Source: Comamonas sp. GB3 AK4-5
Lineage (GTDB): Bacteria > Pseudomonadota > Gammaproteobacteria > Burkholderiales > Burkholderiaceae_C
Reading direction: 5' to 3'
DNA length: 64,000 bases
Assembly (NCBI RefSeq): GCF_041320665.1
Contig: NZ_CP166730.1
Coordinates: 3,844,001-3,908,000 of the forward strand
The notes beneath the pieces are model-generated. The model was not told the origin of the DNA and did no database searches. It was given only the letters and a program-made list of their open reading frames with translations. Within the stretch, counting starts at the first letter, position 1. Every line of letters begins with the position of its first letter. Shown here one piece after another: positions 1 to 64,000 of this stretch. A program made the position numbers and the translations under genes.

Positions 1-1359
1 GCCGACGTTGGCGTACTCGCCAATGAGGATGTTGTATTTGCTGTTGTTGAGGATGATGGTCGTCACCGGCAGTTGCTCGCGCGCCTGCGTCCAAAGCGAC
101 TGCAGCGAATACATGGCCGATCCATCGGCCTGCAGATTGATCACGCGGCGCTGCTTTTTCGCCCCCAGTGCAGCGCCTGTGGCCACGGGCATGCCATCCC
201 CGATGGCGCCCCCGGCCAGGTGCAGCCAGTCATGCGCCGGCGCGGCATGCGTGAACTTGTAAAAGCCCCGCCCATAGGAGATGCTTTCATCGGAAATGAT
301 GGCGTTTTCGGGCATCAATGCCGCCAGCGTCTGCGCCAGTCCTTCGGGTGTGGGGGCGCCACGCACGACCTCGGGACGTGGCCCCGGATCGGGCATGCGC
401 ACCTCGGGCGCGCCCAGCGCCTTGACCAATGCCTGCAGCGCTTCGACCGGGTCCTGGTCGGGGCGGGAAAGCGTATGGAAAACCGCATCGCTACGGTGCT
501 GGATAGAGGGCATGCCGGGGTAGCCAAAGAAACCCACGGGAGGCGTGGCGTTCACCAGGATGATCTGGCGAAAGCGCTCCAAGGCCTTGATGGCAGCCTC
601 CATGTTGTAAGGCACCCGCTCCAATTGCATGTTGCCGCGCCCGCGTGCCACATGGGAGGTGACATAGCTGGCCATCACGCTGGCACCGGTGGCCTGCGCG
701 ACCCGCCAGGCCAGCGCCTGCCCCTGGGCCAGCACGGCCGGGCCTGCCAGCAAAATCAGCACATCGGAGTTGTCACGCAGCGTGCGTGCGGCACGCTCCA
801 CCGCCCCGCCATCAATGGCCGGTGGCTGCGGTGCTTGCAGGGGCTGGCCCACCACTCCGCCCTCCTGCCACGACACATCGGCCGGCAGGATCAAGGTGGC
901 GATCTGTCCGGGGTAGGTGCTGGCGGCACGCACCGCCTCCACCGCATCGCGGCCCAGGTCTGGCGTGCTGGTACTGGTGTGCACCCAGGCGGAGACCGTC
1001 TGCGCCATGCCTGCGGTGTCCCCCGTCAAAGGTGCATCGAAAGGACGGTGGTACACCGCTTGATCGCCCACGATGTTCACGATGCCGCTGCGCGCGCGGC
1101 GCGCGTTGTGCAGATTACCCATGCCGTTGGCCAAACCGGGCGCACAGTGCAGCAAGGTGCAGGCGGGCTTGCCTGCCAGGCGGTAATAACCGTCGGCCAT
1201 GCCGGTGACCACGTTCTCCTGCAAACCCAGCACGCACTTCATGCCTGGCACCTGATCGAGTGCGGCCACAAAATGCATTTCACTGGTTCCGGGATTGGCA
1301 AAGCAGGTATCGATGCCTGCTGCCAACAATGTCTGCACCAGGCTCTTGGCTCCGTTCAT
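1..1359 (-). CDS. Thiamine-diphosphate-dependent enzyme, acetolactate synthase-like (3' end cut by window edge)
   Basis: The frame is open from an ATG at 1359 to the left edge, so 453 codons are visible and the C-terminus is missing; the family usually has about 510-550 residues. A good AGGAG lies about 8 bases before the ATG. The N-terminus (MNGAKSLVQTLLAAGIDTCF..NPGTSE) and GLQEN with its conserved glutamate are typical of the pyrimidine-binding domain of acetolactate synthase/benzoylformate decarboxylase-type enzymes. Near the left edge ADGSAMYS followed by LNN matches the TPP/Mg-binding motif, with ADG in place of the usual GDG. It starts 50 bases after the aminotransferase stop, so the two are probably co-transcribed. 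Decarboxylation of the 2-oxo acid made by the aminotransferase is plausible. True acetolactate synthase activity is not shown, and no small subunit is nearby. Confidence 0.85.
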   Translation of the reverse strand, partial: MNGAKSLVQTLLAAGIDTCFANPGTSEMHFVAALDQVPGMKCVLGLQENVVTGMADGYYRLAGKPACTLLHCAPGLANGMGNLHNARRARSGIVNIVGDQAVYHRPFDAPLTGDTAGMAQTVSAWVHTSTSTPDLGRDAVEAVRAASTYPGQIATLILPADVSWQEGGVVGQPLQAPQPPAIDGGAVERAARTLRDNSDVLILLAGPAVLAQGQALAWRVAQATGASVMASYVTSHVARGRGNMQLERVPYNMEAAIKALERFRQIILVNATPPVGFFGYPGMPSIQHRSDAVFHTLSRPDQDPVEALQALVKALGAPEVRMPDPGPRPEVVRGAPTPEGLAQTLAALMPENAIISDESISYGRGFYKFTHAAPAHDWLHLAGGAIGDGMPVATGAALGAKKQRRVINLQADGSAMYSLQSLWTQAREQLPVTTIILNNSKYNILIGEYANVG

Positions 1360-1409
1360 ATCTCTGTCTCCTTGAATCTATTTGTTGTGTTTGGGGCCCA
1401 TTCTGGCAG

Positions 1410-2642
1410 TCAGGCAACAAGCGCCTGCGGGCTTCTCGCGGCCCGCGCAGCGGTCAGCGCCTCCCCCAGTCGCCTGCAGCCTTGCGCCACCTCTTCCAGC
1501 GAGGGCGTGGCAAAGGACAGGCGCAGCGTGAAGCGGTCGACACCATCGGCCTGGAATCCTTCCCCAGGCACAAACATCACACCGCGGGCAATGGCATGCG
1601 TCAGCAACTCGGCCGCGCTGATGTCTCCCGTCAGGCGCGCCCACACAAACATCCCGCCCGAGGGCTCATGAAAGCTGATGGCATCGCCCAGCTCCTGGCG
1701 CAGGCCGTGGGCCAGCGCGCGGCATTTGGCGCCGTAGGCAGCGCAGATATGGCCGAGATGGGTGTTCAGACGCCCGCTGGCCAGATACTCTGCAGCAATG
1801 CCCTGCACCCAGGGCGAGCTGCCCACATCCGCGCTTTGCTTGGCAACGGAGCAGCGCTTCAGGATTTCCACCGGCGCAACCGCCCAGCCCACACGCAATC
1901 CTGGGGCAACAATCTTTGAGAGGCTGGACATGTGCACCACCCAATCCTGCGCACCCGGGACCTGGCTTGCCAGCGCCATCAACGAAGGCACGGCATCGCC
2001 CGAAAAACGCAGACCGCCGTAGGGGTCGTCCTCCACCAAAACGAACTGGTATTGCACCGCCAACTGCAGCAAGCGGATACGTCGCTCCACGGTCAGCGTT
2101 GCGCCCGATGGGTTGCTGAAGTTCGGGATGGTGTAGAGCAGCTTGGGGATTTCCCCCTGCGCGCTCGCACTGGCGAGCATGCGCTCCAGGGCTTGTACAT
2201 CCATGCCCTCGGCAGTCACCGGTACCGCACTCACCTGAGCCTGGTGCGCCTGCACGGCCTGGATGTTGGTGGAGTAGGTGGGTTGCTCGACGAACACGCT
2301 GTCGCCCTTTTCCACCAGAACGCGCAAGACCAGATCGAAGGCCTGCTGGGACCCCGTCGTCACGATGATGTTCTCGGGGGTGGTGTGCACATCTCTCTCA
2401 TGCATCAACTGCACGATCGCTTCCTTCAACCGCGGCGTTCCCTCCGTGGCACCGTACTCCAGGCAAGCCTTGCTGTTGGCAAAAGCGCGCTCGGAAGCAG
2501 CGCCCAGCCCCTCCACATCGAACAGCTGTGGATCCGGATAGCCACCCGCAAAGGAAATCATCCCGGGCTCACTGAGGTGCTTGTAAAGCGCACGTATGGG
2601 AGAGCCTTTGGGATTGAGGTAGACGGAAGAAAATCGATACAT
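1410..2642 (-). CDS. PLP-dependent aminotransferase, class I/II (2-aminoadipate transaminase-like)
   Basis: About 410 residues with fold-type I aminotransferase features: YGATEGTPRLKEAI near the N-terminus, TTGSQQAFDLVLRV, the substrate/cofactor Asn-Pro pair in IPNFSNPSG, VEDDPYGGLRF, and the PLP-lysine motif SSLSKIVAPGLRVGW. The arrangement resembles LysN/2-aminoadipate and MocR-type aminotransferases but there is no DNA-binding domain. The chosen start gives MYRFSSVYLNPKGSP; an in-frame start at 2681 adds 13 residues and neither has a clear Shine-Dalgarno sequence. It would convert an amino acid to a 2-oxo acid in the cytoplasm. The downstream TPP enzyme and divergent LysR gene suggest a small regulated amino-acid conversion pathway. 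The substrate cannot be read from the sequence. Confidence 0.9.
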   Translation of the reverse strand: MYRFSSVYLNPKGSPIRALYKHLSEPGMISFAGGYPDPQLFDVEGLGAASERAFANSKACLEYGATEGTPRLKEAIVQLMHERDVHTTPENIIVTTGSQQAFDLVLRVLVEKGDSVFVEQPTYSTNIQAVQAHQAQVSAVPVTAEGMDVQALERMLASASAQGEIPKLLYTIPNFSNPSGATLTVERRIRLLQLAVQYQFVLVEDDPYGGLRFSGDAVPSLMALASQVPGAQDWVVHMSSLSKIVAPGLRVGWAVAPVEILKRCSVAKQSADVGSSPWVQGIAAEYLASGRLNTHLGHICAAYGAKCRALAHGLRQELGDAISFHEPSGGMFVWARLTGDISAAELLTHAIARGVMFVPGEGFQADGVDRFTLRLSFATPSLEEVAQGCRRLGEALTAARAARSPQALVA

Positions 2643-2853
2643 GACAACTGCGCTGTGCGTAAGGTGGTTTGCTCTCGACATCGGGAAAACCCGTTGTGCT
2701 TAATACGTAGGTCTTTCCAAAAACTCATTCCTTGCCATTCACTTCAAATGCAATGGCTTGGTATTTATCTCTGGTTTTAGGGCATTCTTCCCCTAGCACA
2801 GCAAATGCGTAAAGCAATTTAAAATTACGATGTGATGACTTTTATGAATCAAC

Positions 2854-3783
2854 ATGCTGCGCAACCGCATTCCTCCCATGGCCGCATTGATCGCATTCGA
2901 GGCGGCGGCAAGACATGAAAGCTTCACGCTCGCTGCGCGAGAACTCTTTCTGACCGAGAGCGCCATCTCGCGCCAGATCAACGGCCTCGAATCCAATCTC
3001 AACATCCGCCTGTTCGTGCGTGTCAAGCAGCGGGTGGTGCTGACCAAGGCCGGCCGCCTCTATGGCGAACAGATCAGAGCGTCCCTGCGCGCCATCGAGC
3101 GTGACACGCGCTCCATCTCGGCGCATGGAAGCGGAGAAGGAAGCCTGGAGCTGGCCGTGCTTCCCACCTTCTCGCTGGAGTGGCTGATCCCGCGACTGCC
3201 CAGCTTCTATGCAAAACACCCCCATATCCGCGTGAACATGGGCGTTCGTTCCAACCCGTTTTCCTTCAACGAGGAGCATTTCGAGGCGGCCATCCACCAC
3301 GGCAAGCCAATCTGGCCCTGGGCGACCTCCGAGCTGCTGTTTGGCGAGGAAATGGTCGTGATCGCACGCAAGGATCTCATCGGCGACAGCATCAAAGAGG
3401 CCGCCGACCTGCTCAAATTTCCCTTGCTGTTCTCGACCACCCGCCAGGAGTCATGGCGAAAGTGGTTTGATGCCGCCAAGCTGCCACCAGGCACAGCGCC
3501 CGAACGCAGCGTCGGCTTCGAGCAGCACTCCATGATGATCCGGGCGGCAGAGTCGGGACTCGGCATTGCACTGGTGCCCGAGTTCTTCGTGCCAAAGACG
3601 GCCTGGGACAACGGCGTGGTGCGCGCGCATCCCCTGTCCATCCCGGCAGAGGATTCCTACTACCTCGTCTACCCCAACAATATGCGCCACAGCGCCCCGC
3701 TGGAAGCGTTCCGCCTCTGGATTCTCGAAGAGGCCAAAACATTTGCACAAACGCTTCTACCGCACTCGCACACAGCGGCTTGA
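2854..3783 (+). CDS. LysR-family transcriptional regulator (GcvA-like)
   Basis: 309 residues, normal for the family. Residues 9-68 form the winged helix-turn-helix (AALIAFEAAARHESFTLAAR, then LTESAISRQINGLE); the rest is a periplasmic-binding-protein-like effector domain (LAVLPTFSLEWLIPRL..). The opening resembles GcvA/AmpR-type regulators. It is divergent from the aminotransferase gene across a 170-200-base AT-rich spacer, the usual position of a LysR regulator and its target. It probably controls the aminotransferase/TPP-enzyme pair; the co-inducer is unknown. I saw no convincing T-N11-A box. The start was chosen because it begins right before the conserved helix, although the Shine-Dalgarno sequence is poor. 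Confidence 0.9.
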   Translation: MLRNRIPPMAALIAFEAAARHESFTLAARELFLTESAISRQINGLESNLNIRLFVRVKQRVVLTKAGRLYGEQIRASLRAIERDTRSISAHGSGEGSLELAVLPTFSLEWLIPRLPSFYAKHPHIRVNMGVRSNPFSFNEEHFEAAIHHGKPIWPWATSELLFGEEMVVIARKDLIGDSIKEAADLLKFPLLFSTTRQESWRKWFDAAKLPPGTAPERSVGFEQHSMMIRAAESGLGIALVPEFFVPKTAWDNGVVRAHPLSIPAEDSYYLVYPNNMRHSAPLEAFRLWILEEAKTFAQTLLPHSHTAA

Positions 3784-3813
3784 ACAAAGCAAGAACGCCG
3801 CGCGAGACTTGCG

Positions 3814-5151
3814 CTATCGCGGAATTTCGATGGGTACAAACAAACGCGCCCCACCGCGCTGCACCAGCAGCGCGACAGCGCCATCGGCCTGCCGCACCAG
3901 CTCCGCCATGGCTTCCAGCGTGGCCACCGGCTGACCGTTGAGTGCCAGGATCAAATCGCCCACCATCACGCCGGCACGGGCGGCGGTCACATTGATCTGC
4001 TGGACTAGCAAACCACCTTCGATGCGCAGCAACTGGCGTTCTTTGCCCGTCAGCACCCGCACCCTCAGACCCAGCGGTGCTGCGGGTTCGGGTGCAGCCT
4101 GGGCCATGGGCATGCCCTCCAACCGCTCCACCAGCACCGTCAAGGACAGCGGCACCGCATCGCGCCACAACGACAGCACGGCCGGCTCGTCCGGTGGCAG
4201 ATCGGCAATGCGCTCCAGCGCCTGGGCGGAGTGGGCGATGCGCTCTCCCGCCACCGCCACGATCACATCGCCCGGACGCATGCCTGCACGATCGGCCGCA
4301 CCACGCGGCTGCACATAACTCACCAGAGCCCCCTGGGGTGACGGCAAACGAAACGACGTGGCCAGGGCCTGGCCGACTTCCTGCACAGCAATGCCTATGC
4401 GTCCACGCGTCACCACGCCGCGCTCTTGCAACTGGTGTTTGATGCGCATGGCCACATCAATGGGAATGGCAAACGACAGCCCCTGGTAGCCGCCGCTGCG
4501 GCTGTAGAGGCGGGCATTGATGCCAATCACCTCTCCCCGCAAATTGAACAGCGGCCCCCCGGAATTTCCGGGGTTCACCGCCACATCGGTCTGCAGAAAC
4601 GGCATGTAGTCGGCCCCAGGAAGCACCCGGTTGCGAGCGCTCACAATGCCTGCAGTCACCGAGTTGCTGAAACCAAAGGGCGAGCCAATGGCCAGTGCCC
4701 AGTCCCCCACGGCCGTGGCGTCCGGATCACCGATGCGCACGGCAGGCAGCCCCTGGGCCTCGATCTTGAGCAGGGCAATATCCGATACCGTATCGGAGCC
4801 TACGAGCCGGGCCTTGAACTCGCGCCTATCGGTCAGCCGCACCTGGATATGGCTGCCGCTGGCCACCACATGCGCGTTGGTGAGGATGTATCCGTCATCC
4901 GAGACGATGAAGCCCGAGCCCAGACTGCCCTCCTCCACCCGCGACGACCCCGCAACCGCCGACCTTGCCGGCATATCGGTGGGAGCCACCGAAATATTGA
5001 CCACGGATGGCCCCCAGGTGCGAGCCAATACCGAAAAATCCGACGCATTCCACGACTGAATCGGGGCGCATCCCATGCCGCCGGCCAAGGCCACGGCCAT
5101 GCACAGAACCGCCAGCCATCGATGCAGTGGCAATGGACTGGGCCTGCCCAT
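3814..5151 (-). CDS. HtrA/DegP-type periplasmic serine protease with PDZ domains
   Basis: 445 residues. An N-terminal export signal ends near residue 28; GGMGC is only a weak lipobox. The trypsin-like domain carries the full triad: His94 in TNAHVV, Asp124 in SDIALLK, Ser197 in GNSGGPL. A first PDZ domain (about 240-335) and a second, more divergent one (about 355-440, VGDLILALNGQPV) follow. Such proteases degrade or refold misfolded envelope proteins. Its ATG overlaps the preceding stop by one base (TGATG), so it belongs to the secretion operon upstream and is its last gene. Stress proteases normally have their own promoter, so placement here suggests clearance of stalled adhesin or outer-membrane proteins. 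It could instead serve the cell generally. Confidence 0.92.
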   Translation of the reverse strand: MGRPSPLPLHRWLAVLCMAVALAGGMGCAPIQSWNASDFSVLARTWGPSVVNISVAPTDMPARSAVAGSSRVEEGSLGSGFIVSDDGYILTNAHVVASGSHIQVRLTDRREFKARLVGSDTVSDIALLKIEAQGLPAVRIGDPDATAVGDWALAIGSPFGFSNSVTAGIVSARNRVLPGADYMPFLQTDVAVNPGNSGGPLFNLRGEVIGINARLYSRSGGYQGLSFAIPIDVAMRIKHQLQERGVVTRGRIGIAVQEVGQALATSFRLPSPQGALVSYVQPRGAADRAGMRPGDVIVAVAGERIAHSAQALERIADLPPDEPAVLSLWRDAVPLSLTVLVERLEGMPMAQAAPEPAAPLGLRVRVLTGKERQLLRIEGGLLVQQINVTAARAGVMVGDLILALNGQPVATLEAMAELVRQADGAVALLVQRGGARLFVPIEIPR

Positions 5152-5642
5152 CAGCCCTTGTCCAATAGATGCAATGCCAACTCCATCGCCATGGGCTGGC
5201 GCAAATCGGCCGGCGGGGCTTCACGCAAAGGCTCGGTGCTGAGCAGCTGTCGCAAATCTGCATCGGCTTCCGCCTTGCCCAATGAGTCAAACTCCAGACG
5301 CTCCACCTGGCCTGCGGGCCCCACCCACAGGCGCAGCACCAAGGGCGTCGCCTGCGTCGCAGCGGTCCTGGCACCTGTCGGCACAGCCTGCATGCGTTCC
5401 TGCATCCAGGCATGCAGCCGCAATACGGCCTGATTGCCGGAGTCGGCCAACCTATCTTGAAACTGCTCGCTGACCTGTTGGGCATAGGCCATCCAGTGCG
5501 CTGGAATGGCGGTTGCCGCCTGCGCCGGTGTTTGCGCCAGCGCAGGCGTGGTGGACAAGCTCAGGCCCAGCCCCATGCCACCCAGCACATGGCGCATCAG
5601 CGACCACAGACCCGCCTTGGTGGTCGAGCGTTTTTTTGACAC
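5151..5642 (-). CDS. Small exported protein with TonB_C-like C-terminal domain
   Basis: About 163 residues from a GTG at 5642 preceded by GGGGG at good spacing; an ATG at 5663 is possible but sits beside a strong hairpin. MSKKRSTTKAGLWSLMRHV followed by a hydrophobic run and TTPALAQ is a signal peptide. The last 90 residues (LVLRLWVGPAGQVERLEFDS..LRQLL..PLREAPPADLRQPMAMEL) match the pattern of the TonB-like protein at 10114-10821. There is no transmembrane anchor and no proline-rich linker. It may dock to the same outer-membrane partner or modulate the TonB-like protein. It sits between ybjN-like and htrA-like genes in one operon. No function is established. Confidence 0.75.
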   Translation of the reverse strand: MSKKRSTTKAGLWSLMRHVLGGMGLGLSLSTTPALAQTPAQAATAIPAHWMAYAQQVSEQFQDRLADSGNQAVLRLHAWMQERMQAVPTGARTAATQATPLVLRLWVGPAGQVERLEFDSLGKAEADADLRQLLSTEPLREAPPADLRQPMAMELALHLLDKG

Positions 5643-5663
5643 GGCGAAATCCCCCAAAATCAT

Positions 5664-5696
5664 GCTGCTGCGCCGCCCTGGCAATGGCGCAGCAGC
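5664..5696. other. Intercistronic hairpin
   Basis: Perfect 11-base inverted repeat (GCTGCTGCGCC / GGCGCAGCAGC, loop 11) between the ybjN-like and TonB_C-like genes. There is no T-run on either strand. In the minus-strand transcript it lies just before the ATG at 5663, which argues for the GTG start at 5642. It may affect RNA stability or act as a processing site. Confidence 0.5.
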
Positions 5697-5734
5697 GCTC
5701 CCAAAAAACAGGGCCGAAGCCCTGTCCATCCCCC

Positions 5735-6289
5735 TCAGGCGGCCACCGCTTCAGCGGGCTCTACGGCAGCTGCCGTGGCCTGAGGCTGCTCCAAAGCGCT
5801 GTCCTGCGCAGCGGCAGCAGAAGCTGGTTTGAAGTTACGCAGGTGCTGGAAGAACTGGCCCATCATCTGGCTCCACAGCTGCAGCATCACATCCAGATGC
5901 CCGGGGGTGACGCCACCGGCGACCAGCACATCCATCTCCAGCACCACAAAGTCGCCATGCTGGGCCACACGCGCAAAGCGTTTGCTGCGATGCCAGTCGC
6001 TCACCACACCCTCGGGCAGCGTGCCGCCTTCCACCCGCAACGGGCAGCTCAGGGTCAGGTCCACATATTCACCGGCGCGCAGGGCATTGCCCCACAGCAC
6101 CTGAAAGCCAATGCCCTGGCTGGCACTGTGCAGACGCACCACACCATCGTGCTCTACGGCGGTGACGGCGCAGCCCGAAGCCTTGATGGCTTCGGCCACC
6201 TGCTCGGCATTCATGGAGAAAAGCAGCTCGCCAGGGGTAGCGGCGGGCATGGATTCGGCGGCGTTTTTTGCGGATTGCTTGTTGCTCAT
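5735..6289 (-). CDS. YbjN-like domain protein
   Basis: 184 residues from the ATG at 6289 (an earlier in-frame TTG at 6307 is less likely). The core, about residues 20-145, has YbjN features: FSMNAEQVAEAIKASGC at the start, a central beta-rich part (GIGFQVLWGN..EYVDLTLSCPLRV), and a long helix with LQLWSQMMGQFFQHL. The YbjN fold resembles type III secretion chaperones. The last 35 residues are Ala/Pro/Gln-rich and probably disordered. There is no signal peptide, so it is likely cytoplasmic, unlike its operon partners. A chaperone role for an exported operon product is an inference from fold and position. Confidence 0.8.
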   Translation of the reverse strand: MSNKQSAKNAAESMPAATPGELLFSMNAEQVAEAIKASGCAVTAVEHDGVVRLHSASQGIGFQVLWGNALRAGEYVDLTLSCPLRVEGGTLPEGVVSDWHRSKRFARVAQHGDFVVLEMDVLVAGGVTPGHLDVMLQLWSQMMGQFFQHLRNFKPASAAAAQDSALEQPQATAAAVEPAEAVAA

Positions 6290-6340
6290 ATTCAGGCTCT
6301 GGATCAAAAAATGGGAAGGGAGTAAAGACGCGCCTTGCGC

Positions 6341-7279
6341 TCAGTTGACTTTTTTCAGCAGCGCGTCCAATGCCGCGCTGTCGATGCTGACGCTGGTGGC
6401 CGGCGCCAGCTTGGCCAGATAGGCATTGACCAGTTCCTGCTGCTTCTGCTCGCGCAGGGCCGCCTGCAGACGGGGTTTGACCTCGTCCAGCGTAGCCACC
6501 CGCGCGGGCTGGCTGGCCAGCAACTTGATCACGTGAAAGCCTGATGTCGATTGCACCGGCTCACTCACCTGGTTGGGCTGCAAGGCCGCGACGGTGCTGC
6601 GGATTTCCGGCAGCATCTGCTCCAGCGGCAGATTGCCCACCTCACCACCTTGCGCGGCGCTGCGGGCGTCTTGCGATCGGGCCTTGGCCAGGGCTGCGAA
6701 GTCGCCCTGGCGGGCCTGTCCGGCCAGCTTGACAGCGTCAGCGCGCACGGCTGCAATCGCCGCCGCATCCGCACCAGGAGCGGTCGGCAGATAGATTTGC
6801 GCCACACGGTAAGTGGCCGCCATGTTCAGATTGGGCTTGGCACGTTCATAGGCAGTGCTCACGTCGGCATCGCTGGGAAAGCCCGCAGGCAGTTGCGTCA
6901 CCGACTCCAGATAGCTGCTGCTGACAATGCGGGCCGTGATGTCCTTGATGGCAGCATCGATGCGCGCCTTGACTTCAGGACGATCCGCCCATTTCTTTTG
7001 CTGGGATTCGCGCAGCAGCGCTTCACTGGCCAGGCGCTGGTGCAGCCAGTTCTCAAGGCCTACGCGGTTGCCGTTGACCTGGGTGCGCTCGGCCTCGGGC
7101 ATGCTCTGCAGCAGTCGCTCGACTTCGGCAGGTGCGATGCTGATCGCACCCAATTTGGCAACCGCGCCCGCCGACGCCTGTGCGGAGGGCGAGGCAGCTT
7201 GCACGGCCGCGCTGCCCATCAGTGCTGCCAGCGCCAGGCTCAGGGCACTGCGCATACGGTTGTGACTCAAAACTTTCAT
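6341..7279 (-). CDS. Periplasmic parvulin-type peptidyl-prolyl cis-trans isomerase
   Basis: 312 residues from the ATG at 7279, which has GAGGAAA upstream and a signal peptide (MKVLSHNRMRSALSLALAAL..ASA). An upstream in-frame extension to 7480 was rejected. A SurA/PpiD-like N-terminal helical part (about 40-150) precedes a rotamase domain (about 150-265) with RVAQIYLPT, DFAALAKARSQD, GGEVGNLPLEQMLPEI and GFHVIKLL. It would fold or escort outer-membrane or secreted proteins. It lies in the secretion operon between the coiled-coil and ybjN-like genes, suggesting service to the adhesin, its transporter or the porin. The 208-base gap to the preceding gene holds an open frame beginning MRASGVPMFAPLLLLLPLE; I could not decide whether a short protein is made. 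Confidence 0.9.
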   Translation of the reverse strand: MKVLSHNRMRSALSLALAALMGSAAVQAASPSAQASAGAVAKLGAISIAPAEVERLLQSMPEAERTQVNGNRVGLENWLHQRLASEALLRESQQKKWADRPEVKARIDAAIKDITARIVSSSYLESVTQLPAGFPSDADVSTAYERAKPNLNMAATYRVAQIYLPTAPGADAAAIAAVRADAVKLAGQARQGDFAALAKARSQDARSAAQGGEVGNLPLEQMLPEIRSTVAALQPNQVSEPVQSTSGFHVIKLLASQPARVATLDEVKPRLQAALREQKQQELVNAYLAKLAPATSVSIDSAALDALLKKVN

Positions 7280-7487
7280 GGATTTCCTCTTTGTTGGGGC
7301 ACCGGATACGGCCCCATAGCCGCTGCGCTGCAGATACCGGCGCCTTGCCGCATCGCGCTCCTCGCCGTATTGAGCGCATAGCTGCATGTCATCCCTGTGA
7401 CCCCAGGCCCAAAGGCCTAGCGATTCCAGCGGCAAAAGCAGCAACAGGGGAGCGAACATGGGGACGCCAGATGCACGCATAGCGATC

Positions 7488-8228
7488 TCAGGGCTTGGCT
7501 TCCGGTCCGATATGCAATGTGTCGCCCGTCTCCTGCGCTTGCTGCAGGGTCACGGCCTGGGCATCAAACTTGCCCTGGTACAGGCGGTCGCCATACTGCT
7601 GGGCAATTTGCTCGTACTTCACCCGGCTTTGTGCCGCAAAGGGCTGGCGCGCCGCCAGCAGCGTATTCAGGTCCATCTTTTCATAGGCCTGGAGCACCTC
7701 ATGGCCCAAGGCGTACAGCTGCTGGTTCTTGGCTTCGCACTGGGCGATGGCGGTCTGCTGCAGCTTGGCATCGCTGGCTAGGCGCTGGCGCTCCGCCTCT
7801 GCGGTACGTGCCATTTTCAGCAGCTCGTCGTAGGCCAAGCGGAACTGCTGTACCTGGGCATTGGCCTTGGCTGTGGCCTCCCTGGCCTGCTGCACGTCGC
7901 TATCGTGACGGCCGCGCGCATCACGCTCACGGCTCAGTTGCTGGCGGCTTTGTGCCAACTCGGCCTTCAAGGCCTCGACGTCGGGCGATGGCGCGGCCTT
8001 GGCCGTCCCCGCCACACCGGCTCCACCTGCCGCAGCACCGGACTTGAGCAGGGCCAGCTCGTTGTTGGCCTGTTGCAGCTGGCTGGTCACCGAACGCAGC
8101 TGGGCACGCAGGCGCTCTTCCATGCTTTGCTCCTGGGCATGTGCCGTGGTCAGCCACGTCGCACAGGCCAGTGCCACCAAGGCCATGCAGACATGGGCTT
8201 TCCCCCCCTGGGCTTTAAACAGCTTCAT
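7488..8228 (-). CDS. Exported coiled-coil protein of unknown function
   Basis: 246 residues. ATG at 8228 with GAAGGA six bases before it. The signal peptide ends at about residue 31 (TTAHAQ). Residues 35-165 are Gln/Ala/Glu/Arg-rich heptad-like sequence predicting a long coiled coil (RLRAQLRSVTSQLQQANNEL), with a short Gly/Ala hinge in between. The C-terminal 80 residues are more globular and contain a Cys (QCEAKNQQLYALGHEVLQAY) and VKYEQIAQQYGDRLYQGKFD. It lies 12 bases after the porin gene stop, so the two are coupled. It may be a periplasmic spacer or a partner of the porin. I do not recognise a named family. Confidence 0.75.
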   Translation of the reverse strand: MKLFKAQGGKAHVCMALVALACATWLTTAHAQEQSMEERLRAQLRSVTSQLQQANNELALLKSGAAAGGAGVAGTAKAAPSPDVEALKAELAQSRQQLSRERDARGRHDSDVQQAREATAKANAQVQQFRLAYDELLKMARTAEAERQRLASDAKLQQTAIAQCEAKNQQLYALGHEVLQAYEKMDLNTLLAARQPFAAQSRVKYEQIAQQYGDRLYQGKFDAQAVTLQQAQETGDTLHIGPEAKP

Positions 8229-8239
8229 GTGTTTTCCTT

Positions 8240-10057
8240 CTAGAAACGCGCATTGAATTCAAGCTGCAGCATGTCGACTTGATAGGGGGCGCCATAGACC
8301 TCCTTGGTGGACATCCAGCGGCCGGTGAACCAGGTGTTCTTGTCGATCGCATACGAGCCGCCGATGTAATAGCCGCGCGCATTGGTGCCGCCCATGTGGA
8401 AGGAGGAGTCGTTGTAGCCATCAGGCATGGCATCGGGCTCTATGCGCTTGTAGCCCGCCAGCACGTTCCAGTCGCCACGCGCTGCAGGGCTGGGCTTGCC
8501 CAGGGTGGCTTGCAGCATGTAGGCATTGCCACCGCTCTTGAAGTCGGCCTTGGTCGGAATCAAGGGGGCATTCGCACCATAGTTGTTGATGATGCCGCCA
8601 TTGGCGCGGCGGAACATCTCATCCTTGTCGTAGGCCATGTTGCGCACCAGGTTGGCATCCAGGCGCAGACCGAAGCCACCGGCCACCTTGGTGTCCCAGC
8701 GCATGTTCACATCCAGCAGCTGGAATTTCGAGGCCAGGCCAAAGTACTGCGGCTGGGCCGTATTCGCCGGGTCGTTGGGGTTCAGCGCAATATTGCGCAA
8801 CAGCATCAGCGTATTGCCCTTTTGCATAAAGGCGGGGCGCGCCCAGTCGGTGCTGCAGGTTTCAGCGCCGGCATACAGCGCGCAAGGGGTCGACAGCTGA
8901 CCGTTGACATTGCGGAAGTCGTAGTACGCCAGCGCCCCGCGCAGGCGGTTGTGGTTATCGAGCTTCCAGTTGGCACCGGCCTGCAGGCCCAGCAGCCATT
9001 TGACCTGGCTGGATGCCTTTTCGAGCGAACGCGAAGGGAAGTTGTCCGACGAATACTCCAGCGGAATAATGCCCAGCGTGCCAAACAGCTCCAGGTCTTT
9101 GTTGGAAGGCAGCGGCTTTTGGTATTGCAGCGCAATACCGTCCAGATTCAGGTCACTGGAAAACAGCATGTCGGTCGCCACAAAGGGGTTGGCAAAACGT
9201 CCCCCGGTCACCGTCACCCCGTCAAATGGCTTGTGCGACAGCCAGGCCTGGTCCAGCCAGACATTCTTTTTTCCCAGGCCGCCGCCCAGGGTCTGGGTGG
9301 TCGACACCGGGCTGCTGTCGCTGCCGGTGGCAAGGCGCACGCCTGCCTGGGTGGACTCCGATATCTCGGCCACCACGCCGATACGCGCCCTGGCACGCAG
9401 CTGGTTCTGGCGGTTCTGGCGCGTGTTGAGCAGGGGCGGAAAACCGGCTGCCGTATTGAGGTTCACGTCATAGCCGTTGCCATTGTTGATGGCGCCGTAA
9501 TCCACGACTTCGTTGCTGTTGCCCCCCGCGAAGAAACGCGACTCGCTGCGCACCCGCATATCGCCTTCAAAGCGTATGCGCTGGGTCCACTCCGGGGTCT
9601 CATTGGGCGCCGCCCAACCTTCGGCCTTGGCCTGGGCCATGACCTCGCCCTTGATCTCGTTGCGGATCTCATCGCGCACAGTCTGCGAAATATAGGGAAC
9701 GCGCACATCGCCTGCAGCGGGTCGCAAGGCATTGGTGGAGCCCGCCGCCGTTCCTGCAGCCACAGCAGCAGCTTGGCGCTGTGTCTGCTGGGCGGCCATC
9801 GACTCGGTCTGCGCCTGGGCCAGCAAGGCCTCGCCCACATCCTTGGCAAGCGCCCCACTTTGGATCAGGCCGCGAATGAGCTGGACCATGGCGCTGTCCT
9901 TGACCGGAGCATCCCATTTCGAGGTTTGCGCGTGGGCCGTCAAGGAGGTCAGCGCAATGGCCGCTGCCACGGCGGCGGCCTGCGCACTGCGGGCCAGCGG
10001 AGGGCATCGCAGCGCAATACGCCTTGCGGCAATGGAGGGAGAGACGAAATAAGTCAT
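8240..10057 (-). CDS. Putative outer-membrane porin (Porin_10-like beta-barrel)
   Basis: About 605 residues from the ATG at 10057, chosen because a long signal peptide follows (MTYFVSPSIAARR.. to SLTAHAQ). An in-frame TTG at 10117 overlaps the tonB-like stop. Residues 70-160 are helical and include IRNEIKGEVMAQAKAEGWAA, typical of these porins. From WTQRIRFEGDMRVRSESRFF to the C-terminus the pattern is of amphipathic beta strands ending in FNARF, with the terminal Phe expected for BAM recognition. Outer-membrane channel is the likely role; the substrate is unknown. Its place directly after exbB-exbD-tonB suggests it could be a TonB-energised partner or a structural part of the secretion machine. 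There is no TonB-dependent-receptor plug domain. Confidence 0.85.
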   Translation of the reverse strand: MTYFVSPSIAARRIALRCPPLARSAQAAAVAAAIALTSLTAHAQTSKWDAPVKDSAMVQLIRGLIQSGALAKDVGEALLAQAQTESMAAQQTQRQAAAVAAGTAAGSTNALRPAAGDVRVPYISQTVRDEIRNEIKGEVMAQAKAEGWAAPNETPEWTQRIRFEGDMRVRSESRFFAGGNSNEVVDYGAINNGNGYDVNLNTAAGFPPLLNTRQNRQNQLRARARIGVVAEISESTQAGVRLATGSDSSPVSTTQTLGGGLGKKNVWLDQAWLSHKPFDGVTVTGGRFANPFVATDMLFSSDLNLDGIALQYQKPLPSNKDLELFGTLGIIPLEYSSDNFPSRSLEKASSQVKWLLGLQAGANWKLDNHNRLRGALAYYDFRNVNGQLSTPCALYAGAETCSTDWARPAFMQKGNTLMLLRNIALNPNDPANTAQPQYFGLASKFQLLDVNMRWDTKVAGGFGLRLDANLVRNMAYDKDEMFRRANGGIINNYGANAPLIPTKADFKSGGNAYMLQATLGKPSPAARGDWNVLAGYKRIEPDAMPDGYNDSSFHMGGTNARGYYIGGSYAIDKNTWFTGRWMSTKEVYGAPYQVDMLQLEFNARF

Positions 10058-10113
10058 GGTTGAAACAGAAATAGGGGGAGAAGCAAAAGAGCGGCCAAGA
10101 ACTTGCAAAAGGC

Positions 10114-10821
10114 TCAAGGGCGGCGGCCGTTCATGGCAACGCGCATGGGGAAGCGCATGGAGGGCGGTGGTCGTTCATCCATGACCTGGAGTTCGCGCAG
10201 CATGGCCAGCACCAGCTCTTCGGTCTTGTCGTTGCTGCTGCCCTGGGCAAGCTGCACCTTGGTGATACGACCATCTGCCGCCAGCCACAGGTCAACGCGC
10301 AGATCGCTGAACACCAGGCTGCGGGTGCGGGGATCACGCGCAAGGGCCTGCTGCAGCTTGGCCGAGATGTAGCGCTGGTAAGAGCCGGCACCCAGCCCAC
10401 CACCACCGCCGGTCATGCCCCCTCCGCCGCCTACGGCGATGCCGTCGGTGCCGGCCTGGGCATCTGCATTCATCGTCATGGGGTCACCCATATCCTGGGA
10501 GGGGCTGGGCGCGGCATCGTCCATGGGCTTTTCCATGGACTCGACCGGCGTGGGCTCGACCTCGGTGATCTGGGGCTCCACCTTTTCCGGCTCGGGCTCA
10601 GGCAGCTTCTCAGGCTCTGGCGGCGGTGGTGGAGGCGGCGGCAACATCACCATCGACGTTGCGGCCACCTCGCGTTTGGTGCTGGCCGTACCGGCCAGCA
10701 AATACCACAGCACCGCCAGCGCCACCAGGCCCACAGCCACACCCATCGCCCAACCGCCCCAACGACGCCACCAGGTGGCGGCCGGCGTGGGCTGCGGTGC
10801 ATTGGAATTGCGCATAGTCAA
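10114..10821 (-). CDS. TonB-like energy transducer of the secretion locus
   Basis: 235 residues. A TTG start at 10821 has GAGGAG six bases upstream; the ATG at 10815 is spaced less well. Order: short cytoplasmic tail, one transmembrane helix (about 27-47, GVAVGLVALAVLWYLLAG), proline-rich linker (about 60-95, with a run of eight Pro then EPEKLPEPEPEKVEP), glycine-rich stretch (about 130-147), and a TonB_C-like domain (about 148-235, VDLWLAADGRITKVQL..). The linker is shorter than in classical TonB, so its reach to the outer membrane may be limited. It follows exbB and exbD directly, so it should form a proton-driven complex with them. Confidence 0.85.
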   Translation of the reverse strand: MTMRNSNAPQPTPAATWWRRWGGWAMGVAVGLVALAVLWYLLAGTASTKREVAATSMVMLPPPPPPPPEPEKLPEPEPEKVEPQITEVEPTPVESMEKPMDDAAPSPSQDMGDPMTMNADAQAGTDGIAVGGGGGMTGGGGGLGAGSYQRYISAKLQQALARDPRTRSLVFSDLRVDLWLAADGRITKVQLAQGSSNDKTEELVLAMLRELQVMDERPPPSMRFPMRVAMNGRRP

Positions 10822-10831
10822 TTGGCACTCC

Positions 10832-11248
10832 TCACGCGGCAGGCTTGCCGGTCACGAGGCCAATCTGGTTCAGGTCGATGCGGCGCAGCAGGTCCAGCAC
10901 CTCGACCACCTTGGCGTACTGCACGGCCGAGTCGCCGCGCACGATGACGGGGAAGTCCGGCGACAGCGCCTTTTCGGTGCGCAGACGCTCTTCCAGCTCG
11001 GGCAGGGTGACCGGATAGGCATCCAGGAACACGCGGCCGTCGTTGTCGATGGAAATCGCCTTGGTCTTGGGCTTTTCCAGGGCCACCGAAGCGCTGGCCT
11101 TGGGCAGATCCACCTTGATGCCGGGAATGCTGGCATTGCTGGTCAGGATGAAAATCACCAGCACTACCAGCAGCACGTCCACAAAGGGCGTGATGTTGAT
11201 GCCCCCGGAGCGCTTCTTGGTGCCGAATTTGGCAGCTGCATTGGCCAT
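10832..11248 (-). CDS. exbD: ExbD/TolR-family biopolymer transport protein
   Basis: 138 residues, normal length. A short cytoplasmic tail is followed by one transmembrane helix (about 21-40, ITPFVDVLLVVLVIFIL) with the proton-carrying Asp24 intact, then a periplasmic domain (about 45-135) including VIVRGDSAVQYAKVVEVLDLLR. It couples proton flow through an ExbB channel to work on a TonB partner. It begins 3 bases after the exbB fusion stop and ends 10 bases before the tonB-like start, so the three are one translational block. The gene symbol denotes the family; this is a locus-specific paralogue rather than the housekeeping iron-uptake copy. Confidence 0.93.
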   Translation of the reverse strand: MANAAAKFGTKKRSGGINITPFVDVLLVVLVIFILTSNASIPGIKVDLPKASASVALEKPKTKAISIDNDGRVFLDAYPVTLPELEERLRTEKALSPDFPVIVRGDSAVQYAKVVEVLDLLRRIDLNQIGLVTGKPAA

Positions 11249-11251
11249 GGC

Positions 11252-13015
11252 TCAGGCACTCCGCAGGTTGCGGCCCTCGCCCTGCTCTTCGGCAAGGCGG
11301 GTGGCGAACTCATCGACAAACACGGCCATGTCGGCGCCGATGGCGTCCGAGCGCGATGCCAGCCAGTTGTAGCCAAACAATGCGGGGATCGCCACACCCA
11401 GGCCGGCCGCGGTACACAAGAGCGCGGCCGCCATGCCGGGCGCCACCGAGTTGATGTCCACAGCCCCGGCCATGGCCGCCACCACGAACACCAGCATGAT
11501 GCCGATCACCGTGCCGAACAGACCTACGTAAGGCGCACCTTCGATGGTGGTCGACAGCCAGTTCATGCGCTTGGACATGCTTTCGTTTTCGCGCACCATC
11601 ACGCCGTCCATGGCGGCGCGGATGGCGCCGATGGTGGCCGTCGACACCGCATTCAGGTCATAGCCACGGGCATGGCGGCGGCCCATTTCTTCGATGGCCA
11701 CCGCATACAGGCGCCACAGAGAGGAATCGCTTTTGACCGACTCAGGCACCCTGCTGCCCTTGGCCAAGCTGTCAAGCGGGGCTCCCGCCGTCTCGCGGAA
11801 GAAGCCCATGAAGACCGCATTGGCGCGCGAGATGGCGCCGTAGCTGCGGCCCTTGCCGATCATGATCATCCAGGAGAAAGCCATCATCAGGCCCAGCACG
11901 GCCACCACAATCCAGGCATCCAGCGGCATGGCGGCCAGGATGAAGCCAAAGTGGCTTTTGCCGGCCTGCTGCTCATCGGCACCAAAAGCCATCATGCGTG
12001 ACTCGGCACCTTGCGATACGGCGTCAGCCAGCAGCAGGCTGTCGGGGCGGGCCAACTTGGAAATGCGCAGCTCGTCGATCGCGCCCACAAAGGGAGCAAA
12101 GCCGGCTGCGGCCACGGTGTCCACACCCAGCGATGCAGGCGTGTTGAGCGCCGGCAGGGCCACCGCCAGCGTGGCCGCGGGGTGGCCGCCAACCAGCAGG
12201 GTCACGGCCTGGCCTTCGGCCTTGACGGCCAGGTGCGACCACTGACCAGCCTGTATGGGCTGACCCGGGTTGCTGCGCTGGCCGTTGACCTGCACAAAGG
12301 GCACGCCCAGGTCCACCCCCACCACCAGCTCACCCGCGCCATCGCGGCGCGAATACACCACCTGGCGAGCGCCCAGCGTTTCGGGGCGCACCCAGGCGCT
12401 GAAGGTGAAAGCGCCACCGGCAGCCACCGCCAGCGAAGGCGAGGCAGGCAGCGCCAAGGCGGCATTGCCCAGCATGGCACCGCGGCCGATCAGGGTGGCT
12501 TCTGCCGAGGGCGTCATGGTTTGCGCATGGTTGCCATAGGCCGTGGTGTCGCGTGCGGGCACGCCGCTTTCGGCAAAGTGGTAGATCAGCGTGTAGTCCG
12601 GATCGAAAGTGCGCTGGCCATTGCCCGATGCAGGGGCTTTTTTGTTGCCGTAGTACATCCAGATCTGCTGGGGTGTGGCCACCGGCAGCGCGGGCATGTC
12701 CACCCAGATCAGGGCCATGCCCAGCAAGGGGTCGAACTGTTCGATCTGGTGGTTGAGCACCGTCTTGTCGTCGCCCGCGATAAAGCGCAGGTCCGCGCCG
12801 GTATCGCTCACGCCGTCAAAGTTGAAATTGCCGGTATGCAGGCGCACCAGCACGGGGGTGCGCCCCGCATCAGCGCCTATGGCCCCGCCTTGCGGGCCGG
12901 CATCGATGGTGATGGGTTTGCGGTAAGCCCAGTCAGCCTGCCACCAGGCCGCTTGCGCCAGGCTCGGCAAAAGAGCGCTCAACGCCGAGAAAATCAGGAA
13001 AAAAATACGTCGCAT
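11252..13015 (-). CDS. ExbB/TolQ/MotA proton-channel protein fused to DUF2341 and LamG-like domains
   Basis: 587 residues, more than twice a normal ExbB. A signal peptide (1-22) leads to a DUF2341 domain (about 24-115, WWQADWAYRKPITIDAG..IWMYYGNKKAP), then a concanavalin/LamG-like jelly roll (about 165-330, GAFTFSAWVRPE, WSHLAVKAEGQAVTLLVGG, GAIDELRIS). The ExbB part (about 355-587) has transmembrane helices at LDAWIVVAVLGLMMAFSWMI, GLFGTVIGIMLVFVVAAMAG and GMAAALLCTAAGLGVAIPAL. The N-terminal domains must be periplasmic and resemble glycan- or protein-binding modules. The fusion suggests the channel senses or holds a periplasmic ligand, perhaps peptidoglycan or the adhesin in transit; that role is inference. 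It is followed by exbD with a 3-base gap. Confidence 0.9.
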   Translation of the reverse strand: MRRIFFLIFSALSALLPSLAQAAWWQADWAYRKPITIDAGPQGGAIGADAGRTPVLVRLHTGNFNFDGVSDTGADLRFIAGDDKTVLNHQIEQFDPLLGMALIWVDMPALPVATPQQIWMYYGNKKAPASGNGQRTFDPDYTLIYHFAESGVPARDTTAYGNHAQTMTPSAEATLIGRGAMLGNAALALPASPSLAVAAGGAFTFSAWVRPETLGARQVVYSRRDGAGELVVGVDLGVPFVQVNGQRSNPGQPIQAGQWSHLAVKAEGQAVTLLVGGHPAATLAVALPALNTPASLGVDTVAAAGFAPFVGAIDELRISKLARPDSLLLADAVSQGAESRMMAFGADEQQAGKSHFGFILAAMPLDAWIVVAVLGLMMAFSWMIMIGKGRSYGAISRANAVFMGFFRETAGAPLDSLAKGSRVPESVKSDSSLWRLYAVAIEEMGRRHARGYDLNAVSTATIGAIRAAMDGVMVRENESMSKRMNWLSTTIEGAPYVGLFGTVIGIMLVFVVAAMAGAVDINSVAPGMAAALLCTAAGLGVAIPALFGYNWLASRSDAIGADMAVFVDEFATRLAEEQGEGRNLRSA

Positions 13016-13069
13016 GACAGGATGTCTCCGAGGACTCGAGAAAACGAACTACGAGGAATCAGCGCCGGC

Positions 13070-14698
13070 TCAATAGCTGGCATTGAGGTTGAAGGTGAGA
13101 CGAGGCTCATGCTTTTGCGTGCGCGGCCCGTCCTTGAGCGGATAGCCCAGGTCCAGTCGCGCGCTCAGGCCCTGACCCACACGGAAGCTGGTGCCGACAC
13201 CCAGTGATGCCAGCGAAAATTTGGACTGCTGCTCGACCATGGGCGTGCGCAGGCGCAGGTGGGCGGCGTCGGCAAAGACATAGGCACGCCAGCCTTCTAT
13301 GGAATCGCCCAGCCAGGTCAACGGGCGGGTGCGCCACTCCAGCGATGCCACGGTTCCGACATCTCCCGTGGTTTCGGCCGAGAGATAGCCGCGCACGGAG
13401 TTGGCACCGCCAGCGGCGATCTGCTCACCCGACACCAGCGGAGAGTCGGTCAGCTGGCCCGCGAAACGCCAGCCCAGCTGGGATGCATTGGCCAGCGCAT
13501 AGCTGCCGTTGAAATCAGCCTTGAGCACCTGAAAGCTAGAAGAGGCCTTGTAGCGCTTGTAATGAAAAGCCCGCCAATCGCTGCCCCATCCCAGAAGACT
13601 GCGCGTACCGGTCACGACCGAGAAGCCCAGGCCGTACTGCAGTTGCTCCCCCTGATAAAAGCCCGAATAGGCCAGGGTGATGGGCGCGTACTTGAGCGGC
13701 ACATCGTCACCGCCTTGGCCAAAGCGCAGGGATTCCTTGTTGTTCTTGAAGTCCACACCCGCGCTGAAGTTGTGCCACCAGGAGCCGCTGTCGGGCACGG
13801 TGTAACCGGCCTTCAGGCCCACGCCATAGCCCTTGCCGATCACGCTGGTTCCGCCCACGGTGGACACATTGCTGTCGGAGCTGTAGGCCGAGACGTCGAG
13901 ACTCCAATGCGTGCCGCGCACAGGCGCCGAGTACGAACCAGACCAGACCCGGGTCTGGTTCAGATCTTCCGGCGTGGTGAAAATGCTGAGCGATGCGCTG
14001 TGCCCCAGCTGCCACAAATTATCATGACCGATGGAGGCAGACAGGCGCAAAGGCTTGGTGTCGGCGCTGCGGTCATTGTTCAGGCCCAGGCTGGCACGCC
14101 ATGGACTGCTGTCCTCCACCTTCAGGTCCACGTCCATGGTGCCGGGCATGCTGCCCTGGCGTACCAGTGGCATGACCTGGCGTTTTCCGGTGCGGTTGAG
14201 CACGGTGAGCTCTTGCTGTGCCTGGTTGAAGTCGGGTACCGCACCTTCACGCAAGGCGGGAACCTGGTCACGCACTTCCACGGGGGAGCTGTATGCAGAG
14301 CCCACCACTCGCACCCGGCCCACACGGGTTTCATTGACCTGCAAAAACACCAGACCTTCCGTGACCTGTTGCTCCGGCAGGTCCACATACACGGACTGGT
14401 AGCCCCTGGCCTGGTAGACGGCCAGCAAGGCATCGCGTGCGCTTTCAATGTCCTTCAAGGTCTTTCCCGGGCCCAGAAAAGGCGTCACCGCTTGCTCGAT
14501 GGCATAGGCATCCAGCACGGTATTGCCCCGCACGATGTACTCCATGACATCCACGGCGCGCTCTGCCTGCTGCGGTGCTGCGGAATCTAGCTGTTGGGCC
14601 TGCGCCCATACGGGCCCTACAACTGCGCACACGACCATGGCTGCCAGGCTTTTCGCACTTCGCTGCACAAGGCCTGCGCTCGTTCTCATTGCATTCAT
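13070..14698 (-). CDS. Two-partner secretion outer-membrane transporter (TpsB, ShlB/FhaC/HecB family)
   Basis: About 542 residues from the ATG at 14698 (14689 also possible); a start at 14752 would only lengthen a signal peptide that ends at VWAQAQ. Two POTRA domains follow (about 50-125, YIVRGNTVLDAYAIEQAV; and about 130-205, VGRVRVVGSAYSS), then a 16-strand-type barrel. The family hallmark VRGY is present in AAGGANSVRGYLSAE. TpsB proteins recognise the TPS domain of an exported adhesin in the periplasm and thread it through the outer membrane. The nearest partner is the adhesin at 15751-28920. The two genes share a strand but are separated by about 1 kb containing an opposite-strand gene, so tpsB probably has its own promoter and begins the tpsB-to-htrA operon. 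Confidence 0.93.
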   Translation of the reverse strand: MNAMRTSAGLVQRSAKSLAAMVVCAVVGPVWAQAQQLDSAAPQQAERAVDVMEYIVRGNTVLDAYAIEQAVTPFLGPGKTLKDIESARDALLAVYQARGYQSVYVDLPEQQVTEGLVFLQVNETRVGRVRVVGSAYSSPVEVRDQVPALREGAVPDFNQAQQELTVLNRTGKRQVMPLVRQGSMPGTMDVDLKVEDSSPWRASLGLNNDRSADTKPLRLSASIGHDNLWQLGHSASLSIFTTPEDLNQTRVWSGSYSAPVRGTHWSLDVSAYSSDSNVSTVGGTSVIGKGYGVGLKAGYTVPDSGSWWHNFSAGVDFKNNKESLRFGQGGDDVPLKYAPITLAYSGFYQGEQLQYGLGFSVVTGTRSLLGWGSDWRAFHYKRYKASSSFQVLKADFNGSYALANASQLGWRFAGQLTDSPLVSGEQIAAGGANSVRGYLSAETTGDVGTVASLEWRTRPLTWLGDSIEGWRAYVFADAAHLRLRTPMVEQQSKFSLASLGVGTSFRVGQGLSARLDLGYPLKDGPRTQKHEPRLTFNLNASY

Positions 14699-15098
14699 TG
14701 GATGAACTCGATTCCCAAAATCTGGTGTCCGGACACAAGGTGGCATTGCCATCGTGAAGTGTTCAGATGACAGAAAACACGTCCTGATACATAGACGTTT
14801 GGGGTTTGGCGAAACCGCTATTTGTCACGAAAACTTCATAAAAATCCTTGGCCGCCCTACAGGTCGCCGATGACAGAACCACAACCGTCATCAACACGCC
14901 TTGTGGTGCCCGGACAATGCCCAGCCTTGCGCCAAGCTGCGCCACACCCCTCATACGGAGTGACTTCGGATGGATACCCACAACCGCTCGGGCACGGCTG
15001 CGCATTGGCCGGCCTCTTGCACCGAACACAGGGGCAACTGGTTTGTTTCACCGCCAAGCTGGGCCGAGGGCCAGGCTGTGGGAGGCCCATGGCAACGG
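14699..15098. other. 400-base divergent intergenic region
   Basis: It lies between the divergent tpsB and the small exported-protein gene. It must hold both 5' regions. Bases 14760-14850 are AT-richer than their surroundings. I could not assign -35/-10 boxes or an operator, and saw no RNA gene. Confidence 0.4.
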
Positions 15099-15494
15099 AT
15101 GCCCGCAACAGGACTTGTGGCCGCGCTTTTGAGCACATGGCTGTGGCCAGCCACCTGCGCAGCGCAAGCCCCTGAGGCAGCGCTGCCTCAGGTGAATGTC
15201 TCGGCATCGTGCTTGGAGGTCGAGGTTGACGGGCAGCGTGTGCCGCCCTCGTTTGAATGCCTCACCAGCAAGCTCAGCCCCCAACCCCAGGCGGCGCCGA
15301 CAGCGGCCCAGCGCCATGCCAGCGATCCCCTGGCGGCCGAGGCCATCACCCAACGGCCATCCAACCAGCTGGGTCTGTTCAACCGCGCGGCCACAGGCCA
15401 TCGCATGGGCAATCAGTTCGGCATCTCGGCCTTTCCACAGCGCCCACCCGAAACGCCGGGGACACCCAGCCCGATTCCGTCCATTCCACGCTGA
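15099..15494 (+). CDS. Small exported protein of unknown function, opposite strand inside the secretion locus
   Basis: 131 residues from the ATG at 15099 (GGAGG 13 bases upstream; an in-frame start at 14970 is possible). MPATGLVAALLSTWLWPATCAAQ is a signal peptide. The mature part has two cysteines (SCLEVEVDGQ and FECLTSKLSPQ), then a conserved-looking block (ITQRPSNQLGLFNRAATGHR) and a Pro-rich tail. The organised features and signal peptide argue for a real gene rather than a shadow. It is divergent from tpsB and convergent with the adhesin gene. I do not recognise the family. A role in adhesin maturation or surface retention would fit the position but is speculation. Confidence 0.65.
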   Translation: MPATGLVAALLSTWLWPATCAAQAPEAALPQVNVSASCLEVEVDGQRVPPSFECLTSKLSPQPQAAPTAAQRHASDPLAAEAITQRPSNQLGLFNRAATGHRMGNQFGISAFPQRPPETPGTPSPIPSIPR

Positions 15495-15570
15495 GCGCGC
15501 CCTCTTCCATCAAAACAGAGGCATGCGGGCCGGATGGCGCACGCACGCTCCAGCCTTCCCCAAAAGCAAA

Positions 15571-15605
15571 TGCCCGCCCCTGCGCACGAGCGCAGGGGGC
15601 GGGCA
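15571..15605 (-). terminator. Strong hairpin, probable terminator of the adhesin transcript
   Basis: Arms TGCCCGCCCCTGCGC and GCGCAGGGGGCGGGCA pair around the tetraloop ACGA with a single bulge. On the minus strand it is followed by CATTTGCTTTTGG, a weak T-tract. It lies about 150 bases after the adhesin stop and also 76 bases after the opposite-strand small gene, so it may serve both. Confidence 0.65.
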
Positions 15606-15630
15606 TGGGTGCGCGCTAGAACGTGCTTAG

Positions 15631-15749
15631 AGCCACTCACACAGCCCAGCAAATCGAGGATTTGCGTTTGAGACGAGGCGCAAAGTCGCAGGCAGTACAG
15701 AGGTACGAAAAGACAAAGCAACGACGTATCAAGGGTTGTGTGAGTGGGT
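15631..15749. repeat. About 120-bp element with terminal inverted repeats
   Basis: CCACTCACACAGCCC (15633-15647) and GGGTTGTGTGAGTGG (15733-15747) are inverted copies matching at 14 of 15 positions. They bound about 85 bases that encode nothing, and the element ends directly at the adhesin stop codon. The size and ends resemble ERIC-like or MITE-like intergenic repeats. No second copy is in the window. Confidence 0.55.
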
Positions 15750-15750
15750 C

Positions 15751-18700
15751 TTACTGCTGTAGCTGTCGACGCTGCTCTGGATTCAGGCGTGCGGCCTGCA
15801 GGGGATCGACATCCTTGCCCACGGCCACCAGTTGCAAGGCGCTTTGAGGATCGTAGGCAGCCACACCGGCGGGCTTGCTGGTCGCGGCCGAGGGCTGGGG
15901 CAGCTTGCCACCGCCCTCCATGGACTCATTACCGAAGCCCAGCACCCGCACCGTGAATACCGAGGGCATCGCCTGACGCGCTGCAGCCCGCTCGCGCTGC
16001 AGCACGTCCTGAGCCGCAGCCGTGGCCTGCGAGGCTGCGGCACTGGCATTGCTGAGCGCTCCCACGTTCACCGCAGCCACCATGGGTATGCCCACGGCCT
16101 TGCCCTGCACCTGGATGTTTTCGGCATTGACCACCTGCAGTGCGGCCAGATTCACATTGCCCGAGACACGGATACCGGCCTCGCCCGCATCAATGGTGCC
16201 CAAGGGGGCAATCAGGTCGATGTCTCCCGGCGGCACTTCGGCAATCGGGTTGAGCGTGGCAATACCCGCGCCGGTGTTCGGCGTGGACGGTGACAGCATC
16301 ACATTGCCGATGTTGTCATAGACACGTCGCTGCGGCGTCGCCACCACCGTGGTCTTGGCGCCTCGGCCGGCGTTGATATCGCCTTCGGCCGACCAGCCCA
16401 GAATGTTGCCGCCGAAGGTGGTGAACACCCGGCTCTGGCCCATCAGGATATCGCTCTTGGAGAAGATGTTGATATCGCCTTCACCCTGGGTCAGTACACC
16501 GGAGCCCGCGCCCGGCGGATAACCACCGTCCACGCCAATCAGCGTGCGCCCACCCGGCACCAGCAGATTGATGTTGCCACCGAAGTCTGTGTGGATGCCT
16601 GCGTCGTTGATCTTGTAGTACGGCGTGTCGTAGCCGGGGCTTCCAGCTGCAATCCATTCCGCCTCGGAGAGGTATTTCACGCCCGGCTGCGGACGCCAGG
16701 TTCCCACCACGTCCACAAACTGCTTGAAGTAGCGCGCACTGCTGAACATGGTCAGATCGCCCTCATAGGCAATGGCCTTACCCTGCGCGTCCTTTGAAGG
16801 CAGCAGCGTTTCGATGGCTTCGCGGCCGCGCAGATAGCTGCCGTAGCGCTTGCCGTCCACATCGTTGTACTCGCGACCGGAGGCCTTGAGCTCCGCATAG
16901 TAGACATTGCGCAAGAAGGCGCTGCGTTGCTCGGGCGGCAGAGCGGCAAAGAAGCTGCGGGCGTCCATGCTCGCTGCATCGAAATGCAGGCCACGGCCAT
17001 TGGCCCCGCCAAAGCGCTCCGTCAACCAGTTCACCAAATGCAACTGGCTTTCGAGTTTGTATTCGCGCGCCAGATCACGATTGGCCGCCGTGCTGCCGGC
17101 GGCCAACGCGCCATTGCGTACGCCATCCAGCTCCACCTGCTTGGCAGCCAGGAAGGCCGATGCACCGGCCTCGTCGCCGGTGTAGCCGAACTCATGCTTC
17201 AGCCACTGCGCCAGCGTGATCGAGCCGTCATAGATACGCACAGCCTTGCCCGGCTGGTCTGCCAACGGCAGCGACAGGTTGGCCAGGTTGGCGGGGTCCA
17301 GATAGCGGTCGGCGAAGGCGGTCCAATCGGCACCATGCTGACCCAGGCCTGCCGCCACCGAGATGGCGGCGCCACTGCTGCGGTCACCCGGCTTCACATT
17401 GACCACAGCCCCCAGGCTGCGCAGCTCGGCCTTGTCGGCCATGTAGACATTGCGTCCGGCGCTGATGTCGAGCAGACCCGGCCCCGCAATCTTGAAGCTG
17501 CTGAAACGGATGTCGCGCCCGGCTTGCACCACAGACACATCATCGGCACTGGTGTGCACAATGAGGTTGCCCACCATGGAGCCAAAACCCTGCGTGTCGA
17601 TCTTGGGTGGTGCCGAGGGGTCGGCAAAGTACGCAATGTTGTACCAGTCCAGCGCCCCTCCTGGAGTTCCATAAGCAGAGTCCACAGGGTCATAGGCACC
17701 CAAGGTGGTACCTGAGTTCACGATGTCGCGACCGGCCCGCATGGCCAGTGCGCCACCGCCGTCATACCAGGTCGGCAGCGAACCCGGCTTGCCGGAGGAT
17801 TTCCGGCCACGGTAGATGATGCTGCCTGTGCGCAGCCCCACCAGGTCGCCTTCCACCGCGTAGTAGCGCGCAGGCTCCTGGCCCACATAGACATGGCCCG
17901 AAGCCGTGGGCGGGGTAAAGGCGAACAGCGGGTAGCGCTGTTCCACATCACCCTTCAGAGCGCCAGACAGCATGGGGCCTGCAGCCATGGTGTTGGGGCT
18001 GACGTTGTGAATGACTTCCAGACCAAACCATGCGGGGTCACCACGTCCGACAAAGCCTGGTGTGAACGGATTGGGCAGGGCCGTAGGATCGGCACCCGAG
18101 ACGGAGAAACCCGCCCCTTGTGCGTAGATCGAGCCCCGGGCCAGCAGCTCCAGCTGACCTGTGCCGTGGGCCACAAACTGCTCGGCCACTGGGGACGGTG
18201 CCAGCGTCACCGCAGGCTGGAAGGGATCGTTGTTTTCACCGGCCGTGATCGACTTGACGAACTTTCCGTAGTACACATTGCCACTGGCCGATGCTGCTCG
18301 CAGCACCGAGGGATACATGAAATTGAGATCGGTGATGAGGCTGTCCGTCCGTTTATGCCTGTCGTGCATGGCCATCGTGGGCGTGAGATTTCCGCCCGCC
18401 GCCAGCAGATCCACAGCGGTCGCAGGCGTCCACAGCGAGAACCAGCTCCAGCCGTTGCCCGCATAGGACTTGCCGTTGGCGCTAAAGGGCGTACCGCCAT
18501 GGTATTGCGGCACGCGGCCGGCATCGGTGACATTGCCCAGCACCAGGTCGCCACGCGATTCGATGCGCACGCCGGCATCGCCCAGCACCAGCACGGGGCC
18601 GCCAGCCGTCGAGGCGTTGGAAGCGGTGAATGCGTCGTAGGGACGCGACTCCTTGGGGTCGCCGCCGCCAAAGCTCTGTGCTATCGAGCCCACCGCACCG

Positions 18701-21700
18701 GCCTGCATGCGCAGGGCACCGCGCAAATTGGTGAAGCTGCCGTTGAGGTCCAGCCGGTGCGTGCCACCCACGGCAAAGCTGTTGGCCTGGGGTGCACTGT
18801 TGCCCCCGGTGAAGGCGTTCAGCGTCGCGTCGCTGTTGAAGCCGCCGCCTATGCGGATGTCCAGATCGCCGCCCCCTGTCTGCACCAGCTTGCCATCGCT
18901 GCCTACGCGGCCGGTGCTGGCCACCGCCAGATTCAGGCCCGAACTGCGGTTGATGTAGTAGGCCCCATGGTCGCCACGGGCCTGCAGCATGCCGGCATTG
19001 CCGCCCGCCTCCAGCAGCAGATTGCCACCGCCCAGGGTGCCAAAGCCCGTGAAACCCGTGAAGCGCGGCATCGTGGCGAACACGTTGTAAGGGCTTTCCT
19101 CACGCGAGGGGACATAGGTGCCGAAATTGATCCACCAGGCCGTGGGCAGGGCTACATCATCCACACCGGCCACGCTGCCTGAGCCCTGGCGCCACAGCCA
19201 GTTGCCCACCGAAGCCGTACCGGTGATACGTTCTGTACGGTAACCCAGGGCATCGCTACGCAATGCTCCCGAGGTACGCCCTATGCTGTCGCCGCTGATG
19301 TTGCCACCCGCGCGCAGCAACAGATTGCCGCCGGCCTCGGGATACCAGGCCTGGTAGAGGCTTTCGCTCCCTCCATTAACCAAACCTTCAAATGATCCGC
19401 CGAACTCGCCCAGCACCGAGCCATTGAACACGCTGCGCGGCTGGTTATACGGGTCGGAAGCTCCCGCTGCGGCCAGCGCGGCCGAAGGCGTGCCCGCCGT
19501 ATAGACACCAAACAACGAGCTGGTGGCAATGTTCTTGGCCGAGACCAAGCGCAGATCACCTGTGCCGGTGCGCACCACGCTGGGCAATTGCTCACGCGCC
19601 GGTTTGACCATAAAGACATAGTCCGGTGGTGTGGCGGGCGTCACCACGCTCACTGCCTCGCCATGGCCATATTCATTGAGATTGCTCATGGAGTCCCAGA
19701 TCAAGCCGATCTCCAGCAGCAGCTCTATGTCACGCGCACCCACAAGGGCGCCGGGCACGATAGTGGGCACTTCGTAGCCCCAAGACGCATACATCTCTAA
19801 ATCCGCCAGCAGGGCCGCCGGAAAGCTGTTGCTGTAACGGAAAACTGCGGGGGACCCCGTACCCGGCACGGCGGAGCGCTCCCCCCCCATGCCGTAGTGC
19901 ATATCGGACAGGCGCAGATGGCCAGCGCCTCCCGGCAAGCTCGCCAGGCGATCGGCCGCAGCCGTATCGGCCCCTGCCACCAGGCTGATATCGAAGGACT
20001 GCGATCCCGCCGCCAGCATCGGCGCCAGCGCCCAGATGCGGCCCTGGTTGCCCTGGGCATCACGCGGGCGCAAGTCCACGCTGTCCACACCGCCAGGCAG
20101 CTTGACATCGGTTTCACTGGGGATGAAAGCGCCTTTTTTCAAATCGATAGCGCTGGACAGCACCACTGCATTGCCGGAAGGCGGTGCCGGCAGGGCCACG
20201 CCGGCCGGCCAGGTCATGGCAGCCATCCGCGCGGCCCCTGGCAGGCGAAAACCTGCATCCAGCTGCGTCTGGGCTGGCAGCGTCACCGCATCGGCCAGCA
20301 CGCTGCCAGCGGCATACAGCAGTTGGCCATTGGCGTCATGCACGGCCGCACTCAACACCGTGCCACGCGCCAGCGACAGCGGTTGCGCCAACGCGGCCTT
20401 TGCCGGCAGCAGCGTACCTGCGGCCATTTGCATGGCGTTGATGGGCAGCTCGTAATTCAGCACCTTGCCGGAGTTGAACACCGTGCCGGCATCCAGCGTG
20501 ACCATGCCGTCGCGCGGCACCACCACGTCGGAGGCCCATGGCTGCTGGCCCTTGGTCAGCAGCCAGCCCACGCTGTCAAACGATGGCTTGAGGCGGCTGC
20601 CGTCAAAACCGTCGCTGATGCTGCCGAACACATCCAGATCGCCCTGTGCGCGCAGTACCAAGGCACCGGCCTCACCCGAGCCATGCACCAGGGTCCGCTG
20701 CGTATGCGGATTCACGCTGGCATAGCGGTGGCCCGAAAGGTCGATGTCGCCATCCACATGCAGATTCCCGTCAGGATTGACCGCCAGGTTGGCCACGACC
20801 TCCACGCCGGGACGCAGGTGGAACTGATCCTGGTAGGCCCGCAGGCCTGCCAACTTGCCATTCATGAGCGTGCCGTTGGCCAGTGCCGCGTTGATAAAGG
20901 TACGGCTATCGTCATTCAGGCGGTTGAGGTAGTCCTGGTCTATGACCTGGTAGCTTTTGCCGTCGGTGGTGGTTTCGGTGCCCGCTGCGGCCGTGTTATC
21001 GGTGATAAAGGCATTGACATGGATGGACTTGGCACCCGCGATGGCAACCGTGCCTGCCGCATCAATGGCTACGTCATTGCTGCCCACGCGCGCTGCATTC
21101 AATGCCACGGTGCCAAAGTTCTGCGCGCTGCCAGCCACGCGCAAATCCATGCGCGCGCCGCTGGCAATGGCCAGCAGGCCCGTGCCGGAATCAATTTCGA
21201 TCACGGCGCGATTGGGTGCCTCAATAGGCTTGCCATAGCTGTCCACGCGCAGCACGCTGGCGCTGGCATCGAGCACAGCAGCATTACCCAGGGTCACGCC
21301 GTTCTTGGCCGACAGGCGAATGCTGCCCGCCTGCTCGCCGCTGGCATCGATGCGGCCATTCACAGTGAGCTGCCCCTGGTCCAGCGAGACATTGATTTCA
21401 TGGGCCTTGAGCTCGTTGCCCAGGTTCAGATCCCCCTGGCCCAGTCGGAAGCTGCGGCCGCCGAAAACACCGCCTTCAGTCAAGCGGTGGTTGAGGCCCG
21501 CAAAATCATCGATGCTCTGGCCATGCAGCTCGATACGGCCTGCCAGATACGGCACCAGGGTGCCGCCCGCATCGTAGTGGCCGCTGCTGTGGCCATCCAT
21601 CTGCCCTGTGAGCGCGATATGGCCCTGGGTTGCGGCGACCGTCAGTTTGCCGGCCCGGTTGTGCTCCGCAGACAGATTGATATGCGATGCATCCGCTTGC

Positions 21701-24700
21701 ACCACATCGCCCGCCCGGCTTTGCAGCGCCACATCGCCACCCCAGCTGTATTTGCTGACATCGAAGAAGTCAATCTTGCGGCCGGCAAGCTCCAGTTGGG
21801 CGCCGGCATTCAGCGTCACATCCCCTTGGGCAGACAGGCTGAGCTTGCCGCTGGGCAGCAGCACGGCAGTATCCAGCACCAGTTGGCCCCCCTTGCTGTC
21901 CAAGGCCAACTCGGCCCCCAAGGCGGCGGCCAGCGTCGCGTTGTCGGGAGCAGCTGCCCCACTGCCGCTCACATGGATGTCGCCACCGGCCGTGATCTTG
22001 TTGATGGAGCCGGCCGTGCCGGTCAGCAGCGGCGTGCTGATGAACAGGTCGCCGCCGCTGCGGGTATAGGCCTTGGCCACGGGGTCCCAGGCACCTTGCG
22101 TTGCATAGAAGGCCAGCGAGCCCTTGTGGGTCGCTGTCACACGCTCGCTGGCATTCAGATGCATGCTGGCAAAGCCCAGCGCCAGCCTGTCGTGGTCGCG
22201 CACGGTGTCGGGCTGGGTCTTGGGCCCGTAGCCGAATACGATTTCACGGGCATCAACCACCAACTGGCCTTGGCCCGTACCGGGGCCGCCAGCCACGATG
22301 CTGCCCGCTGGCGTACGAGAGCCGGTCCAGATCAGCGTGTCGGTGTGGATCCGGGCCACATCACCCGCATCGCCATACCCGTAGATGGCGGGCGTGCCCA
22401 ATACCAGGCGCTGCAGGGCCGACTTTCCATCTGCGCCGTAGGTGGACAGGGTGACATCGCCGAAGAAGTTCACCGATTCGCGTGCCGTGAGCGACAGCGC
22501 TTCCAACGCCGGAGCCCCGGTGCTGGTGTCACCCAATAGCAGGCGGTCCAGCACCTGCTGGTTCAGCACCATGCCGGCCGGCAAGGCGCCACGGGCGGCT
22601 GCACTCTCCAGCGCCTGGGCACTGCCGATGTTGACCCCACCCAGCGCCAGCGACAGATTGCGCGTGCCATAACGCACCGCATCGCCCAACACAAAGCGGT
22701 TATCCGTGGCGGTGGCGATGGTGCCTTCGGAGTAAAGACGGGTGTCACCGCTGCAGTGAGCCCCCACGGCACAGACACCGAGTTCAATGGCGCCTGCGCC
22801 AACCCTCGGGTCGTTGGGATTGGGCGCTGCCGGCGCCAGCAAATCCAGTTGATTGTTGGACACGGCCAACACGGAGACGGGGCCTGGCTGGTAGATATAG
22901 CCCTGCTCGGCGCCGTAGCCAGTGCGTCCCTTGCCCAGGGTGTTGATGCTGGCCCCTTGCTCCAGAGTGATGCCACCATCGGTGCGCCCGCTCATGAGGA
23001 ACACATCGGCCGCTTCCAGCTGGGCCCCGCTACGCACAATGATGTTGTGCGTTTCAGCACCACCGATCGCGATGGTATTAGCGTGTTGCAGTGAGCCGGT
23101 TTGGGAGTCGATATAGGTCGAACTCAGCCGCCCCCCGATTTCCATGCGCGAGGCACCCACCTGGTTGAGCATGTCGGCATGCACCGAAATACCGGTAAAG
23201 CCTGCGGTGGGTGCGGCATCTTGCGCCAGTATTTCGAAGTTCGTTCCTCCCAGCACACGCAGCACCGTTCCCTTACCCTGGTCAGCCGGTGTGCCTTGCA
23301 CCTGGGCCGCGAAGCGCAGTTGCGGCAGCTGAAAGGAACCCGCTGCCGTGGACGAAATCAGCATCAGGTTCAGTGCCTTGCCATCACGCTCCAGCAGCGG
23401 TGCCGGAGCGCCTTCGCGGGCGGCCTGCTGCAGCGCAAATTCGGCATAGCTGGTTTCGTTGTACTGCGAGTAGGTGCGCAGTGTGTCTGCCGCCGTCAGG
23501 ATGACCTGGGTCGGCAGCGCATCGCTGTAGCCGGTGTTGGCAATGCCCAATTGCGCCGAGGTGCTCCAGGAACCATTGCGCATGGCCGTGGTGCTGCCAA
23601 AGGCAATGTGGCTGCTGGCCAGGCCGTTGAGCTCAACCCGGAAGGCCCCCGGCAGCAAGGCGTAGGTAGACGGCATCAGCGTATAGGTGCCAGCCGGCAG
23701 CCCGGGCACGCCTTCACCAATGGTGATTTGGCGGCCTATGGCCGGATCGCCCGCACCCTTCTCCGACGCCACAGGCGCATAACCCGCCTGGGCGCCCGGC
23801 ACAATGGCATAGACCGGGTTGGTGGCCAGGCCCGGCAGCACAAAGCGACCTTCGGCCATTTGCACCAGCGGGTTGATTCGGGCATCGGTGGAGCCGCCAC
23901 GGCCTTGCAAAAAGGCTGCACCCGTGAGCTCACCGCCGCCAGACAGATCAATCACCGCACCATCCTGGGCATTCAATGCATGGGTCTTGAATTCGATGCT
24001 GGGCTCTCCGCCAATGCCGACATAGACCGCATCCTTGCCGTTGTAGTTATAGGTCAGCCCGTCGACCGTGCCGCCATAAGGCATGGCCAAACCCTTGGCG
24101 CTGACCGAGGTGATACTGCCTGGCAGCAAGTTGACGACGCCGGTATAGCCGTTGCTACCAGCATCTCCCAGCGTGATGGAGCCCAGCGGAGCGCGCAACA
24201 CCCCCCCCTGGTTGATGGTGGCGGCAGTGAAGCCCATATTGCCGAACACGCTATAGGGCATGGCGGGCAAGGACGTGCCTATGCGCTCTATGTCGAGGCG
24301 GCGCTCCTGATCGTAGGAGCGCAGCACATTGCCCCATTCGTTGAGCTTGCTCACCAGGCCGACGGTGACGTTGCCCCCACCATAAATCTGCGCTGCTGCC
24401 AGCGTGGTGTCGCCCGGTGAATACAGGCTGGCGCTGCGCAGGCGCAGGTCACCCTGGCTGGCGATGCGCACCGTGCCGAAGGCATCGCGCTCCACTGCCA
24501 GATTGGTCGGACCGTTGAGTATGATGTGGCTCCTCGTACCAAAGCCGACCTCCCCCACGATATCCACCATGCTGCCTTCGAGCTGCAGATGCGCATTCTT
24601 GGCCAGCAGCGGCACGCCCAGTTGCCCCCCGCCAGCATTGACGTTGCCCGAGCCAAACACCGGATTCGGCATGATGGAGCCGTCAACCTCTCGACGTTCT

Positions 24701-27700
24701 GAGCCCGAGAGGCGCAGATAAGCAGCGCTCAGGCGTACCTGGCTGTCGCGGGCGGCCTGGGTCGAGAGACCTATGCTGCTGGCCGTGAGGTACAGCGCCT
24801 GCTTCATGTGCAGATCAATGCTGCCATCGAAGCTCAGCAAGCCATTGGCATACAACGCTGCCGTGTCAAAACCGCCAGCCTGGATTGCATCTACGCCAAA
24901 ACGAGCCTTGCCGTAAACCAGGCTGTCATGCTTCTGACCGGCCTGCACGCTGTCATCCAGCCCGCTGCCACCAAACACCTGCTCGATCACCAACTCGCGC
25001 GGAACGCGCACAGCATCATCGACGGCGGCGCCTTTTTTGCTGAAGCGTTCAACGCCCAGGTACACCGGTGTTTCCAAATTGATGGCCAGTGTTCCGCCCT
25101 TGGCGCCTGCGCCACCGGCATGGGCCGAGAGCTGGCCGTCGATGAAAAGGCCGTTGGCGGCACTCAGCGCAATGGTCCCGCCGTTGCCGGCCAGGGAGAT
25201 ATCGCCCTGGCCTGGTACATGAATCAGCCCGCTGGCACCCGAGGCGTTGAGCACCGCGCCCTTCTTGACCACGAGGAAAGCGTCTATGGCGTCGACATTG
25301 CGCGACTCCAGGCTGTATTTCGCACCCAGCTCTATGCTGCCGCCGCTTTGCACCACGCCATAAGAATGGCCATTGCCATCCAGGGCGGTATGGGCCTGGC
25401 CAGACACGTCGAGAACGGCATGCTCGCCAATCCACAACGAACGTGCGTTGGGCACGCCAGCCGGACGGTTCAGATCCGTGCCAGAGCCGAAGTCCCCGCC
25501 CAGCACCGCAATCCGCCCACCATGCGCCCGCAGCTCACCCTCAATGGTGATCTGGGCATTGCCAGCCAAGCGGATGCTTTGCCCCGGATCGACCTTCAGC
25601 TCTGCGCCCTTGTCGATCAGCAACGAAGCTGTTTGGACCACGGAGCCGGCGTTGAGCGCAAGGCTGGCGCCTGCGCGCTGCTTCATCTGTTTGCGGGCGG
25701 GGTCTTGCACAAACAACGGCGCCTCCCAAACCTCCAGCACCTTGGAAGGATCAGCGCCAGTCTGCATACCCTGAGCCTTTGCCGAATCGATCCGCAGCAC
25801 CGGCATGGACACTTCCAGCTTGGCGCCTTCGGCGACCGTCAGCCCACCCACCGCATTCACCTCGTAATGCGAAAAACCTTGTTTGAAAAGGCCTGTGTCC
25901 AGCAGCAAACCACCACTGCCACCAACTTGCCCGCCGATCACCACGGCCTCGCCGGTCTGCAGCATCATGGTGCCGCCTCCCTTGACGCCATGCCCCCGCA
26001 GCTCACCCTCCAGCACCAACTGCGTGGCTCCACCGACTCCTTGTGCAGGAATACCGGTAGCCAGCGTCACATCGCCACCTTTTCCGCCACTCAGGCTGCC
26101 CTTTGCATTGAGCGCGGCTCCCGAAGACACATCAATCAGGCTGGCATCACCCAGCTTGACGTCGCCAGAGCTACGCAGCACCACACGACCGCCATTCACA
26201 AAAGGCAGGCTGCTGTTGTCCGCATCGAGCACCTGATTGCTCCACAGGCCGCGAGCGTCCAGCGTCACATGCTTGCCCACCGTCACTTGCCGGGTATGGC
26301 CGCTCGCTGCGACACCGCCTATGGACTGCTCCTGCCACCCCGAACCGCTGCCGGTGTGCTGCGTCACCATGTCACCAAGCTGAATGCTGCCGCCACGCGC
26401 CGTGAGATTGGCCTCCACAGCCACATCGCTGGCATGCAGCGCAATCTGCCCCCCTGGCGTGACCTGCAAGGCTTCGTCTACGGCAATCCGGTCCTTGGCA
26501 TAAACCTGCAATGCCCCCAGATTCTGCGCGTTGATCCAGGCTGCATCCAGATGCGTTCCAGCCCCGGGCTGCCCCCCCAGGGTGACATCAGACATGACTG
26601 CCGCAGGTGACTCACGCAAGCCCTTGGTATTGGCGTCATAAACAGGCGTCAAGGCGCCGATGATGAGCTGGCCGCGTTGTGCCACCGCGGTCTGGGCCTG
26701 CCGGTATCCGTCCAGCGCTGCATCGCGGCCTCGTGTCTGGCGCTCGCCCTGGAAGGTGCTGCCATCCACCGCCCCCTCCAGTTGGGCCCCTTGCGTGGCA
26801 ATCACCAAACGGCCCGCATCGCGGCCCACGGTGTAGCCATTTTCCAGGCGACGCCCCGCCGCAATCAGCGGCGCGGCATAGGTTTCCGTCACGCCCCAGC
26901 GTGCATGGGTGGACTCAAACCCCTGGTACAGGCCTGTATAGCGCAGATCACCCGGCGCGGAAGAGGCGTTGTAAATGCGGCCATCAGCCCCCTTCAAATA
27001 GGTCTGGTTCACATAGCCGGTCTGCACATCCAGCGAGCCCCCCGCCAGATTGATCAGGCTGCCCTGGTGGGTGTGGACCTGGCCGCCCGCAAATTGCACG
27101 GTGCCGCCCTGCGCCATCCATTCACCAATGCCATGGCCCGTGATGCCCAGATACCCGCCCACTTCCAGCAGACCACCTGCGGTGTACCAGCGATCCGTCT
27201 CGTAGCCGTTGGTGCCAGCCGGCACAAACACCAGGTCGCGGCGGTCTACCCAGATGTTCTTGTTGTTAAGCCCTTTGGCGTCGCGGTTGACGGAGGCATC
27301 ACGCTGCTCGTTGCCCTGGACGTTGATGAGCACATTGTTGGACTCCATGTCCACGCGCACGCCCACGGCACCCGAGACATCGATGACCGCGCCACTGGCC
27401 ACATCTGCCTGCGCTGCCTTCACCAGCACCTGGCCGCCCGTGGCCACCGTCAGCGAATCGGTACGGAAATCCACAGCGCCGGCGCTGTCGATCAGCACCA
27501 GCGACTGATCGCGCCGATGCTGCACGCCGTCACCGGCTTTGTCCGACTCCTTGATCAAGGTCTCGCGCTGGGCGTCCAGCGCCGTGGTCGCAGACTCCTC
27601 GAGCAGCACGCTGGTCACGCTGCCCTCTTCCAGCGCGATGTGCCCACCGGCATCACCTGCGGCATTGCTCAGATGCACCGTGCCCCGCGTATGCACCGAG

Positions 27701-28920
27701 GTGCTGGCAACGGCCACCCCTTGCTGGCGCACATCGTGCCCGGTGAGTGTGATGTCGCCCGTGCTCGCCTGGATCAGGCCGCTATTGCGCACCAGGCCCG
27801 CTGCCGAACCCGGATTTCGCAGGCTGCCCACCACATTGCCGCGCGTGCTGGAGTTCTGGTTGGCGTCCGAGCCCTGGCCGCGCTGGATCACAAAGGCATC
27901 ACCTGCCGCGAGCACGGTCTGGCCTGAGGCCGTGGTGATCTCGCCCGCGTTGTGCGTCTCGCGGCCGACCAGCAGCACATAGCCGCCGCCCTCGGTCACG
28001 CTGGCGGGCTTGTGGGTTTGCAGCCTGGCACCCGCTTCCACGACCACGTCGGCCGTGGCAGCGCCGTGGCTGAAGCTGCTGGCGTTGCTGCTCAGGTCAT
28101 TCGCAAAGGTCGGAATATAGGCCGTACCCTGGGCGTCGCTGAACAGGCCTTTTTTGAACTGGGCATCCGACATGCCGACGGCCGCCGCCGCCAGGTTGCG
28201 GGTGTTGATCTGGCTGGAGCCGCTGAAGATGATGCCGTTTTGGTTGACGATGAGCACCGTGCCGTCGCCCTTGATCTGCCCCTGGATCTGCGAAGGCCGT
28301 GCATTCGGATCATTGACACGGTTGAGCACCGCCCAGTCTTTTTGCTGCAAAAACTCCAGCGTGGTGTTCTTGCCCACGTTGAAGCTTTCCCAGTTCAGAA
28401 TGGCCTTGTCCGCGGTCTGCTCGACCGCCACATGGGTCTTGCCATCGGCCGTGGTCTGCTTGGGTGCGTTGGCGTTGATCCAACCCGCAGTGAGGCTGTT
28501 GCTGTCTATCTTCAGACCGCCTTCGCCCAGCCCATCCGGCACGCCACCACCTGCAGCCAAGGCCGCCGCACGCGCAGCAGCCTGGGCCGCCTGCTGGGCC
28601 GCGATACCGCGCGCTGCCAGGTTGAGATTGGTGATGGAGCGCACCAGTTGCTCATTGGCCTTGTTCTGCTGCGCGGCCGGGCTGCTCGAAGACATGGCTG
28701 GCAGACCATTGGGCAACATGCCGGTTTGCGCCGCCGTGTTCTGCACCGCGCCCTTGGCGGAAAACCAGCCGGGGCTGAAGGCCGTCTGCGCACTGGCTTG
28801 CACCATGGTGCCTCCGGCCACCAGGGTCAGGGCAATGGCCTGTGCGATGGGTGCCCGTCTAAACACACGGTAGCGGGTGCGTTGAGTGGCTTGATCCTTG
28901 CTGCTTGCGCGTGTGTTCAT
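15751..28920 (-). CDS. Giant filamentous haemagglutinin-family adhesin (TpsA exoprotein)
   Basis: 4,389 residues from the ATG at 28920; an in-frame GTG at 28950 only lengthens the extended signal peptide (..RRAPIAQAIALTLVAGGTMVQASAQ). The TPS secretion domain (about 130-290) is recognisable from NWESFNVGKNTTLEFLQQ, ILNRV-like VLNRVND, and VNQNGIIFSG, where NQNG replaces the usual NPNG. Thousands of residues of Gly/Asn/Asp/Val-rich imperfect repeats (GGDV.., GTVAL.., LRLSA..) indicate a beta-helix. The last ~120 residues (SGNVNLAALQVVNAENIQVQ.. to the C-terminus) resemble the DUF3739-type end of this family. It should be exported by Sec, then through the TpsB at 13070-14698, to form a surface filament. 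It follows the STN-sigma-FecR genes by 263 bases, a spacing that could contain a sigma-dependent promoter. No frameshift was seen. Confidence 0.93.
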   Translation of the reverse strand: MNTRASSKDQATQRTRYRVFRRAPIAQAIALTLVAGGTMVQASAQTAFSPGWFSAKGAVQNTAAQTGMLPNGLPAMSSSSPAAQQNKANEQLVRSITNLNLAARGIAAQQAAQAAARAAALAAGGGVPDGLGEGGLKIDSNSLTAGWINANAPKQTTADGKTHVAVEQTADKAILNWESFNVGKNTTLEFLQQKDWAVLNRVNDPNARPSQIQGQIKGDGTVLIVNQNGIIFSGSSQINTRNLAAAAVGMSDAQFKKGLFSDAQGTAYIPTFANDLSSNASSFSHGAATADVVVEAGARLQTHKPASVTEGGGYVLLVGRETHNAGEITTASGQTVLAAGDAFVIQRGQGSDANQNSSTRGNVVGSLRNPGSAAGLVRNSGLIQASTGDITLTGHDVRQQGVAVASTSVHTRGTVHLSNAAGDAGGHIALEEGSVTSVLLEESATTALDAQRETLIKESDKAGDGVQHRRDQSLVLIDSAGAVDFRTDSLTVATGGQVLVKAAQADVASGAVIDVSGAVGVRVDMESNNVLINVQGNEQRDASVNRDAKGLNNKNIWVDRRDLVFVPAGTNGYETDRWYTAGGLLEVGGYLGITGHGIGEWMAQGGTVQFAGGQVHTHQGSLINLAGGSLDVQTGYVNQTYLKGADGRIYNASSAPGDLRYTGLYQGFESTHARWGVTETYAAPLIAAGRRLENGYTVGRDAGRLVIATQGAQLEGAVDGSTFQGERQTRGRDAALDGYRQAQTAVAQRGQLIIGALTPVYDANTKGLRESPAAVMSDVTLGGQPGAGTHLDAAWINAQNLGALQVYAKDRIAVDEALQVTPGGQIALHASDVAVEANLTARGGSIQLGDMVTQHTGSGSGWQEQSIGGVAASGHTRQVTVGKHVTLDARGLWSNQVLDADNSSLPFVNGGRVVLRSSGDVKLGDASLIDVSSGAALNAKGSLSGGKGGDVTLATGIPAQGVGGATQLVLEGELRGHGVKGGGTMMLQTGEAVVIGGQVGGSGGLLLDTGLFKQGFSHYEVNAVGGLTVAEGAKLEVSMPVLRIDSAKAQGMQTGADPSKVLEVWEAPLFVQDPARKQMKQRAGASLALNAGSVVQTASLLIDKGAELKVDPGQSIRLAGNAQITIEGELRAHGGRIAVLGGDFGSGTDLNRPAGVPNARSLWIGEHAVLDVSGQAHTALDGNGHSYGVVQSGGSIELGAKYSLESRNVDAIDAFLVVKKGAVLNASGASGLIHVPGQGDISLAGNGGTIALSAANGLFIDGQLSAHAGGAGAKGGTLAINLETPVYLGVERFSKKGAAVDDAVRVPRELVIEQVFGGSGLDDSVQAGQKHDSLVYGKARFGVDAIQAGGFDTAALYANGLLSFDGSIDLHMKQALYLTASSIGLSTQAARDSQVRLSAAYLRLSGSERREVDGSIMPNPVFGSGNVNAGGGQLGVPLLAKNAHLQLEGSMVDIVGEVGFGTRSHIILNGPTNLAVERDAFGTVRIASQGDLRLRSASLYSPGDTTLAAAQIYGGGNVTVGLVSKLNEWGNVLRSYDQERRLDIERIGTSLPAMPYSVFGNMGFTAATINQGGVLRAPLGSITLGDAGSNGYTGVVNLLPGSITSVSAKGLAMPYGGTVDGLTYNYNGKDAVYVGIGGEPSIEFKTHALNAQDGAVIDLSGGGELTGAAFLQGRGGSTDARINPLVQMAEGRFVLPGLATNPVYAIVPGAQAGYAPVASEKGAGDPAIGRQITIGEGVPGLPAGTYTLMPSTYALLPGAFRVELNGLASSHIAFGSTTAMRNGSWSTSAQLGIANTGYSDALPTQVILTAADTLRTYSQYNETSYAEFALQQAAREGAPAPLLERDGKALNLMLISSTAAGSFQLPQLRFAAQVQGTPADQGKGTVLRVLGGTNFEILAQDAAPTAGFTGISVHADMLNQVGASRMEIGGRLSSTYIDSQTGSLQHANTIAIGGAETHNIIVRSGAQLEAADVFLMSGRTDGGITLEQGASINTLGKGRTGYGAEQGYIYQPGPVSVLAVSNNQLDLLAPAAPNPNDPRVGAGAIELGVCAVGAHCSGDTRLYSEGTIATATDNRFVLGDAVRYGTRNLSLALGGVNIGSAQALESAAARGALPAGMVLNQQVLDRLLLGDTSTGAPALEALSLTARESVNFFGDVTLSTYGADGKSALQRLVLGTPAIYGYGDAGDVARIHTDTLIWTGSRTPAGSIVAGGPGTGQGQLVVDAREIVFGYGPKTQPDTVRDHDRLALGFASMHLNASERVTATHKGSLAFYATQGAWDPVAKAYTRSGGDLFISTPLLTGTAGSINKITAGGDIHVSGSGAAAPDNATLAAALGAELALDSKGGQLVLDTAVLLPSGKLSLSAQGDVTLNAGAQLELAGRKIDFFDVSKYSWGGDVALQSRAGDVVQADASHINLSAEHNRAGKLTVAATQGHIALTGQMDGHSSGHYDAGGTLVPYLAGRIELHGQSIDDFAGLNHRLTEGGVFGGRSFRLGQGDLNLGNELKAHEINVSLDQGQLTVNGRIDASGEQAGSIRLSAKNGVTLGNAAVLDASASVLRVDSYGKPIEAPNRAVIEIDSGTGLLAIASGARMDLRVAGSAQNFGTVALNAARVGSNDVAIDAAGTVAIAGAKSIHVNAFITDNTAAAGTETTTDGKSYQVIDQDYLNRLNDDSRTFINAALANGTLMNGKLAGLRAYQDQFHLRPGVEVVANLAVNPDGNLHVDGDIDLSGHRYASVNPHTQRTLVHGSGEAGALVLRAQGDLDVFGSISDGFDGSRLKPSFDSVGWLLTKGQQPWASDVVVPRDGMVTLDAGTVFNSGKVLNYELPINAMQMAAGTLLPAKAALAQPLSLARGTVLSAAVHDANGQLLYAAGSVLADAVTLPAQTQLDAGFRLPGAARMAAMTWPAGVALPAPPSGNAVVLSSAIDLKKGAFIPSETDVKLPGGVDSVDLRPRDAQGNQGRIWALAPMLAAGSQSFDISLVAGADTAAADRLASLPGGAGHLRLSDMHYGMGGERSAVPGTGSPAVFRYSNSFPAALLADLEMYASWGYEVPTIVPGALVGARDIELLLEIGLIWDSMSNLNEYGHGEAVSVVTPATPPDYVFMVKPAREQLPSVVRTGTGDLRLVSAKNIATSSLFGVYTAGTPSAALAAAGASDPYNQPRSVFNGSVLGEFGGSFEGLVNGGSESLYQAWYPEAGGNLLLRAGGNISGDSIGRTSGALRSDALGYRTERITGTASVGNWLWRQGSGSVAGVDDVALPTAWWINFGTYVPSREESPYNVFATMPRFTGFTGFGTLGGGNLLLEAGGNAGMLQARGDHGAYYINRSSGLNLAVASTGRVGSDGKLVQTGGGDLDIRIGGGFNSDATLNAFTGGNSAPQANSFAVGGTHRLDLNGSFTNLRGALRMQAGAVGSIAQSFGGGDPKESRPYDAFTASNASTAGGPVLVLGDAGVRIESRGDLVLGNVTDAGRVPQYHGGTPFSANGKSYAGNGWSWFSLWTPATAVDLLAAGGNLTPTMAMHDRHKRTDSLITDLNFMYPSVLRAASASGNVYYGKFVKSITAGENNDPFQPAVTLAPSPVAEQFVAHGTGQLELLARGSIYAQGAGFSVSGADPTALPNPFTPGFVGRGDPAWFGLEVIHNVSPNTMAAGPMLSGALKGDVEQRYPLFAFTPPTASGHVYVGQEPARYYAVEGDLVGLRTGSIIYRGRKSSGKPGSLPTWYDGGGALAMRAGRDIVNSGTTLGAYDPVDSAYGTPGGALDWYNIAYFADPSAPPKIDTQGFGSMVGNLIVHTSADDVSVVQAGRDIRFSSFKIAGPGLLDISAGRNVYMADKAELRSLGAVVNVKPGDRSSGAAISVAAGLGQHGADWTAFADRYLDPANLANLSLPLADQPGKAVRIYDGSITLAQWLKHEFGYTGDEAGASAFLAAKQVELDGVRNGALAAGSTAANRDLAREYKLESQLHLVNWLTERFGGANGRGLHFDAASMDARSFFAALPPEQRSAFLRNVYYAELKASGREYNDVDGKRYGSYLRGREAIETLLPSKDAQGKAIAYEGDLTMFSSARYFKQFVDVVGTWRPQPGVKYLSEAEWIAAGSPGYDTPYYKINDAGIHTDFGGNINLLVPGGRTLIGVDGGYPPGAGSGVLTQGEGDINIFSKSDILMGQSRVFTTFGGNILGWSAEGDINAGRGAKTTVVATPQRRVYDNIGNVMLSPSTPNTGAGIATLNPIAEVPPGDIDLIAPLGTIDAGEAGIRVSGNVNLAALQVVNAENIQVQGKAVGIPMVAAVNVGALSNASAAASQATAAAQDVLQRERAAARQAMPSVFTVRVLGFGNESMEGGGKLPQPSAATSKPAGVAAYDPQSALQLVAVGKDVDPLQAARLNPEQRRQLQQ

Positions 28921-29183
28921 CTGAGTTCTGCCCAATGGTTGAGTCGACACCGTTCGGCTGCCCTCCCATATCGGCCAGCCTCATCGATGCAGGAGACCTG
29001 GCTGCACGTACACAAGCGTTTGCAGCAAAGCCCCTCCGATATGGCTACAACGAACTGTTCAACTCAAACCCGCAAGAGATTCCGCAAAATTTCTGCAACG
29101 CCTTGGCATGCATGGGCAGCACAGCATCTCTGTCCACGCGGCCTCACCGCAGAACATGAGACAGGACATGGCCCAGCAACCAC

Positions 29184-30164
29184 CTAACTCAGCAGCAGCA
29201 AACCGCCCGGCAATGCACGCGCCTTCAATCCGAAGACATGCTGCAGCTGTATGAGGGCAAGATCCAGCGACGCGATGGCGAAGTGGCCCGTGACATTTTT
29301 GGTGCGCGCAGCAGCATTGACCAGCACTACGCGACCAGGGCGATAGCGGTTGATCTCATCCAATGCATCACCCAAAGGGGTCTGCTTGAAGACCAGCAGG
29401 CCACGTCGCCAGGACGAAAGCACCTGCGGATCCACTGCATTCACGCGGCTGACAGAGACCGCGTCATAAATGACTTGCTCGTTGGCCTTCAGCGTCTTGC
29501 CGCCCAGGGGGTGCGACAAATGCACCTCCCCGGCAATACAGCTCACGCAAACCTGCTGCGCCACATGGCGGACTTCAAATTGCCCGTATGCAGCCGCCGC
29601 ACTGCCCACACCTGCCCGCACGAAAAAAGGCTGGCCCGAGAGCGTCAACTCAATAGCAGCCTCTCCGCTGACTAGGTCCAGGCCCACCACCTCATGTCCT
29701 TTCACCTGCGGGCTCGCATTGGTTCGGGTGTTCAAGGTGAGATGGACATGCTCTCCCAGGTCTATGGCGCGCTGCTCCCCCGTACCGGTTCGGTAATCTG
29801 CCCGCCATTCGGAAGATGTGGGCCAAAGTCCCCAGGGGGAGTAATTCACAGCGACCAATGCCACGACCGCCGTGCTGGCTGCCGCTCCGAGGAAGGCTCG
29901 ACGCCCGCGCAGCCCATGCTCATACGCCCCCACCAAATCTGCTTGAGACTGCAGCAATGCGCCTGCTGGCTGCTTCAGCCTGTCCCAACGCCGCTTGGCT
30001 TCCTGGTAAGCGCTTTGATGCGCTGCACTGGCATGCACCCATTGCCGAAAACCTCGGGCATCTTCAGCGCTGGCAACACCGGAATGCAGCACACGCAGCC
30101 ACTGCCAGGCCTGCTGCAGCAGCATCTCGCGGGAGGCATCCCGATGGTTCTCTGGTGTTTTCAT
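29184..30164 (-). CDS. FecR-family anti-sigma factor / signal transducer of the adhesin locus
   Basis: 326 residues from the ATG at 30164 (MKTPENHRDASREMLL); an in-frame start at 30275 is less likely. The cytoplasmic N-terminal domain (about 8-70, AWQWLRVLHSGVASAEDARGFRQW) is the DUF4880-like sigma-binding part. One transmembrane helix follows (RRAFLGAAASTAVVALVAVNY). The periplasmic FecR domain (about 115-220, YRTGTGEQRAIDLGEHVHLTLNTRT..GEVHLSHPLGGKTLKANEQV) and an STN-like C-terminal region (LDEINRYRPGRVVLVN..) complete it. It should hold or activate the sigma factor encoded 128 bases upstream in response to a periplasmic signal. Confidence 0.92.
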   Translation of the reverse strand: MKTPENHRDASREMLLQQAWQWLRVLHSGVASAEDARGFRQWVHASAAHQSAYQEAKRRWDRLKQPAGALLQSQADLVGAYEHGLRGRRAFLGAAASTAVVALVAVNYSPWGLWPTSSEWRADYRTGTGEQRAIDLGEHVHLTLNTRTNASPQVKGHEVVGLDLVSGEAAIELTLSGQPFFVRAGVGSAAAAYGQFEVRHVAQQVCVSCIAGEVHLSHPLGGKTLKANEQVIYDAVSVSRVNAVDPQVLSSWRRGLLVFKQTPLGDALDEINRYRPGRVVLVNAAARTKNVTGHFAIASLDLALIQLQHVFGLKARALPGGLLLLS

Positions 30165-30292
30165 TGTGTCGTGTCTAGCTGCCGGCGCTGCAAAACGCAT
30201 TTTTGAATCATGCCGGCAGGCACGCCATAGCGCCGCCGGTCTTTTGATCCACTTCATGCAGTTGCAACGAACCACGGCCGGGGAAACCGCAA

Positions 30293-30811
30293 TTATTTAC
30301 GCCCCAGAAGGTCCATATGTGCATCAAGCACATCATGGGCACGCCGAAGTTCATATTCGACGGTTCGCAGCGAAGTCCCCAGCCGACCGGCCACATCTTT
30401 TTGCGCCAGACCCTCCCAGTGCACCAGCACCAAAATGACACGACGGCGCTCCGGCATCAATGCCATGATTTGCGACAGGGCGCTGAGATCCGAGCGCGCC
30501 TCAGCCGTTCGCTGTGGACAGGGCGCGGGATCCTCCATCTCCTCCAACAGCGCATCCACCTCTTCGCCCGACAAAGAGCGGCGCTGCCTGCGCTGAATAT
30601 CGGCCGCAATATTCGTCGCCACGCGCATCAGATAGGCTCCAGGCTGCTCAATCAGTCGGCGATCGTCTTTGTCTTTGACCCGTACCCAGGTGTCATGCAA
30701 GGCATCACTGGCCAAATCGGCATTGCCCAGCACCAACGTCAGGCGCCGCTTGAGACTGGCATAGCTCTTGTTGAGATAGTCCAGCAAAACCGGTGGTGCT
30801 TCACCCGACAT
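30293..30811 (-). CDS. ECF sigma factor (FecI-like) of the adhesin locus
   Basis: 172 residues from the ATG at 30811, supported by GGAGG nine bases upstream (30829 is an alternative). Sigma region 2 (about 10-75, LASDALHDTWVRVKD, PGAYLMRVATNIAADIQRRQRR) and region 4 (about 105-165, MPERRRVILVLVHWEGLAQK, then a helix-turn-helix LGTSLRTVEYELRRAH) are clear. It starts 2 bases after the STN-protein stop and is followed by fecR, so the three are co-expressed. The natural target is the adhesin operon downstream, giving self-regulated surface-filament expression; the target promoter was not identified. Confidence 0.93.
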   Translation of the reverse strand: MSGEAPPVLLDYLNKSYASLKRRLTLVLGNADLASDALHDTWVRVKDKDDRRLIEQPGAYLMRVATNIAADIQRRQRRSLSGEEVDALLEEMEDPAPCPQRTAEARSDLSALSQIMALMPERRRVILVLVHWEGLAQKDVAGRLGTSLRTVEYELRRAHDVLDAHMDLLGRK

Positions 30812-30813
30812 GC

Positions 30814-31560
30814 TCAGTGCCCTCCCCATACCGGGCCACAGGCTGCAGCCCCCGGCGCATCAGGTGTCAGCGACATCGTCAACGGCTGCTGCACCACCTC
30901 GGCCGGCGGTGCGCTGCCAAGGCGCAGTCCGCGCAAGGCATGGAGCAGCAGGGCATCGCGCTGTGCATCGCCGCTGCTGTCCAGCAAACGCGGTGACACC
31001 AGCTGCCCCTCTGTATCCAGCTGAAAACGGAACAAAGAGTGGTAGCTGCCGGGTGCAGTACGCGCGTCAGCGCACAAAGCCCTCAAGACGCCCTGCTGGA
31101 TCTGGCCCGCATAGGCACTTTTTTGCAAACGCTGCAACATATCCATTGCGTTTGCACTGCCTGTGTCTGCCTCGGCTTTGAGCACATAAGTCTCACCAAA
31201 CTCGGAGCGCAAACGCTCGGCCCTCAAACCCGTGCGCTCCAGCAGTTGACCCAAAGCCTGCTCGGCGCTCAGGCGGCCACGCACTGCGGAGGACATGCGT
31301 CCGTCAAGCATGCTCGCATCAAAAAGCGCAGGCTGCCCGGAGATCTCACCGAACCGATGCAGTGCGACCGCCAGCGGCTGTGCTGCAATATCAAAATCAA
31401 ATACATGGGCCGTCGAGGTTGCAACACCTTGGGCTTGCGGGACGCGCGAAGTCTGCATGGGAAAGCTACTTATCTGCGGCGCTGCCTCGGCATATGCACA
31501 CTGCATGCACACCATGGCAACCCAAGGAATCCAGTTGCCCCCTCCAGAATGCCCCACCAT
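30814..31560 (-). CDS. Exported STN-domain protein with TonB_C-like C-terminus
   Basis: 248 residues; ATG with GGGAG just upstream. After an N-terminal export signal (to about residue 27, CAYAEAAP), an STN domain occupies about 52-127 (FDFDIAAQPLAVALHRFGE, LSAEQALGQLLERTGL, YVLKAEA). The C-terminal part (about 145-235, FRFQLDTEGQLVSPRLLDSS..LRGLRLGSAPPAEV) has the same pattern as the TonB_C-like proteins at 5151 and 10114. STN domains normally sit at the N-terminus of TonB-dependent receptors and pass the signal to FecR. Here the domain is free of any barrel and comes first in the STN-sigma-fecR-adhesin series. It is probably the periplasmic sensor of the relay. Confidence 0.85.
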   Translation of the reverse strand: MVGHSGGGNWIPWVAMVCMQCAYAEAAPQISSFPMQTSRVPQAQGVATSTAHVFDFDIAAQPLAVALHRFGEISGQPALFDASMLDGRMSSAVRGRLSAEQALGQLLERTGLRAERLRSEFGETYVLKAEADTGSANAMDMLQRLQKSAYAGQIQQGVLRALCADARTAPGSYHSLFRFQLDTEGQLVSPRLLDSSGDAQRDALLLHALRGLRLGSAPPAEVVQQPLTMSLTPDAPGAAACGPVWGGH

Positions 31561-31767
31561 CAGCTCCCAGCGATGTCACAGCGAACGCTGCCGCATGCAG
31601 GCCAGCGCAAACTCAACATCGAGAAAGACACGAGGTTCTCCAGCACAAAGTCACTCTTCAGGGAGTGAGTAAATGCTAGTTTCAATCTGTGACATTTTGA
31701 TGATGGGGCGCTGAGCCCCTGCCTGCGGCCGAGATCGCCTCCGGCGCCACTGGTGGCAGTACACCGT

Positions 31768-31815
31768 CCCGGAACTTCCGGGCCGCGCTGGCTCCACCCT
31801 GCCCATTCAGGGTGG
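31768..31815. other. Two tandem hairpins between the acetyltransferase and the STN operon
   Basis: CCCGGAA-C-TTCCGGG (31768-31782) is a perfect palindrome around one base; CCACCCT / AGGGTGG (31794-31815) is a 7-base stem with an 8-base loop. Both follow the stop of the minus-strand acetyltransferase gene and precede the STN gene. Neither has a T-run. They may terminate the acetyltransferase transcript or be protein-binding sites. Confidence 0.45.
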
Positions 31816-31825
31816 CGTCACACCG

Positions 31826-32329
31826 CTAGACCCAGCGCCGCATGGCAATCCGCCGCGTTGCAGGCAGCCCATGCGCGACTTCGTCGGCCAATACATTCCG
31901 CAGGCGCTCCCCCAAGGGAGAGGCTGGCTGGAACCCCAACCTGGCATATGCAGGGGCGTTCCAAGCGATATCGGAGAAGGTGGTCAGGGTCAGCGCCGCC
32001 AGCCCCTTCGCTGAAGCATGGGTACAGGCACTGTGCATGAGCAACTTGCCCACACCTTTTCTCTGCCAGTCCGCATGCACCGAGAGCTCCCACAGGTGCA
32101 GCTCATCGTCAAAAACTTCCGCGCTGGCAAAGCCCACGGGCTGCCCTGCTTTTGTTTGTGCAAGCCACACCGTGCCCTGCGCAATCAAGCGCTCATGTTC
32201 TTGCAGTGCCATCACATCGCCCTCGGCCAGCCACGCGAGGCCGGGCGCGTTTTTGAACAATTGGCCAGCGGAATGTTCAATGGGCGGCAAAGCCGCTGCG
32301 TCTTCCAGGCGCGCGAGACGAACCAACAT
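31826..32329 (-). CDS. GNAT-family N-acetyltransferase
   Basis: 167 residues from the ATG at 32329; an upstream start at 32383 lacks support. The GNAT acetyl-CoA site is visible as LWELSVHADWQRKGVGKLLM, with the Q/RxxGxG/A-type loop (QRKGVG). Other features are VGFASAEVF on the preceding strand and NAPAYARLGFQP near the C-terminus. Such enzymes acetylate amines on small molecules or proteins; the substrate is unknown. It is transcribed alone towards the adhesin locus and ends with tandem hairpins. No link to the neighbours is evident. Confidence 0.88.
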   Translation of the reverse strand: MLVRLARLEDAAALPPIEHSAGQLFKNAPGLAWLAEGDVMALQEHERLIAQGTVWLAQTKAGQPVGFASAEVFDDELHLWELSVHADWQRKGVGKLLMHSACTHASAKGLAALTLTTFSDIAWNAPAYARLGFQPASPLGERLRNVLADEVAHGLPATRRIAMRRWV

Positions 32330-32390
32330 GGTGTGCAGATATCCAAAGCAATGGGCCGGTATTGTGCCAAGCACATGGGGCAATCAGCTA

Positions 32391-32405
32391 AGAGCGTGTT
32401 CACGA
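32391..32405 (+). repeat. Copy of the AGAGCGTGTTCAYGA repeat
   Basis: AGAGCGTGTTCACGA occurs here as a single arm in the acetyltransferase/MFS spacer, and as a complete inverted repeat at 50622-50678. This suggests a dispersed palindromic repeat family, with a partial copy here. Confidence 0.5.
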
Positions 32406-32546
32406 ACTTATAGCGCATGCAGCAGGTGGTGCATTGTTGAATGCAAGGCACAGGAGGTTGTTCCTTGCGGGGCTTAATCTCCCCATGCAAACGCCGCACA
32501 CTTCAGCCTTTCCCATTTTCCCCCTGCCATCTGAAGGAAAGGCTGC

Positions 32547-33716
32547 ATGAAATCCTCAGCCGCTTTGTTTGCCCTGGCCATTGGCGCATTCGCCATAGGC
32601 ACCACCGAATTCAGTCCCATGGGCCTGCTGCCCGTGATTGCCGACGGGGTGCAGGTCAGCATTCCCACCGCCGGCATGCTGGTGTCTGCCTACGCCGTGG
32701 GCGTGATGGTGGGTGCACCCGTCATGACCCTGCTGCTCAGCCGCTTTGGCAAGCGCAGCGCCCTGATGACGCTGATGCTCATCTTCACCCTGGGCAATCT
32801 GTTGTCCGCCATGGCACCAGGCTATGTCACCTTGCTGCTGTCGCGCCTGGTCACCAGCCTCAACCATGGTGCTTTCTTTGGCATAGGCGCCGTGGTGGCG
32901 GCCAGCGTGGTGCCCAAGGACAAACAGGCCAGTGCGATTGCCGCCATGTTCATGGGCCTGACCATTGCCAATATCGGCGGTGTGCCCGTGGCCACCTGGA
33001 TTGGCCAGCAAGTGGGCTGGCGCCTGGCCTTTGGCGGCACGGCCGTGCTGGGTCTGATCACCATGGCGGCCCTGTGGCTGGCCTTGCCGAAAGGGCTGCC
33101 CGGCCAGCGCCCCGATGTGCGCCGAGAACTAAAGGTGCTGACCCGCCCCGAGGTGCTGCTGGCCATGGGCACCACCGTGCTGGGTGCGGGTGCGATGTTT
33201 ACGCTCTACACCTATGTGGCACCGGTGCTGGCCGAGATCACCCAGGCCAGCCCGGGCTTTGTGGCCCTTGCACTGGTGCTGATTGGCATTGGCTTCACCC
33301 TGGGCAACAGCCTGGGCGGGCGCCTGGCCGACTGGTCACTCGATGGAGCCACCAAGCTCATCCTCGCCGCGCTGGCCGTCACCATGGCCTTGCTGCCGTG
33401 GCTGCTGAGCACCCATCTGGGTGCGGCCATAGGCCTGGTGGTCTGGGGTGCCGCGGCCTTTGGCATCGTACCGCCGGTGCAGATGCGTGTCATGCAGGCT
33501 GCGGCCCAGGCTCCGGGCCTGGCTTCATCCGTGAACGTCGGCGCCTTCAACCTGGGCAATGCCCTGGGGGCCGCGCTGGGCGGTGCCGTCATCAGCCAGG
33601 GGCTGGGCTATGCCGCCGTGCCTCTTGCGGGCGCAGCATTGGCCGCTGGTGGCCTGGTCCTGGTCTGGCTGGGCAGCGCAGGCCGCCGCCCTGCGGCCTC
33701 GACCCCCTCTCTCTGA
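32547..33716 (+). CDS. MFS transporter, DHA1 (AraJ/YdhP-like) drug or sugar exporter
   Basis: 389 residues with about 12 hydrophobic segments. The start ([29 protein letters not shown]) and the motif-A-like [14 protein letters not shown] after the second helix fit the DHA1 family; [12 protein letters not shown] and [12 protein letters not shown] match motifs of AraJ/YdhP-type proteins. An inner-membrane proton antiporter is expected, with an unknown exported compound. AAGGAAAGG lies upstream. The gene is followed 28 bases later by the aldo/keto reductase gene, so the two may detoxify or process the same kind of compound. Confidence 0.9.
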
Positions 33717-33744
33717 TTTCCCCTCTCACCCCAGGAATTTTTTC

Positions 33745-34551
33745 ATGAGCAGCATTCCACTCTTTGGCGTCGGCACTTTTCGCCTGACCGGCCAGGCCGC
33801 GATCGATTCGGTGCGCAACGCACTGGACCTGGGCTACCGCACCATCGACACGGCACAGATTTACGGCAACGAGGCCGAAGTCGGCCAGGCGGTGGCAGAA
33901 AGCGGCATCCCGCGTTCCGAGCTGTTTGTCACCACCAAGATCTGGACCGCCAACTACGGCCAGGAAAAGCTGGTGCCCAGCCTGCGTGAAAGCCTGAAAA
34001 AACTGCGTAGCGACTATGTGGACCTGACCCTGATCCACTGGCCTGCCCCGGGCAACGGCGTGGAACTGGGCGAATACATGACCGCTCTTGCCGAAGCCAA
34101 GGCCCTGGGCCTGACCCGCCAGATCGGCATTTCCAACTTCAATATCGAACTGACCCGGCAAGCCATTGCCGCTGTTGGCCAAGGCGAGATTGCCACCAAC
34201 CAGATCGAGCTCAGCCCCTATCTGCAAAACCGGCAGCTCACCGCCTTTCTCCAGGCACAGGGCATTGCCGTGACCTCGTACATGACCCTGGCCTATGGCA
34301 AGGTGCTGCAAGACCCGGTGCTCGCGGGCATCGCCGCCAAGCACCAGGCCACGGTGGCCCAGGTGGCGCTGGCCTGGGCGCTGCAGCAGGGCTATGCCGT
34401 GATTCCCTCCTCGACCCAGCGCAAGAACCTGGCCAGCAATCTGCGGGCCATAGACTTGAAGCTGGACACCGAGGACATGGCCCTGATCGCCACGCTGGAA
34501 CGCAACGGCCGCGAGGTCAACCCCGAGGGACTGGCTCCGGTCTGGGATTGA
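33745..34551 (+). CDS. dkgB: Aldo/keto reductase, 2,5-diketo-D-gluconate reductase B type
   Basis: 268 residues from the ATG at 33745, the same length as E. coli DkgB, which it resembles throughout ([45 protein letters not shown] at the C-terminus). The catalytic tetrad is present: Asp and Tyr in [15 protein letters not shown], Lys in TTKIW, His in LIHWPAP. The family reduces aldehydes and ketones with NADPH, including methylglyoxal and diketogluconate. It lies just after the MFS gene and probably shares its transcript. Confidence 0.93.
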
Positions 34552-34583
34552 GTCAGAGCCCCGCTTTGACGTAGAAGGCGCAG

Positions 34584-34703
34584 CTAATCCCCTGCACAGC
34601 GGGCTACCTCAAGAACCTCCTGATCACGGAACCAGCCGCCTATGCGTCGCACGCCCATGGGAAGCCCGCACGCATTCTCTTGCACGGGCACCTGGGTCAC
34701 GCT
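34584..34703 (-). pseudogene. Amidase C-terminal remnant
   Basis: The minus strand reads SVTQVPVQENACGLPMGVRR followed by IGGWFRDQEVLEVARCAGD and a TAG stop at 34584-34586. This matches the pattern at the C-terminus of amidase-signature enzymes (VP..GLPxGVQxIGRxFxDxxVL.xA). An in-frame TGA occurs about 10 codons upstream and no amidase body is present. It is therefore probably the decayed end of a lost gene. The alignment is by eye, so confidence is moderate. Confidence 0.45.
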
Positions 34704-34765
34704 TCTTCGCATGCGAGTGCGCCATCACTGCGCTGGACCACAAGGCCATATCGGCCAGCGCAGCG

Positions 34766-35389
34766 CTATCGGAAGATAAATGCCAGCACCGCCTCACAAT
34801 GTGCCTCGATCGACTTCTCGCACATTGCATCCATGCCATGCGCATATTTCATTTCAGCGGTAAGCAGATAAGGCACCTGGGCGATGGCGGTAATCATGTA
34901 CAGCAGCATGACTGGTTCGATGTCGCCCAGCACGCCAACCTGCTTGCTGACCTCTTGGATCAGTGGGAGCGTGTTTGCATCATGGCGCGGGCGAATAATG
35001 GTTTCGGCCATCCATTTCAAGCGCTCTGAATCGCGGTTGGCCTCCTGCATCATCAGCCGCGCATGTTCTGGGTGACGCGCGCAATAACGCACGTAGCTGC
35101 GAATGTGATCTTTCACAGCGTCCAGTGAGTATTCCTTCGTACCAGGCCTGGGCGCCACCACCTCCTTCGCATACCGGTCGAATAGGTAGGTGACGCTCTC
35201 GCGCCAAAGCGCCTCCTTGCTACCGAAGTAGTAGCGAATCATCGCGTGATTGACTCCCGCCATCTCCGCGATGCCGCGCAGGCTCACTGCCTCAAAACCA
35301 CGCGTCGAGAACTGCTCCAGCGCAATGCCAAGTATCTCGGCGCGCGTATTTTCACTTCGTTCTTGTTGCGGCTGTCTGGCGACCGGCAT
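34766..35389 (-). CDS. TetR-family transcriptional regulator
   Basis: 207 residues from the ATG at 35389, which has GGGAGG at ideal spacing; a GTG at 35404 is the alternative. The TetR helix-turn-helix is clear (ENTRAEILGIALEQFSTRGF, then LRGIAEMAGVNHAMIRYYFG, residues about 15-60). The remaining all-helical part is the ligand/dimer domain. It is divergent from the GPH symporter gene, and a 36-bp near-perfect palindrome lies 95 bases before its start, so it probably represses both the symporter-sulfatase unit and itself. The inducer is unknown but is likely a transported substrate or product. Confidence 0.92.
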   Translation of the reverse strand: MPVARQPQQERSENTRAEILGIALEQFSTRGFEAVSLRGIAEMAGVNHAMIRYYFGSKEALWRESVTYLFDRYAKEVVAPRPGTKEYSLDAVKDHIRSYVRYCARHPEHARLMMQEANRDSERLKWMAETIIRPRHDANTLPLIQEVSKQVGVLGDIEPVMLLYMITAIAQVPYLLTAEMKYAHGMDAMCEKSIEAHCEAVLAFIFR

Positions 35390-35483
35390 CTTCACCTCCC
35401 TCACAAAGCGGGCCTCTTATCGTGCGTCTAGGGATTGTACGGAGCCGAAAACGACGCTTCCGTTCTTGACTCCTCGATACCGC

Positions 35484-35519
35484 CACGAATAAATTATCCA
35501 CATGGATAGTTTATTCGTG
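35484..35519. promoter_or_regulatory. 36-bp palindrome, probable TetR operator
   Basis: CACGAATAAA (35484-35493) and TTTATTCGTG (35510-35519) are perfect inverted copies, and the inner TATCCA / TGGATA continue the symmetry; 16 of 18 positions pair. It lies in the spacer between the divergent tetR and GPH symporter genes, the expected site for a TetR dimer or dimer pair. Confidence 0.75.
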
Positions 35520-35622
35520 CGTGACTTGCGGGCTGCCTTGAACTTGGTGTCTCCAGCGCCGTCACGCCCAGCGAACGCTAACGCGGTCGATCACAGAAAT
35601 TTCGTATTGAGGAGACGACTCA

Positions 35623-37032
35623 ATGGCGCTTGTGAATCTCGACCCCGCAGCGTTGCCTGCGTCCCTGGCTCCCGCGCAAGAGCGCACTGAAAGCCTCCCG
35701 TTCCGGACCAAGTTCGGCTTCGGTATCGGCGATTTTGCGTTCAACCTGTACTGGGAGACGACCACGCTCTACCTCCTGTACTACTACACCGACGTTTTGG
35801 GTCTGTCGCCCATCATCGCCGGTTGGATTTTTGGCGGAGCCATGCTGTGGGATGCCTTTTGCGACCCGGTGGCCGGATATATCGCCAACCGCACGCGCTC
35901 GCGCTGGGGTCGCTACCGCCCCTATCTGCTGTTCGGTTGCATCCCGCTTGCCATCAGCTTTGTCACCATGTTTATTCCAACCAGCGCCCAAGGCGCCAGC
36001 TTGGTGGCCTTGGTTCTGGGCTCGCACATGCTGTTCAGATCCTCCTATACCGTTTTGTCCATGCCCTATAACGCGCTGATGGCAACGCTGACGGATGACA
36101 GCAGGGAACGAGGAAGCCTTGCCGCCTACCGGATGCTGTGTGCAAAGGCCGCTGGTCTTTTTGTGGCCCTGTCCACTTTGGAGTTGGTACATGTCTTCAG
36201 CCCGGCGGACGAGAAGCATGGATTCCTGATGGTGATGATCCTGTACGCCGTACTGTCTCTTCCCGTCTTTCTCTTCACCTTCTTCGCCACCAAGGAGCGC
36301 ACCCAGCCCGATGCACATACGCTTTCGGTACGCGACGCATTGGCGGTCGTGCTGCACAACCGCGCCCTGTTGCTGGTCTGTGGCATGGCCTGCGCCTTGT
36401 CAGCGACTGGAACCTTTTTGTCGAAGACGCTTCCTTACGTGATGAAGTACGCCTTGCTCAGGGAGGATTTGATCGGGCTTGCAGTGGGCATCGTCACACT
36501 CCAGGCCTTCATCACCATCCCGTTCTGGGCCTGGGTCATGCGCCGCACCTCGAAGCGGCTGGTCGCCCTGTCCGGCGGCATCCTTGGCATCTGCACCTAT
36601 GCCGTCCTTGGCTGGCTGGGCACGCCAAGCATCACTGCCCTGCTCTTCCTGCTTGCCATCATCGGATTCGCCAGCGCCGCCACCATGCTTGCCATGTGGG
36701 CCATGATTCCCGATAGCGTGGAGTATGGCGAGTGGCGTACCGGCGTCCGTGGCGAGGGAACGATCTTCGGTGTCTTTGCCTTCACGCTGAAAAGCTCACT
36801 GGCCATCGCTGTAGGCGGTGTCGGGCACCTTCTCGACGCTGTCGGTTTCATCGCCAATCAACCCCAGACACCAGCGGCAATCTCGGGCATATGGGCCATG
36901 TTGTGGCAAGGCCCCATCACCTTGCTCAGCATTGCCATGCTGTTCGCCTTCTTCTATCCAGTCTCTCCTGCCGCGCACGCGCAGATACGGGGTGCGCTGC
37001 GCCAGCGCCAGAGGACTTCGCCCCCGCACTGA
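35623..37032 (+). CDS. GPH-family (MelB-like) sugar:cation symporter
   Basis: 469 residues with 12 hydrophobic segments. ATG preceded by GAGGAG. The GPH signature is visible: KFGFGIGDFAFNLYW with a conserved Asp in helix 1, DAFCDPVAGYIANRTRSRWG and RYRPYLLFG in the loop after helix 2. The second half contains YGEWRTGVRGEGTIFGVF, also typical. These symporters import glycosides, pentosides, hexuronides or similar polar compounds with H+ or Na+. It is followed 89 bases later by a sulfatase, so the cargo may be a sulfated sugar or sulfate ester. The likely repressor is the divergent TetR protein. Confidence 0.9.
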   Translation: MALVNLDPAALPASLAPAQERTESLPFRTKFGFGIGDFAFNLYWETTTLYLLYYYTDVLGLSPIIAGWIFGGAMLWDAFCDPVAGYIANRTRSRWGRYRPYLLFGCIPLAISFVTMFIPTSAQGASLVALVLGSHMLFRSSYTVLSMPYNALMATLTDDSRERGSLAAYRMLCAKAAGLFVALSTLELVHVFSPADEKHGFLMVMILYAVLSLPVFLFTFFATKERTQPDAHTLSVRDALAVVLHNRALLLVCGMACALSATGTFLSKTLPYVMKYALLREDLIGLAVGIVTLQAFITIPFWAWVMRRTSKRLVALSGGILGICTYAVLGWLGTPSITALLFLLAIIGFASAATMLAMWAMIPDSVEYGEWRTGVRGEGTIFGVFAFTLKSSLAIAVGGVGHLLDAVGFIANQPQTPAAISGIWAMLWQGPITLLSIAMLFAFFYPVSPAAHAQIRGALRQRQRTSPPH

Positions 37033-37121
37033 TCTCCACATCCCTGCTTTTCACCTGGCTCAACCCTGCCGGCGAAAGTGCAATGCCCACGCCGCCCCTA
37101 TCGTCATAAAAGGCACCACCA

Positions 37122-38585
37122 ATGCGACTGATCTATATTGATATTGACACGTTGCGCCCCGATCACCTCGGATGCTATGGCTACCATCGCAACACCAGCC
37201 CCAACATCGACAAGCTTGCATCCCAAAGCCTGCTGTTCCGCAATGTCCACGCCTCGGACACGCCATGTCTACCAAGCCGTACCGCGTTGCTGACCGGCCG
37301 CTTCGGCATCCACAATGGCGTCGTCAATCACGGCGGCAAAGACGCTGATCCGGTCATCGACGACCTCAACCGAAAATTCCGATCGCAGCTTCACCTCGAC
37401 AGCTTTCCCTTCCGCCTGCAACAAGCGGGATTGAAGACCGTGAGTGTCAGCTCATTCGCTCAACGGCACTCGGCATTTCACTGGTACGCCGGCTTTAATG
37501 AAGCCTACAACGTGGGAAAGTTTGGCAATGAGACTGCGGACGAGGTCCATGCCCTGGCATCGAACTGGCTGGCACGACATGGCCAGGAAGACAACTGGTT
37601 TTTGCATGTGCATATGTGGGACCCACACACGCCCTACCGGGCCGCTCCGGAGTATGGAGAGCCTTTTGCCCACACCCCCTTGCCTGCATGGTTGACCGAA
37701 GAGGTGCGCGGCAACCACTGGCGGGGCTGTGGCCCACACAGCGCACAGGAATGCACGGGCTTTGCACCAGACGAAGCCGCCCGCGCCCACTATCCACGCC
37801 AGCCTCAAAGCATCCCAGACATGGCGGCAGTTCGCGCCATGTTCGATGGCTACGACACCGGGGTGCTGGTTGCCGATGAATATGTGGGAAGGCTGCTGGC
37901 CCAGCTGGAGGAACTTGGCGTTGCAAGTGATACCGCCGTGCTGCTGTCATCCGACCATGGTGAAACCCTGGGCGAGCTCAATATCTACGGCGATCATCAG
38001 ACAGCAGATCAATACACCACGAACATTCCCCTGCTCCTCAAATGGCCTGGCATCGAGGCGGGACGGGAACAGCATGCCTTTCACTACCAGATCGATGTCA
38101 CCGCCACCATTTTGGAATTGCTAGGCCAGAGTGTTCCAGAAACCTGGGATGGTGTTTCGTTCAGCCAAAGCCTGAAGGCGGGAACGGATGCCGGACGCTC
38201 CCACCTTATTGTTTCGCAAGGTGCATGGACCTGCCAACGTGGCGTTCGCTTTGAAAACTGGATGATGATCTGCTCTTTGCATGACGGCTACCATTTGTTC
38301 GACGACGTCATGCTGTTCGACCTGGAGAGCGATCCACATGAACAACGCAATCTCGCCGATCAGCGGCCCGATATCGTTGAAAAGGGAATGGGCCTGCTCA
38401 AGTCCTGGGAAGCCGAAATGCTGCCCACTGCAGCGCGCGGAAGAGACCCCCTCGTCCATGTCGTAAAGGAGGGAGGCCCCTACCACGTCAGAGGCAGTTT
38501 GCGCAGCTATCTGGATCGCCTGGAGGAAACCGGGCGCAGCGCCCTGGCCCAGGCGCTGCGGTTCAAGCACGCAGAGGAAAATTGA
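37122..38585 (+). CDS. Type I (formylglycine-dependent) sulfatase
   Basis: 487 residues. Metal-binding DID near the N-terminus (IYIDIDTLRPDHLGCYGY) and the sulfatase signature CLPSRTALLTG with Cys49, the residue converted to formylglycine in the CxPxR motif. A second metal site is visible as SSDHGETLGE. No signal peptide is present, so it should act in the cytoplasm on imported substrate, which fits the GPH symporter just upstream. A formylglycine-generating enzyme or anaerobic sulfatase-maturing enzyme is not in the window and must be elsewhere. Arylsulfatase, choline-sulfatase and phosphonate-monoester-hydrolase relatives share this architecture, so the substrate is open. Confidence 0.92.
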   Translation: MRLIYIDIDTLRPDHLGCYGYHRNTSPNIDKLASQSLLFRNVHASDTPCLPSRTALLTGRFGIHNGVVNHGGKDADPVIDDLNRKFRSQLHLDSFPFRLQQAGLKTVSVSSFAQRHSAFHWYAGFNEAYNVGKFGNETADEVHALASNWLARHGQEDNWFLHVHMWDPHTPYRAAPEYGEPFAHTPLPAWLTEEVRGNHWRGCGPHSAQECTGFAPDEAARAHYPRQPQSIPDMAAVRAMFDGYDTGVLVADEYVGRLLAQLEELGVASDTAVLLSSDHGETLGELNIYGDHQTADQYTTNIPLLLKWPGIEAGREQHAFHYQIDVTATILELLGQSVPETWDGVSFSQSLKAGTDAGRSHLIVSQGAWTCQRGVRFENWMMICSLHDGYHLFDDVMLFDLESDPHEQRNLADQRPDIVEKGMGLLKSWEAEMLPTAARGRDPLVHVVKEGGPYHVRGSLRSYLDRLEETGRSALAQALRFKHAEEN

Positions 38586-38792
38586 ACCGTCCCTCCTCTG
38601 TAGACCGCTGCTTGCTTGAAGGAGCGACGACAGTCATCCGGGATGCAGACGATTTTCCGAAATGGACATGAAGAATCCGGTGAACATGGTGGCGCGACAT
38701 GACCGCTTCGCCGGCCGAAATGGCTGCATTCCAAGGCTTACTCAGCTGCGTATCCACATAGCGGGCCGCCTGCCCATACGCGCTCGGTGTGA

Positions 38793-40199
38793 TCAGCTTG
38801 GATCGACAGCGGCCTGCTCCCAACCACCACCCAAGGCCTTGTACAGCCCCACGCTGGCCAACAAACGCTCCTGGTGCAGCTGCACTGCCATGCCCTGGGC
38901 CTGGTAGAGCGTTTGCTGCGTGGCCAGCAAGGTCATCAGCGTCTCGCTCCCAGCCCGGTAACGGGCTTCGGCCAGGGCCAAGGCCTTGCGGGCCTGGACC
39001 AGCTCCTGTGCCTGCGCCTCGGCCTGGGTCTGGGTTCCAGCCACGGCATGCAACGCCGTCTGCACATCGCCAAAGGCCTGGACAATGGCCTGCCGGTAGC
39101 CCACCAACAACTCCTCACGCCGGGCATCGGCCAGATCGCGGTCTGCAGCCAGGCGACCCGCGTCGAAGATGGGCGCGGCCAGGCCGGCTGCCAGCGAGTA
39201 CAAGGGGTTGTCGAACACGCGGCGCAGGCTGTCGTCGCCGGAGCCCACCTGGGCCGACAGGGTCACGCGGGGCAGCATGGCGGCCCGTGCGGCCTGCAGA
39301 TTGGCCTGTGCCGCCGCCAGCCTGGCCTCGGCCCGCGCGATATCGGGCCTGCGGGTCAGCAGTTCGGCGGGCGTTTCGGACTGAATCCCGGGGATGCGCA
39401 AAGACGACAGACTGTCTTGCACCAGCGGCATGCTCTGTGCCTGCCCCAACAGCAGCGCCAGCGCGGTGAGTGATGCGGCCTTTTGTTGCTGCATCAGCGC
39501 CAGAGCGCGCTGCTGTGCGGCCACCAGGCCACGCTGCTGGGCCAGCTCCAGCGCAGATGCCGCACCCAGCCCGGCCCGGGCCTGCACCAGTTGCAGCAGG
39601 CGCTGCGCGCTTGCCAGATTCGACTGTGCAATACCTTCACGCTCCTGCAAGGCCATGCTGGTCAACCAGGCGCTGGCCACCGCAGCCTCCACCGTCAAAC
39701 GCACCGTATCCCTGTCGTAAACACTGGCCTGCAAACTGGCCTGTGCCGCATCCCGCGTGGCGGAGTTGCGCCCCCAGAAGTCCAGCTCATAGCTAGCCGA
39801 CAGGCCTGCCTTGAAGCCATTGCCGGCGGCCTGGGAGTGCTTATCCAGACGGCCTTCGCGCGAGGCGTCCAGGCTGGCATTCACCTCAGGCAGCAGGCTC
39901 GCACCCGCATGGCGCAAACTTGCACGGGCCTGGTGCACGCGGGCAACTGCGGCCGCCACATCCCAGCTTTGCTGCTGGGCCTGCTCCACCAAGGTGTTGA
40001 GTTGGGCATTGCCAAAGCTGTGCCACCAGCGCTGGCGGACCACATCGCCCGCCGTCACACGTTCACCCGTGCGATCCTGCGCCCATTGCCCCGGCAGCGC
40101 CGGGGCTTGCGGCCCGCCCTGGCCTGTTCCTTGCGGAGCCGCACAGCCTGCCAGCACCAGGACAGCGCTCCAGGCCACCACCGTCTTTACCCTTTGCAT
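38793..40199 (-). CDS. Outer-membrane efflux lipoprotein (NodT/OprM family)
   Basis: 468 residues from the ATG at 40199, which yields a lipoprotein signal ending VLVLAGC (Cys19). Two OEP repeats form the TolC-like barrel and coiled-coil tunnel: ASYELDFWGRNSATRDAAQA and LTRRPDIARAEARLAAAQAN are family hallmarks. It starts 2 bases after the macB stop and closes the macA-macB-OMF operon, giving a complete tripartite pump. Its place directly after siderophore-uptake genes suggests siderophore export or recycling, as for PvdRT-OpmQ. Confidence 0.93.
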   Translation of the reverse strand: MQRVKTVVAWSAVLVLAGCAAPQGTGQGGPQAPALPGQWAQDRTGERVTAGDVVRQRWWHSFGNAQLNTLVEQAQQQSWDVAAAVARVHQARASLRHAGASLLPEVNASLDASREGRLDKHSQAAGNGFKAGLSASYELDFWGRNSATRDAAQASLQASVYDRDTVRLTVEAAVASAWLTSMALQEREGIAQSNLASAQRLLQLVQARAGLGAASALELAQQRGLVAAQQRALALMQQQKAASLTALALLLGQAQSMPLVQDSLSSLRIPGIQSETPAELLTRRPDIARAEARLAAAQANLQAARAAMLPRVTLSAQVGSGDDSLRRVFDNPLYSLAAGLAAPIFDAGRLAADRDLADARREELLVGYRQAIVQAFGDVQTALHAVAGTQTQAEAQAQELVQARKALALAEARYRAGSETLMTLLATQQTLYQAQGMAVQLHQERLLASVGLYKALGGGWEQAAVDPS

Positions 40200-40201
40200 G
40201 C

Positions 40202-42208
40202 CTACTCTCCTGCCAGGGCCCGCACGGGGTCCAGACGCGCCGCCGTCTTGGCGGGCATATATCCAAAAATCAGGCCCGTGAGCACCGCACACGCAAAAGC
40301 GCCCGCCATGGCACGCACGGAGAACACCACGGGCACGCCCGACGCCATGAGCACCACGCCCACGGCCAGGCCGGCCACCAGGCCCACGGAGCCTCCCACC
40401 AGAGTCACAAGGCTTGCCTCGGTCAAAAACTGGCGCAATATGTCACTCTGGCGCGCGCCCACGGCCATGCGTATGCCGATTTCGCGTGTGCGCTCGCGCA
40501 CCGTCATCAACATCACATTCATCACGCCGATGCCACCCACGACCAGGGAGACCGCCGCAATCAGGCCCAGCATCACGGCCATGCTCTGGCGCGTGGCGGC
40601 CTCGGCCTGTATGCGTGCGGCGGCATTGCCTATGCCGAAGTCTTCGCGCCCGCCGTGGCGCGCCAGCAGCAGCTGGCGCATGGCCTGCTCGGCCTCGTTG
40701 ACCACCTCCGAGGAAGCGGCCTCCACCACCACATAGTCGGGCTGGGTCTGCGCCTGGTAGACGCGCGCCCGCCCCGAGCGGTAAGGGATGAAGACCATGT
40801 CGTCATAGTTTTGCGCACCCGAGTCCGCGCCGCGTTCGCTCATCACGCCAATGACCTCGAAGGCCGAGCTGCCGATGATGAGCTGCTGGCCCAGCGGATG
40901 GGGGGTGTCGGGGAAGAAATGCTGGTGCGCCTTGTGGCCCAGCACCACCAGTGGCGCCAGATCCCGGTCCTCGGCCTCGGTGTAGTAGCGTCCCTGGGAG
41001 GGCTTCCAGTGGTGCACCAGGGGCATCTCCTCGCTGGCGGCAAAGACATAGACCTGCTTGTCCACCTTGCCAAAGCGCACCGTAACCGGGTCCCCGATGA
41101 CGGGCATGACACGCCGTATCTCGGGCAGCTCGCGCAAGGCAGCCAGGTCTTCTTCGGTGATCTGGCCCGCAGGCCCGCCCGTTGCAGGCGGCTGGCTGCC
41201 CATGTAGAGAATGGCCGTGCCCATGGTGCCCATCTGTTCGACCACCTTGCGCCGCGCGCCCTCACCGATGGCCAGCATGACGATGACCGACACCACGCCG
41301 ATGACGATGCCGAGCAAGGTGAGGCTGGTGCGTACACGGTTCATGCGCATGCCGCGCCAGGCGCTGCGTGCGGCCTCGGCCAGCTCAGCCAGCCCCACAG
41401 AGGCACGGCGGGCTGCGGACTGCGGCAGCTGCTGCAATGGCTGCTGCACAGGCATGGCAGGGGCCTCGCCCGCCGGCGCAGTCTGCAACGCGCTGTCGCC
41501 GATGATGCGCCCGTCACTGATCTCTATGACTCTTTTGGCCTGGGCCGCCACGGCCCGGTCGTGGGTGATGAGGATGATGGTGTGGCCCGCATCCGCCAGT
41601 TCCTGCAGCAAGGCCATGACTTCGGTGCCGCTGTGCGAATCCAGGGCACCTGTGGGCTCATCGGCCAGGATGATGCGCCCCCCATTCATCAAGGCCCGTG
41701 CTATCGACACACGCTGCTGCTGGCCGCCAGACAGCTGATTGGGCCGGTTTTGCAGGCGTTCGCCCAGGCCCAGGCGCCGCAGCAGCGCTTCGGCGCGCCT
41801 TGCGCGCTCCTCCTTGGGCAGGCCTGCGTAGATGGCGGGCATCTGCACGTTCTCGCTGGCGCTCTCGGCGGCAATCAGGTGATAGCCCTGAAAGACAAAG
41901 CCAAAGGCCTCGCGCCGCAACCAGGCCAGCGCATCCGCGTCGAGCTGCGAGACGTCCTGGCCCTGAAAGTGGTAGCTGCCTTCACTGGGCCGGTCCAGGC
42001 AGCCCAGAATGTTCATCAGCGTGGACTTGCCCGAGCCCGAGCTGCCCACCACGGCGACAAACTCACCGGCATGGATGTCCAGATCAATGCCGTGCAGCAC
42101 GGTCACGGCAGGCTGGCCGCTGTCGCCGCCGCCGTAATGCTTGCGAATACCGCACAAAGCGATCAACGCGGGCTGCGCCTGCGGCGCGGCGCTCACGGCA
42201 CTCACCAT
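40202..42208 (-). CDS. macB: MacB-type ABC transporter, fused ATPase and permease
   Basis: 668 residues from an ATG overlapping the macA stop by 7 bases. The ATPase half (about 15-245) has Walker A GSSGSGKST, signature LSGGQQQRVSIARAL, and Walker B IILADEPTGALD. The MacB half has a transmembrane helix at about 290, a large periplasmic domain (about 320-535), and three C-terminal helices (MLGLIAAVSLVVGGIGVMNV, then LTEASLVTLVGGSVGLVAGL, then VVFSVRAMAGAFACAVLTGL). MacB-type machines use mechanotransmission to drive export of periplasmic substrates through the OMF. Here the cargo may be a siderophore. Confidence 0.93.
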   Translation of the reverse strand: MVSAVSAAPQAQPALIALCGIRKHYGGGDSGQPAVTVLHGIDLDIHAGEFVAVVGSSGSGKSTLMNILGCLDRPSEGSYHFQGQDVSQLDADALAWLRREAFGFVFQGYHLIAAESASENVQMPAIYAGLPKEERARRAEALLRRLGLGERLQNRPNQLSGGQQQRVSIARALMNGGRIILADEPTGALDSHSGTEVMALLQELADAGHTIILITHDRAVAAQAKRVIEISDGRIIGDSALQTAPAGEAPAMPVQQPLQQLPQSAARRASVGLAELAEAARSAWRGMRMNRVRTSLTLLGIVIGVVSVIVMLAIGEGARRKVVEQMGTMGTAILYMGSQPPATGGPAGQITEEDLAALRELPEIRRVMPVIGDPVTVRFGKVDKQVYVFAASEEMPLVHHWKPSQGRYYTEAEDRDLAPLVVLGHKAHQHFFPDTPHPLGQQLIIGSSAFEVIGVMSERGADSGAQNYDDMVFIPYRSGRARVYQAQTQPDYVVVEAASSEVVNEAEQAMRQLLLARHGGREDFGIGNAAARIQAEAATRQSMAVMLGLIAAVSLVVGGIGVMNVMLMTVRERTREIGIRMAVGARQSDILRQFLTEASLVTLVGGSVGLVAGLAVGVVLMASGVPVVFSVRAMAGAFACAVLTGLIFGYMPAKTAARLDPVRALAGE

Positions 42209-43380
42209 TGCAGCCACCGCAGGCCACGCTCTTGCGGCGCTTCGCCGACCACCACGCGATCGCCCTCCGCCAGGCCTTCCAGCACCTGCACCTGGTGGCG
42301 GCTGCGCACGCCCAGCTTCACGCTGCGCGCCTCGGGCTGACCCCGCGCATCCAGCACGCGCAGCTGCGCCCCGCCTCCATCGCCCTCTTGCACGGCCGCC
42401 AGCGGCACGGTCAATGCCTGGCCGGCATGGGCGGTGACAAAGACCACCTGGGCCGTCATCTGCGGCATGAGCTCGGCGTCTTCGTTGTCCACATCGAACA
42501 GCACCGTATAGACCACGGCCTTGGTGGCCGGCGCAGGCGCCTGGCCCGTGCTGGCGGCCTGTGCCTGACCGGCTGCAGGGGCTGGCAGCACCTGGCGCAC
42601 AGCGCCACTCCAGCGCCGGGGCTTGGCCTGGCCGGCGCCGCCCAACGTGGTGAAGTACACGGCCATGCCTTCCTTGACGCGGCGTACATCGGCCTCGGAC
42701 ACCTCGGTCCAGACCGTCATGGCCGAGAGGTCGGCAATGCGCAGAATGTTCGGTGTCTGGTAGGTGGCATTCAGCGTCTGGCCTTCGCGCGCATCCACCG
42801 ACACCACGGTGCCCGCCATGGGGGCATAGATGCGTGTGTAGCCCAGGCGGGCCTCGTCGGCCTGGAGAATGGCCTGGGTCTGGCTGATCTGCGCCTTGAG
42901 GTGGTCCATGCGGGCCGCCGCCATGGCCTGGTTGGCCTCGGCGGTCTGCACATCCTCCTCGCGCGTGGCCTCATGCTGGTTCAGCTGCTGCTGGCGTGCC
43001 AGCTGCTGCCCGGCCAAGCGGGCCTGGGCCTGTTGCTCGGCCAGCTGGGCGCGCAGGCCTGCCAGCGAGGCGCGGCCCGCATCCACCGTGGCGCGCTGCA
43101 CGCTGGGATCGATCTCCACCAGCAAATCACCCTTGGCCACCTGGGCCCCGGGCTCCACGGCCAAGCGCATGATCTGGCCCGACACCTGGGCGCCCACATC
43201 CACATAGCTGCGTGGCTGCAGCGTGCCTATGGCCGTGACCGTGGCCTCGATGTCCGTACGTCCTGCGGCCTCGGTCTGGTAGAGCGCAGCTGGAAGCTGC
43301 GAACGCCACAGGCCCCAGGCCGCAGCGACCAGCACCACCAGGGCCCCCAGACCCACCCAGCGTTTCTGCGCACCCGTCAT
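42202..43380 (-). CDS. macA: MacA-type periplasmic adaptor of the efflux pump
   Basis: 392 residues from the ATG at 43380 with GGAGG at good spacing. An N-terminal membrane anchor (VGLGALVVLVAAAWGLW) precedes biotinyl-lipoyl halves (GTLQPRSYVDVGAQVSGQIM, and YAPMAGTVVSVDAREGQTLN), a coiled-coil hairpin (about 95-170) and beta-barrel and membrane-proximal domains. An Ala/Pro/Gln-rich insert (about 285-305, PAPAAGQAQAASTGQAPAPA) is unusual. It bridges MacB to the outer-membrane factor and overlaps macB. It begins 105 bases after the DUF3325 gene, so it may be part of the iron operon or have its own promoter. Confidence 0.92.
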   Translation of the reverse strand: MTGAQKRWVGLGALVVLVAAAWGLWRSQLPAALYQTEAAGRTDIEATVTAIGTLQPRSYVDVGAQVSGQIMRLAVEPGAQVAKGDLLVEIDPSVQRATVDAGRASLAGLRAQLAEQQAQARLAGQQLARQQQLNQHEATREEDVQTAEANQAMAAARMDHLKAQISQTQAILQADEARLGYTRIYAPMAGTVVSVDAREGQTLNATYQTPNILRIADLSAMTVWTEVSEADVRRVKEGMAVYFTTLGGAGQAKPRRWSGAVRQVLPAPAAGQAQAASTGQAPAPATKAVVYTVLFDVDNEDAELMPQMTAQVVFVTAHAGQALTVPLAAVQEGDGGGAQLRVLDARGQPEARSVKLGVRSRHQVQVLEGLAEGDRVVVGEAPQERGLRWLQW

Positions 43381-43485
43381 AGCGCCTCCCCGTAGCTGTC
43401 GAGACGCAGTGAAAGCAGAAAACCCATGGCACAAACCCTGAAACTACGGAAAGAAGAATGACGGAAAGCAGTGACCCCGGAGGCC

Positions 43486-43833
43486 TCATGCCCCCCAGAT
43501 GAAAGCGGGCGCACCCGCCAGCAGCGCCGCCCAGGCCAGGCCGGCGGCCCAGCGCGGTGCCGCGCTGATCAATCCCACCACGGCCAGGGCCGCCAGAGAA
43601 ATCCAGCCCAGCCAGGCCACGGCACCCACCGTGGCGCCCCAGGCCGCCACGCAGGGAAAGACCGCAGCGGCCAGCGCCACCGTGCCCACGCAGCGCAGCA
43701 TCCAGCGCTGCGCTGCAGGCAGTTCATACCTGCCGGTGAGCTGCTCGTAATGGCGGTCCATGGCAAAGGCCAAAGCCGCCATGCCGGCAAAGCTCAGGGC
43801 CAGTGCCCAAAAAGATGCGTACAGCGCATTCAT
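43486..43833 (-). CDS. DUF3325-type small membrane protein of the siderophore locus
   Basis: 115 residues from the ATG at 43833, which overlaps the PepSY stop by four bases (ATGA). It has four hydrophobic segments (LYASFWALALSFAGMAALAF, TVALAAAVFPCVAAWG, AVAWLGWISLAALAVVGLIS, AAGLAWAALLAGAPAFIW) and the short HYEQLTGRYELPAAQRW loop typical of the family. Such proteins are found next to PepSY and DUF3649 proteins in TonB-dependent siderophore loci. Their exact step, possibly iron reduction or release, is not established. Confidence 0.8.
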   Translation of the reverse strand: MNALYASFWALALSFAGMAALAFAMDRHYEQLTGRYELPAAQRWMLRCVGTVALAAAVFPCVAAWGATVGAVAWLGWISLAALAVVGLISAAPRWAAGLAWAALLAGAPAFIWGA

Positions 43834-45545
43834 GCCGCCACCTCGGCTTCCGCCTGGTCTGCCGGCTGTGTCGCGCACGCGGGACGGCTCTCTTTGTCCG
43901 CTGTGGTTTTGCGCCCCAGGCGGCCACCGCGCAAGGCCCAGACCGATGCCAGCCCGGATGCCAGACAGAACAGCTCCACGCCCGCACTCTCCCAATCGCC
44001 TTCGGCCATGTAAGCGGGCAAATGCTTGCCCATGGTCAGCCAGCTCAGCAGCGGCAGCAGCAGGCACAGCGCGGCCAGCGCAGCCAACTGCTGCCGCCAC
44101 GCCACGGTGGGAGAGACCCACTGCGCATGCGCCAGCGTCAACAACCACAGACCGAAGAACACGGCCAGCTCCCAGTCATCGCGGTGTGCAATCCCCACCG
44201 GCACCAGCCGGTTGGCCCACAGATAGCCTATGCAGGCCACGCCCAGGCCGGCGATGGCGGCCACGTTCAGCCCCTCGATCAGTCGGTAGACGCGGGCCGT
44301 GGCCGCGCCGAACTCGCCTTGGTGCTTGCTGCGGCGCTTGACCATGAAAAGAATGGAGCCCGTGGCCATCAGCGCGCTGCCGGCCAGGCCGCAGACAAAA
44401 TACAGCCATTTCATGGCCCAGCCACCAAACTTGACCATGTGCAGCCCACTCATGACGGACTGCGCCTGCGAGGACACGCCGCCATCCACCTCGCCCGGCA
44501 GGCGCACGCGCAGCACCTCGCCCGTAGCGGCCGAGAACATCACCATGCCGGAGGTCGCACTCAGGCGTTGGGTGGCTTGCGCATCGCTGTTCCAGCCGTA
44601 AATGCCGATGCGGGCCGACGACTCTCCGGGCTGGTAGATCACCACGGCGCGCACGGCCTGGCCCATCAACTCCTGGCCCTTGCGCGCAAAAGGCTCCAGG
44701 TCCGGCACGGCCAGCGGCTCGCCGCTGCGCTGCTGCAGATAGGGATTGTCCAGCTCACGCAAAAACTGCTGCTGCGCCTGCTCACCCAGGCCGTATTGGC
44801 TGATCTTGGGTGCCGGCATAAAGGTGATGCCGGAGATCACGATGCCGGTGAAGGCGATCATGAACAGAAAAGGCAGGGTCAGCACCCCGGTCGCGTTGTG
44901 GGCATCCAGCCAGCTGCGCTGGCCCTTGCGCGAGCGAAAGGTGAAAAAGTCCTTGAAGATGCGCCGGTGCGTGATGATGCCGCTCACCAGCGCCACCAAC
45001 ATGGCCATGGTGGCAAAGCCCACGATCCACAGACCCCAGCTGCCCGCATGCAGCTCGTGGTGGAACTCCACAAAATGGTGGCCACCCAGGGTCTGGCGGA
45101 CGGTGGATGGCGGCAGGTCCACGGGTTGTCCCGTGGCATTGTCCAGGCGCTGCATGGCGTATTCGCGCTGGCCGTCAAACCAATAGGCCGTCAACCGACC
45201 GCCGCCTTGCGCATCCGCAGGCCATAACTCCCACATCTCCGCGCCCTGGTGCTCGCGGGCCATATAGCTCAACCCCCATGCCAGGCGCTGGGTCAGGTCA
45301 GCCCCCTTGGGCGCCTGGGCCTGTGCGGCCTCCTCGGCATGGTGCTCGGGCGTCATCCAGTGGGTAATGGATTCCTCGAACACCGCCAGCGTGCCCGTGA
45401 GAAACACGGCAAACAGCAGCCACGAAAACCACAGACCGCACCAGGTGTGCAGCCAGGCCTGGGCCTGGCGGAACCCGCCGGCGCCGGCTCCCGTCTGGTT
45501 GGCGGCAGCGGCCTGGGCGTTTTTCTTGTTGTCGGTCATTTCCAT
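43830..45545 (-). CDS. PepSY-associated transmembrane protein (siderophore-iron utilisation)
   Basis: 571 residues from the ATG at 45545 with GGGAGG upstream. The first helix (TWCGLWFSWLLFAVFLTGTLAVF) and histidines in EFHHELHAG, HRRIFKDFF and LDAHNATG match the PepSY_TM family, thought to act as inner-membrane reductases with haem-like histidine pairs. About 7 more helices follow, with an extended C-terminal helical region. It follows the DUF3649 gene by one base and overlaps the DUF3325 gene. The likely role is reduction of ferric siderophore iron at the inner membrane. Confidence 0.88.
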   Translation of the reverse strand: MEMTDNKKNAQAAAANQTGAGAGGFRQAQAWLHTWCGLWFSWLLFAVFLTGTLAVFEESITHWMTPEHHAEEAAQAQAPKGADLTQRLAWGLSYMAREHQGAEMWELWPADAQGGGRLTAYWFDGQREYAMQRLDNATGQPVDLPPSTVRQTLGGHHFVEFHHELHAGSWGLWIVGFATMAMLVALVSGIITHRRIFKDFFTFRSRKGQRSWLDAHNATGVLTLPFLFMIAFTGIVISGITFMPAPKISQYGLGEQAQQQFLRELDNPYLQQRSGEPLAVPDLEPFARKGQELMGQAVRAVVIYQPGESSARIGIYGWNSDAQATQRLSATSGMVMFSAATGEVLRVRLPGEVDGGVSSQAQSVMSGLHMVKFGGWAMKWLYFVCGLAGSALMATGSILFMVKRRSKHQGEFGAATARVYRLIEGLNVAAIAGLGVACIGYLWANRLVPVGIAHRDDWELAVFFGLWLLTLAHAQWVSPTVAWRQQLAALAALCLLLPLLSWLTMGKHLPAYMAEGDWESAGVELFCLASGLASVWALRGGRLGRKTTADKESRPACATQPADQAEAEVAA

Positions 45546-45546
45546 C

Positions 45547-45831
45547 TCAGCCTCCCAGCGCCCAGGCTGCGGCCAAGATCGCAGCGCTCAGTCCCAGCAA
45601 CCAGCCCCACATGCGCGCCTGAGAGACCGGTGAAAAGGCCCAGATGGCCACCACCACATGGGCCACAAAGCTCCATTGCATGCCGGCCAGCACGGCCTCG
45701 GCCCTTGGGATGGGCAAGGCAGCAGCCAGCAGCACGGCCACGGCGCTGGCCAGGGCATAGCCGCCCAGCACGGCGGCCAGCAGGCGCGAAAGAATGGAAA
45801 AGCCCGGTCGGGCCGCAAAAGCAAAGGTCAT
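45547..45831 (-). CDS. DUF3649-type small membrane protein of the siderophore locus
   Basis: 94 residues from the ATG at 45831; no clear Shine-Dalgarno sequence, and an in-frame TTG at 45852 exists. Three hydrophobic segments (LSRLLAAVLGGYALASAVAV, FVAHVVVAIWAFSP, MWGWLLGLSAAILAAAWALG) fit the family. It opens the DUF3649-PepSY-DUF3325 unit. Function is known only by association with iron acquisition. Confidence 0.78.
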   Translation of the reverse strand: MTFAFAARPGFSILSRLLAAVLGGYALASAVAVLLAAALPIPRAEAVLAGMQWSFVAHVVVAIWAFSPVSQARMWGWLLGLSAAILAAAWALGG

Positions 45832-46186
45832 GGAATCAATGGCCAAAAGCAAAAAGTGGGGAACGGCGGGGGCATGAATGTGCCCCTCTCATAAGACATG
45901 ACAAACGAAACCGCAAAAAGGGCCATCCCATAGCCGGAATGGATTCGGACTCAGCCCTGCGCAGCGCACGCGTGAAGACGGAGCCTTGCTTCAAGGCGCC
46001 CAATGATACATTTGTAAAAAGAATCATTCCTATTTGTAGGCCAAAAGCAAACCACCGAGAGAGCCAGACATGGCGCTGGTCGCGGGGCTCCAGCATAGGT
46101 TTCAAAAACTTCTAGCCTCAAAACCTTTCCACGCCTGCACTACCAGCTACTGAATCAGGAGCATGGCTGTGCAGACGTGGCAGCAC
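45832..46186. other. 355-base intergenic region after the receptor gene
   Basis: It separates the receptor stop from the DUF3649 start. An AT-rich Fur-like element is present at 46002-46035, so the membrane-protein operon may have its own iron-regulated promoter. I saw no other gene or hairpin of note. Confidence 0.5.
46002..46035 (-). promoter_or_regulatory. Possible Fur-binding region
   Basis: AATGATAC and GAATCATT half-sites face each other about 11 bases apart in an AT-rich island. This resembles degenerate overlapping Fur boxes. It lies about 170-200 bases before the DUF3649 start. The match to the 19-bp consensus is only partial. Confidence 0.4.
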
Positions 46187-48736
46187 TCAGAAAGATCCAC
46201 GCAATGTCAGCACCGCATTGCGCGGCGTGCCATACCAGTTGCCATTCGAGGTGGAGCCCACACGCTCGTAGTACACCTTGTCCAGCACATTGTTGAGATT
46301 CAATGCCAGCGTCCAGCGGGGATCGATGCGGTACTGAACCATGGCATTCAGCACCCCATAACCTCCCTCTTTGAAGCGGTAGGGCGTCGCGTTGAAGTTG
46401 GCGTCATACAGCGATCCATTGACCGAGGTCTTGCTCTGCACATGGGTAGAGCCGCCTACCTGCCAGTTCGACCATGCACCGGGCATGCGATAGACCGTGG
46501 ACAGCTTGAGCAGATGCTTGGGCGTGATGGTGCTGTAGCTGGTCTCCGTGCTGCGGTCCTTGGTCTGGTTGAAGGTATAGCCTGCCGCCAGCTGCCAACC
46601 TGGCCGCACTTCCCCACCCACCTCGACATCAAAGCCGCGGCTGGTGACCTTGCCCTGGGGCAGATAGCAGCAGTTACCAGCCCAGGGATCGTTGCTGGTG
46701 GTGTAACGGGTATCGACCACACCGGCGCCTGTGCGCTCCACGTTGAACACGCTGAACGTGGCGTTCAGGCGGCCATCCAGCAGCTCGCCCTTGAACCCGG
46801 CCTCATAGCTTTTGCCCTTGACCGGTGCCAGCGAAGTTCCAGGCTGCGGGCCTGCCTTCAGCAGCGCCTGGGGCTTGAAGATCGAGGCATAGCTGACATA
46901 CGCCGACCACTGCGAGTCCAGGTCATAGATCACACCACCATATGGCGTCACCTTGGTCGGCTCACCGAAATCGGTGCGCGAATCCAGGGTGCGGTTGCCA
47001 GCGGCATCGACACTGGAAATGCCCTGAAGAAAGTCATAGCGGCTGAGACGGGCACCTGCAATCACATGCAGGCGGTCCGAAGGGTGCAGCCGCAGCACAC
47101 CGTAGGCGCCCTTTTGCTTCTGGCTCCATGGATCGAAGATCGAAGTCAGCGGCACGTTCATGTCGGGATTCCAGGCATTTCCGGCAAACACATCAGCAGG
47201 CACCATCCAGTTATCAACCGGCTTGCCCGTTGCCCAGGTTCCTTGCGCGCGCTGCCAGTCCATCCCGAGCAGGAATTCATGGTTCTTCCCCAGCAGGCCA
47301 AAGGTGCCACTCAGGTTGACGTCCACGATGTCCTGCTGGCTAGAGGTCGCATAGCGGCCACCGCCCCAAAAAGCTCCGGCTCCGGTTTGGGGGTCGATAG
47401 CGCCATCCACAAAGGCCGTGACCGCATTGGCATCGGCTTTCACCCGCGTCAGGCTGGTCTTGAGCTTCCAGCCATTGGAGAAGCGGTGATCCAGCTGGGC
47501 AAAAAGCTCGGTGTTCTTGGTGTCCCAGAAAGTCCATGGCTGCGTCAGGCTGGTGCTGCGCGGCAGATCCAGGGGGCGTCCGTCACTGTAGCGAGGCATG
47601 CCCGATCCAGAGCCATTTTCATGCCGTTTACCATAGCTTCCGCCCAGGGTCAGCAAGGTGCTGGGAGTCAGATCCGCCTCCAGCACGCCATAGATTGCAG
47701 GCTTTTCCAGGCTGCGGTCTTTCAGGTGATAGTCGCGCTTTTCATAGACGGCCACCGCTCGCCCGCGCACACGACCATCCGCGCTCAGCGCGCCCGTAGC
47801 ATCCAGCATGGTGCGGCCACTGTCCCAGCGGCCAAGGGATTGCTCCAACACCAGCTTGCGCTCGGACAGCGGCTTCTTGCGGGCCAGATTGACGATGCCG
47901 CCCGGGTCCCCCATCCCACCCAGCAAACCAGAGGCACCGCGCATCACCTCGACACGGTCATAAAAAGCCATGTCCTGCTGCGGTTCATAGGTGTAGGCGC
48001 CCAAGGCCAGCGGTGCGCCACCGTCGATCTGCATGCTGGTGATCTGGAAGCCACGTGCATAGAAATCAAAGGAGCTGAAGCTGGAGCGGTTGACCGTGAC
48101 ACCAGGCATCTGCTTGAGCGCATCGCTGACGTTGAGCAACTGCTGGTCTTCGAGCTGCTGGCGCGTCACCACCGACACCGACTGCGGAATCTCCCGGAAC
48201 GACTGGTCTGTTTTCGAGGCAATGCTGGTCACGCGGCTGGTGTAGGAGCCCGTTCCCTCGGTCGTCCCATCCGCTGCGCGACGTGCCGCGACCCGCACCT
48301 CTGCCAGGCCGGCCTCGGTGGCTTGCACCACCGGCATGGTCCGCAGCACATGGCTGCCATCGGCGCGGCGCACAGCCTCCAGCCCCGTCCCCCTCAGCAG
48401 CATGGCCAGGCCATCTGCTGCGCCAAAGCGGCCCTGCACACCGGCGCTGGTCTTACCCTGCACCAGCCCGGTGGTGCCGGCCAGCAGCAGGCCCGATTCA
48501 CCCAGAAAGCGCGTCAGCACCTCGGCCAGAGGCCCTGCAGGAATGGCATAGCTGCGCACGTCCGCTTCCGCGGCGGCCTGGGCCTGCGGGGCTGGACTCC
48601 GGGCCTGGGCGGCAGACATTCCGGCACCTGCCATGCTGCCCATCAGCAGCAACTGGATGGCGGTGGCCACAGAACGGTGGCCTGGCATGCGACGCGGCAC
48701 AGCCGCGCTGGGAGACAAGAGATGGCGACGGGACAT
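46187..48736 (-). CDS. TonB-dependent siderophore receptor with STN signalling domain
   Basis: 849 residues from the ATG at 48736, supported by GAGGG at good spacing; the upstream in-frame stretch lacks a signal. After the signal peptide (to about AAQA), an STN domain (about 60-130, YAIPAGPLAEVLTRFLGESG) is followed by the plug (about 175-285, REIPQSVSVVTRQQLEDQQL, GFQITSMQIDGGAP, GDPGGIVNLARKKP) and a 22-strand barrel ending LTLRGSF. The plug motifs match the ferric-siderophore (FhuE/FpvA-like) subfamily. The STN domain relays ligand binding to the FecR encoded directly upstream. The cargo siderophore is not known. Confidence 0.93.
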   Translation of the reverse strand: MSRRHLLSPSAAVPRRMPGHRSVATAIQLLLMGSMAGAGMSAAQARSPAPQAQAAAEADVRSYAIPAGPLAEVLTRFLGESGLLLAGTTGLVQGKTSAGVQGRFGAADGLAMLLRGTGLEAVRRADGSHVLRTMPVVQATEAGLAEVRVAARRAADGTTEGTGSYTSRVTSIASKTDQSFREIPQSVSVVTRQQLEDQQLLNVSDALKQMPGVTVNRSSFSSFDFYARGFQITSMQIDGGAPLALGAYTYEPQQDMAFYDRVEVMRGASGLLGGMGDPGGIVNLARKKPLSERKLVLEQSLGRWDSGRTMLDATGALSADGRVRGRAVAVYEKRDYHLKDRSLEKPAIYGVLEADLTPSTLLTLGGSYGKRHENGSGSGMPRYSDGRPLDLPRSTSLTQPWTFWDTKNTELFAQLDHRFSNGWKLKTSLTRVKADANAVTAFVDGAIDPQTGAGAFWGGGRYATSSQQDIVDVNLSGTFGLLGKNHEFLLGMDWQRAQGTWATGKPVDNWMVPADVFAGNAWNPDMNVPLTSIFDPWSQKQKGAYGVLRLHPSDRLHVIAGARLSRYDFLQGISSVDAAGNRTLDSRTDFGEPTKVTPYGGVIYDLDSQWSAYVSYASIFKPQALLKAGPQPGTSLAPVKGKSYEAGFKGELLDGRLNATFSVFNVERTGAGVVDTRYTTSNDPWAGNCCYLPQGKVTSRGFDVEVGGEVRPGWQLAAGYTFNQTKDRSTETSYSTITPKHLLKLSTVYRMPGAWSNWQVGGSTHVQSKTSVNGSLYDANFNATPYRFKEGGYGVLNAMVQYRIDPRWTLALNLNNVLDKVYYERVGSTSNGNWYGTPRNAVLTLRGSF

Positions 48737-48915
48737 GAAACCCTCTGGAACGGTGAAATGGTCAACTGCGATACGAACGCCCCGCCCCAGGCCATGGCCT
48801 GAATGCCGTGCCTGTAGGGCACCTTGGGGAGTTCTTCGCTCTGTTGATCGAACAGCTCCAGAAAAAGTGGAAGTCGCGCCGCAAAAAAGTCCCCACCAAT
48901 GCGGCGCATGCCGTG

Positions 48916-49950
48916 CTAGCCACGTACGGCGGGCTCTATCCGGGTCCACCACGGCATGGTGTGGCGCAGCCGGATGGGTAGCACCGCCTGCAGCATGGCC
49001 AGGGCTGCATCGGTGTCATGCAGCGGGTAGCTGCCCAGCACGGGGAGCTCGGCCAGCTCAGGCGCCAGGGACAGATGCCCCTGGCGATAGCGCCCCAGTT
49101 CCTCCACAAAATTCGACAGCGCCATGCCATTGGCCAGCAGAACGCCCCGGTTCCAGGCTTCATGCACGGGATCGACCACTGCACTCGGGCCGACGGAGCG
49201 GACATCGAAACAGACTTGCCTGCCCGCAGGTACCGTGACGGACTGCGATGCATCCACAGGCTGGATACGCACCGCCCCCTCATACACCGCCAGCAGGCCT
49301 GCCTGCCCCTGCAGCCGGGTGGTAAAGCGCGTACCCAGCGCCTGCAGGCGTGCCCAGGGCGTGTCGACCACCAGGGGCCGCTGCGGATCGGGCGCGGTCT
49401 GCACCAGCATCTCCCCCGAGCGCAGCAGCAGACGGCGCAGATCGCGGGTGTAGTGCTGGTCCACCGCGCTCGCGGTGTTCAGCCAGATGCGCGTGCCGTC
49501 ATCCAGCGCCAGCGCCCGCATTTCCCCCGTGGCCGTGCGGTGGTCGGCCGTCCAGGCCGCCAGTTGCTGCGGCAATGGCGTGTGCTGCCACAGGCCCCAG
49601 CCCAGCGTGCCCGAGCCGGCCAGCACCGCCATGCCACGCAGCAGCTGGCGCCGCGTCATGCGTTGGCGGGCCGTGCCATAGGCCTGGGCGGCCAGCCGGG
49701 AAGCGCTGCTGTCCAGCTGCAGCGGCTGAAACTGCTGGCTGACGCGCTCGACAAAAGCCCAGGCCGCTGGGGCTTCGCCCTCTGCCAGCCAGGCCTGCCA
49801 CCGCGCCTGGTCGGCGGGCGTGGCCGTGCCGGACTGCAGCAGCGCAAACCATTCGGCCGCCTGCTCCATGGCGGCCAGGGAAGGCATCTGCACAGGTGGA
49901 AGCCCTGGCCCGGAAGGCAAAAAGCCCTGGCTCACGACGCAGTCATCCAT
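48916..49950 (-). CDS. FecR-family anti-sigma/transducer of the siderophore locus
   Basis: 344 residues; its ATG lies inside the sigma-factor gene (19-base overlap), so translation is coupled. N-terminal cytoplasmic domain (about 25-75, AAEWFALLQSGTATPADQAR), one membrane segment (about 105-120, LLRGMAVLAGSGTLGWGLW), FecR domain (about 135-250, HRTATGEMRALALDDGTRIW..LGTRFTTR..VYEGAVRIQP), and C-terminal STN-like region (LSNFVEELGRYRQGHLSLAP). It is the partner of the receptor downstream and the sigma factor upstream. Confidence 0.92.
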   Translation of the reverse strand: MDDCVVSQGFLPSGPGLPPVQMPSLAAMEQAAEWFALLQSGTATPADQARWQAWLAEGEAPAAWAFVERVSQQFQPLQLDSSASRLAAQAYGTARQRMTRRQLLRGMAVLAGSGTLGWGLWQHTPLPQQLAAWTADHRTATGEMRALALDDGTRIWLNTASAVDQHYTRDLRRLLLRSGEMLVQTAPDPQRPLVVDTPWARLQALGTRFTTRLQGQAGLLAVYEGAVRIQPVDASQSVTVPAGRQVCFDVRSVGPSAVVDPVHEAWNRGVLLANGMALSNFVEELGRYRQGHLSLAPELAELPVLGSYPLHDTDAALAMLQAVLPIRLRHTMPWWTRIEPAVRG

Positions 49951-50489
49951 GCCGCAGCCGGCTCCGGCGACGCCAGCTTACGCGCCTCCAGCTGCATGCA
50001 ATGCAGCATGGCCTGGGCGATATAGCTGCCCACCATGCGCGAGGACACCCCCAACTCGGTCGCGGCCTCCTGGTGCGTCATACGACAGGCCATCACCAGC
50101 ACAAAAGCCCGCGCGGCCTTGGGCGGCAGGCGGCGTAGCATCTGGTCGATTTCCTGCAGCGCCTGCAGCACCATGGCCTGGTGCTCCGCAGAAGGCTGCA
50201 ATGCCTCGGGCTGGGCCGCCAGCGTGTCCAGCCAGGCCTGCTCGACCTCGCGCCGGCGCCACAGGTCAATGCACAGGCCATTGGCCATGGTGCGCAGATA
50301 GACGCGGGCCTCAGGCACCGTGCCGAAGTGGCGCGGCGTGACCAGCAAGCGCACAAAGGCATCCTGCGCCAGGTCGGCTGCGTCCAGGGCATTACCCAGG
50401 CGTTTGCGCAACCAGCCCTGCAACCAGCCATGGTGACTGAGGTACAGGCTGGCAATGTCGGAGTGCGGCGTGTTGGAAGCGGTGGACAT
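49932..50489 (-). CDS. ECF sigma factor (FecI-like) of the siderophore locus
   Basis: 185 residues. Sigma region 2 (about 15-85, LAQDAFVRLLVTP, ARVYLRTMANGLCIDLWRRR) and region 4 (about 115-170, LPPKAARAFVLVMACRMTHQ, then LGVSSRMVGSYIAQAM) are intact. It begins the sigma-fecR-receptor series and has a Fur-like palindrome 45 bases upstream, so iron limitation should induce it. It would then drive the receptor gene once the siderophore signal arrives. Confidence 0.93.
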   Translation of the reverse strand: MSTASNTPHSDIASLYLSHHGWLQGWLRKRLGNALDAADLAQDAFVRLLVTPRHFGTVPEARVYLRTMANGLCIDLWRRREVEQAWLDTLAAQPEALQPSAEHQAMVLQALQEIDQMLRRLPPKAARAFVLVMACRMTHQEAATELGVSSRMVGSYIAQAMLHCMQLEARKLASPEPAAAWMTAS

Positions 50490-50533
50490 GGAAAGCGGCG
50501 GCCGGCACAGCGGACCGGAATCGCCGGAATAAA

Positions 50534-50548
50534 CGAGAATAATTCTTG
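50534..50548 (-). promoter_or_regulatory. Fur box upstream of the siderophore sigma gene
   Basis: CGAGAAT-A-ATTCTTG is a 7-1-7 inverted repeat with 6 of 7 pairs, the geometry of a Fur site. It lies in an AT-rich stretch 45 bases before the sigma-factor start. Confidence 0.6.
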
Positions 50549-50621
50549 TTCATTCTATATCTCCATTTCGCAGCCTGGCCTGGGGCGGCCTCCACCATGG
50601 CCTTGCAAATCGCGGTGATTT

Positions 50622-50678
50622 AGAGCGTGTTCATGATCTCCTCGCGGCGCGCCTGCGTAGAGATCGTGAACACGCTCT
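50622..50678. repeat. Inverted-repeat element, AGAGCGTGTTCAYGA family
   Basis: The 19-base arms at 50622-50640 and 50660-50678 pair at 18 of 19 positions around a 19-base GC-rich loop. It lies between divergent genes, so it is not an ordinary terminator. A single arm recurs at 32391-32405. Confidence 0.6.
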
Positions 50679-50878
50679 GAGGCCGCCAGCACAGACTGGA
50701 TTTGCACCTACGGCTCCGCGATCAGGAGCAAGACAGGCAGGTATTTCCTGCGAACTGAATATGCCCAGGGAGCAAACCGGCGCCACGATTTGCGACACCA
50801 ACACCTGATGCTGGCTTGGCAGCCAAGGCTGTCAAAACCTGCGTTCCCAGCAGACCTAGGGTTAACCGCAGATAGGGG

Positions 50879-50916
50879 CTGTACCGATCAACTGTACCTA
50901 TTAATGTGGGTACAGT
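50879..50916 (+). promoter_or_regulatory. CTGTACC operator cluster upstream of the Liv operon (probable MocR site)
   Basis: CTGTACC at 50879-50885 and 50892-50898 are direct repeats 13 bases apart; GGTACAG at 50909-50915 is inverted to the second with a 10-base spacer. The same inverted pair with the same spacer occurs at 59054-59077 beside the MocR gene. It lies 94 bases before the substrate-binding-protein start. Confidence 0.7.
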
Positions 50917-51009
50917 GAATTTACATTGCATCGTCGGCCATACAGAGCCGAACACATGGCAGGAAGGCGCACAGTCCTCTTCGCCTGCATGACATAAAAG
51001 GAGACAAGC

Positions 51010-52200
51010 ATGAAGACGAGCAAGAAATTCGCCTACAGCGCGGTGGTAGCAGCCTTGTTGACGGGTGCAGGCGCATTCGCCCAGGACATCAAGATTGGCT
51101 ACAACGCCGACCTGTCCGGTAGCGGTGTGGCCGAGCTGGGCATTTCGGGACGCTGGGCGTTTGAGGCCGCCATCGAAGACGTCAACAAGGCCGGCGGCAT
51201 CCTGGGCCGCAAGGTGGTGGGCGTCATCCGTGACGACTTGGGCACGCCGCCCAAGTCCATCCAGAACATGACGGAGCTGATCGACAACGAAAAGGTGGCC
51301 GCCGTGGTCGGCCCCGCCAATTCCGGCAACGCCCTGGCCTGGCTGCATATCCCGCAGCAAAAGAAGATTCCGGTGGTGGTGCCGATTGCCACCGGCACGG
51401 AAGTCACGACCCGCTACGCCAAGGAAGCCCAGAACTACCTCTTCCGCGTCTCCATGGTCGACCGCGAGCAAACCGCCTTGCTGGGCGCTTATGCCGCCAA
51501 GAGCTCGAAGACCAAGAAGGTCGCCATCATTGCCGACTCCACGGGCTACGGCCAGGGCGGCACCAAGGACGCCACCGACATCCTGGCGCTGCACGGCATC
51601 AAACCGGTGGCCGTGGAAAAGTTCGGCCCCAAGGACACCGACATCACCTCCCAGCTGTCCAAGATCAAGGCTGCCGGCGCCGACACCGTCATCGTCTACG
51701 GTCTGGCGGATGGCACGGCCCAGGTCGTGCGCAGCATGGAAAAGATCAACTACCTGCCCACCACCCTGGGCGCCTGGGGCAATCTGAGCTCGCTGTTCCC
51801 CAAGATGACCGGCCCCACCCTGGCCCCCCACCTGATCATGGCGGCCTCCACCACGGAAGACACCAGCGCCAAGACCAAGGCACTGGGCGAGCGGATTCGC
51901 AAGAACTTCCCCACGCTGACCACCTTCCCCGCCGCCGCGCAAGCCTATGACTCGGTGATGCTGATTGCCGCCGCCATGAAGCTGGCCAACAGCACCGAGG
52001 GGCCCAAGGTTGCCGCCGCACTGGAAAACCTGGACTCCGTGCCCGGCGTCATCAAGACCTATAACAAGCCCTTCACCAAGGCCAACCACGAGGGCCTTGG
52101 TGTGCAGGACTTCTACCTGGCCCGCTGGAAAGGCAGCGATGTCGTCAAGTACGAGGACGACATCATCAAGGGCTTCCAGCCTGCTGACCTGAAAAAGTAA
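51010..52200 (+). CDS. ABC transporter substrate-binding protein, Leu/Ile/Val-receptor family
   Basis: 396 residues; AAAAGGAGAC at good spacing. The signal peptide ends at GAFAQ. The two-lobed type I binding fold is indicated by IKIGYNADLSGSGVAELGIS, RDDLGTPPKSIQNMTELIDN, VVGPANSGNALAWL and VYGLADGTAQVVRSM. Members bind branched-chain amino acids, amides, urea or aromatic and branched organic acids. A nearby HMG-CoA reductase, CoA ligase and shared operator make mevalonate or a related branched acid a better guess than leucine. It opens the operon and is followed by a strong hairpin, which would raise its level over the permease genes. Confidence 0.92.
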   Translation: MKTSKKFAYSAVVAALLTGAGAFAQDIKIGYNADLSGSGVAELGISGRWAFEAAIEDVNKAGGILGRKVVGVIRDDLGTPPKSIQNMTELIDNEKVAAVVGPANSGNALAWLHIPQQKKIPVVVPIATGTEVTTRYAKEAQNYLFRVSMVDREQTALLGAYAAKSSKTKKVAIIADSTGYGQGGTKDATDILALHGIKPVAVEKFGPKDTDITSQLSKIKAAGADTVIVYGLADGTAQVVRSMEKINYLPTTLGAWGNLSSLFPKMTGPTLAPHLIMAASTTEDTSAKTKALGERIRKNFPTLTTFPAAAQAYDSVMLIAAAMKLANSTEGPKVAAALENLDSVPGVIKTYNKPFTKANHEGLGVQDFYLARWKGSDVVKYEDDIIKGFQPADLKK

Positions 52201-52217
52201 GCAGGCCATGACCTGCA

Positions 52218-52241
52218 CCGCTCGGCGTTTGCGCCGGGCGG
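52218..52241 (+). terminator. Attenuating hairpin after the substrate-binding-protein gene
   Basis: A 10-base stem (CCGCTCGGCG / CGCCGGGCGG, one G-T pair) with loop TTTG, followed by ATTTTCCCG. It lies 18 bases after the stop, inside the operon, and probably causes partial termination or protects the upstream mRNA. Confidence 0.6.
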
Positions 52242-52377
52242 ATTTTCCCGTTGGAAAAAGCGGCGCCACCCAGGTAGCGCTCGCTCTCGTGACATTGCAT
52301 CCATTCATACAGACCTGCACTGCCCGCTTGCTTGCGGCAGCACATCTGCGTTTCCCAGGCTGATAGGAATCTCTCAA

Positions 52378-53298
52378 ATGCAAGCCAGCATTCTTCAAGC
52401 CATCTTCAGTGGCCTGGCCTTGGGCAGCATCTATTCGCTGGTTGCCCTCGGCTTCAACATTACCTACAACACAACCAAGACCTTCAACTTCGGCCAAGGG
52501 GAGTTCCTGGTCGCGGGGGCCTTCATCGGGGTTTCCGTGCTGCTGCTGCTGGCCGGCCACGATCTGCAAGGCTCGCTGGAAATCGCCGAGGTCACCTTGG
52601 CGCGCTACGGCCTCAGCCTGGCCGCCACCTTTGTGCTGATGGGCGCGCTGGGCGTGGTCCTGTACTACACCGCCGTGCGGCCCTTTTTTGGCAAGCCCGG
52701 CTTGGCATGGGTGATGAGCACCATAGGCTTCGGCATCATTGTCCAGAACATTGCACTCGCCATCTGGGGCCCTTCACCCATGGTGATGCCCTCCCCGCTG
52801 GGCAACGATGTCATCCGCATCGGCGGCGCCGGCGTGCTGCCGCAAGAGATTCTGGTGCTGTGCATCAGCGTGGCCCTGATGCTGTGCCTGGACCTCATCA
52901 TGCGCAAAACCCGTCTGGGCAAGGCCGTGCGCGCCGTGGCGCAAAGCGGCCCTGCAGCGGTGCTGATGGGCATCAATGTCACCGCCATCATCGTGCTGGC
53001 CTTCATCGTCAGCTCCAGCCTGGCAGGCATTGCCGGCCTGCTGATTGCCCCCATCACCACGGCTTCGGTCTTCATGGGCCTGACCTTGGCACTGAAGGCT
53101 TTTTCGGCCGCCATCGTCGGCGGCCTGAGCAACCCGCGCGGCTGCATGCTGGGTGGTTTCCTGCTGGGCATTCTGGAAGCCATGGTCGGTCTGTGGCAGG
53201 CCGAGCTGCGGGAAATCAGCATCTTCCTGCTCATTATTTTTGTTCTGGTGCTCAAGCCTGAAGGCCTGCTCGGCCAGCGTCTGGTGGAGAAAGTCTGA
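52378..53298 (+). CDS. livH: Branched-chain-type ABC permease, LivH family
   Basis: 306 residues with about 8 hydrophobic segments. Family motifs: QAIFSGLALGSIYSLVALGF, ITYNTTKTFNFGQGEFLVAG, AVRAVAQSGPAAVLMGINV and FSAAIVGGLSNPRGCMLGGF. It forms one half of the inner-membrane channel with the LivM part of the next gene, whose ATG overlaps its stop (TGATG). The symbol denotes the family; the substrate need not be leucine. Confidence 0.92.
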   Translation: MQASILQAIFSGLALGSIYSLVALGFNITYNTTKTFNFGQGEFLVAGAFIGVSVLLLLAGHDLQGSLEIAEVTLARYGLSLAATFVLMGALGVVLYYTAVRPFFGKPGLAWVMSTIGFGIIVQNIALAIWGPSPMVMPSPLGNDVIRIGGAGVLPQEILVLCISVALMLCLDLIMRKTRLGKAVRAVAQSGPAAVLMGINVTAIIVLAFIVSSSLAGIAGLLIAPITTASVFMGLTLALKAFSAAIVGGLSNPRGCMLGGFLLGILEAMVGLWQAELREISIFLLIIFVLVLKPEGLLGQRLVEKV

Positions 53299-55127
53299 TG
53301 GGGCAATACAAACATCTTGCCGGCGTGGCCATCTTTGCCGCCATCGCCGCACTGCTGCCACTGGTGACAGATAACGGCTTTTACCTGAAGGTCGTTTTCA
53401 TGGTGGGCATCAACTATCTGGCTGCCTCCGGCCTCAATGTACTGGTGGGCTACACCGGGCAGAAGTCGCTGGGCCATGCCGGCCTGTTTGCGGTCGGTGC
53501 CTACACCGCAGCCTTGCTGACCGCCCGCATGGAGTGGAACCCCTGGATGGCCTTGCTGGCGGCCGGTGTCGTGGCCGGCGTCTTCGGCGTGTTGATTGCG
53601 CTGCCCGCCTTGCGCGTCAAAGGTCCGGCCCTGGCCATGGTGACCATCGGCTTTGGCGTGGTGGTGGAAAAAGTGGTCTCGGAATGGCAGGACGTTTTTG
53701 CCGGCCAGCAAGGCATTTACGGCGTGCTGCCCCTGTCCATCAACGGCCATATCTTCGAGATGCGCGAATGGGTCTGGCTGGTCCTGGCGCTGGGGGTCGC
53801 AGCCCATCTGATGATGCGCTCGCTGCTCAGCGGCAAGTTCGGCCGGGCCTTCATGGCGGTGAACACCGCTGAAGTCGCGGCAGAAAGCGTGGGCGTCAGC
53901 GTCTACAAATTCAAGGTGCTGGCCTTTGTGATCAGTGCCGTCACCTGCGGTCTGGCTGGCGCGCTGGTGGCACAGCAAAACCAGTACATCAACTCCGACT
54001 TCATCACCTTCAATCTGTCCATCTTCTTTCTGCTGATCGTGCTGTTCGGCGGCAAGTCGGTCTATGGCCCGCTGCTGGGCGCCCTGGTGCTCACGCTGCT
54101 GGACGCCTTCCTGGCCCGCTGGCCCGGTGTGCAGCATTTCACCTATGGTGCCCTGCTGCTGTTCGGTCTGTATGTCATGCCCGACGGACTGTCGGGCACA
54201 GTGTCCAAGCTGTTTGCCAAGCGCAAGCCTGCCTCGCAAGGCAAGGCCATACCGCTGCCAACCGCCTCCTTGCGCGAGCTGGCCAGCGCACGCACGGTCA
54301 ATGTCCAAGGCCCGCTGCTGCAAACCGAAGGGCTGTACAAGGCCTATGGCGGCGTGGTGCCCACCAACAACATCACCATAGACCTCCAGCCAGGCCATGT
54401 GCATTCGCTGATCGGCCCCAATGGCGCGGGCAAGACCACGCTGCTCAACATCCTCTCGGGCATCATCCCGCCAAGCAAGGGAACGATCCGCTTTTGCGGC
54501 GAGAGCATTCTGTCCAAGCCGGCCCACCAGATCTGTGCCATGGGCCTGGGTCGCACCTTCCAGAACCTGAAGCTCTTTGCCGACATGAGCGTGATCGACA
54601 ACGTCAAGGTGGGGCTGCACCAGCATATCTCCGCCGGCTTTGGAGCCTATCTGTTCGGGCTTCCCTCGGCGACAAGGCAAGAGCACGACGCCACGGCCCA
54701 GGCCATGCAGGTGCTGCAATTCCTGGGGCTGGACGCCAAGGCCCATGAAACCGCAGGCAGCCTGCCCTACGGCCTGCAGCGTCGGGTGGAGCTGGCGCGC
54801 GCGCTGGCCACCCGGCCCAGCCTGCTGCTGCTGGATGAGCCCGCAGCGGGCCTGAACCCTCAGGAAACGGAAGAGCTGACCGGCGTGATCCGCAGCATCA
54901 AGGAGCTAGGCATCACCGTGCTGCTGATCGAGCACCACATGGACCTGGTGATGGCGATTTCCGACCATGTGATCGTGCTCGATTACGGCGAAAAAATTGC
55001 CGAAGGCACGCCCACCCAAGTGCAGAAAAACCCACGCGTGATCACCGCCTACCTCGGTGCGCCGGACGATGACGAGGAGCTCGCTCCTGCCACCCACGTG
55101 AATTCATTGGAAAACAAGCATGCATGA
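53298..55127 (+). CDS. ABC permease-ATPase fusion (LivM-LivG)
   Basis: 609 residues, the sum of a LivM permease and a LivG ATPase. Residues 1-310 are LivM-like (LAASGLNVLVGYTGQKSLGH, GPALAMVTIGFGVVVEKVVS, FGGKSVYGPLLGALVLTLLD). A linker (about 310-340) leads to the ATPase, about 345-595: Walker A GPNGAGKTT, LGRTFQNLKLF, signature LPYGLQRRVELARAL, Walker B LLLLDEPAAGL, and the H-loop IEHHMDLV. Fused subunits fix a 1:1 ratio. It overlaps livH by one base and livF by eight. Confidence 0.92.
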   Translation: MGQYKHLAGVAIFAAIAALLPLVTDNGFYLKVVFMVGINYLAASGLNVLVGYTGQKSLGHAGLFAVGAYTAALLTARMEWNPWMALLAAGVVAGVFGVLIALPALRVKGPALAMVTIGFGVVVEKVVSEWQDVFAGQQGIYGVLPLSINGHIFEMREWVWLVLALGVAAHLMMRSLLSGKFGRAFMAVNTAEVAAESVGVSVYKFKVLAFVISAVTCGLAGALVAQQNQYINSDFITFNLSIFFLLIVLFGGKSVYGPLLGALVLTLLDAFLARWPGVQHFTYGALLLFGLYVMPDGLSGTVSKLFAKRKPASQGKAIPLPTASLRELASARTVNVQGPLLQTEGLYKAYGGVVPTNNITIDLQPGHVHSLIGPNGAGKTTLLNILSGIIPPSKGTIRFCGESILSKPAHQICAMGLGRTFQNLKLFADMSVIDNVKVGLHQHISAGFGAYLFGLPSATRQEHDATAQAMQVLQFLGLDAKAHETAGSLPYGLQRRVELARALATRPSLLLLDEPAAGLNPQETEELTGVIRSIKELGITVLLIEHHMDLVMAISDHVIVLDYGEKIAEGTPTQVQKNPRVITAYLGAPDDDEELAPATHVNSLENKHA

Positions 55128-55845
55128 CACCCCTGTTTTGCAAGTGAAAGACTTGCAGGCCCGCTACGGCGCAGTGGAGGCACTCAAAGGCATTTCGCTG
55201 GAGGTCCATCCCGGCGAAGTCGTCACCATGATTGGCGGAAACGGTGCCGGGAAAAGCACGCTGATGAAGGTGATCTCGGGCCTGGAGCCCGCGCATTCCG
55301 GCAGCGTTTTCTTCAAGGGCCAGGACATCACCCGCATGCCCGGCCACCTGCGGGTGCCACTGGGCATTGCCCAATCGCCCGAGGGTCGCCAGGTCTTTGC
55401 CGACCAAAGCGTGCGCGACAACCTGATGCTGGGCGCCTACCACCGCAAGGCCAGCCGCGCCGAGCTGGAACACGACATCGAGGCCCAGTTCCAGGCCTTC
55501 CCTCGGCTCAAGGAACGCCAGCACCAGATGGCCGGCACCATGTCCGGCGGAGAGCAGCAGATGCTGGCCATTGCCCGCGCGCTGATGGCCAAGCCTCAGC
55601 TGCTGCTGCTCGACGAACCATCGCTGGGCCTGGCGCCCTTGATCGTCAAAGAGATTTTCGCCATTGTGCGCAGCCTCAAGCAGCGCGACATCACCATCTT
55701 GCTGGTGGAGCAAATGGCCAACCAGGCCCTGGGCGTTGCCGACCGCGGCTATGTGCTGGAAACCGGAAAAATCACCCTGGAAGGTTCCAGCGCCGCACTG
55801 CGCAGCGATGACAAGGTGCGTGCGGCCTATCTGGGCAGCCACTGA
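55120..55845 (+). CDS. livF: ABC transporter ATPase, LivF family
   Basis: 241 residues. Walker A GGNGAGKST, Q-loop IAQSPEGRQVFADQSV typical of LivF, signature MSGGEQQMLAIARAL, Walker B LLLLDEPSLGLAP, and H-loop VEQMANQAL. It pairs with the LivG part of the fused upstream protein to drive import. It starts inside the end of that gene (8-base overlap), and a CoA-ligase gene follows after 123 bases. Confidence 0.93.
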   Translation: MHDTPVLQVKDLQARYGAVEALKGISLEVHPGEVVTMIGGNGAGKSTLMKVISGLEPAHSGSVFFKGQDITRMPGHLRVPLGIAQSPEGRQVFADQSVRDNLMLGAYHRKASRAELEHDIEAQFQAFPRLKERQHQMAGTMSGGEQQMLAIARALMAKPQLLLLDEPSLGLAPLIVKEIFAIVRSLKQRDITILLVEQMANQALGVADRGYVLETGKITLEGSSAALRSDDKVRAAYLGSH

Positions 55846-55968
55846 CGACCGCGCCCTCCCTATCTCATTTCTCCCCCCTCGCTTCTTTCACCGGGCGACC
55901 AGGCCACAGCGCATGGCTCGCCTCCCCTTTTTGCAGACAAGGCGCCCTCGCGGCGCCTGGGAGTTCCC

Positions 55969-57609
55969 GTGATCGACATCCACGCCGACAGCACGATCGG
56001 AGAAGCCCTTTTCTCCGCTGCAGAACGCTATCGCCACCACAGCCTGTTGTGCATTCCCGAAAATCCGGCCCGCAACTACCTGCCCGCAGGTTGTGAAATC
56101 ACCTACCAGCAGGCGGCCGATACCATCCGCCAGCTGATGCAGCACTACGCGGCTGCCGGCTATGGTCTGGGGCATCGCGTGGGGCTGCTGCTGGACAGCC
56201 GCCCCGAGCACATGTTGCACAAGCTGGCCTTGAATGCGCTGGGCGCATGCTGCGTCCCCGTCAACCCGGACTACCGGCCGCGCGAATACGCCTATCTGAT
56301 CGACCATGCCCAGGTCGATCTGCTGGTGGTCTTGCAAGACCGGCTGGAGCACACACAGGCAGCGCTGGCACACAGCAGCCACCAGCCTCCCGTGGTGGCG
56401 CTGGAGGCATTCGCCACCGCCCTGCCGCCCTGCCCGCGCAGCGCGGAACCGGGCCTGGTCGGTGCCGACACGCCTGCCAGCATTCTGTACACCTCGGGCA
56501 CCACGGGCAGGCCCAAGGGCTGCGTGCTGTCCCACCGCTACGAGCTGGCGGCGGGACAGGCCTATGCCCGCTTGGGCGGGCTGGCCACCATTGCAGCGCA
56601 AGACCGGCTGTACAACCCGCTGCCGCTGTTTCACGTCAACGCCTCCATCCTGTCCTTTTTCTGCATGTTGCTCACGGGCGGTTGCCAGATCCAGAGCGAC
56701 CGTTTCCAGCCCTCTCGGTTCTGGAAGGAGGTGGTGCAGACCCGCGCCACCATTGCCCACTACCTGGGCGTCATCATGCAGATGCTGTTCGTCCAGCCGC
56801 CCTCCGATCTGGACCGCGCCCACCAGCTGCGCTTTGCGGCTGGAGCTGGCGTGGAGCCGCAGCTGCATGCCGCATTTGAAGAACGCTTTGGCGTGCCCTT
56901 GCTGGAGCTCTGGGGCATGACCGAAATGGTCAGGGTGATGATGGACTGCCATGCCCCGCGCCAGGTTGGCACACGCGCCTTTGGCCAGGACCGGCCCGGC
57001 GAAGGACTGGAGGCCCGCGCTGTGGACGAGCAAGACCAGCGAGTGCCCGACGGCAGCGTGGGCGAGCTGGTCATACGCCACTCGGAGCACAGCCCCAGGC
57101 AGGATTTCTTCTCCGGCTACTACAACGACCCCGAGGCCACCGAGCAGGCCTGGCGCAGCGGCTGGTTCCATACCGGCGACATGGTGGTGCGCGACGCCAC
57201 AGGTGTTTTCCATTTCATGGACCGGCGCAAAAACATCATCCGGCGCTCCGGCGAAAACATTGCGGCCGCCGAAATCGAGGCCTTGCTGGTCACCCACCCC
57301 TGGGTGGAAAACGCCGCCGTCGTGGCGGTGCAGGACGAGATACGTGACGAAGAGGTGCTGGCCTGTGTGGTCCTCAAGCCCTTGTCCAGCGCTGCGGAGC
57401 AGGACCGCGACCAGATCGCGCAGGCACTGTTCGACTTCTGCCACCAGAACCTGGCCTATTACAAAGCTCCGGGCTGGCTGTGGTTCGCCCAGCATATTCC
57501 CACCACCGGCACGCAGAAGATCCAGAAGCACGCCATCTTCCCCAAGGACACGGACCCGCGCTCCTTGCCCGGCATGATCGATCTGCGCAAGCGCAAAAAG
57601 CGCGGCTAG
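55969..57609 (+). CDS. AMP-forming acyl-CoA ligase (CaiC/ANL family)
   Basis: 546 residues from a GTG with GGGAG five bases upstream. ANL-family motifs: AMP-binding loop ILYTSGTTGRPKGCVLSH, ELWGMTEM, GWFHTGDMVVRD, hinge DRRKNIIRRSGENIAAAEIE, and a C-terminal catalytic region around TTGTQKIQKHAI with the expected lysine. It would activate the imported acid to its CoA thioester in the cytoplasm. The closest style is crotonobetaine/carnitine or medium-chain acyl ligases. Being last in the transporter operon, it probably acts on the transported substrate or its product. Confidence 0.9.
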   Translation: MIDIHADSTIGEALFSAAERYRHHSLLCIPENPARNYLPAGCEITYQQAADTIRQLMQHYAAAGYGLGHRVGLLLDSRPEHMLHKLALNALGACCVPVNPDYRPREYAYLIDHAQVDLLVVLQDRLEHTQAALAHSSHQPPVVALEAFATALPPCPRSAEPGLVGADTPASILYTSGTTGRPKGCVLSHRYELAAGQAYARLGGLATIAAQDRLYNPLPLFHVNASILSFFCMLLTGGCQIQSDRFQPSRFWKEVVQTRATIAHYLGVIMQMLFVQPPSDLDRAHQLRFAAGAGVEPQLHAAFEERFGVPLLELWGMTEMVRVMMDCHAPRQVGTRAFGQDRPGEGLEARAVDEQDQRVPDGSVGELVIRHSEHSPRQDFFSGYYNDPEATEQAWRSGWFHTGDMVVRDATGVFHFMDRRKNIIRRSGENIAAAEIEALLVTHPWVENAAVVAVQDEIRDEEVLACVVLKPLSSAAEQDRDQIAQALFDFCHQNLAYYKAPGWLWFAQHIPTTGTQKIQKHAIFPKDTDPRSLPGMIDLRKRKKRG

Positions 57610-57631
57610 ACACGCGGAGAAAACGCTGAGA

Positions 57632-57680
57632 AAAGCCTTTTGCCAGCCTCCGCTTTACAGCAGGAGGCCGGCAGGGCTTT
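57632..57680. terminator. Bidirectional terminator between the CoA ligase and HMG-CoA reductase genes
   Basis: AAAGCC..GCC..GCCTCC on the left pairs with GGAGGC..GGC..GGGCTTT on the right around a 10-base loop. T-runs follow on both strands (TTT, and TTTTC on the other). It lies between convergent genes. Confidence 0.6.
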
Positions 57681-57683
57681 GCA

Positions 57684-58961
57684 TCAAGGCGTTGCCAGCA
57701 GCTCCTTGGCGCGGTCCACGCTGACATTGCGCTCCGCCACCAGCGCCGCGGCAATGCGCTGCACCTGCTCGCCTTCAGCACCCGCCAGCATGGCGATGTT
57801 GCGGGCATGCAAGGCCATATGGCCGCGCTGAATGCCTTCCGTGGACAGTGCCCGCATGGCAGCCAGGTTTTGTGCCAGCCCCACTGCGGCAGCGATTTCA
57901 CCCAGCTCCTGCGCGCTGCCCACCTGCATCAGGCGCAGCGCCCAGCGGGCCAGCGGATGGGTCTTGGTGGCACCGCCCACCAGGCCCACCGGCATGGGCA
58001 GCTCGATCGTGCCCACCAGATGGCCTGCCCGGTTCTTTTCCCAATGGGTCAGCGAGGTATAGCGCCCCGAACGCGCCGCATAGGCATGGGCCCCGGCCTC
58101 CACCGCACGCCAGTCGTTGCCGGTAGCCACGATCACGGGGTCGATGCCATTCATGATGCCTTTGTTGTGCGTGGCCGCCCGGTAGGGGTCGACCGCGGCA
58201 AAGGTGTAGGCATCCAAAATGCCTTCTATGACCTCCTCGCCCTGGTATTGGGCGCTGGTCAGCTGTTCGGGGCTCAAGGTGACAGATGCCCGCGCCAGCC
58301 GCAAATCCGCCAGGTTGGACAGGATGCGCAAGCGCACGCTGGAGCCGGTGATGCGCTCCAGCAAGGGCGCCACCATCTCGGCCATGGTGTTGACCGTGTT
58401 GGCACCCATGGCATCGCGCACATCCACGATCAGGTGCACCACCACCATGGGGCCACGCGGTGTGTGCTCGAACACATGCACTTCCAGGTCCTTGCAGCCA
58501 CCGCCCAGGCCCACCAGCACCTTGTCCTTGGAGTTGGCCAACTCCACGATCTCGCTGCGGCGGGCCAGCACGGCCTGGCGTACGCCATGCGGGTCTGTCA
58601 TGCCCACCATCTGCACCTGCGCACGCATCAGCGGCAAGGACGAAGAGGTGAGAAAGCCGCCGCTGCTGCGCGCCAGCTTGGCCATGAACGATGCCGCCGC
58701 CACCACCGAGGGTTCTTCCACCACCATGGGCACCAGCACATCGCGACCATTGACCTGGAAGTTGGTGGCCACGCCCATGGGCAGCTCAAACAGGCCGACC
58801 ACGTTTTCGATCATGCCGTCGGCCGTGCCCAATGGCAGGGCGCCCGGCCCGGCCAGCAGCTGCGCATCCTCAGGACTCATGTCGGCCGCACGGGCCAGCA
58901 CGGCCAAACGCTCTGCCGGCTGCATATCTCGCATGCCACTGACTCTGGAATCCATCCCCAT
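57684..58961 (-). CDS. mvaA: Class II (degradative) hydroxymethylglutaryl-CoA reductase, NAD-type
   Basis: 425 residues; AGGAG six bases before the ATG. All catalytic residues fall at the same numbers as in the Pseudomonas mevalonii enzyme: Glu83 in [12 protein letters not shown], Lys267 in THNKGIMNG, Asp283 in GNDWRAVE, His381 in [11 protein letters not shown]. Asp146 (NSKDK) matches the residue that favours NAD(H). The enzyme interconverts mevalonate and HMG-CoA; with NAD it usually works in mevalonate catabolism. It converges on the CoA-ligase gene and is divergent from the MocR regulator, with a CTGTACC operator between them. An HMG-CoA lyase gene is not in the window. Confidence 0.95.
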
Positions 58962-59053
58962 TTGTGCTCCTTGGGCTTTTTTCTGCCCGCTGTGGACCGG
59001 TTGCCCGGCCCTGTCATGTTGGTGTTGCCACGCTGGTCATGACTCTAGGCGCG

Positions 59054-59077
59054 CTGTACCCTTTCAGACAGGTACAG
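59054..59077. promoter_or_regulatory. CTGTACC-N10-GGTACAG operator between mvaA and the MocR gene
   Basis: CTGTACC (59054-59060) and GGTACAG (59071-59077) form a perfect 7-base inverted repeat with a 10-base spacer, in the divergent promoter region. The same arrangement occurs upstream of the Liv operon. Confidence 0.75.
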
Positions 59078-59095
59078 TTCAGCGGAACAGAAATC

Positions 59096-60517
59096 ATGAC
59101 CCTCCCCATGCCAGGCTTTGAATCTTTGGCGGAATCGATAGAGCGCGAAATACGCCATGGCGCCTACAAAGCGGGCGAGAAGCTGCCCTCCATACGCGAG
59201 CTGGCGCGCTTACGCAAATGCGCCAAGAACACCGTGGTCGTGGCCTTTGAATTGCTGGTGGCGCGCGGCCTGGTGGAGCCGGTTCGGGGCTCGGGCTTTT
59301 ATGTCAAGGAGCTGCCCATACGCGTGGAGCTGGACAGCTCCAACCACTCCCTGGGCCGGGCCCGCGACACGGCATGGCTGATCCGGGAGCAGCTCAAGAA
59401 CGACCCCAGCTCCATCCCCGCAGCCGACGGCTTTCCGCCCACCGACTGGCTGGCCGGCGCCCGCCTGGACAAGGTGCACCACAAGGTCGCCCGCAGCGGC
59501 CTGGGCACGCTGTTCAACTACGGCAACCGCTTTGGCTATTTACCGCTGCGCCAGCAACTGGTGCGCAAGCTGGGCAGCCTGGAAATTACAGCCGACCTGC
59601 AGCAGATCATCCTCACCCATGGTGCCAACCAGGCCATGGACCTGGTCATGCGTTACTTTGTGCCGCCAGGCGCCACGGTGCTAGTGGATGACCCGGGCTA
59701 CTACTTTCTGTTCGGCAAGCTCAAGGTGCATGGGGCCGCGATTGTGGGCATTCCCCGTACAGCCACAGGCCCCGATCTGGAGGCGCTGGAGCAGGCCATC
59801 ATCCGCACCCGCCCGCGCATATTTTTCACCCAGTCGGTGGGCCACAACCCTACGGGCTCGGACCTGTCGGCCGCCACGGCCGTCAAGCTGGTGCAGCTGG
59901 CAGAAAAATACAATCTGCTGCTGGTGGAAATGGACCCGCTGGCAGACCTCAAGCCCAGCCAGAAGCTGCGCCTTTCCACCCTCGACCAGTTGCAGCGCAC
60001 CATTTACATCGGCACGTTCTCCAAGTCTCTGTCGGCCGCGCTGCGCGTGGGCTTTATTGCCTGCAGCGCCGATCTGGCATCCGAGCTGGCCGACCTCAAG
60101 TCCATCATCCATGTGAGCAGCTCGGAGTATTCCGAGCGCACGGTCGATGCGATTTTGCGCGAGCGCTCTTACGACAAGCATTTGCTCAATCTGCAGTGCA
60201 AGCTCAGGGACGCCACGGCCAACGCCTACCGCTTTCTGGAAGGACTGGACGCCACGTTTTTTTGCCGCCCCCCCGAAAGCCTTTATGTGTGGGCCAGCTT
60301 TGCCGGCATCCCGGACTCCACGCGCCTGGCCGAATGGCTGGGCCAGCACAATGTGACCGTGGCCCCGGGCAAGATCTTTTGCCCCCACACCAACACCCCC
60401 TGCGCCACCATGCGCCTGAACACCGGGGTCGTGGCCAGCGAAAAACTGCAGACCATTTTGAGAACCGCCATTCCCCAGTACCGGGCGTTGGTGGCCGCGC
60501 AGGCCAGCAGCGACTAA
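59096..60517 (+). CDS. MocR-family regulator (GntR HTH fused to aminotransferase-like domain)
   Basis: 473 residues from the ATG at 59096; the in-frame extension to 58964 crosses the operator and was rejected. The winged helix is at about 5-75 (SLAESIEREIRHGAYKAGEK, LPSIRELARLRKCAKNTVVV, GSGFYVKELP). A fold-type I aminotransferase-like domain follows, with FFTQSVGHNPTGSDLS and the PLP-lysine motif IGTFSKSLSAALRVGFI intact. MocR proteins sense a metabolite through PLP and bind repeated sites near their own promoter. The shared operators point to the Liv operon, mvaA and itself as targets. Confidence 0.92.
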   Translation: MTLPMPGFESLAESIEREIRHGAYKAGEKLPSIRELARLRKCAKNTVVVAFELLVARGLVEPVRGSGFYVKELPIRVELDSSNHSLGRARDTAWLIREQLKNDPSSIPAADGFPPTDWLAGARLDKVHHKVARSGLGTLFNYGNRFGYLPLRQQLVRKLGSLEITADLQQIILTHGANQAMDLVMRYFVPPGATVLVDDPGYYFLFGKLKVHGAAIVGIPRTATGPDLEALEQAIIRTRPRIFFTQSVGHNPTGSDLSAATAVKLVQLAEKYNLLLVEMDPLADLKPSQKLRLSTLDQLQRTIYIGTFSKSLSAALRVGFIACSADLASELADLKSIIHVSSSEYSERTVDAILRERSYDKHLLNLQCKLRDATANAYRFLEGLDATFFCRPPESLYVWASFAGIPDSTRLAEWLGQHNVTVAPGKIFCPHTNTPCATMRLNTGVVASEKLQTILRTAIPQYRALVAAQASSD

Positions 60518-60544
60518 GCAGCCGACCTCACAGCCCGCATGTAT

Positions 60545-60562
60545 GACGTTGCAACCAACGTC
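60545..60562. other. Short hairpin between convergent genes
   Basis: GACGTTG / CAACGTC is a perfect 7-base stem with loop CAAC, between the ends of the MocR and receptor genes. No T-run follows, so it is a weak terminator candidate. Confidence 0.3.
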
Positions 60563-60651
60563 TGCCAGTGACGTGACAAGCTTTGGAGACTTCGGCTGGA
60601 ATTCCTCACGCGCCTTGGGTGCTACTGAATAAAAACTCTCAGCCCCCTGCA

Positions 60652-63231
60652 TCAGAATTTCCCTCGCAGAATCACCGCCATATTGCGCGGCTCGCCGTAA
60701 TAGTTGCCTGAAACCGAGGTTCCCATCGTTCGGTAATAGGTCTTGTCCAGCAGGTTGTTCACGTGAAAGGTCAGTGCCCAACGTGGGTCAAGGCGATACT
60801 CCGCCATCAGATTCCATACGGCATAGCCACCTTGGGTGTATTTGAACGGGACAGTAGGCCCATCGAATTTTCCGGTAGTTGCATTCCAGGTTGCAGCCGT
60901 GCCTGTCACATACTGCTTGCTTTGAATGTTGGCTCCGCCGCCGAGCTTCCACTGCGAAGCCTGATCCGGCAGCTGCCAAGTTCCCCAGAGCTTGAGCAAG
61001 TGCCGCGGCGTAATGCTGCTGAAGGGCGCATCGGTCGCTTTGTTACGGTTGTGGTTGTAGGTATAGCCCGCATAGAGGTTCACGCCACCTACCACCTCAC
61101 CACTGATTTCCATGTCAAAGCCCTGGCTGACCGTCTTGCCGCTGGATACGTAGCAGCACTGCCCCGAACGCCAGGTAATGCCCTGCAGCGGATAATGAGG
61201 ATCTAGCACGGCCTGGTCGTTCTGCTCTGTTCGATAGAGCGCAAAAGCTGTATTGAGCTTTCCATCCAACAACTCACCCTTGATGCCTAGCTCGGTGGTA
61301 GAGCCGTGCATGGGCTCCAGACCTGTTCCTGGTGCCGGGCCAGCCTTGTACTCTGCTTGCGGCTTGAATATCTCGGCATAGCTGGCATAGGCCGTCCATT
61401 GCCCATTCAGATCATGAACCAGGCCTGCAAACGGGACAGCCTTCGTCGGCTCGGAATAGCCCGTAGATTCCTGCGCCCCCCAGGCTCCTGAAACATCGCG
61501 TTCGCGGTAGGCCGCGCTGTACTTGTAGCGGTTCAGGCGTGCCCCGGCAATGAGCTTGGTTCCTTCTGCCAGTTCCATTCGCAAAGTGCCATACAACCCG
61601 TATTGCTTTTGTCCGTAGGGACCGTAGCTGCGCAGTGGATCCGCATTCATCACCGGCTCGGGCCATGGGGTGTTGCCTGGGTTGAATACGTCAAGCGGCC
61701 GCCCGATAGGGTTGGTGCTGTAACCGTAGTCATATTGGCGGCTGCTGATGTCCTGCATGTCTGCCCCGACCAACAGCTCATGCGTGCGACCCAGTAGCTT
61801 GAATGCGCCGCTGAGGTTCACATCCAGCAAGTTCTGGCGATTCCAATATTCGGTAGGGATACCAAGCCAGCGCGTTCCCTGCGCGGTCAGTGGGTCCACG
61901 GCCACCGCCCCAAATGCGGCCTTGGTCATCCCATGCTGACGCGCGCGGGTCGCATTGGCCCTCAGCGTCCATTGCGGCGCGACGCGCCAAGTGAGTTTGG
62001 CGAACGCCTCTTTGGAATATCCATCCATATAGGCCCAGTCTGTGGTCAGACTGGTGTGGCGTGGCAGTCCCAGGTCGGCGCCTGTGCTGTAGCGTGGCAG
62101 GCCTGCGCCGTTGCCATTTTCATGCAGGCGCTGCTCACGCATGCCCAAGGCCAGCGTGGCTGTCGGCCCAAGGTCGGCTTCGAGCACCCCGTAGAAGAAG
62201 GGTTTCTCGCTGGAGCGACGGTCCGTGAAGTATTTGCGGTTTTCATAAGCGATGACGGCTCGGCCACGCAATTTCCCATCAAAAGCCAAGGGGCCCGATG
62301 CATCGAATTCCGTGCGGTAGTTGTTCCAGCTGCCTGCACTTGCCGTGAAGCTGAACTGAGGCGTCGCTGTCGGCATCTTCCGTACAAGGTTCACCGCTCC
62401 CCCCGGATTTCCGGTGCCATTGAGCAAACCAGCCGCACCGCGCAACAACTCAATGCGATCGTATTCAGCCAGGTCATAGGCCACGTTGGCATACAGACCT
62501 GTGTCCATGGGTGCGCCGCCGTCCAGCTGGATGCTGTTGATCTGAAAACCACGCGAGTAGATGTTGGGCAATCGGTAATTGTTGTCCGTTACGGTCATAC
62601 CCACGGCCTGTTCAGCAGCCTTGCCCAGGTCGGTGATGTTCTGGTCATCCAGCCGCTGCCGGGTCATCACCGCCACCGACTGCGGCATCTCACGCATCGC
62701 CTGTGCAGTCTTTCCCACGGTGATCGCATCACTGGTGTAGGAACCTGTGCCCTCCGTTTCCCCCAAGCGTTGGGCCGCAACGCGTACTTCGCGCAGGCTG
62801 TAGTCCACCGGCACATGCACTTCTGCCACGGGCTGCAGCATATAGCTGCCATCGGGTCTGCGCAGTGCTTGCAGCCCGGTGTTATGCAACAGCGCTGCGA
62901 TCCCCTTTGCCTGCGTATGCCGCCCTTCCAGCCCCGGGCTGCGCAGGCCCTGCACCTGCTCCTGGGTGAAGGACAGCAACAGGCCCGAGGCGCGGCCGAA
63001 GCGGTTGAGTGCCTCATCCAGCGGGCCGGCGGGAATGCGGTAGTCGCGCAGGGCATCGGCCGCAGCGGCGGAAGGTGCAGGTGCCGCATTTTCTGCAGCC
63101 ACCTGCGCCGCAGCGCTGGCGCACAGGCCGGCAGCAGCCAGGGCCAGCACCAGACGGTGAACAGCCCATGCAGGGGCCGTAGAGGAAGAGGAGAAATGCG
63201 CAGAATGCGCCTGCGCCAAAAGATCAGCCAT
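60652..63231 (-). CDS. Second TonB-dependent siderophore receptor with STN domain
   Basis: 859 residues from the ATG at 63231; the in-frame start at 63303 was rejected because a signal-like segment (RLVLALAAAGLCASAAAQ) follows the later ATG. STN domain (about 65-135, YRIPAGPLDEALNRFGRASG), plug (about 170-290, REMPQSVAVMTRQRLDDQNI, GFQINSIQLDGGAP, GNPGGAVNLVRKMP), barrel ending VILRGKF. It is clearly homologous to the receptor at 46187-48736, and a CC pair in the barrel (GQCCYVSSGK against GNCCYLPQGK) is shared. A FecR gene precedes it, as in the first locus. Confidence 0.93.
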   Translation of the reverse strand: MADLLAQAHSAHFSSSSTAPAWAVHRLVLALAAAGLCASAAAQVAAENAAPAPSAAAADALRDYRIPAGPLDEALNRFGRASGLLLSFTQEQVQGLRSPGLEGRHTQAKGIAALLHNTGLQALRRPDGSYMLQPVAEVHVPVDYSLREVRVAAQRLGETEGTGSYTSDAITVGKTAQAMREMPQSVAVMTRQRLDDQNITDLGKAAEQAVGMTVTDNNYRLPNIYSRGFQINSIQLDGGAPMDTGLYANVAYDLAEYDRIELLRGAAGLLNGTGNPGGAVNLVRKMPTATPQFSFTASAGSWNNYRTEFDASGPLAFDGKLRGRAVIAYENRKYFTDRRSSEKPFFYGVLEADLGPTATLALGMREQRLHENGNGAGLPRYSTGADLGLPRHTSLTTDWAYMDGYSKEAFAKLTWRVAPQWTLRANATRARQHGMTKAAFGAVAVDPLTAQGTRWLGIPTEYWNRQNLLDVNLSGAFKLLGRTHELLVGADMQDISSRQYDYGYSTNPIGRPLDVFNPGNTPWPEPVMNADPLRSYGPYGQKQYGLYGTLRMELAEGTKLIAGARLNRYKYSAAYRERDVSGAWGAQESTGYSEPTKAVPFAGLVHDLNGQWTAYASYAEIFKPQAEYKAGPAPGTGLEPMHGSTTELGIKGELLDGKLNTAFALYRTEQNDQAVLDPHYPLQGITWRSGQCCYVSSGKTVSQGFDMEISGEVVGGVNLYAGYTYNHNRNKATDAPFSSITPRHLLKLWGTWQLPDQASQWKLGGGANIQSKQYVTGTAATWNATTGKFDGPTVPFKYTQGGYAVWNLMAEYRLDPRWALTFHVNNLLDKTYYRTMGTSVSGNYYGEPRNMAVILRGKF

Positions 63232-63563
63232 GGTGGTCAGGGCCCGAAGGCCGAAAAAATGAAGTGCAACCCACCGGCAAAAGACCGCACCGGGTTGGCC
63301 CACAGGCGGTGCGCACCGCCTTCCTTAGCCATGTCCCGCAAGCTGCCAAAACAGCCCACCTCGGCTGAAAAAATGGGGGAAATGCGTGCATGTGCTGCCC
63401 AGGGCCACCGAAGCGGCTTTCTTTTTTCATAGCTGCCTGTGCAATAAACACCATAGTTTCAGCAGCTTTTAAGGCGAAGACTCCGACAGCATCTGCGCAA
63501 GCCGCTATCAGCTCCATAGCACTGCAATTTCGGCAGCTTGCGAGCACTTGCCGCAATGGCGCT
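63232..63563. other. 332-base spacer between the FecR and receptor genes
   Basis: No gene seen. Bases 63421-63530 are AT-richer and carry repeated AGCTG-type words in both orientations, resembling a degenerate intergenic repeat. It may contain the sigma-dependent promoter of the receptor gene; none was assigned. Confidence 0.35.
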
Positions 63564-64000
63564 CTACAACGCGCCCACCGGGCCTATGGCCAGCTCCTGA
63601 CTGCCCCACCAGCGGGTCAGCGTGCGCACTTCCAGGTGCAGCAAGCTGCCCAAGGCCAGCATCACCCGGGGCACATCGTCCAGCGGATAAGTACCGGACA
63701 CCTGCAGCCCCGCAACTGCCGGGTGGCAGACCAGGGTGGCGGTGCTGGCAGGCTGCAAGGCCTGCAACACGGCGTCCAGCCGCATGCCGCGCGCCACCAG
63801 CATGCCATCCACCCAGGCCCAGGCATCTTCCCGCGCGGGTTCGGGCGTTTGCACCTGGTGGGCATCCAGCCAGGCCTGCTGGCCGGCCGGCAGCACCTGC
63901 CCAGGTGCCAGGCGAGGCTGCAGCTGCACTGCACCTTCGTAGACGGCAACCAGGCTGCGGCCATCCTCCTCGGTGCGCACGGTGAAGCGGGTGCCCAGGG
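63564..64000 (-). CDS. FecR-family protein, C-terminal part (5' end beyond window)
   Basis: About 145 codons are visible, entering in frame from the right edge at LGTRFTVRTEEDGRSLVAVY. This aligns with LGTRFTTR..LLAVYEGAVRIQP in the FecR at 48916. The C-terminal STN-like part is present (DAVLQALQPASTATLVCHPA, then VSGTYPLDDVPRVMLAL). It should be the transducer for the receptor at 60652-63231. A sigma factor is expected just outside the window. Confidence 0.88.
   Translation of the reverse strand, partial: LGTRFTVRTEEDGRSLVAVYEGAVQLQPRLAPGQVLPAGQQAWLDAHQVQTPEPAREDAWAWVDGMLVARGMRLDAVLQALQPASTATLVCHPAVAGLQVSGTYPLDDVPRVMLALGSLLHLEVRTLTRWWGSQELAIGPVGAL

Follow-up and report, generated by a model that had tools for sequence, protein, structure and literature searches.

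The locus described here raises the question of why the genes for a giant adhesin exported by two-partner secretion (TPS) should stand together with genes for a proton-driven motor and a porin. The window, a stretch of 64,000 nucleotides, contains 14 such genes, all on the minus strand. The order and approximate coordinates given in a first-pass annotation are borne out by the open reading frames, and the Pfam families agree with the gene names across the locus:

30814..31560, minus strand: VreA-like periplasmic receptor, STN and TolA/TonB-type C-terminal domain (Pfam STN, TonB_2)
30293..30829, minus strand: ECF sigma factor, VreI-like (Pfam Sigma70_r4_2 2e-11, Sigma70_ECF 1.1e-05)
29184..30275, minus strand: FecR-type sigma regulator, VreR-like (Pfam FecR 4.7e-11, DUF4880 1.3e-08)
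15751..28950, minus strand: giant TpsA (Pfam TPS 1.1e-20 near the N-terminus, DUF3739 2.9e-39 near the C-terminus)
13070..14752, minus strand: TpsB transporter (Pfam ShlB 1.1e-21, POTRA_2 4.3e-13; CdiB alignment)
11252..13015, minus strand: motor subunit with signal peptide, DUF2341, LamG/ConA-type and TolQ/ExbB domains (Pfam, Foldseek, NCBIfam)
10832..11248, minus strand: motor subunit ExbD/TolR (Pfam ExbD 3.5e-29)
10114..10821, minus strand: force transducer, Pro-rich TonB-like middle and TolA/TonB_2-type C-terminal domain (Pfam TonB_2, hhalign)
8240..10117, minus strand: Porin_5 protein, predicted 16-strand barrel and N-terminal helical stalk (Pfam Porin_5 5.1e-194, model)
7488..8228, minus strand: predicted exported coiled-coil protein, PA0697 position (no family; position)
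6341..7480, minus strand: PpiC-type prolyl isomerase, PA0699 type (Pfam Rotamase 2e-18)
5735..6307, minus strand: YbjN-like protein, PA0698 type (Pfam YbjN 3.9e-11)
5151..5729, minus strand: predicted periplasmic 192-residue protein with a TonB/TolA-type C-terminal domain, accessory (hhalign 2e-12)
3814..5151, minus strand: HtrA/Deg-type protease, accessory and non-core (Pfam Trypsin_2 3.5e-35, two PDZ_6 stretches)

The STN match of the VreA-like protein scores 28.3 bits, 0.1 bit under the cut-off of 28.4, and its TonB_2 match scores 24 bits. No family in Pfam or NCBIfam was found for the coiled-coil gene. The 192-residue TonB_C-like protein has no Pfam match and is related to the C-terminus of the locus TonB by profile comparison only (hhalign, 2e-12 to the locus TonB family). 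The gap between tpsA and tpsB is 998 bp. The gaps that follow are 54 bp to exbB, 3 bp to exbD, 10 bp to tonB and -4 bp to the porin gene, counted from its upstream TTG, and then 11 bp to the coiled-coil gene, 7 bp to the prolyl isomerase gene, 33 bp to ybjN, 5 bp to the TonB_C-like gene and -1 bp to htrA. Thus tpsA is set apart, and tpsB to htrA form one close-packed run.

Because its gene order matches one already published, that of PUMA3/pdt in P. aeruginosa (PA0674-PA0701), the locus is not a new system; it is a relative of a described cluster that makes a giant surface protein. The Pseudomonas locus is made up of PUMA3 (vreAIR) and pdtA-phdA-pdtB-exbB2-exbD2-tonB4-PA0696-PA0701 (PMC2729926, PMC7035377). 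Reports describe its gene set and sigma relay and note the locus type in other Pseudomonas, Burkholderia, Rhodopseudomonas and Janthinobacterium (PMC2729926, PMC4971064, PMC7035377). Compared by published family names and order (PMC7035377), not by P. aeruginosa sequences, the two loci share an STN/TolA-type receptor, ECF sigma factor, FecR-type regulator, TpsA, TpsB, ExbB, ExbD, TonB, porin, PA0697-position gene, YbjN and PpiC in nearly the same order. VreA (PA0674) is described with the two-domain layout of the window receptor (PMC2729926), and in both loci the sigma factor and regulator adjoin the TPS genes and a LysR-type gene lies at the far end, running convergently in the window copy. 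The window copy differs in having PpiC before YbjN and in its added TonB_C-like gene and htrA. The hxc type II secretion system (T2SS), lapA and phdA were not found in it: those of the ORFs in the 998-bp gap that were scanned, five in number, gave no Pfam match, and a scan of 20 ORFs lying from 33.5 to 63.5 kb matched no T2SS family. The placement of hxc is reported to vary among species (PMC2729926). A second copy of the locus lies about 22 kb away, outside the window. It carries T2SS genes (GspG, secretin and GspE families) and two PBP_like_2 proteins between the motor operon and tpsA, and is nearer to the Pseudomonas order than the window copy is. We take the PBP_like_2 family to include phosphate-binding proteins.

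The extension of the ExbB-type subunit consists of a DUF2341 and a LamG/ConA-type domain (Pfam), an identity that the first-pass annotation did not mention. This subunit scores 129.1 bits against NCBIfam tolQ (cut-off 221) and 64.3 against exbB (cut-off 206.2), and TolQ is the nearest fold relative of the modelled ExbB half (Foldseek). The ExbD/TolR subunit scores 97.1 bits against tolR (cut-off 127.3) and 61.6-68.1 against the ExbD models (ExbD_1: 61.6 against a cut-off of 152.95). The transducer reaches 18.7 bits with Pfam TonB_2, under the cut-off of 22; its hhalign score is 61.5 to the TolA of the same genome and 47.0 to the canonical TonB, and among solved chains TolA ranks above TonB, weakly. 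By sequence score, the motor subunits are nearer to TolQ-TolR-TolA than to ExbB-ExbD-TonB, the TolQ/ExbB and TolR/ExbD scores all lying under the curated equivalog cut-offs. The ExbB-ExbD-TonB energiser claimed earlier is present as a dedicated motor, but one of Tol-like kinship. It differs from Tol-Pal, whose TolQ, TolR and TolA are the closest sequence relatives of its three subunits, by the DUF2341-LamG extension and the Pro-rich transducer, and no TolB or Pal is named in the locus run. Separately from the locus, a TolA-like gene (label assigned here) adjoins another MotA_ExbB-family gene in the genome. Pfam finds no plugged TonB-dependent receptor among the locus genes; two such receptors lie farther off in the window (46187-48952 and 60652-63303).

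The marks of two-partner secretion (type Vb) are present, namely the TPS domain in TpsA and the POTRA_2 and ShlB domains in TpsB (Pfam). The length of 4,389 residues given earlier for TpsA holds from the ATG and becomes 4,399 from the first GTG. In the locus TpsB an estimated 16 residues separate the signal peptide from POTRA1, the signal-peptide rule being crude and the start codons unproven. By this estimate the stretch is too short for the usual H1 plug helix and linker described at the N-terminus of TpsB proteins (PMC7644211). Across the clade the estimated median is 22 residues (85 estimates from 86 aligned proteins, 80 of at most 46 residues and five of 53 to 108), whereas the three other TpsB of the same genome, read by eye, have roughly 50 residues and a helix-like stretch there. 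Owing to this short stretch, gating may differ in the clade; the missing H1 does not take the locus TpsB out of TPS. The locus is like FhaB/FhaC and CdiA/CdiB in its TPS domain, ShlB-type barrel and POTRA_2, and unlike them in the short TpsB N-terminus, in DUF3739 near the TpsA C-terminus and in having a dedicated motor and porin.

Conservation was followed in 80 loci, fetched from among 127 ExbB relatives found. In every one, TpsB is the match directly upstream of ExbB (21-206 bp away in 75 intact pairs), and exbD, tonB and the porin gene then follow; ExbD and TonB are each present in 79 loci and the porin in 77. With this adjacency, the association of the locus genes is beyond chance. The YbjN-like gene occurs in 73 loci, the coiled-coil gene in 71 and the prolyl isomerase in 42. 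HtrA (10/80) and the TonB_C-like gene (16/80) are minority parts. The unit from tpsB to htrA proposed in the first-pass annotation thus stands as a close-packed run with tpsB beside exbB, without HtrA as a regular member, and periplasmic quality control, claimed as part of it, is not a fixed piece.

A broader sample of 370 genomes of the class was surveyed for TPS, DUF3739, Porin_5 and DUF2341, with DUF3739 counted over its cut-off. DUF3739-type TpsA occurs in 23 genomes, every one of which also carries a full-length Porin_5 and gives a DUF2341 match. In one of them (G086) the DUF2341 match lies in a 1,632-residue frame, yet the ExbB end abuts ExbD-TonB-porin on the porin contig. Among 107 TPS genomes lacking DUF3739 the porin occurs in one (G345), which also has TpsB, a TpsA N-terminus, ExbB and ExbD. 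In a sample of 254 genomes of the phylum, which overlaps the former, DUF3739 and full-length Porin_5 occur in the same 10 genomes. The first-pass annotation had named as refuting evidence a module that elsewhere occurs mostly without tpsA/tpsB, and this is not what the genomes show; in those examined the giant-adhesin locus is accompanied by a dedicated proton-driven motor and a porin of unusual kind, and the motor-porin module marks one TPS clade, that with the DUF3739 giant TpsA, in the genomes sampled. DUF2341 lies at most 5 kb from the porin in 21 of the 23 genomes, with the motor gene 29 kb away in another (G008). In 13 of the 23 it lies at most 1.5 kb downstream of DUF3739, so that its neighbour there is tpsA and not tpsB; in all five loci fetched from these 13 genomes tpsB is upstream of tpsA. 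Among the nearer relatives tpsB neighbours the motor no less constantly than the porin does, whereas in distant genomes the porin is usually beside the motor and tpsB often elsewhere. The comparisons favour the porin over TpsB as the partner of the motor in the outer membrane.

The porin has a conserved GDVRVPYI-type motif at residues 136-143. In 91 porins (one misread frame left out), V138 is kept in 88, V or I at 140 in 91, P141 in 81, Y142 in 90 and I or V at 143 in 91. The model predicts a 16-strand barrel with no plug domain, unlike TonB-dependent receptors. Its pLDDT averages 74 and drops under 50 in two stretches, residues 1-73 and 122-139, the second of which covers the first half of the motif. 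The best Foldseek match is OmpM1 (2.9e-14; TM 0.70 on the target and 0.38 on the query, the stalk being partly of low confidence), and the top four chains are 13-14% identical to the porin. OmpM is described as an outer-membrane attachment porin of Veillonella (PMC10628300). The predicted likeness, a barrel on an N-terminal stalk, is one of fold only, and the locus porin has no SLH domain, Porin_5 being the sole Pfam match at E 0.01.

By combining these observations, it is possible to propose how the parts might work together. The VreA-VreI-VreR-type sigma relay stands with the giant DUF3739-type TpsA, whose exporter is TpsB. The operon from tpsB on encodes the stalked porin and a Tol-like proton-driven motor, made up of a TolQ-like subunit extended in the periplasm by a lectin fold, a TolR-like subunit and a TolA/TonB-like transducer. 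The transducer would find its docking site in the periplasmic linker of the porin, at the VxVPYI-type motif, and apply force there. The outer membrane near TpsB might thereby be held or organised in such a way that the giant TpsA is put together at the surface and kept there. On this tentative main reading, to which we give a probability of about 0.38, a pull or hold exerted by the motor on the porin serves to assemble or retain TpsA. The docking site, the force and the retention are the proposed steps in it; gene content, order and family correspondence, the strict linkage to DUF3739-type TpsA in the sampled genomes, the Tol-like kinship, the porin motif and the short TpsB N-terminus are observed. 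The motif could instead cap a coiled-coil trimer. A wider reading is doubtful, in which TPS throughout the DUF3739 clade would not be energy-free at the outer membrane but would depend on its own Tol-like motor, TpsA being exported, assembled or held through the pull of the transducer on the stalked porin and the motor being anchored in the periplasm by its lectin-fold extensions. The SiiAB proton channel of Salmonella SPI4 is reported to control surface retention of the giant adhesin SiiE (PMC6272769). Both systems dedicate a proton channel to a giant adhesin, but this is an analogy only, drawn without sequence comparison between type I secretion there and TPS here. Counting against the proposal, translocation by type V systems into liposomes is reported without external energy (PMC5422565). 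The constancy of tpsB in the nearer relatives, the 29-kb distance between motor gene and porin in G008 and the undiminished virulence of the P. aeruginosa mutants described below also speak against it. A TPS clade with a private proton motor in every sampled genome makes the energy question testable by gene removals. The proposal would also give the P. aeruginosa exbB2-exbD2-tonB4 genes, called still uncharacterised in one report (PMC7035377), a candidate partner in the porin and a candidate motif.

The same genes might serve energised or gated nutrient uptake, with TpsA as a surface capture protein or scaffold and the porin as a motor-worked channel in a phosphate-scavenging programme. The P. 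aeruginosa locus is reported to be induced by phosphate starvation via PhoB and to be accompanied by a phosphatase-secreting T2SS (PMC4971064, PMC7035377), and HxuA/HxuC are a precedent (PMC5422565). The T2SS genes and PBP_like_2 proteins of the second copy and the porin-type barrel suggested by Foldseek agree with such a role; we nevertheless find it rather unlikely, as the predicted barrel is without a plug and no T2SS or PBP-like family matched among the window ORFs scanned. A motor acting on TpsB, or on TpsA within TpsB, so that proton-motive force drives or completes export as the first-pass annotation suggested, would fit the constant tpsB-exbB pairing of the nearer relatives, the short TpsB N-terminus and the great length of TpsA (in the class sample each of the 25 DUF3739 matches above the cut-off lies in an open frame of at least 3,325 residues). 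It appears improbable, however: no TonB-box-like segment common to the TpsB N-termini inspected was seen, exbB directly follows tpsA in 13 of the 23 class genomes, and CdiB without H1 and linker is reported still to secrete (PMC7644211), so that a missing plug does not imply a need for energy.

Co-regulation of separate systems, in which TPS works alone and the porin and motor form an envelope stress or tether system under the same sigma factor, would agree with the description of pdtA and the pdtB operon of P. aeruginosa as one regulon with separate promoters (PMC4971064). Single insertion mutants of PA0695 (the tonB homologue) and PA0696 (the porin) are reported to show wild-type virulence in zebrafish embryos when VreI is overproduced (PMC2729926), and the predicted porin fold resembles the OmpM tether. 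Such co-regulation of separate systems is quite improbable given that the linkage is kept across distant genomes and lacking in other TPS genomes, and stays in four genomes (G019, G232, G091 and G365) where no STN/ECF/FecR relative was detected at E 1e-4 within a few kilobases upstream of tpsB. It is very improbable that the motor serves signalling, either by powering VreA or by reporting the state of export through a TolA/TonB-type domain. Profile comparison does relate the C-terminal domains of VreA, TonB and the 192-residue protein to one another (E 5e-12, 2e-12 and 8e-10). Against such a role, VreA matches the TolA of the cell about as well as it does the locus TonB, several distant genomes have no detected relay relatives next to the module, and VreA is described as dispensable for expression of the regulon when phosphate is low (PMC4971064).

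The first-pass annotation had read fourteen minus-strand genes (31560 to 3814) as a two-partner secretion locus with its own sigma relay, and this order is confirmed by the gene positions and Pfam families. The genes are listed in order of transcription and are followed by the neighbour of the last one.

Gene 1, minus strand: STN and TonB_2 protein (VreA)
Gene 2, minus strand: ECF sigma factor
Gene 3, minus strand: FecR
Gene 4, minus strand: TpsA (TPS domain and DUF3739)
Gene 5, minus strand: TpsB (POTRA_2, ShlB)
Gene 6, minus strand: MotA/TolQ/ExbB protein, with DUF2341 and then a LamG/ConA-type domain ahead of the motor domain
Gene 7, minus strand: ExbD
Gene 8, minus strand: TonB_2-type protein
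Gene 9, minus strand: Porin_5
Gene 10, minus strand: coiled-coil protein without a family
Gene 11, minus strand: PpiC-type isomerase
Gene 12, minus strand: YbjN
Gene 13, minus strand: TonB_C-like protein without a Pfam family
Gene 14, minus strand: HtrA-type protease
2854-3783, plus strand: LysR-type gene, convergent with htrA

The gaps flanking tpsA are 233 and 998 bp, and those from tpsB onward are at most 54 bp. Five open reading frames scanned in the tpsA-tpsB gap had no family match, and the Rfam and tRNA searches gave no match. The upstream sequence yielded nothing firm on sigma-factor promoters or a pho box. A role in defence was considered and set aside: when five proteins were scanned with PADLOC, only the coiled-coil protein gave matches, all weak.

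The locus is a further member of an already published kind of locus. The region described in Pseudomonas aeruginosa comprises vreA, vreI, vreR, the hxc genes, tpsA, the PA0691 gene, tpsB, exbB2 and exbD2, and continues with the tonB homologue PA0695, PA0696-PA0698 and the PpiC-type isomerase PA0699 (PMC2729926). PA0696 is described as a putative porin, PA0697 as structurally similar to channel-forming colicins, PA0698 as YbjN-like and PA0701 as LysR-like, while the exbB2-exbD2-tonB4 system is called still uncharacterised (PMC7035377). A single promoter is reported to give a transcript of phdA, pdtB, exbB2D2, tonB4 and PA0696-PA0701 (PMC4971064). The gene order, the co-expression and the odd receptor are thus already in print. 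In the open-licence literature, we recognised no paper that assigns the motor or the porin a role in secretion.

When genome contigs were scanned with the ExbB protein, 127 relatives came up; 80 of them, with 48-95% identity, were fetched with flanks of up to 10 kb and scored for matches at E 1e-4. At least 9 kb of sequence is present downstream of ExbB in 73 of the 80. The order that the first-pass annotation proposed to look for in other genomes recurs in its core: the nearest match upstream of ExbB is TpsB in all 80 loci. As lower bounds, set by contig ends, by flanks that rarely cover the whole TpsA and by divergent small proteins that can be missed, the counts among these 80 of 127 ExbB relatives are TpsB 80, ExbD 79, TonB 79, porin 77, YbjN 73, coiled coil 71, PPIase 42, ECF 39, FecR 38, STN 35, TpsA C-terminus 39, TpsA N-terminus 28, TonB_C-like protein 16, HtrA 10 and LysR 3. 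The HtrA loci come from Burkholderia or Paraburkholderia in nine cases and from a Burkholderiales metagenome bin in one. Because HtrA and the TonB_C-like protein occur in a minority of loci, we count them as additions. The 80 loci are the closest relatives and are biased towards sameness, and the linkage was therefore tested next in 370 evenly sampled class genomes.

In the class and phylum samples, the motor-porin module goes with a single TPS clade. DUF3739 scores over its cut-off in 23 of the 370 class genomes, and all 23 are among the 29 genomes with DUF2341, the 130 with a TPS domain and the 24 with a full-length Porin_5 match (E <1e-100, a line set after the gap between 1.4e-120 and 1.8e-34 had been seen). 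A Porin_5 match of any strength occurs in 54/370 genomes, with only weaker, mostly barrel-only matches in 30. DUF3739 is lacking in 107 TPS genomes; of these, a single one (G345) has a full-length porin and a single one (G111) has DUF2341, there in a 4,506-aa frame that is not ExbB-sized. The association of DUF3739 with the porin has a Fisher p of 1e-35 over the 370 genomes and of 1e-24 over the TPS genomes, uncorrected for shared ancestry. In the phylum sample (254 genomes, overlapping the class sample), DUF3739 and full-length Porin_5 occur in the same 10 genomes. One genome (G197) was left out because its DUF3739 match is below the cut-off, in a 699-aa frame with an internal TAG. Six genomes have DUF2341 without DUF3739: in G059, G111, G126 and G146 the frames are 1,093-4,506 aa long, and in the remaining two, G187 (234 aa) and G307 (contig end), the fetched stretches have no ExbD or porin match.

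In 21 of the 23 class genomes, no more than 5 kb separates DUF2341 from the porin. In one exception (G008) the distance is 29 kb; in the other (G086) the DUF2341 match is elsewhere, in a 1,632-aa frame, and the porin contig begins with the end of an ExbB gene. In 13/23, DUF2341 is at most 1.5 kb downstream of DUF3739, that is, tpsA is followed by exbB, and tpsB is upstream of tpsA in all five of these that were fetched (G019, G102, G232, G091, G365).

Several individual loci deserve mention. One contig of G345 (C199; L117, L133) carries TpsB, the TpsA N-terminus, ExbB, ExbD, porin and coiled coil; its TpsA frame looks interrupted, and the last part is an open frame of 2,656 codons running into the ExbB-like region, which could be a draft error, decay or a TpsA-motor fusion. 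In G525 (C105; L134-L136) the fetched stretch holds a single motor operon but two tpsA genes, and a separate STN-ECF-FecR set stands ahead of each of the two. With a third DUF3739 match on a different contig, one motor may thus serve several TpsA proteins. G102 has a second ExbB, ExbD, TonB run with DUF2341 (C3, L102), with a weak TPS N-terminus match on the opposite strand and no porin match in the fetched stretch. A variant of this kind would help to tell the porin role from the TPS role. An ExbB-ExbD-TonB-porin-coiled-coil run in G365 (C80, L107) has no TpsA or TpsB match in the 20 kb fetched, and the other DUF3739 match of that genome is on a different contig.

The window sits at 3844001-3908000 on a single 5.05-Mb contig, which carries a second copy of the locus (C1:3788144-3825974; L016, L017). 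From 3788144 this copy has TpsB, ExbB, ExbD, TonB, porin, coiled coil, YbjN and PPIase, and ends at 3825974, about 22 kb from the window copy, with a TpsA of 4,458 aa. T2SS genes (GspG, secretin and GspE families) and two PBP_like_2 proteins lie between its motor operon and tpsA, and its order is nearer to that of P. aeruginosa than the window copy's is. The genome encodes six TPS-domain proteins, two with DUF3739, and eight MotA_ExbB-family genes, two of them DUF2341 fusions; no MotA_ExbB gene lies within 50 kb of any of the four TPS genes that lack DUF3739.

The motor genes predicted by the first-pass annotation are present, but their scores are nearer to TolQ, TolR and TolA than to an ExbB-ExbD-TonB energiser. 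Against NCBIfam, the ExbB protein scores 129.1 with tolQ and 64.3 with exbB (146 and 85.5 in the second copy), and the two ExbD proteins score 97.1 and 88.6 with tolR and at most 68.1 with ExbD models; none of these motor proteins reaches the curated cut-offs. The nearest solved chains of the ExbB protein are TolQ, as is the best Foldseek match of the ExbB-half model. Among solved chains, the transducer family finds weak matches in both TolA (E 0.0014) and TonB (E 0.23), with TolA first, and it also matches the cell's own TolA ahead of its canonical TonB. The middle of the transducer is Pro-rich, as in TonB. On these comparisons we describe the energiser as a motor of Tol-like kind whose arm is TonB-like.

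The ExbB protein begins with a signal peptide, and DUF2341 and a ConA-like sandwich make up the rest of its N-terminal half. Among enzymes, the sandwich matches an arabinanase domain most closely; the model has weak confidence between the domains (pTM 0.40). Foldseek matches to neurotoxin binding domains were read as the common ConA-like sandwich fold, without functional meaning. DUF2341 on such motors has been noted, with no function given in that account (PMC12505986). Profile comparison finds a TolA/TonB-type C-terminal domain in three locus proteins (30814-31560, 10114-10821 and 5151-5729). VreA gave a strong profile match to the locus TonB, but it matched the cell's TolA about equally, and a special kinship is therefore not claimed. 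A TonB_2 match by profile score lies outside both loci, in a 293-codon frame (C1:4243264-4243473; L129).

The porin model (mean pLDDT 74) has 16 long strands in its barrel by our own count and N-terminal helices at 76-87, 92-121 and 145-165. Of the solved structures, it matches the outer-membrane attachment porin OmpM1 best. The sequence G-D-V-R-V-P-Y-I (136-143) lies between the second and third of these helices, within or next to a stretch modelled with low confidence. Among 91 sequences (75 fetched loci, 14 class or phylum genomes, the second copy and the window, with G189 left out for a misread frame), V138 is kept in 88, V or I at 140 in 91, P141 in 81, Y142 in 90 and I or V at 143 in 91. 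Most of the weaker Porin_5 relatives align only from profile position 98 on (G247 also has a 5-122 piece), so the stalk and the motif seem to characterise the linked porins. The motif is short, conserved and strand-like and would lie in a flexible periplasmic linker, which makes it a candidate docking site for a TonB/TolA-type domain.

How these parts work together can be described tentatively. In the reading we favour, the motor would apply force to the stalked porin, and this force would serve surface assembly or retention of TpsA, by analogy with SiiAB, which does this for SiiE and is a precedent for surface retention (PMC6272769). Three observations favour it: in our samples the motor accompanies this TpsA type and is not found in the remaining TPS genomes; the porin of distant genomes is usually beside the motor, and tpsB often is not; and the porin has a candidate docking motif, with none seen in TpsB. 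Against it, PA0695 and PA0696 mutants are reported as not attenuated in zebrafish (PMC2729926). The strongest rival is energised uptake through the porin within a phosphate-starvation programme.

Direct driving of TpsA export by the motor is possible but less favoured. The window TpsB has 16 aa before POTRA1 by a crude signal-peptide rule. An alignment of 86 proteins gave 85 such estimates, with a median of 22 aa, at most 46 in 80 and 53-108 in five. By eye, this stretch is roughly 50 aa long and includes a helix-like part in the three other TpsB proteins of this genome. In two CdiB proteins, H1 measures 26 and 29 residues and the linker about 20, and secretion persists in CdiB lacking both (PMC7644211). 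The short N-terminus is a clade feature and, given the CdiB result, is by itself no sign of an energy need. The 21 N-termini inspected among the 86 are variable and often Ala/Pro-rich, and no shared TonB-box motif was seen in them. The first-pass interpretation as a whole is partly supported: the linkage of the unit across genomes stands, while the motor is nearer Tol than Ton and the HtrA and TonB_C-like proteins are minority parts.

Elsewhere in the window, the minus strand at 40202-49950 encodes a TonB-dependent receptor that has both a plug and an STN domain (46187-48952) and adjoins a FecR gene (48916-49950). It is accompanied by PepSY, HlyD and MacB-type ABC genes, and together they resemble an ordinary cell-surface-signalling uptake locus.
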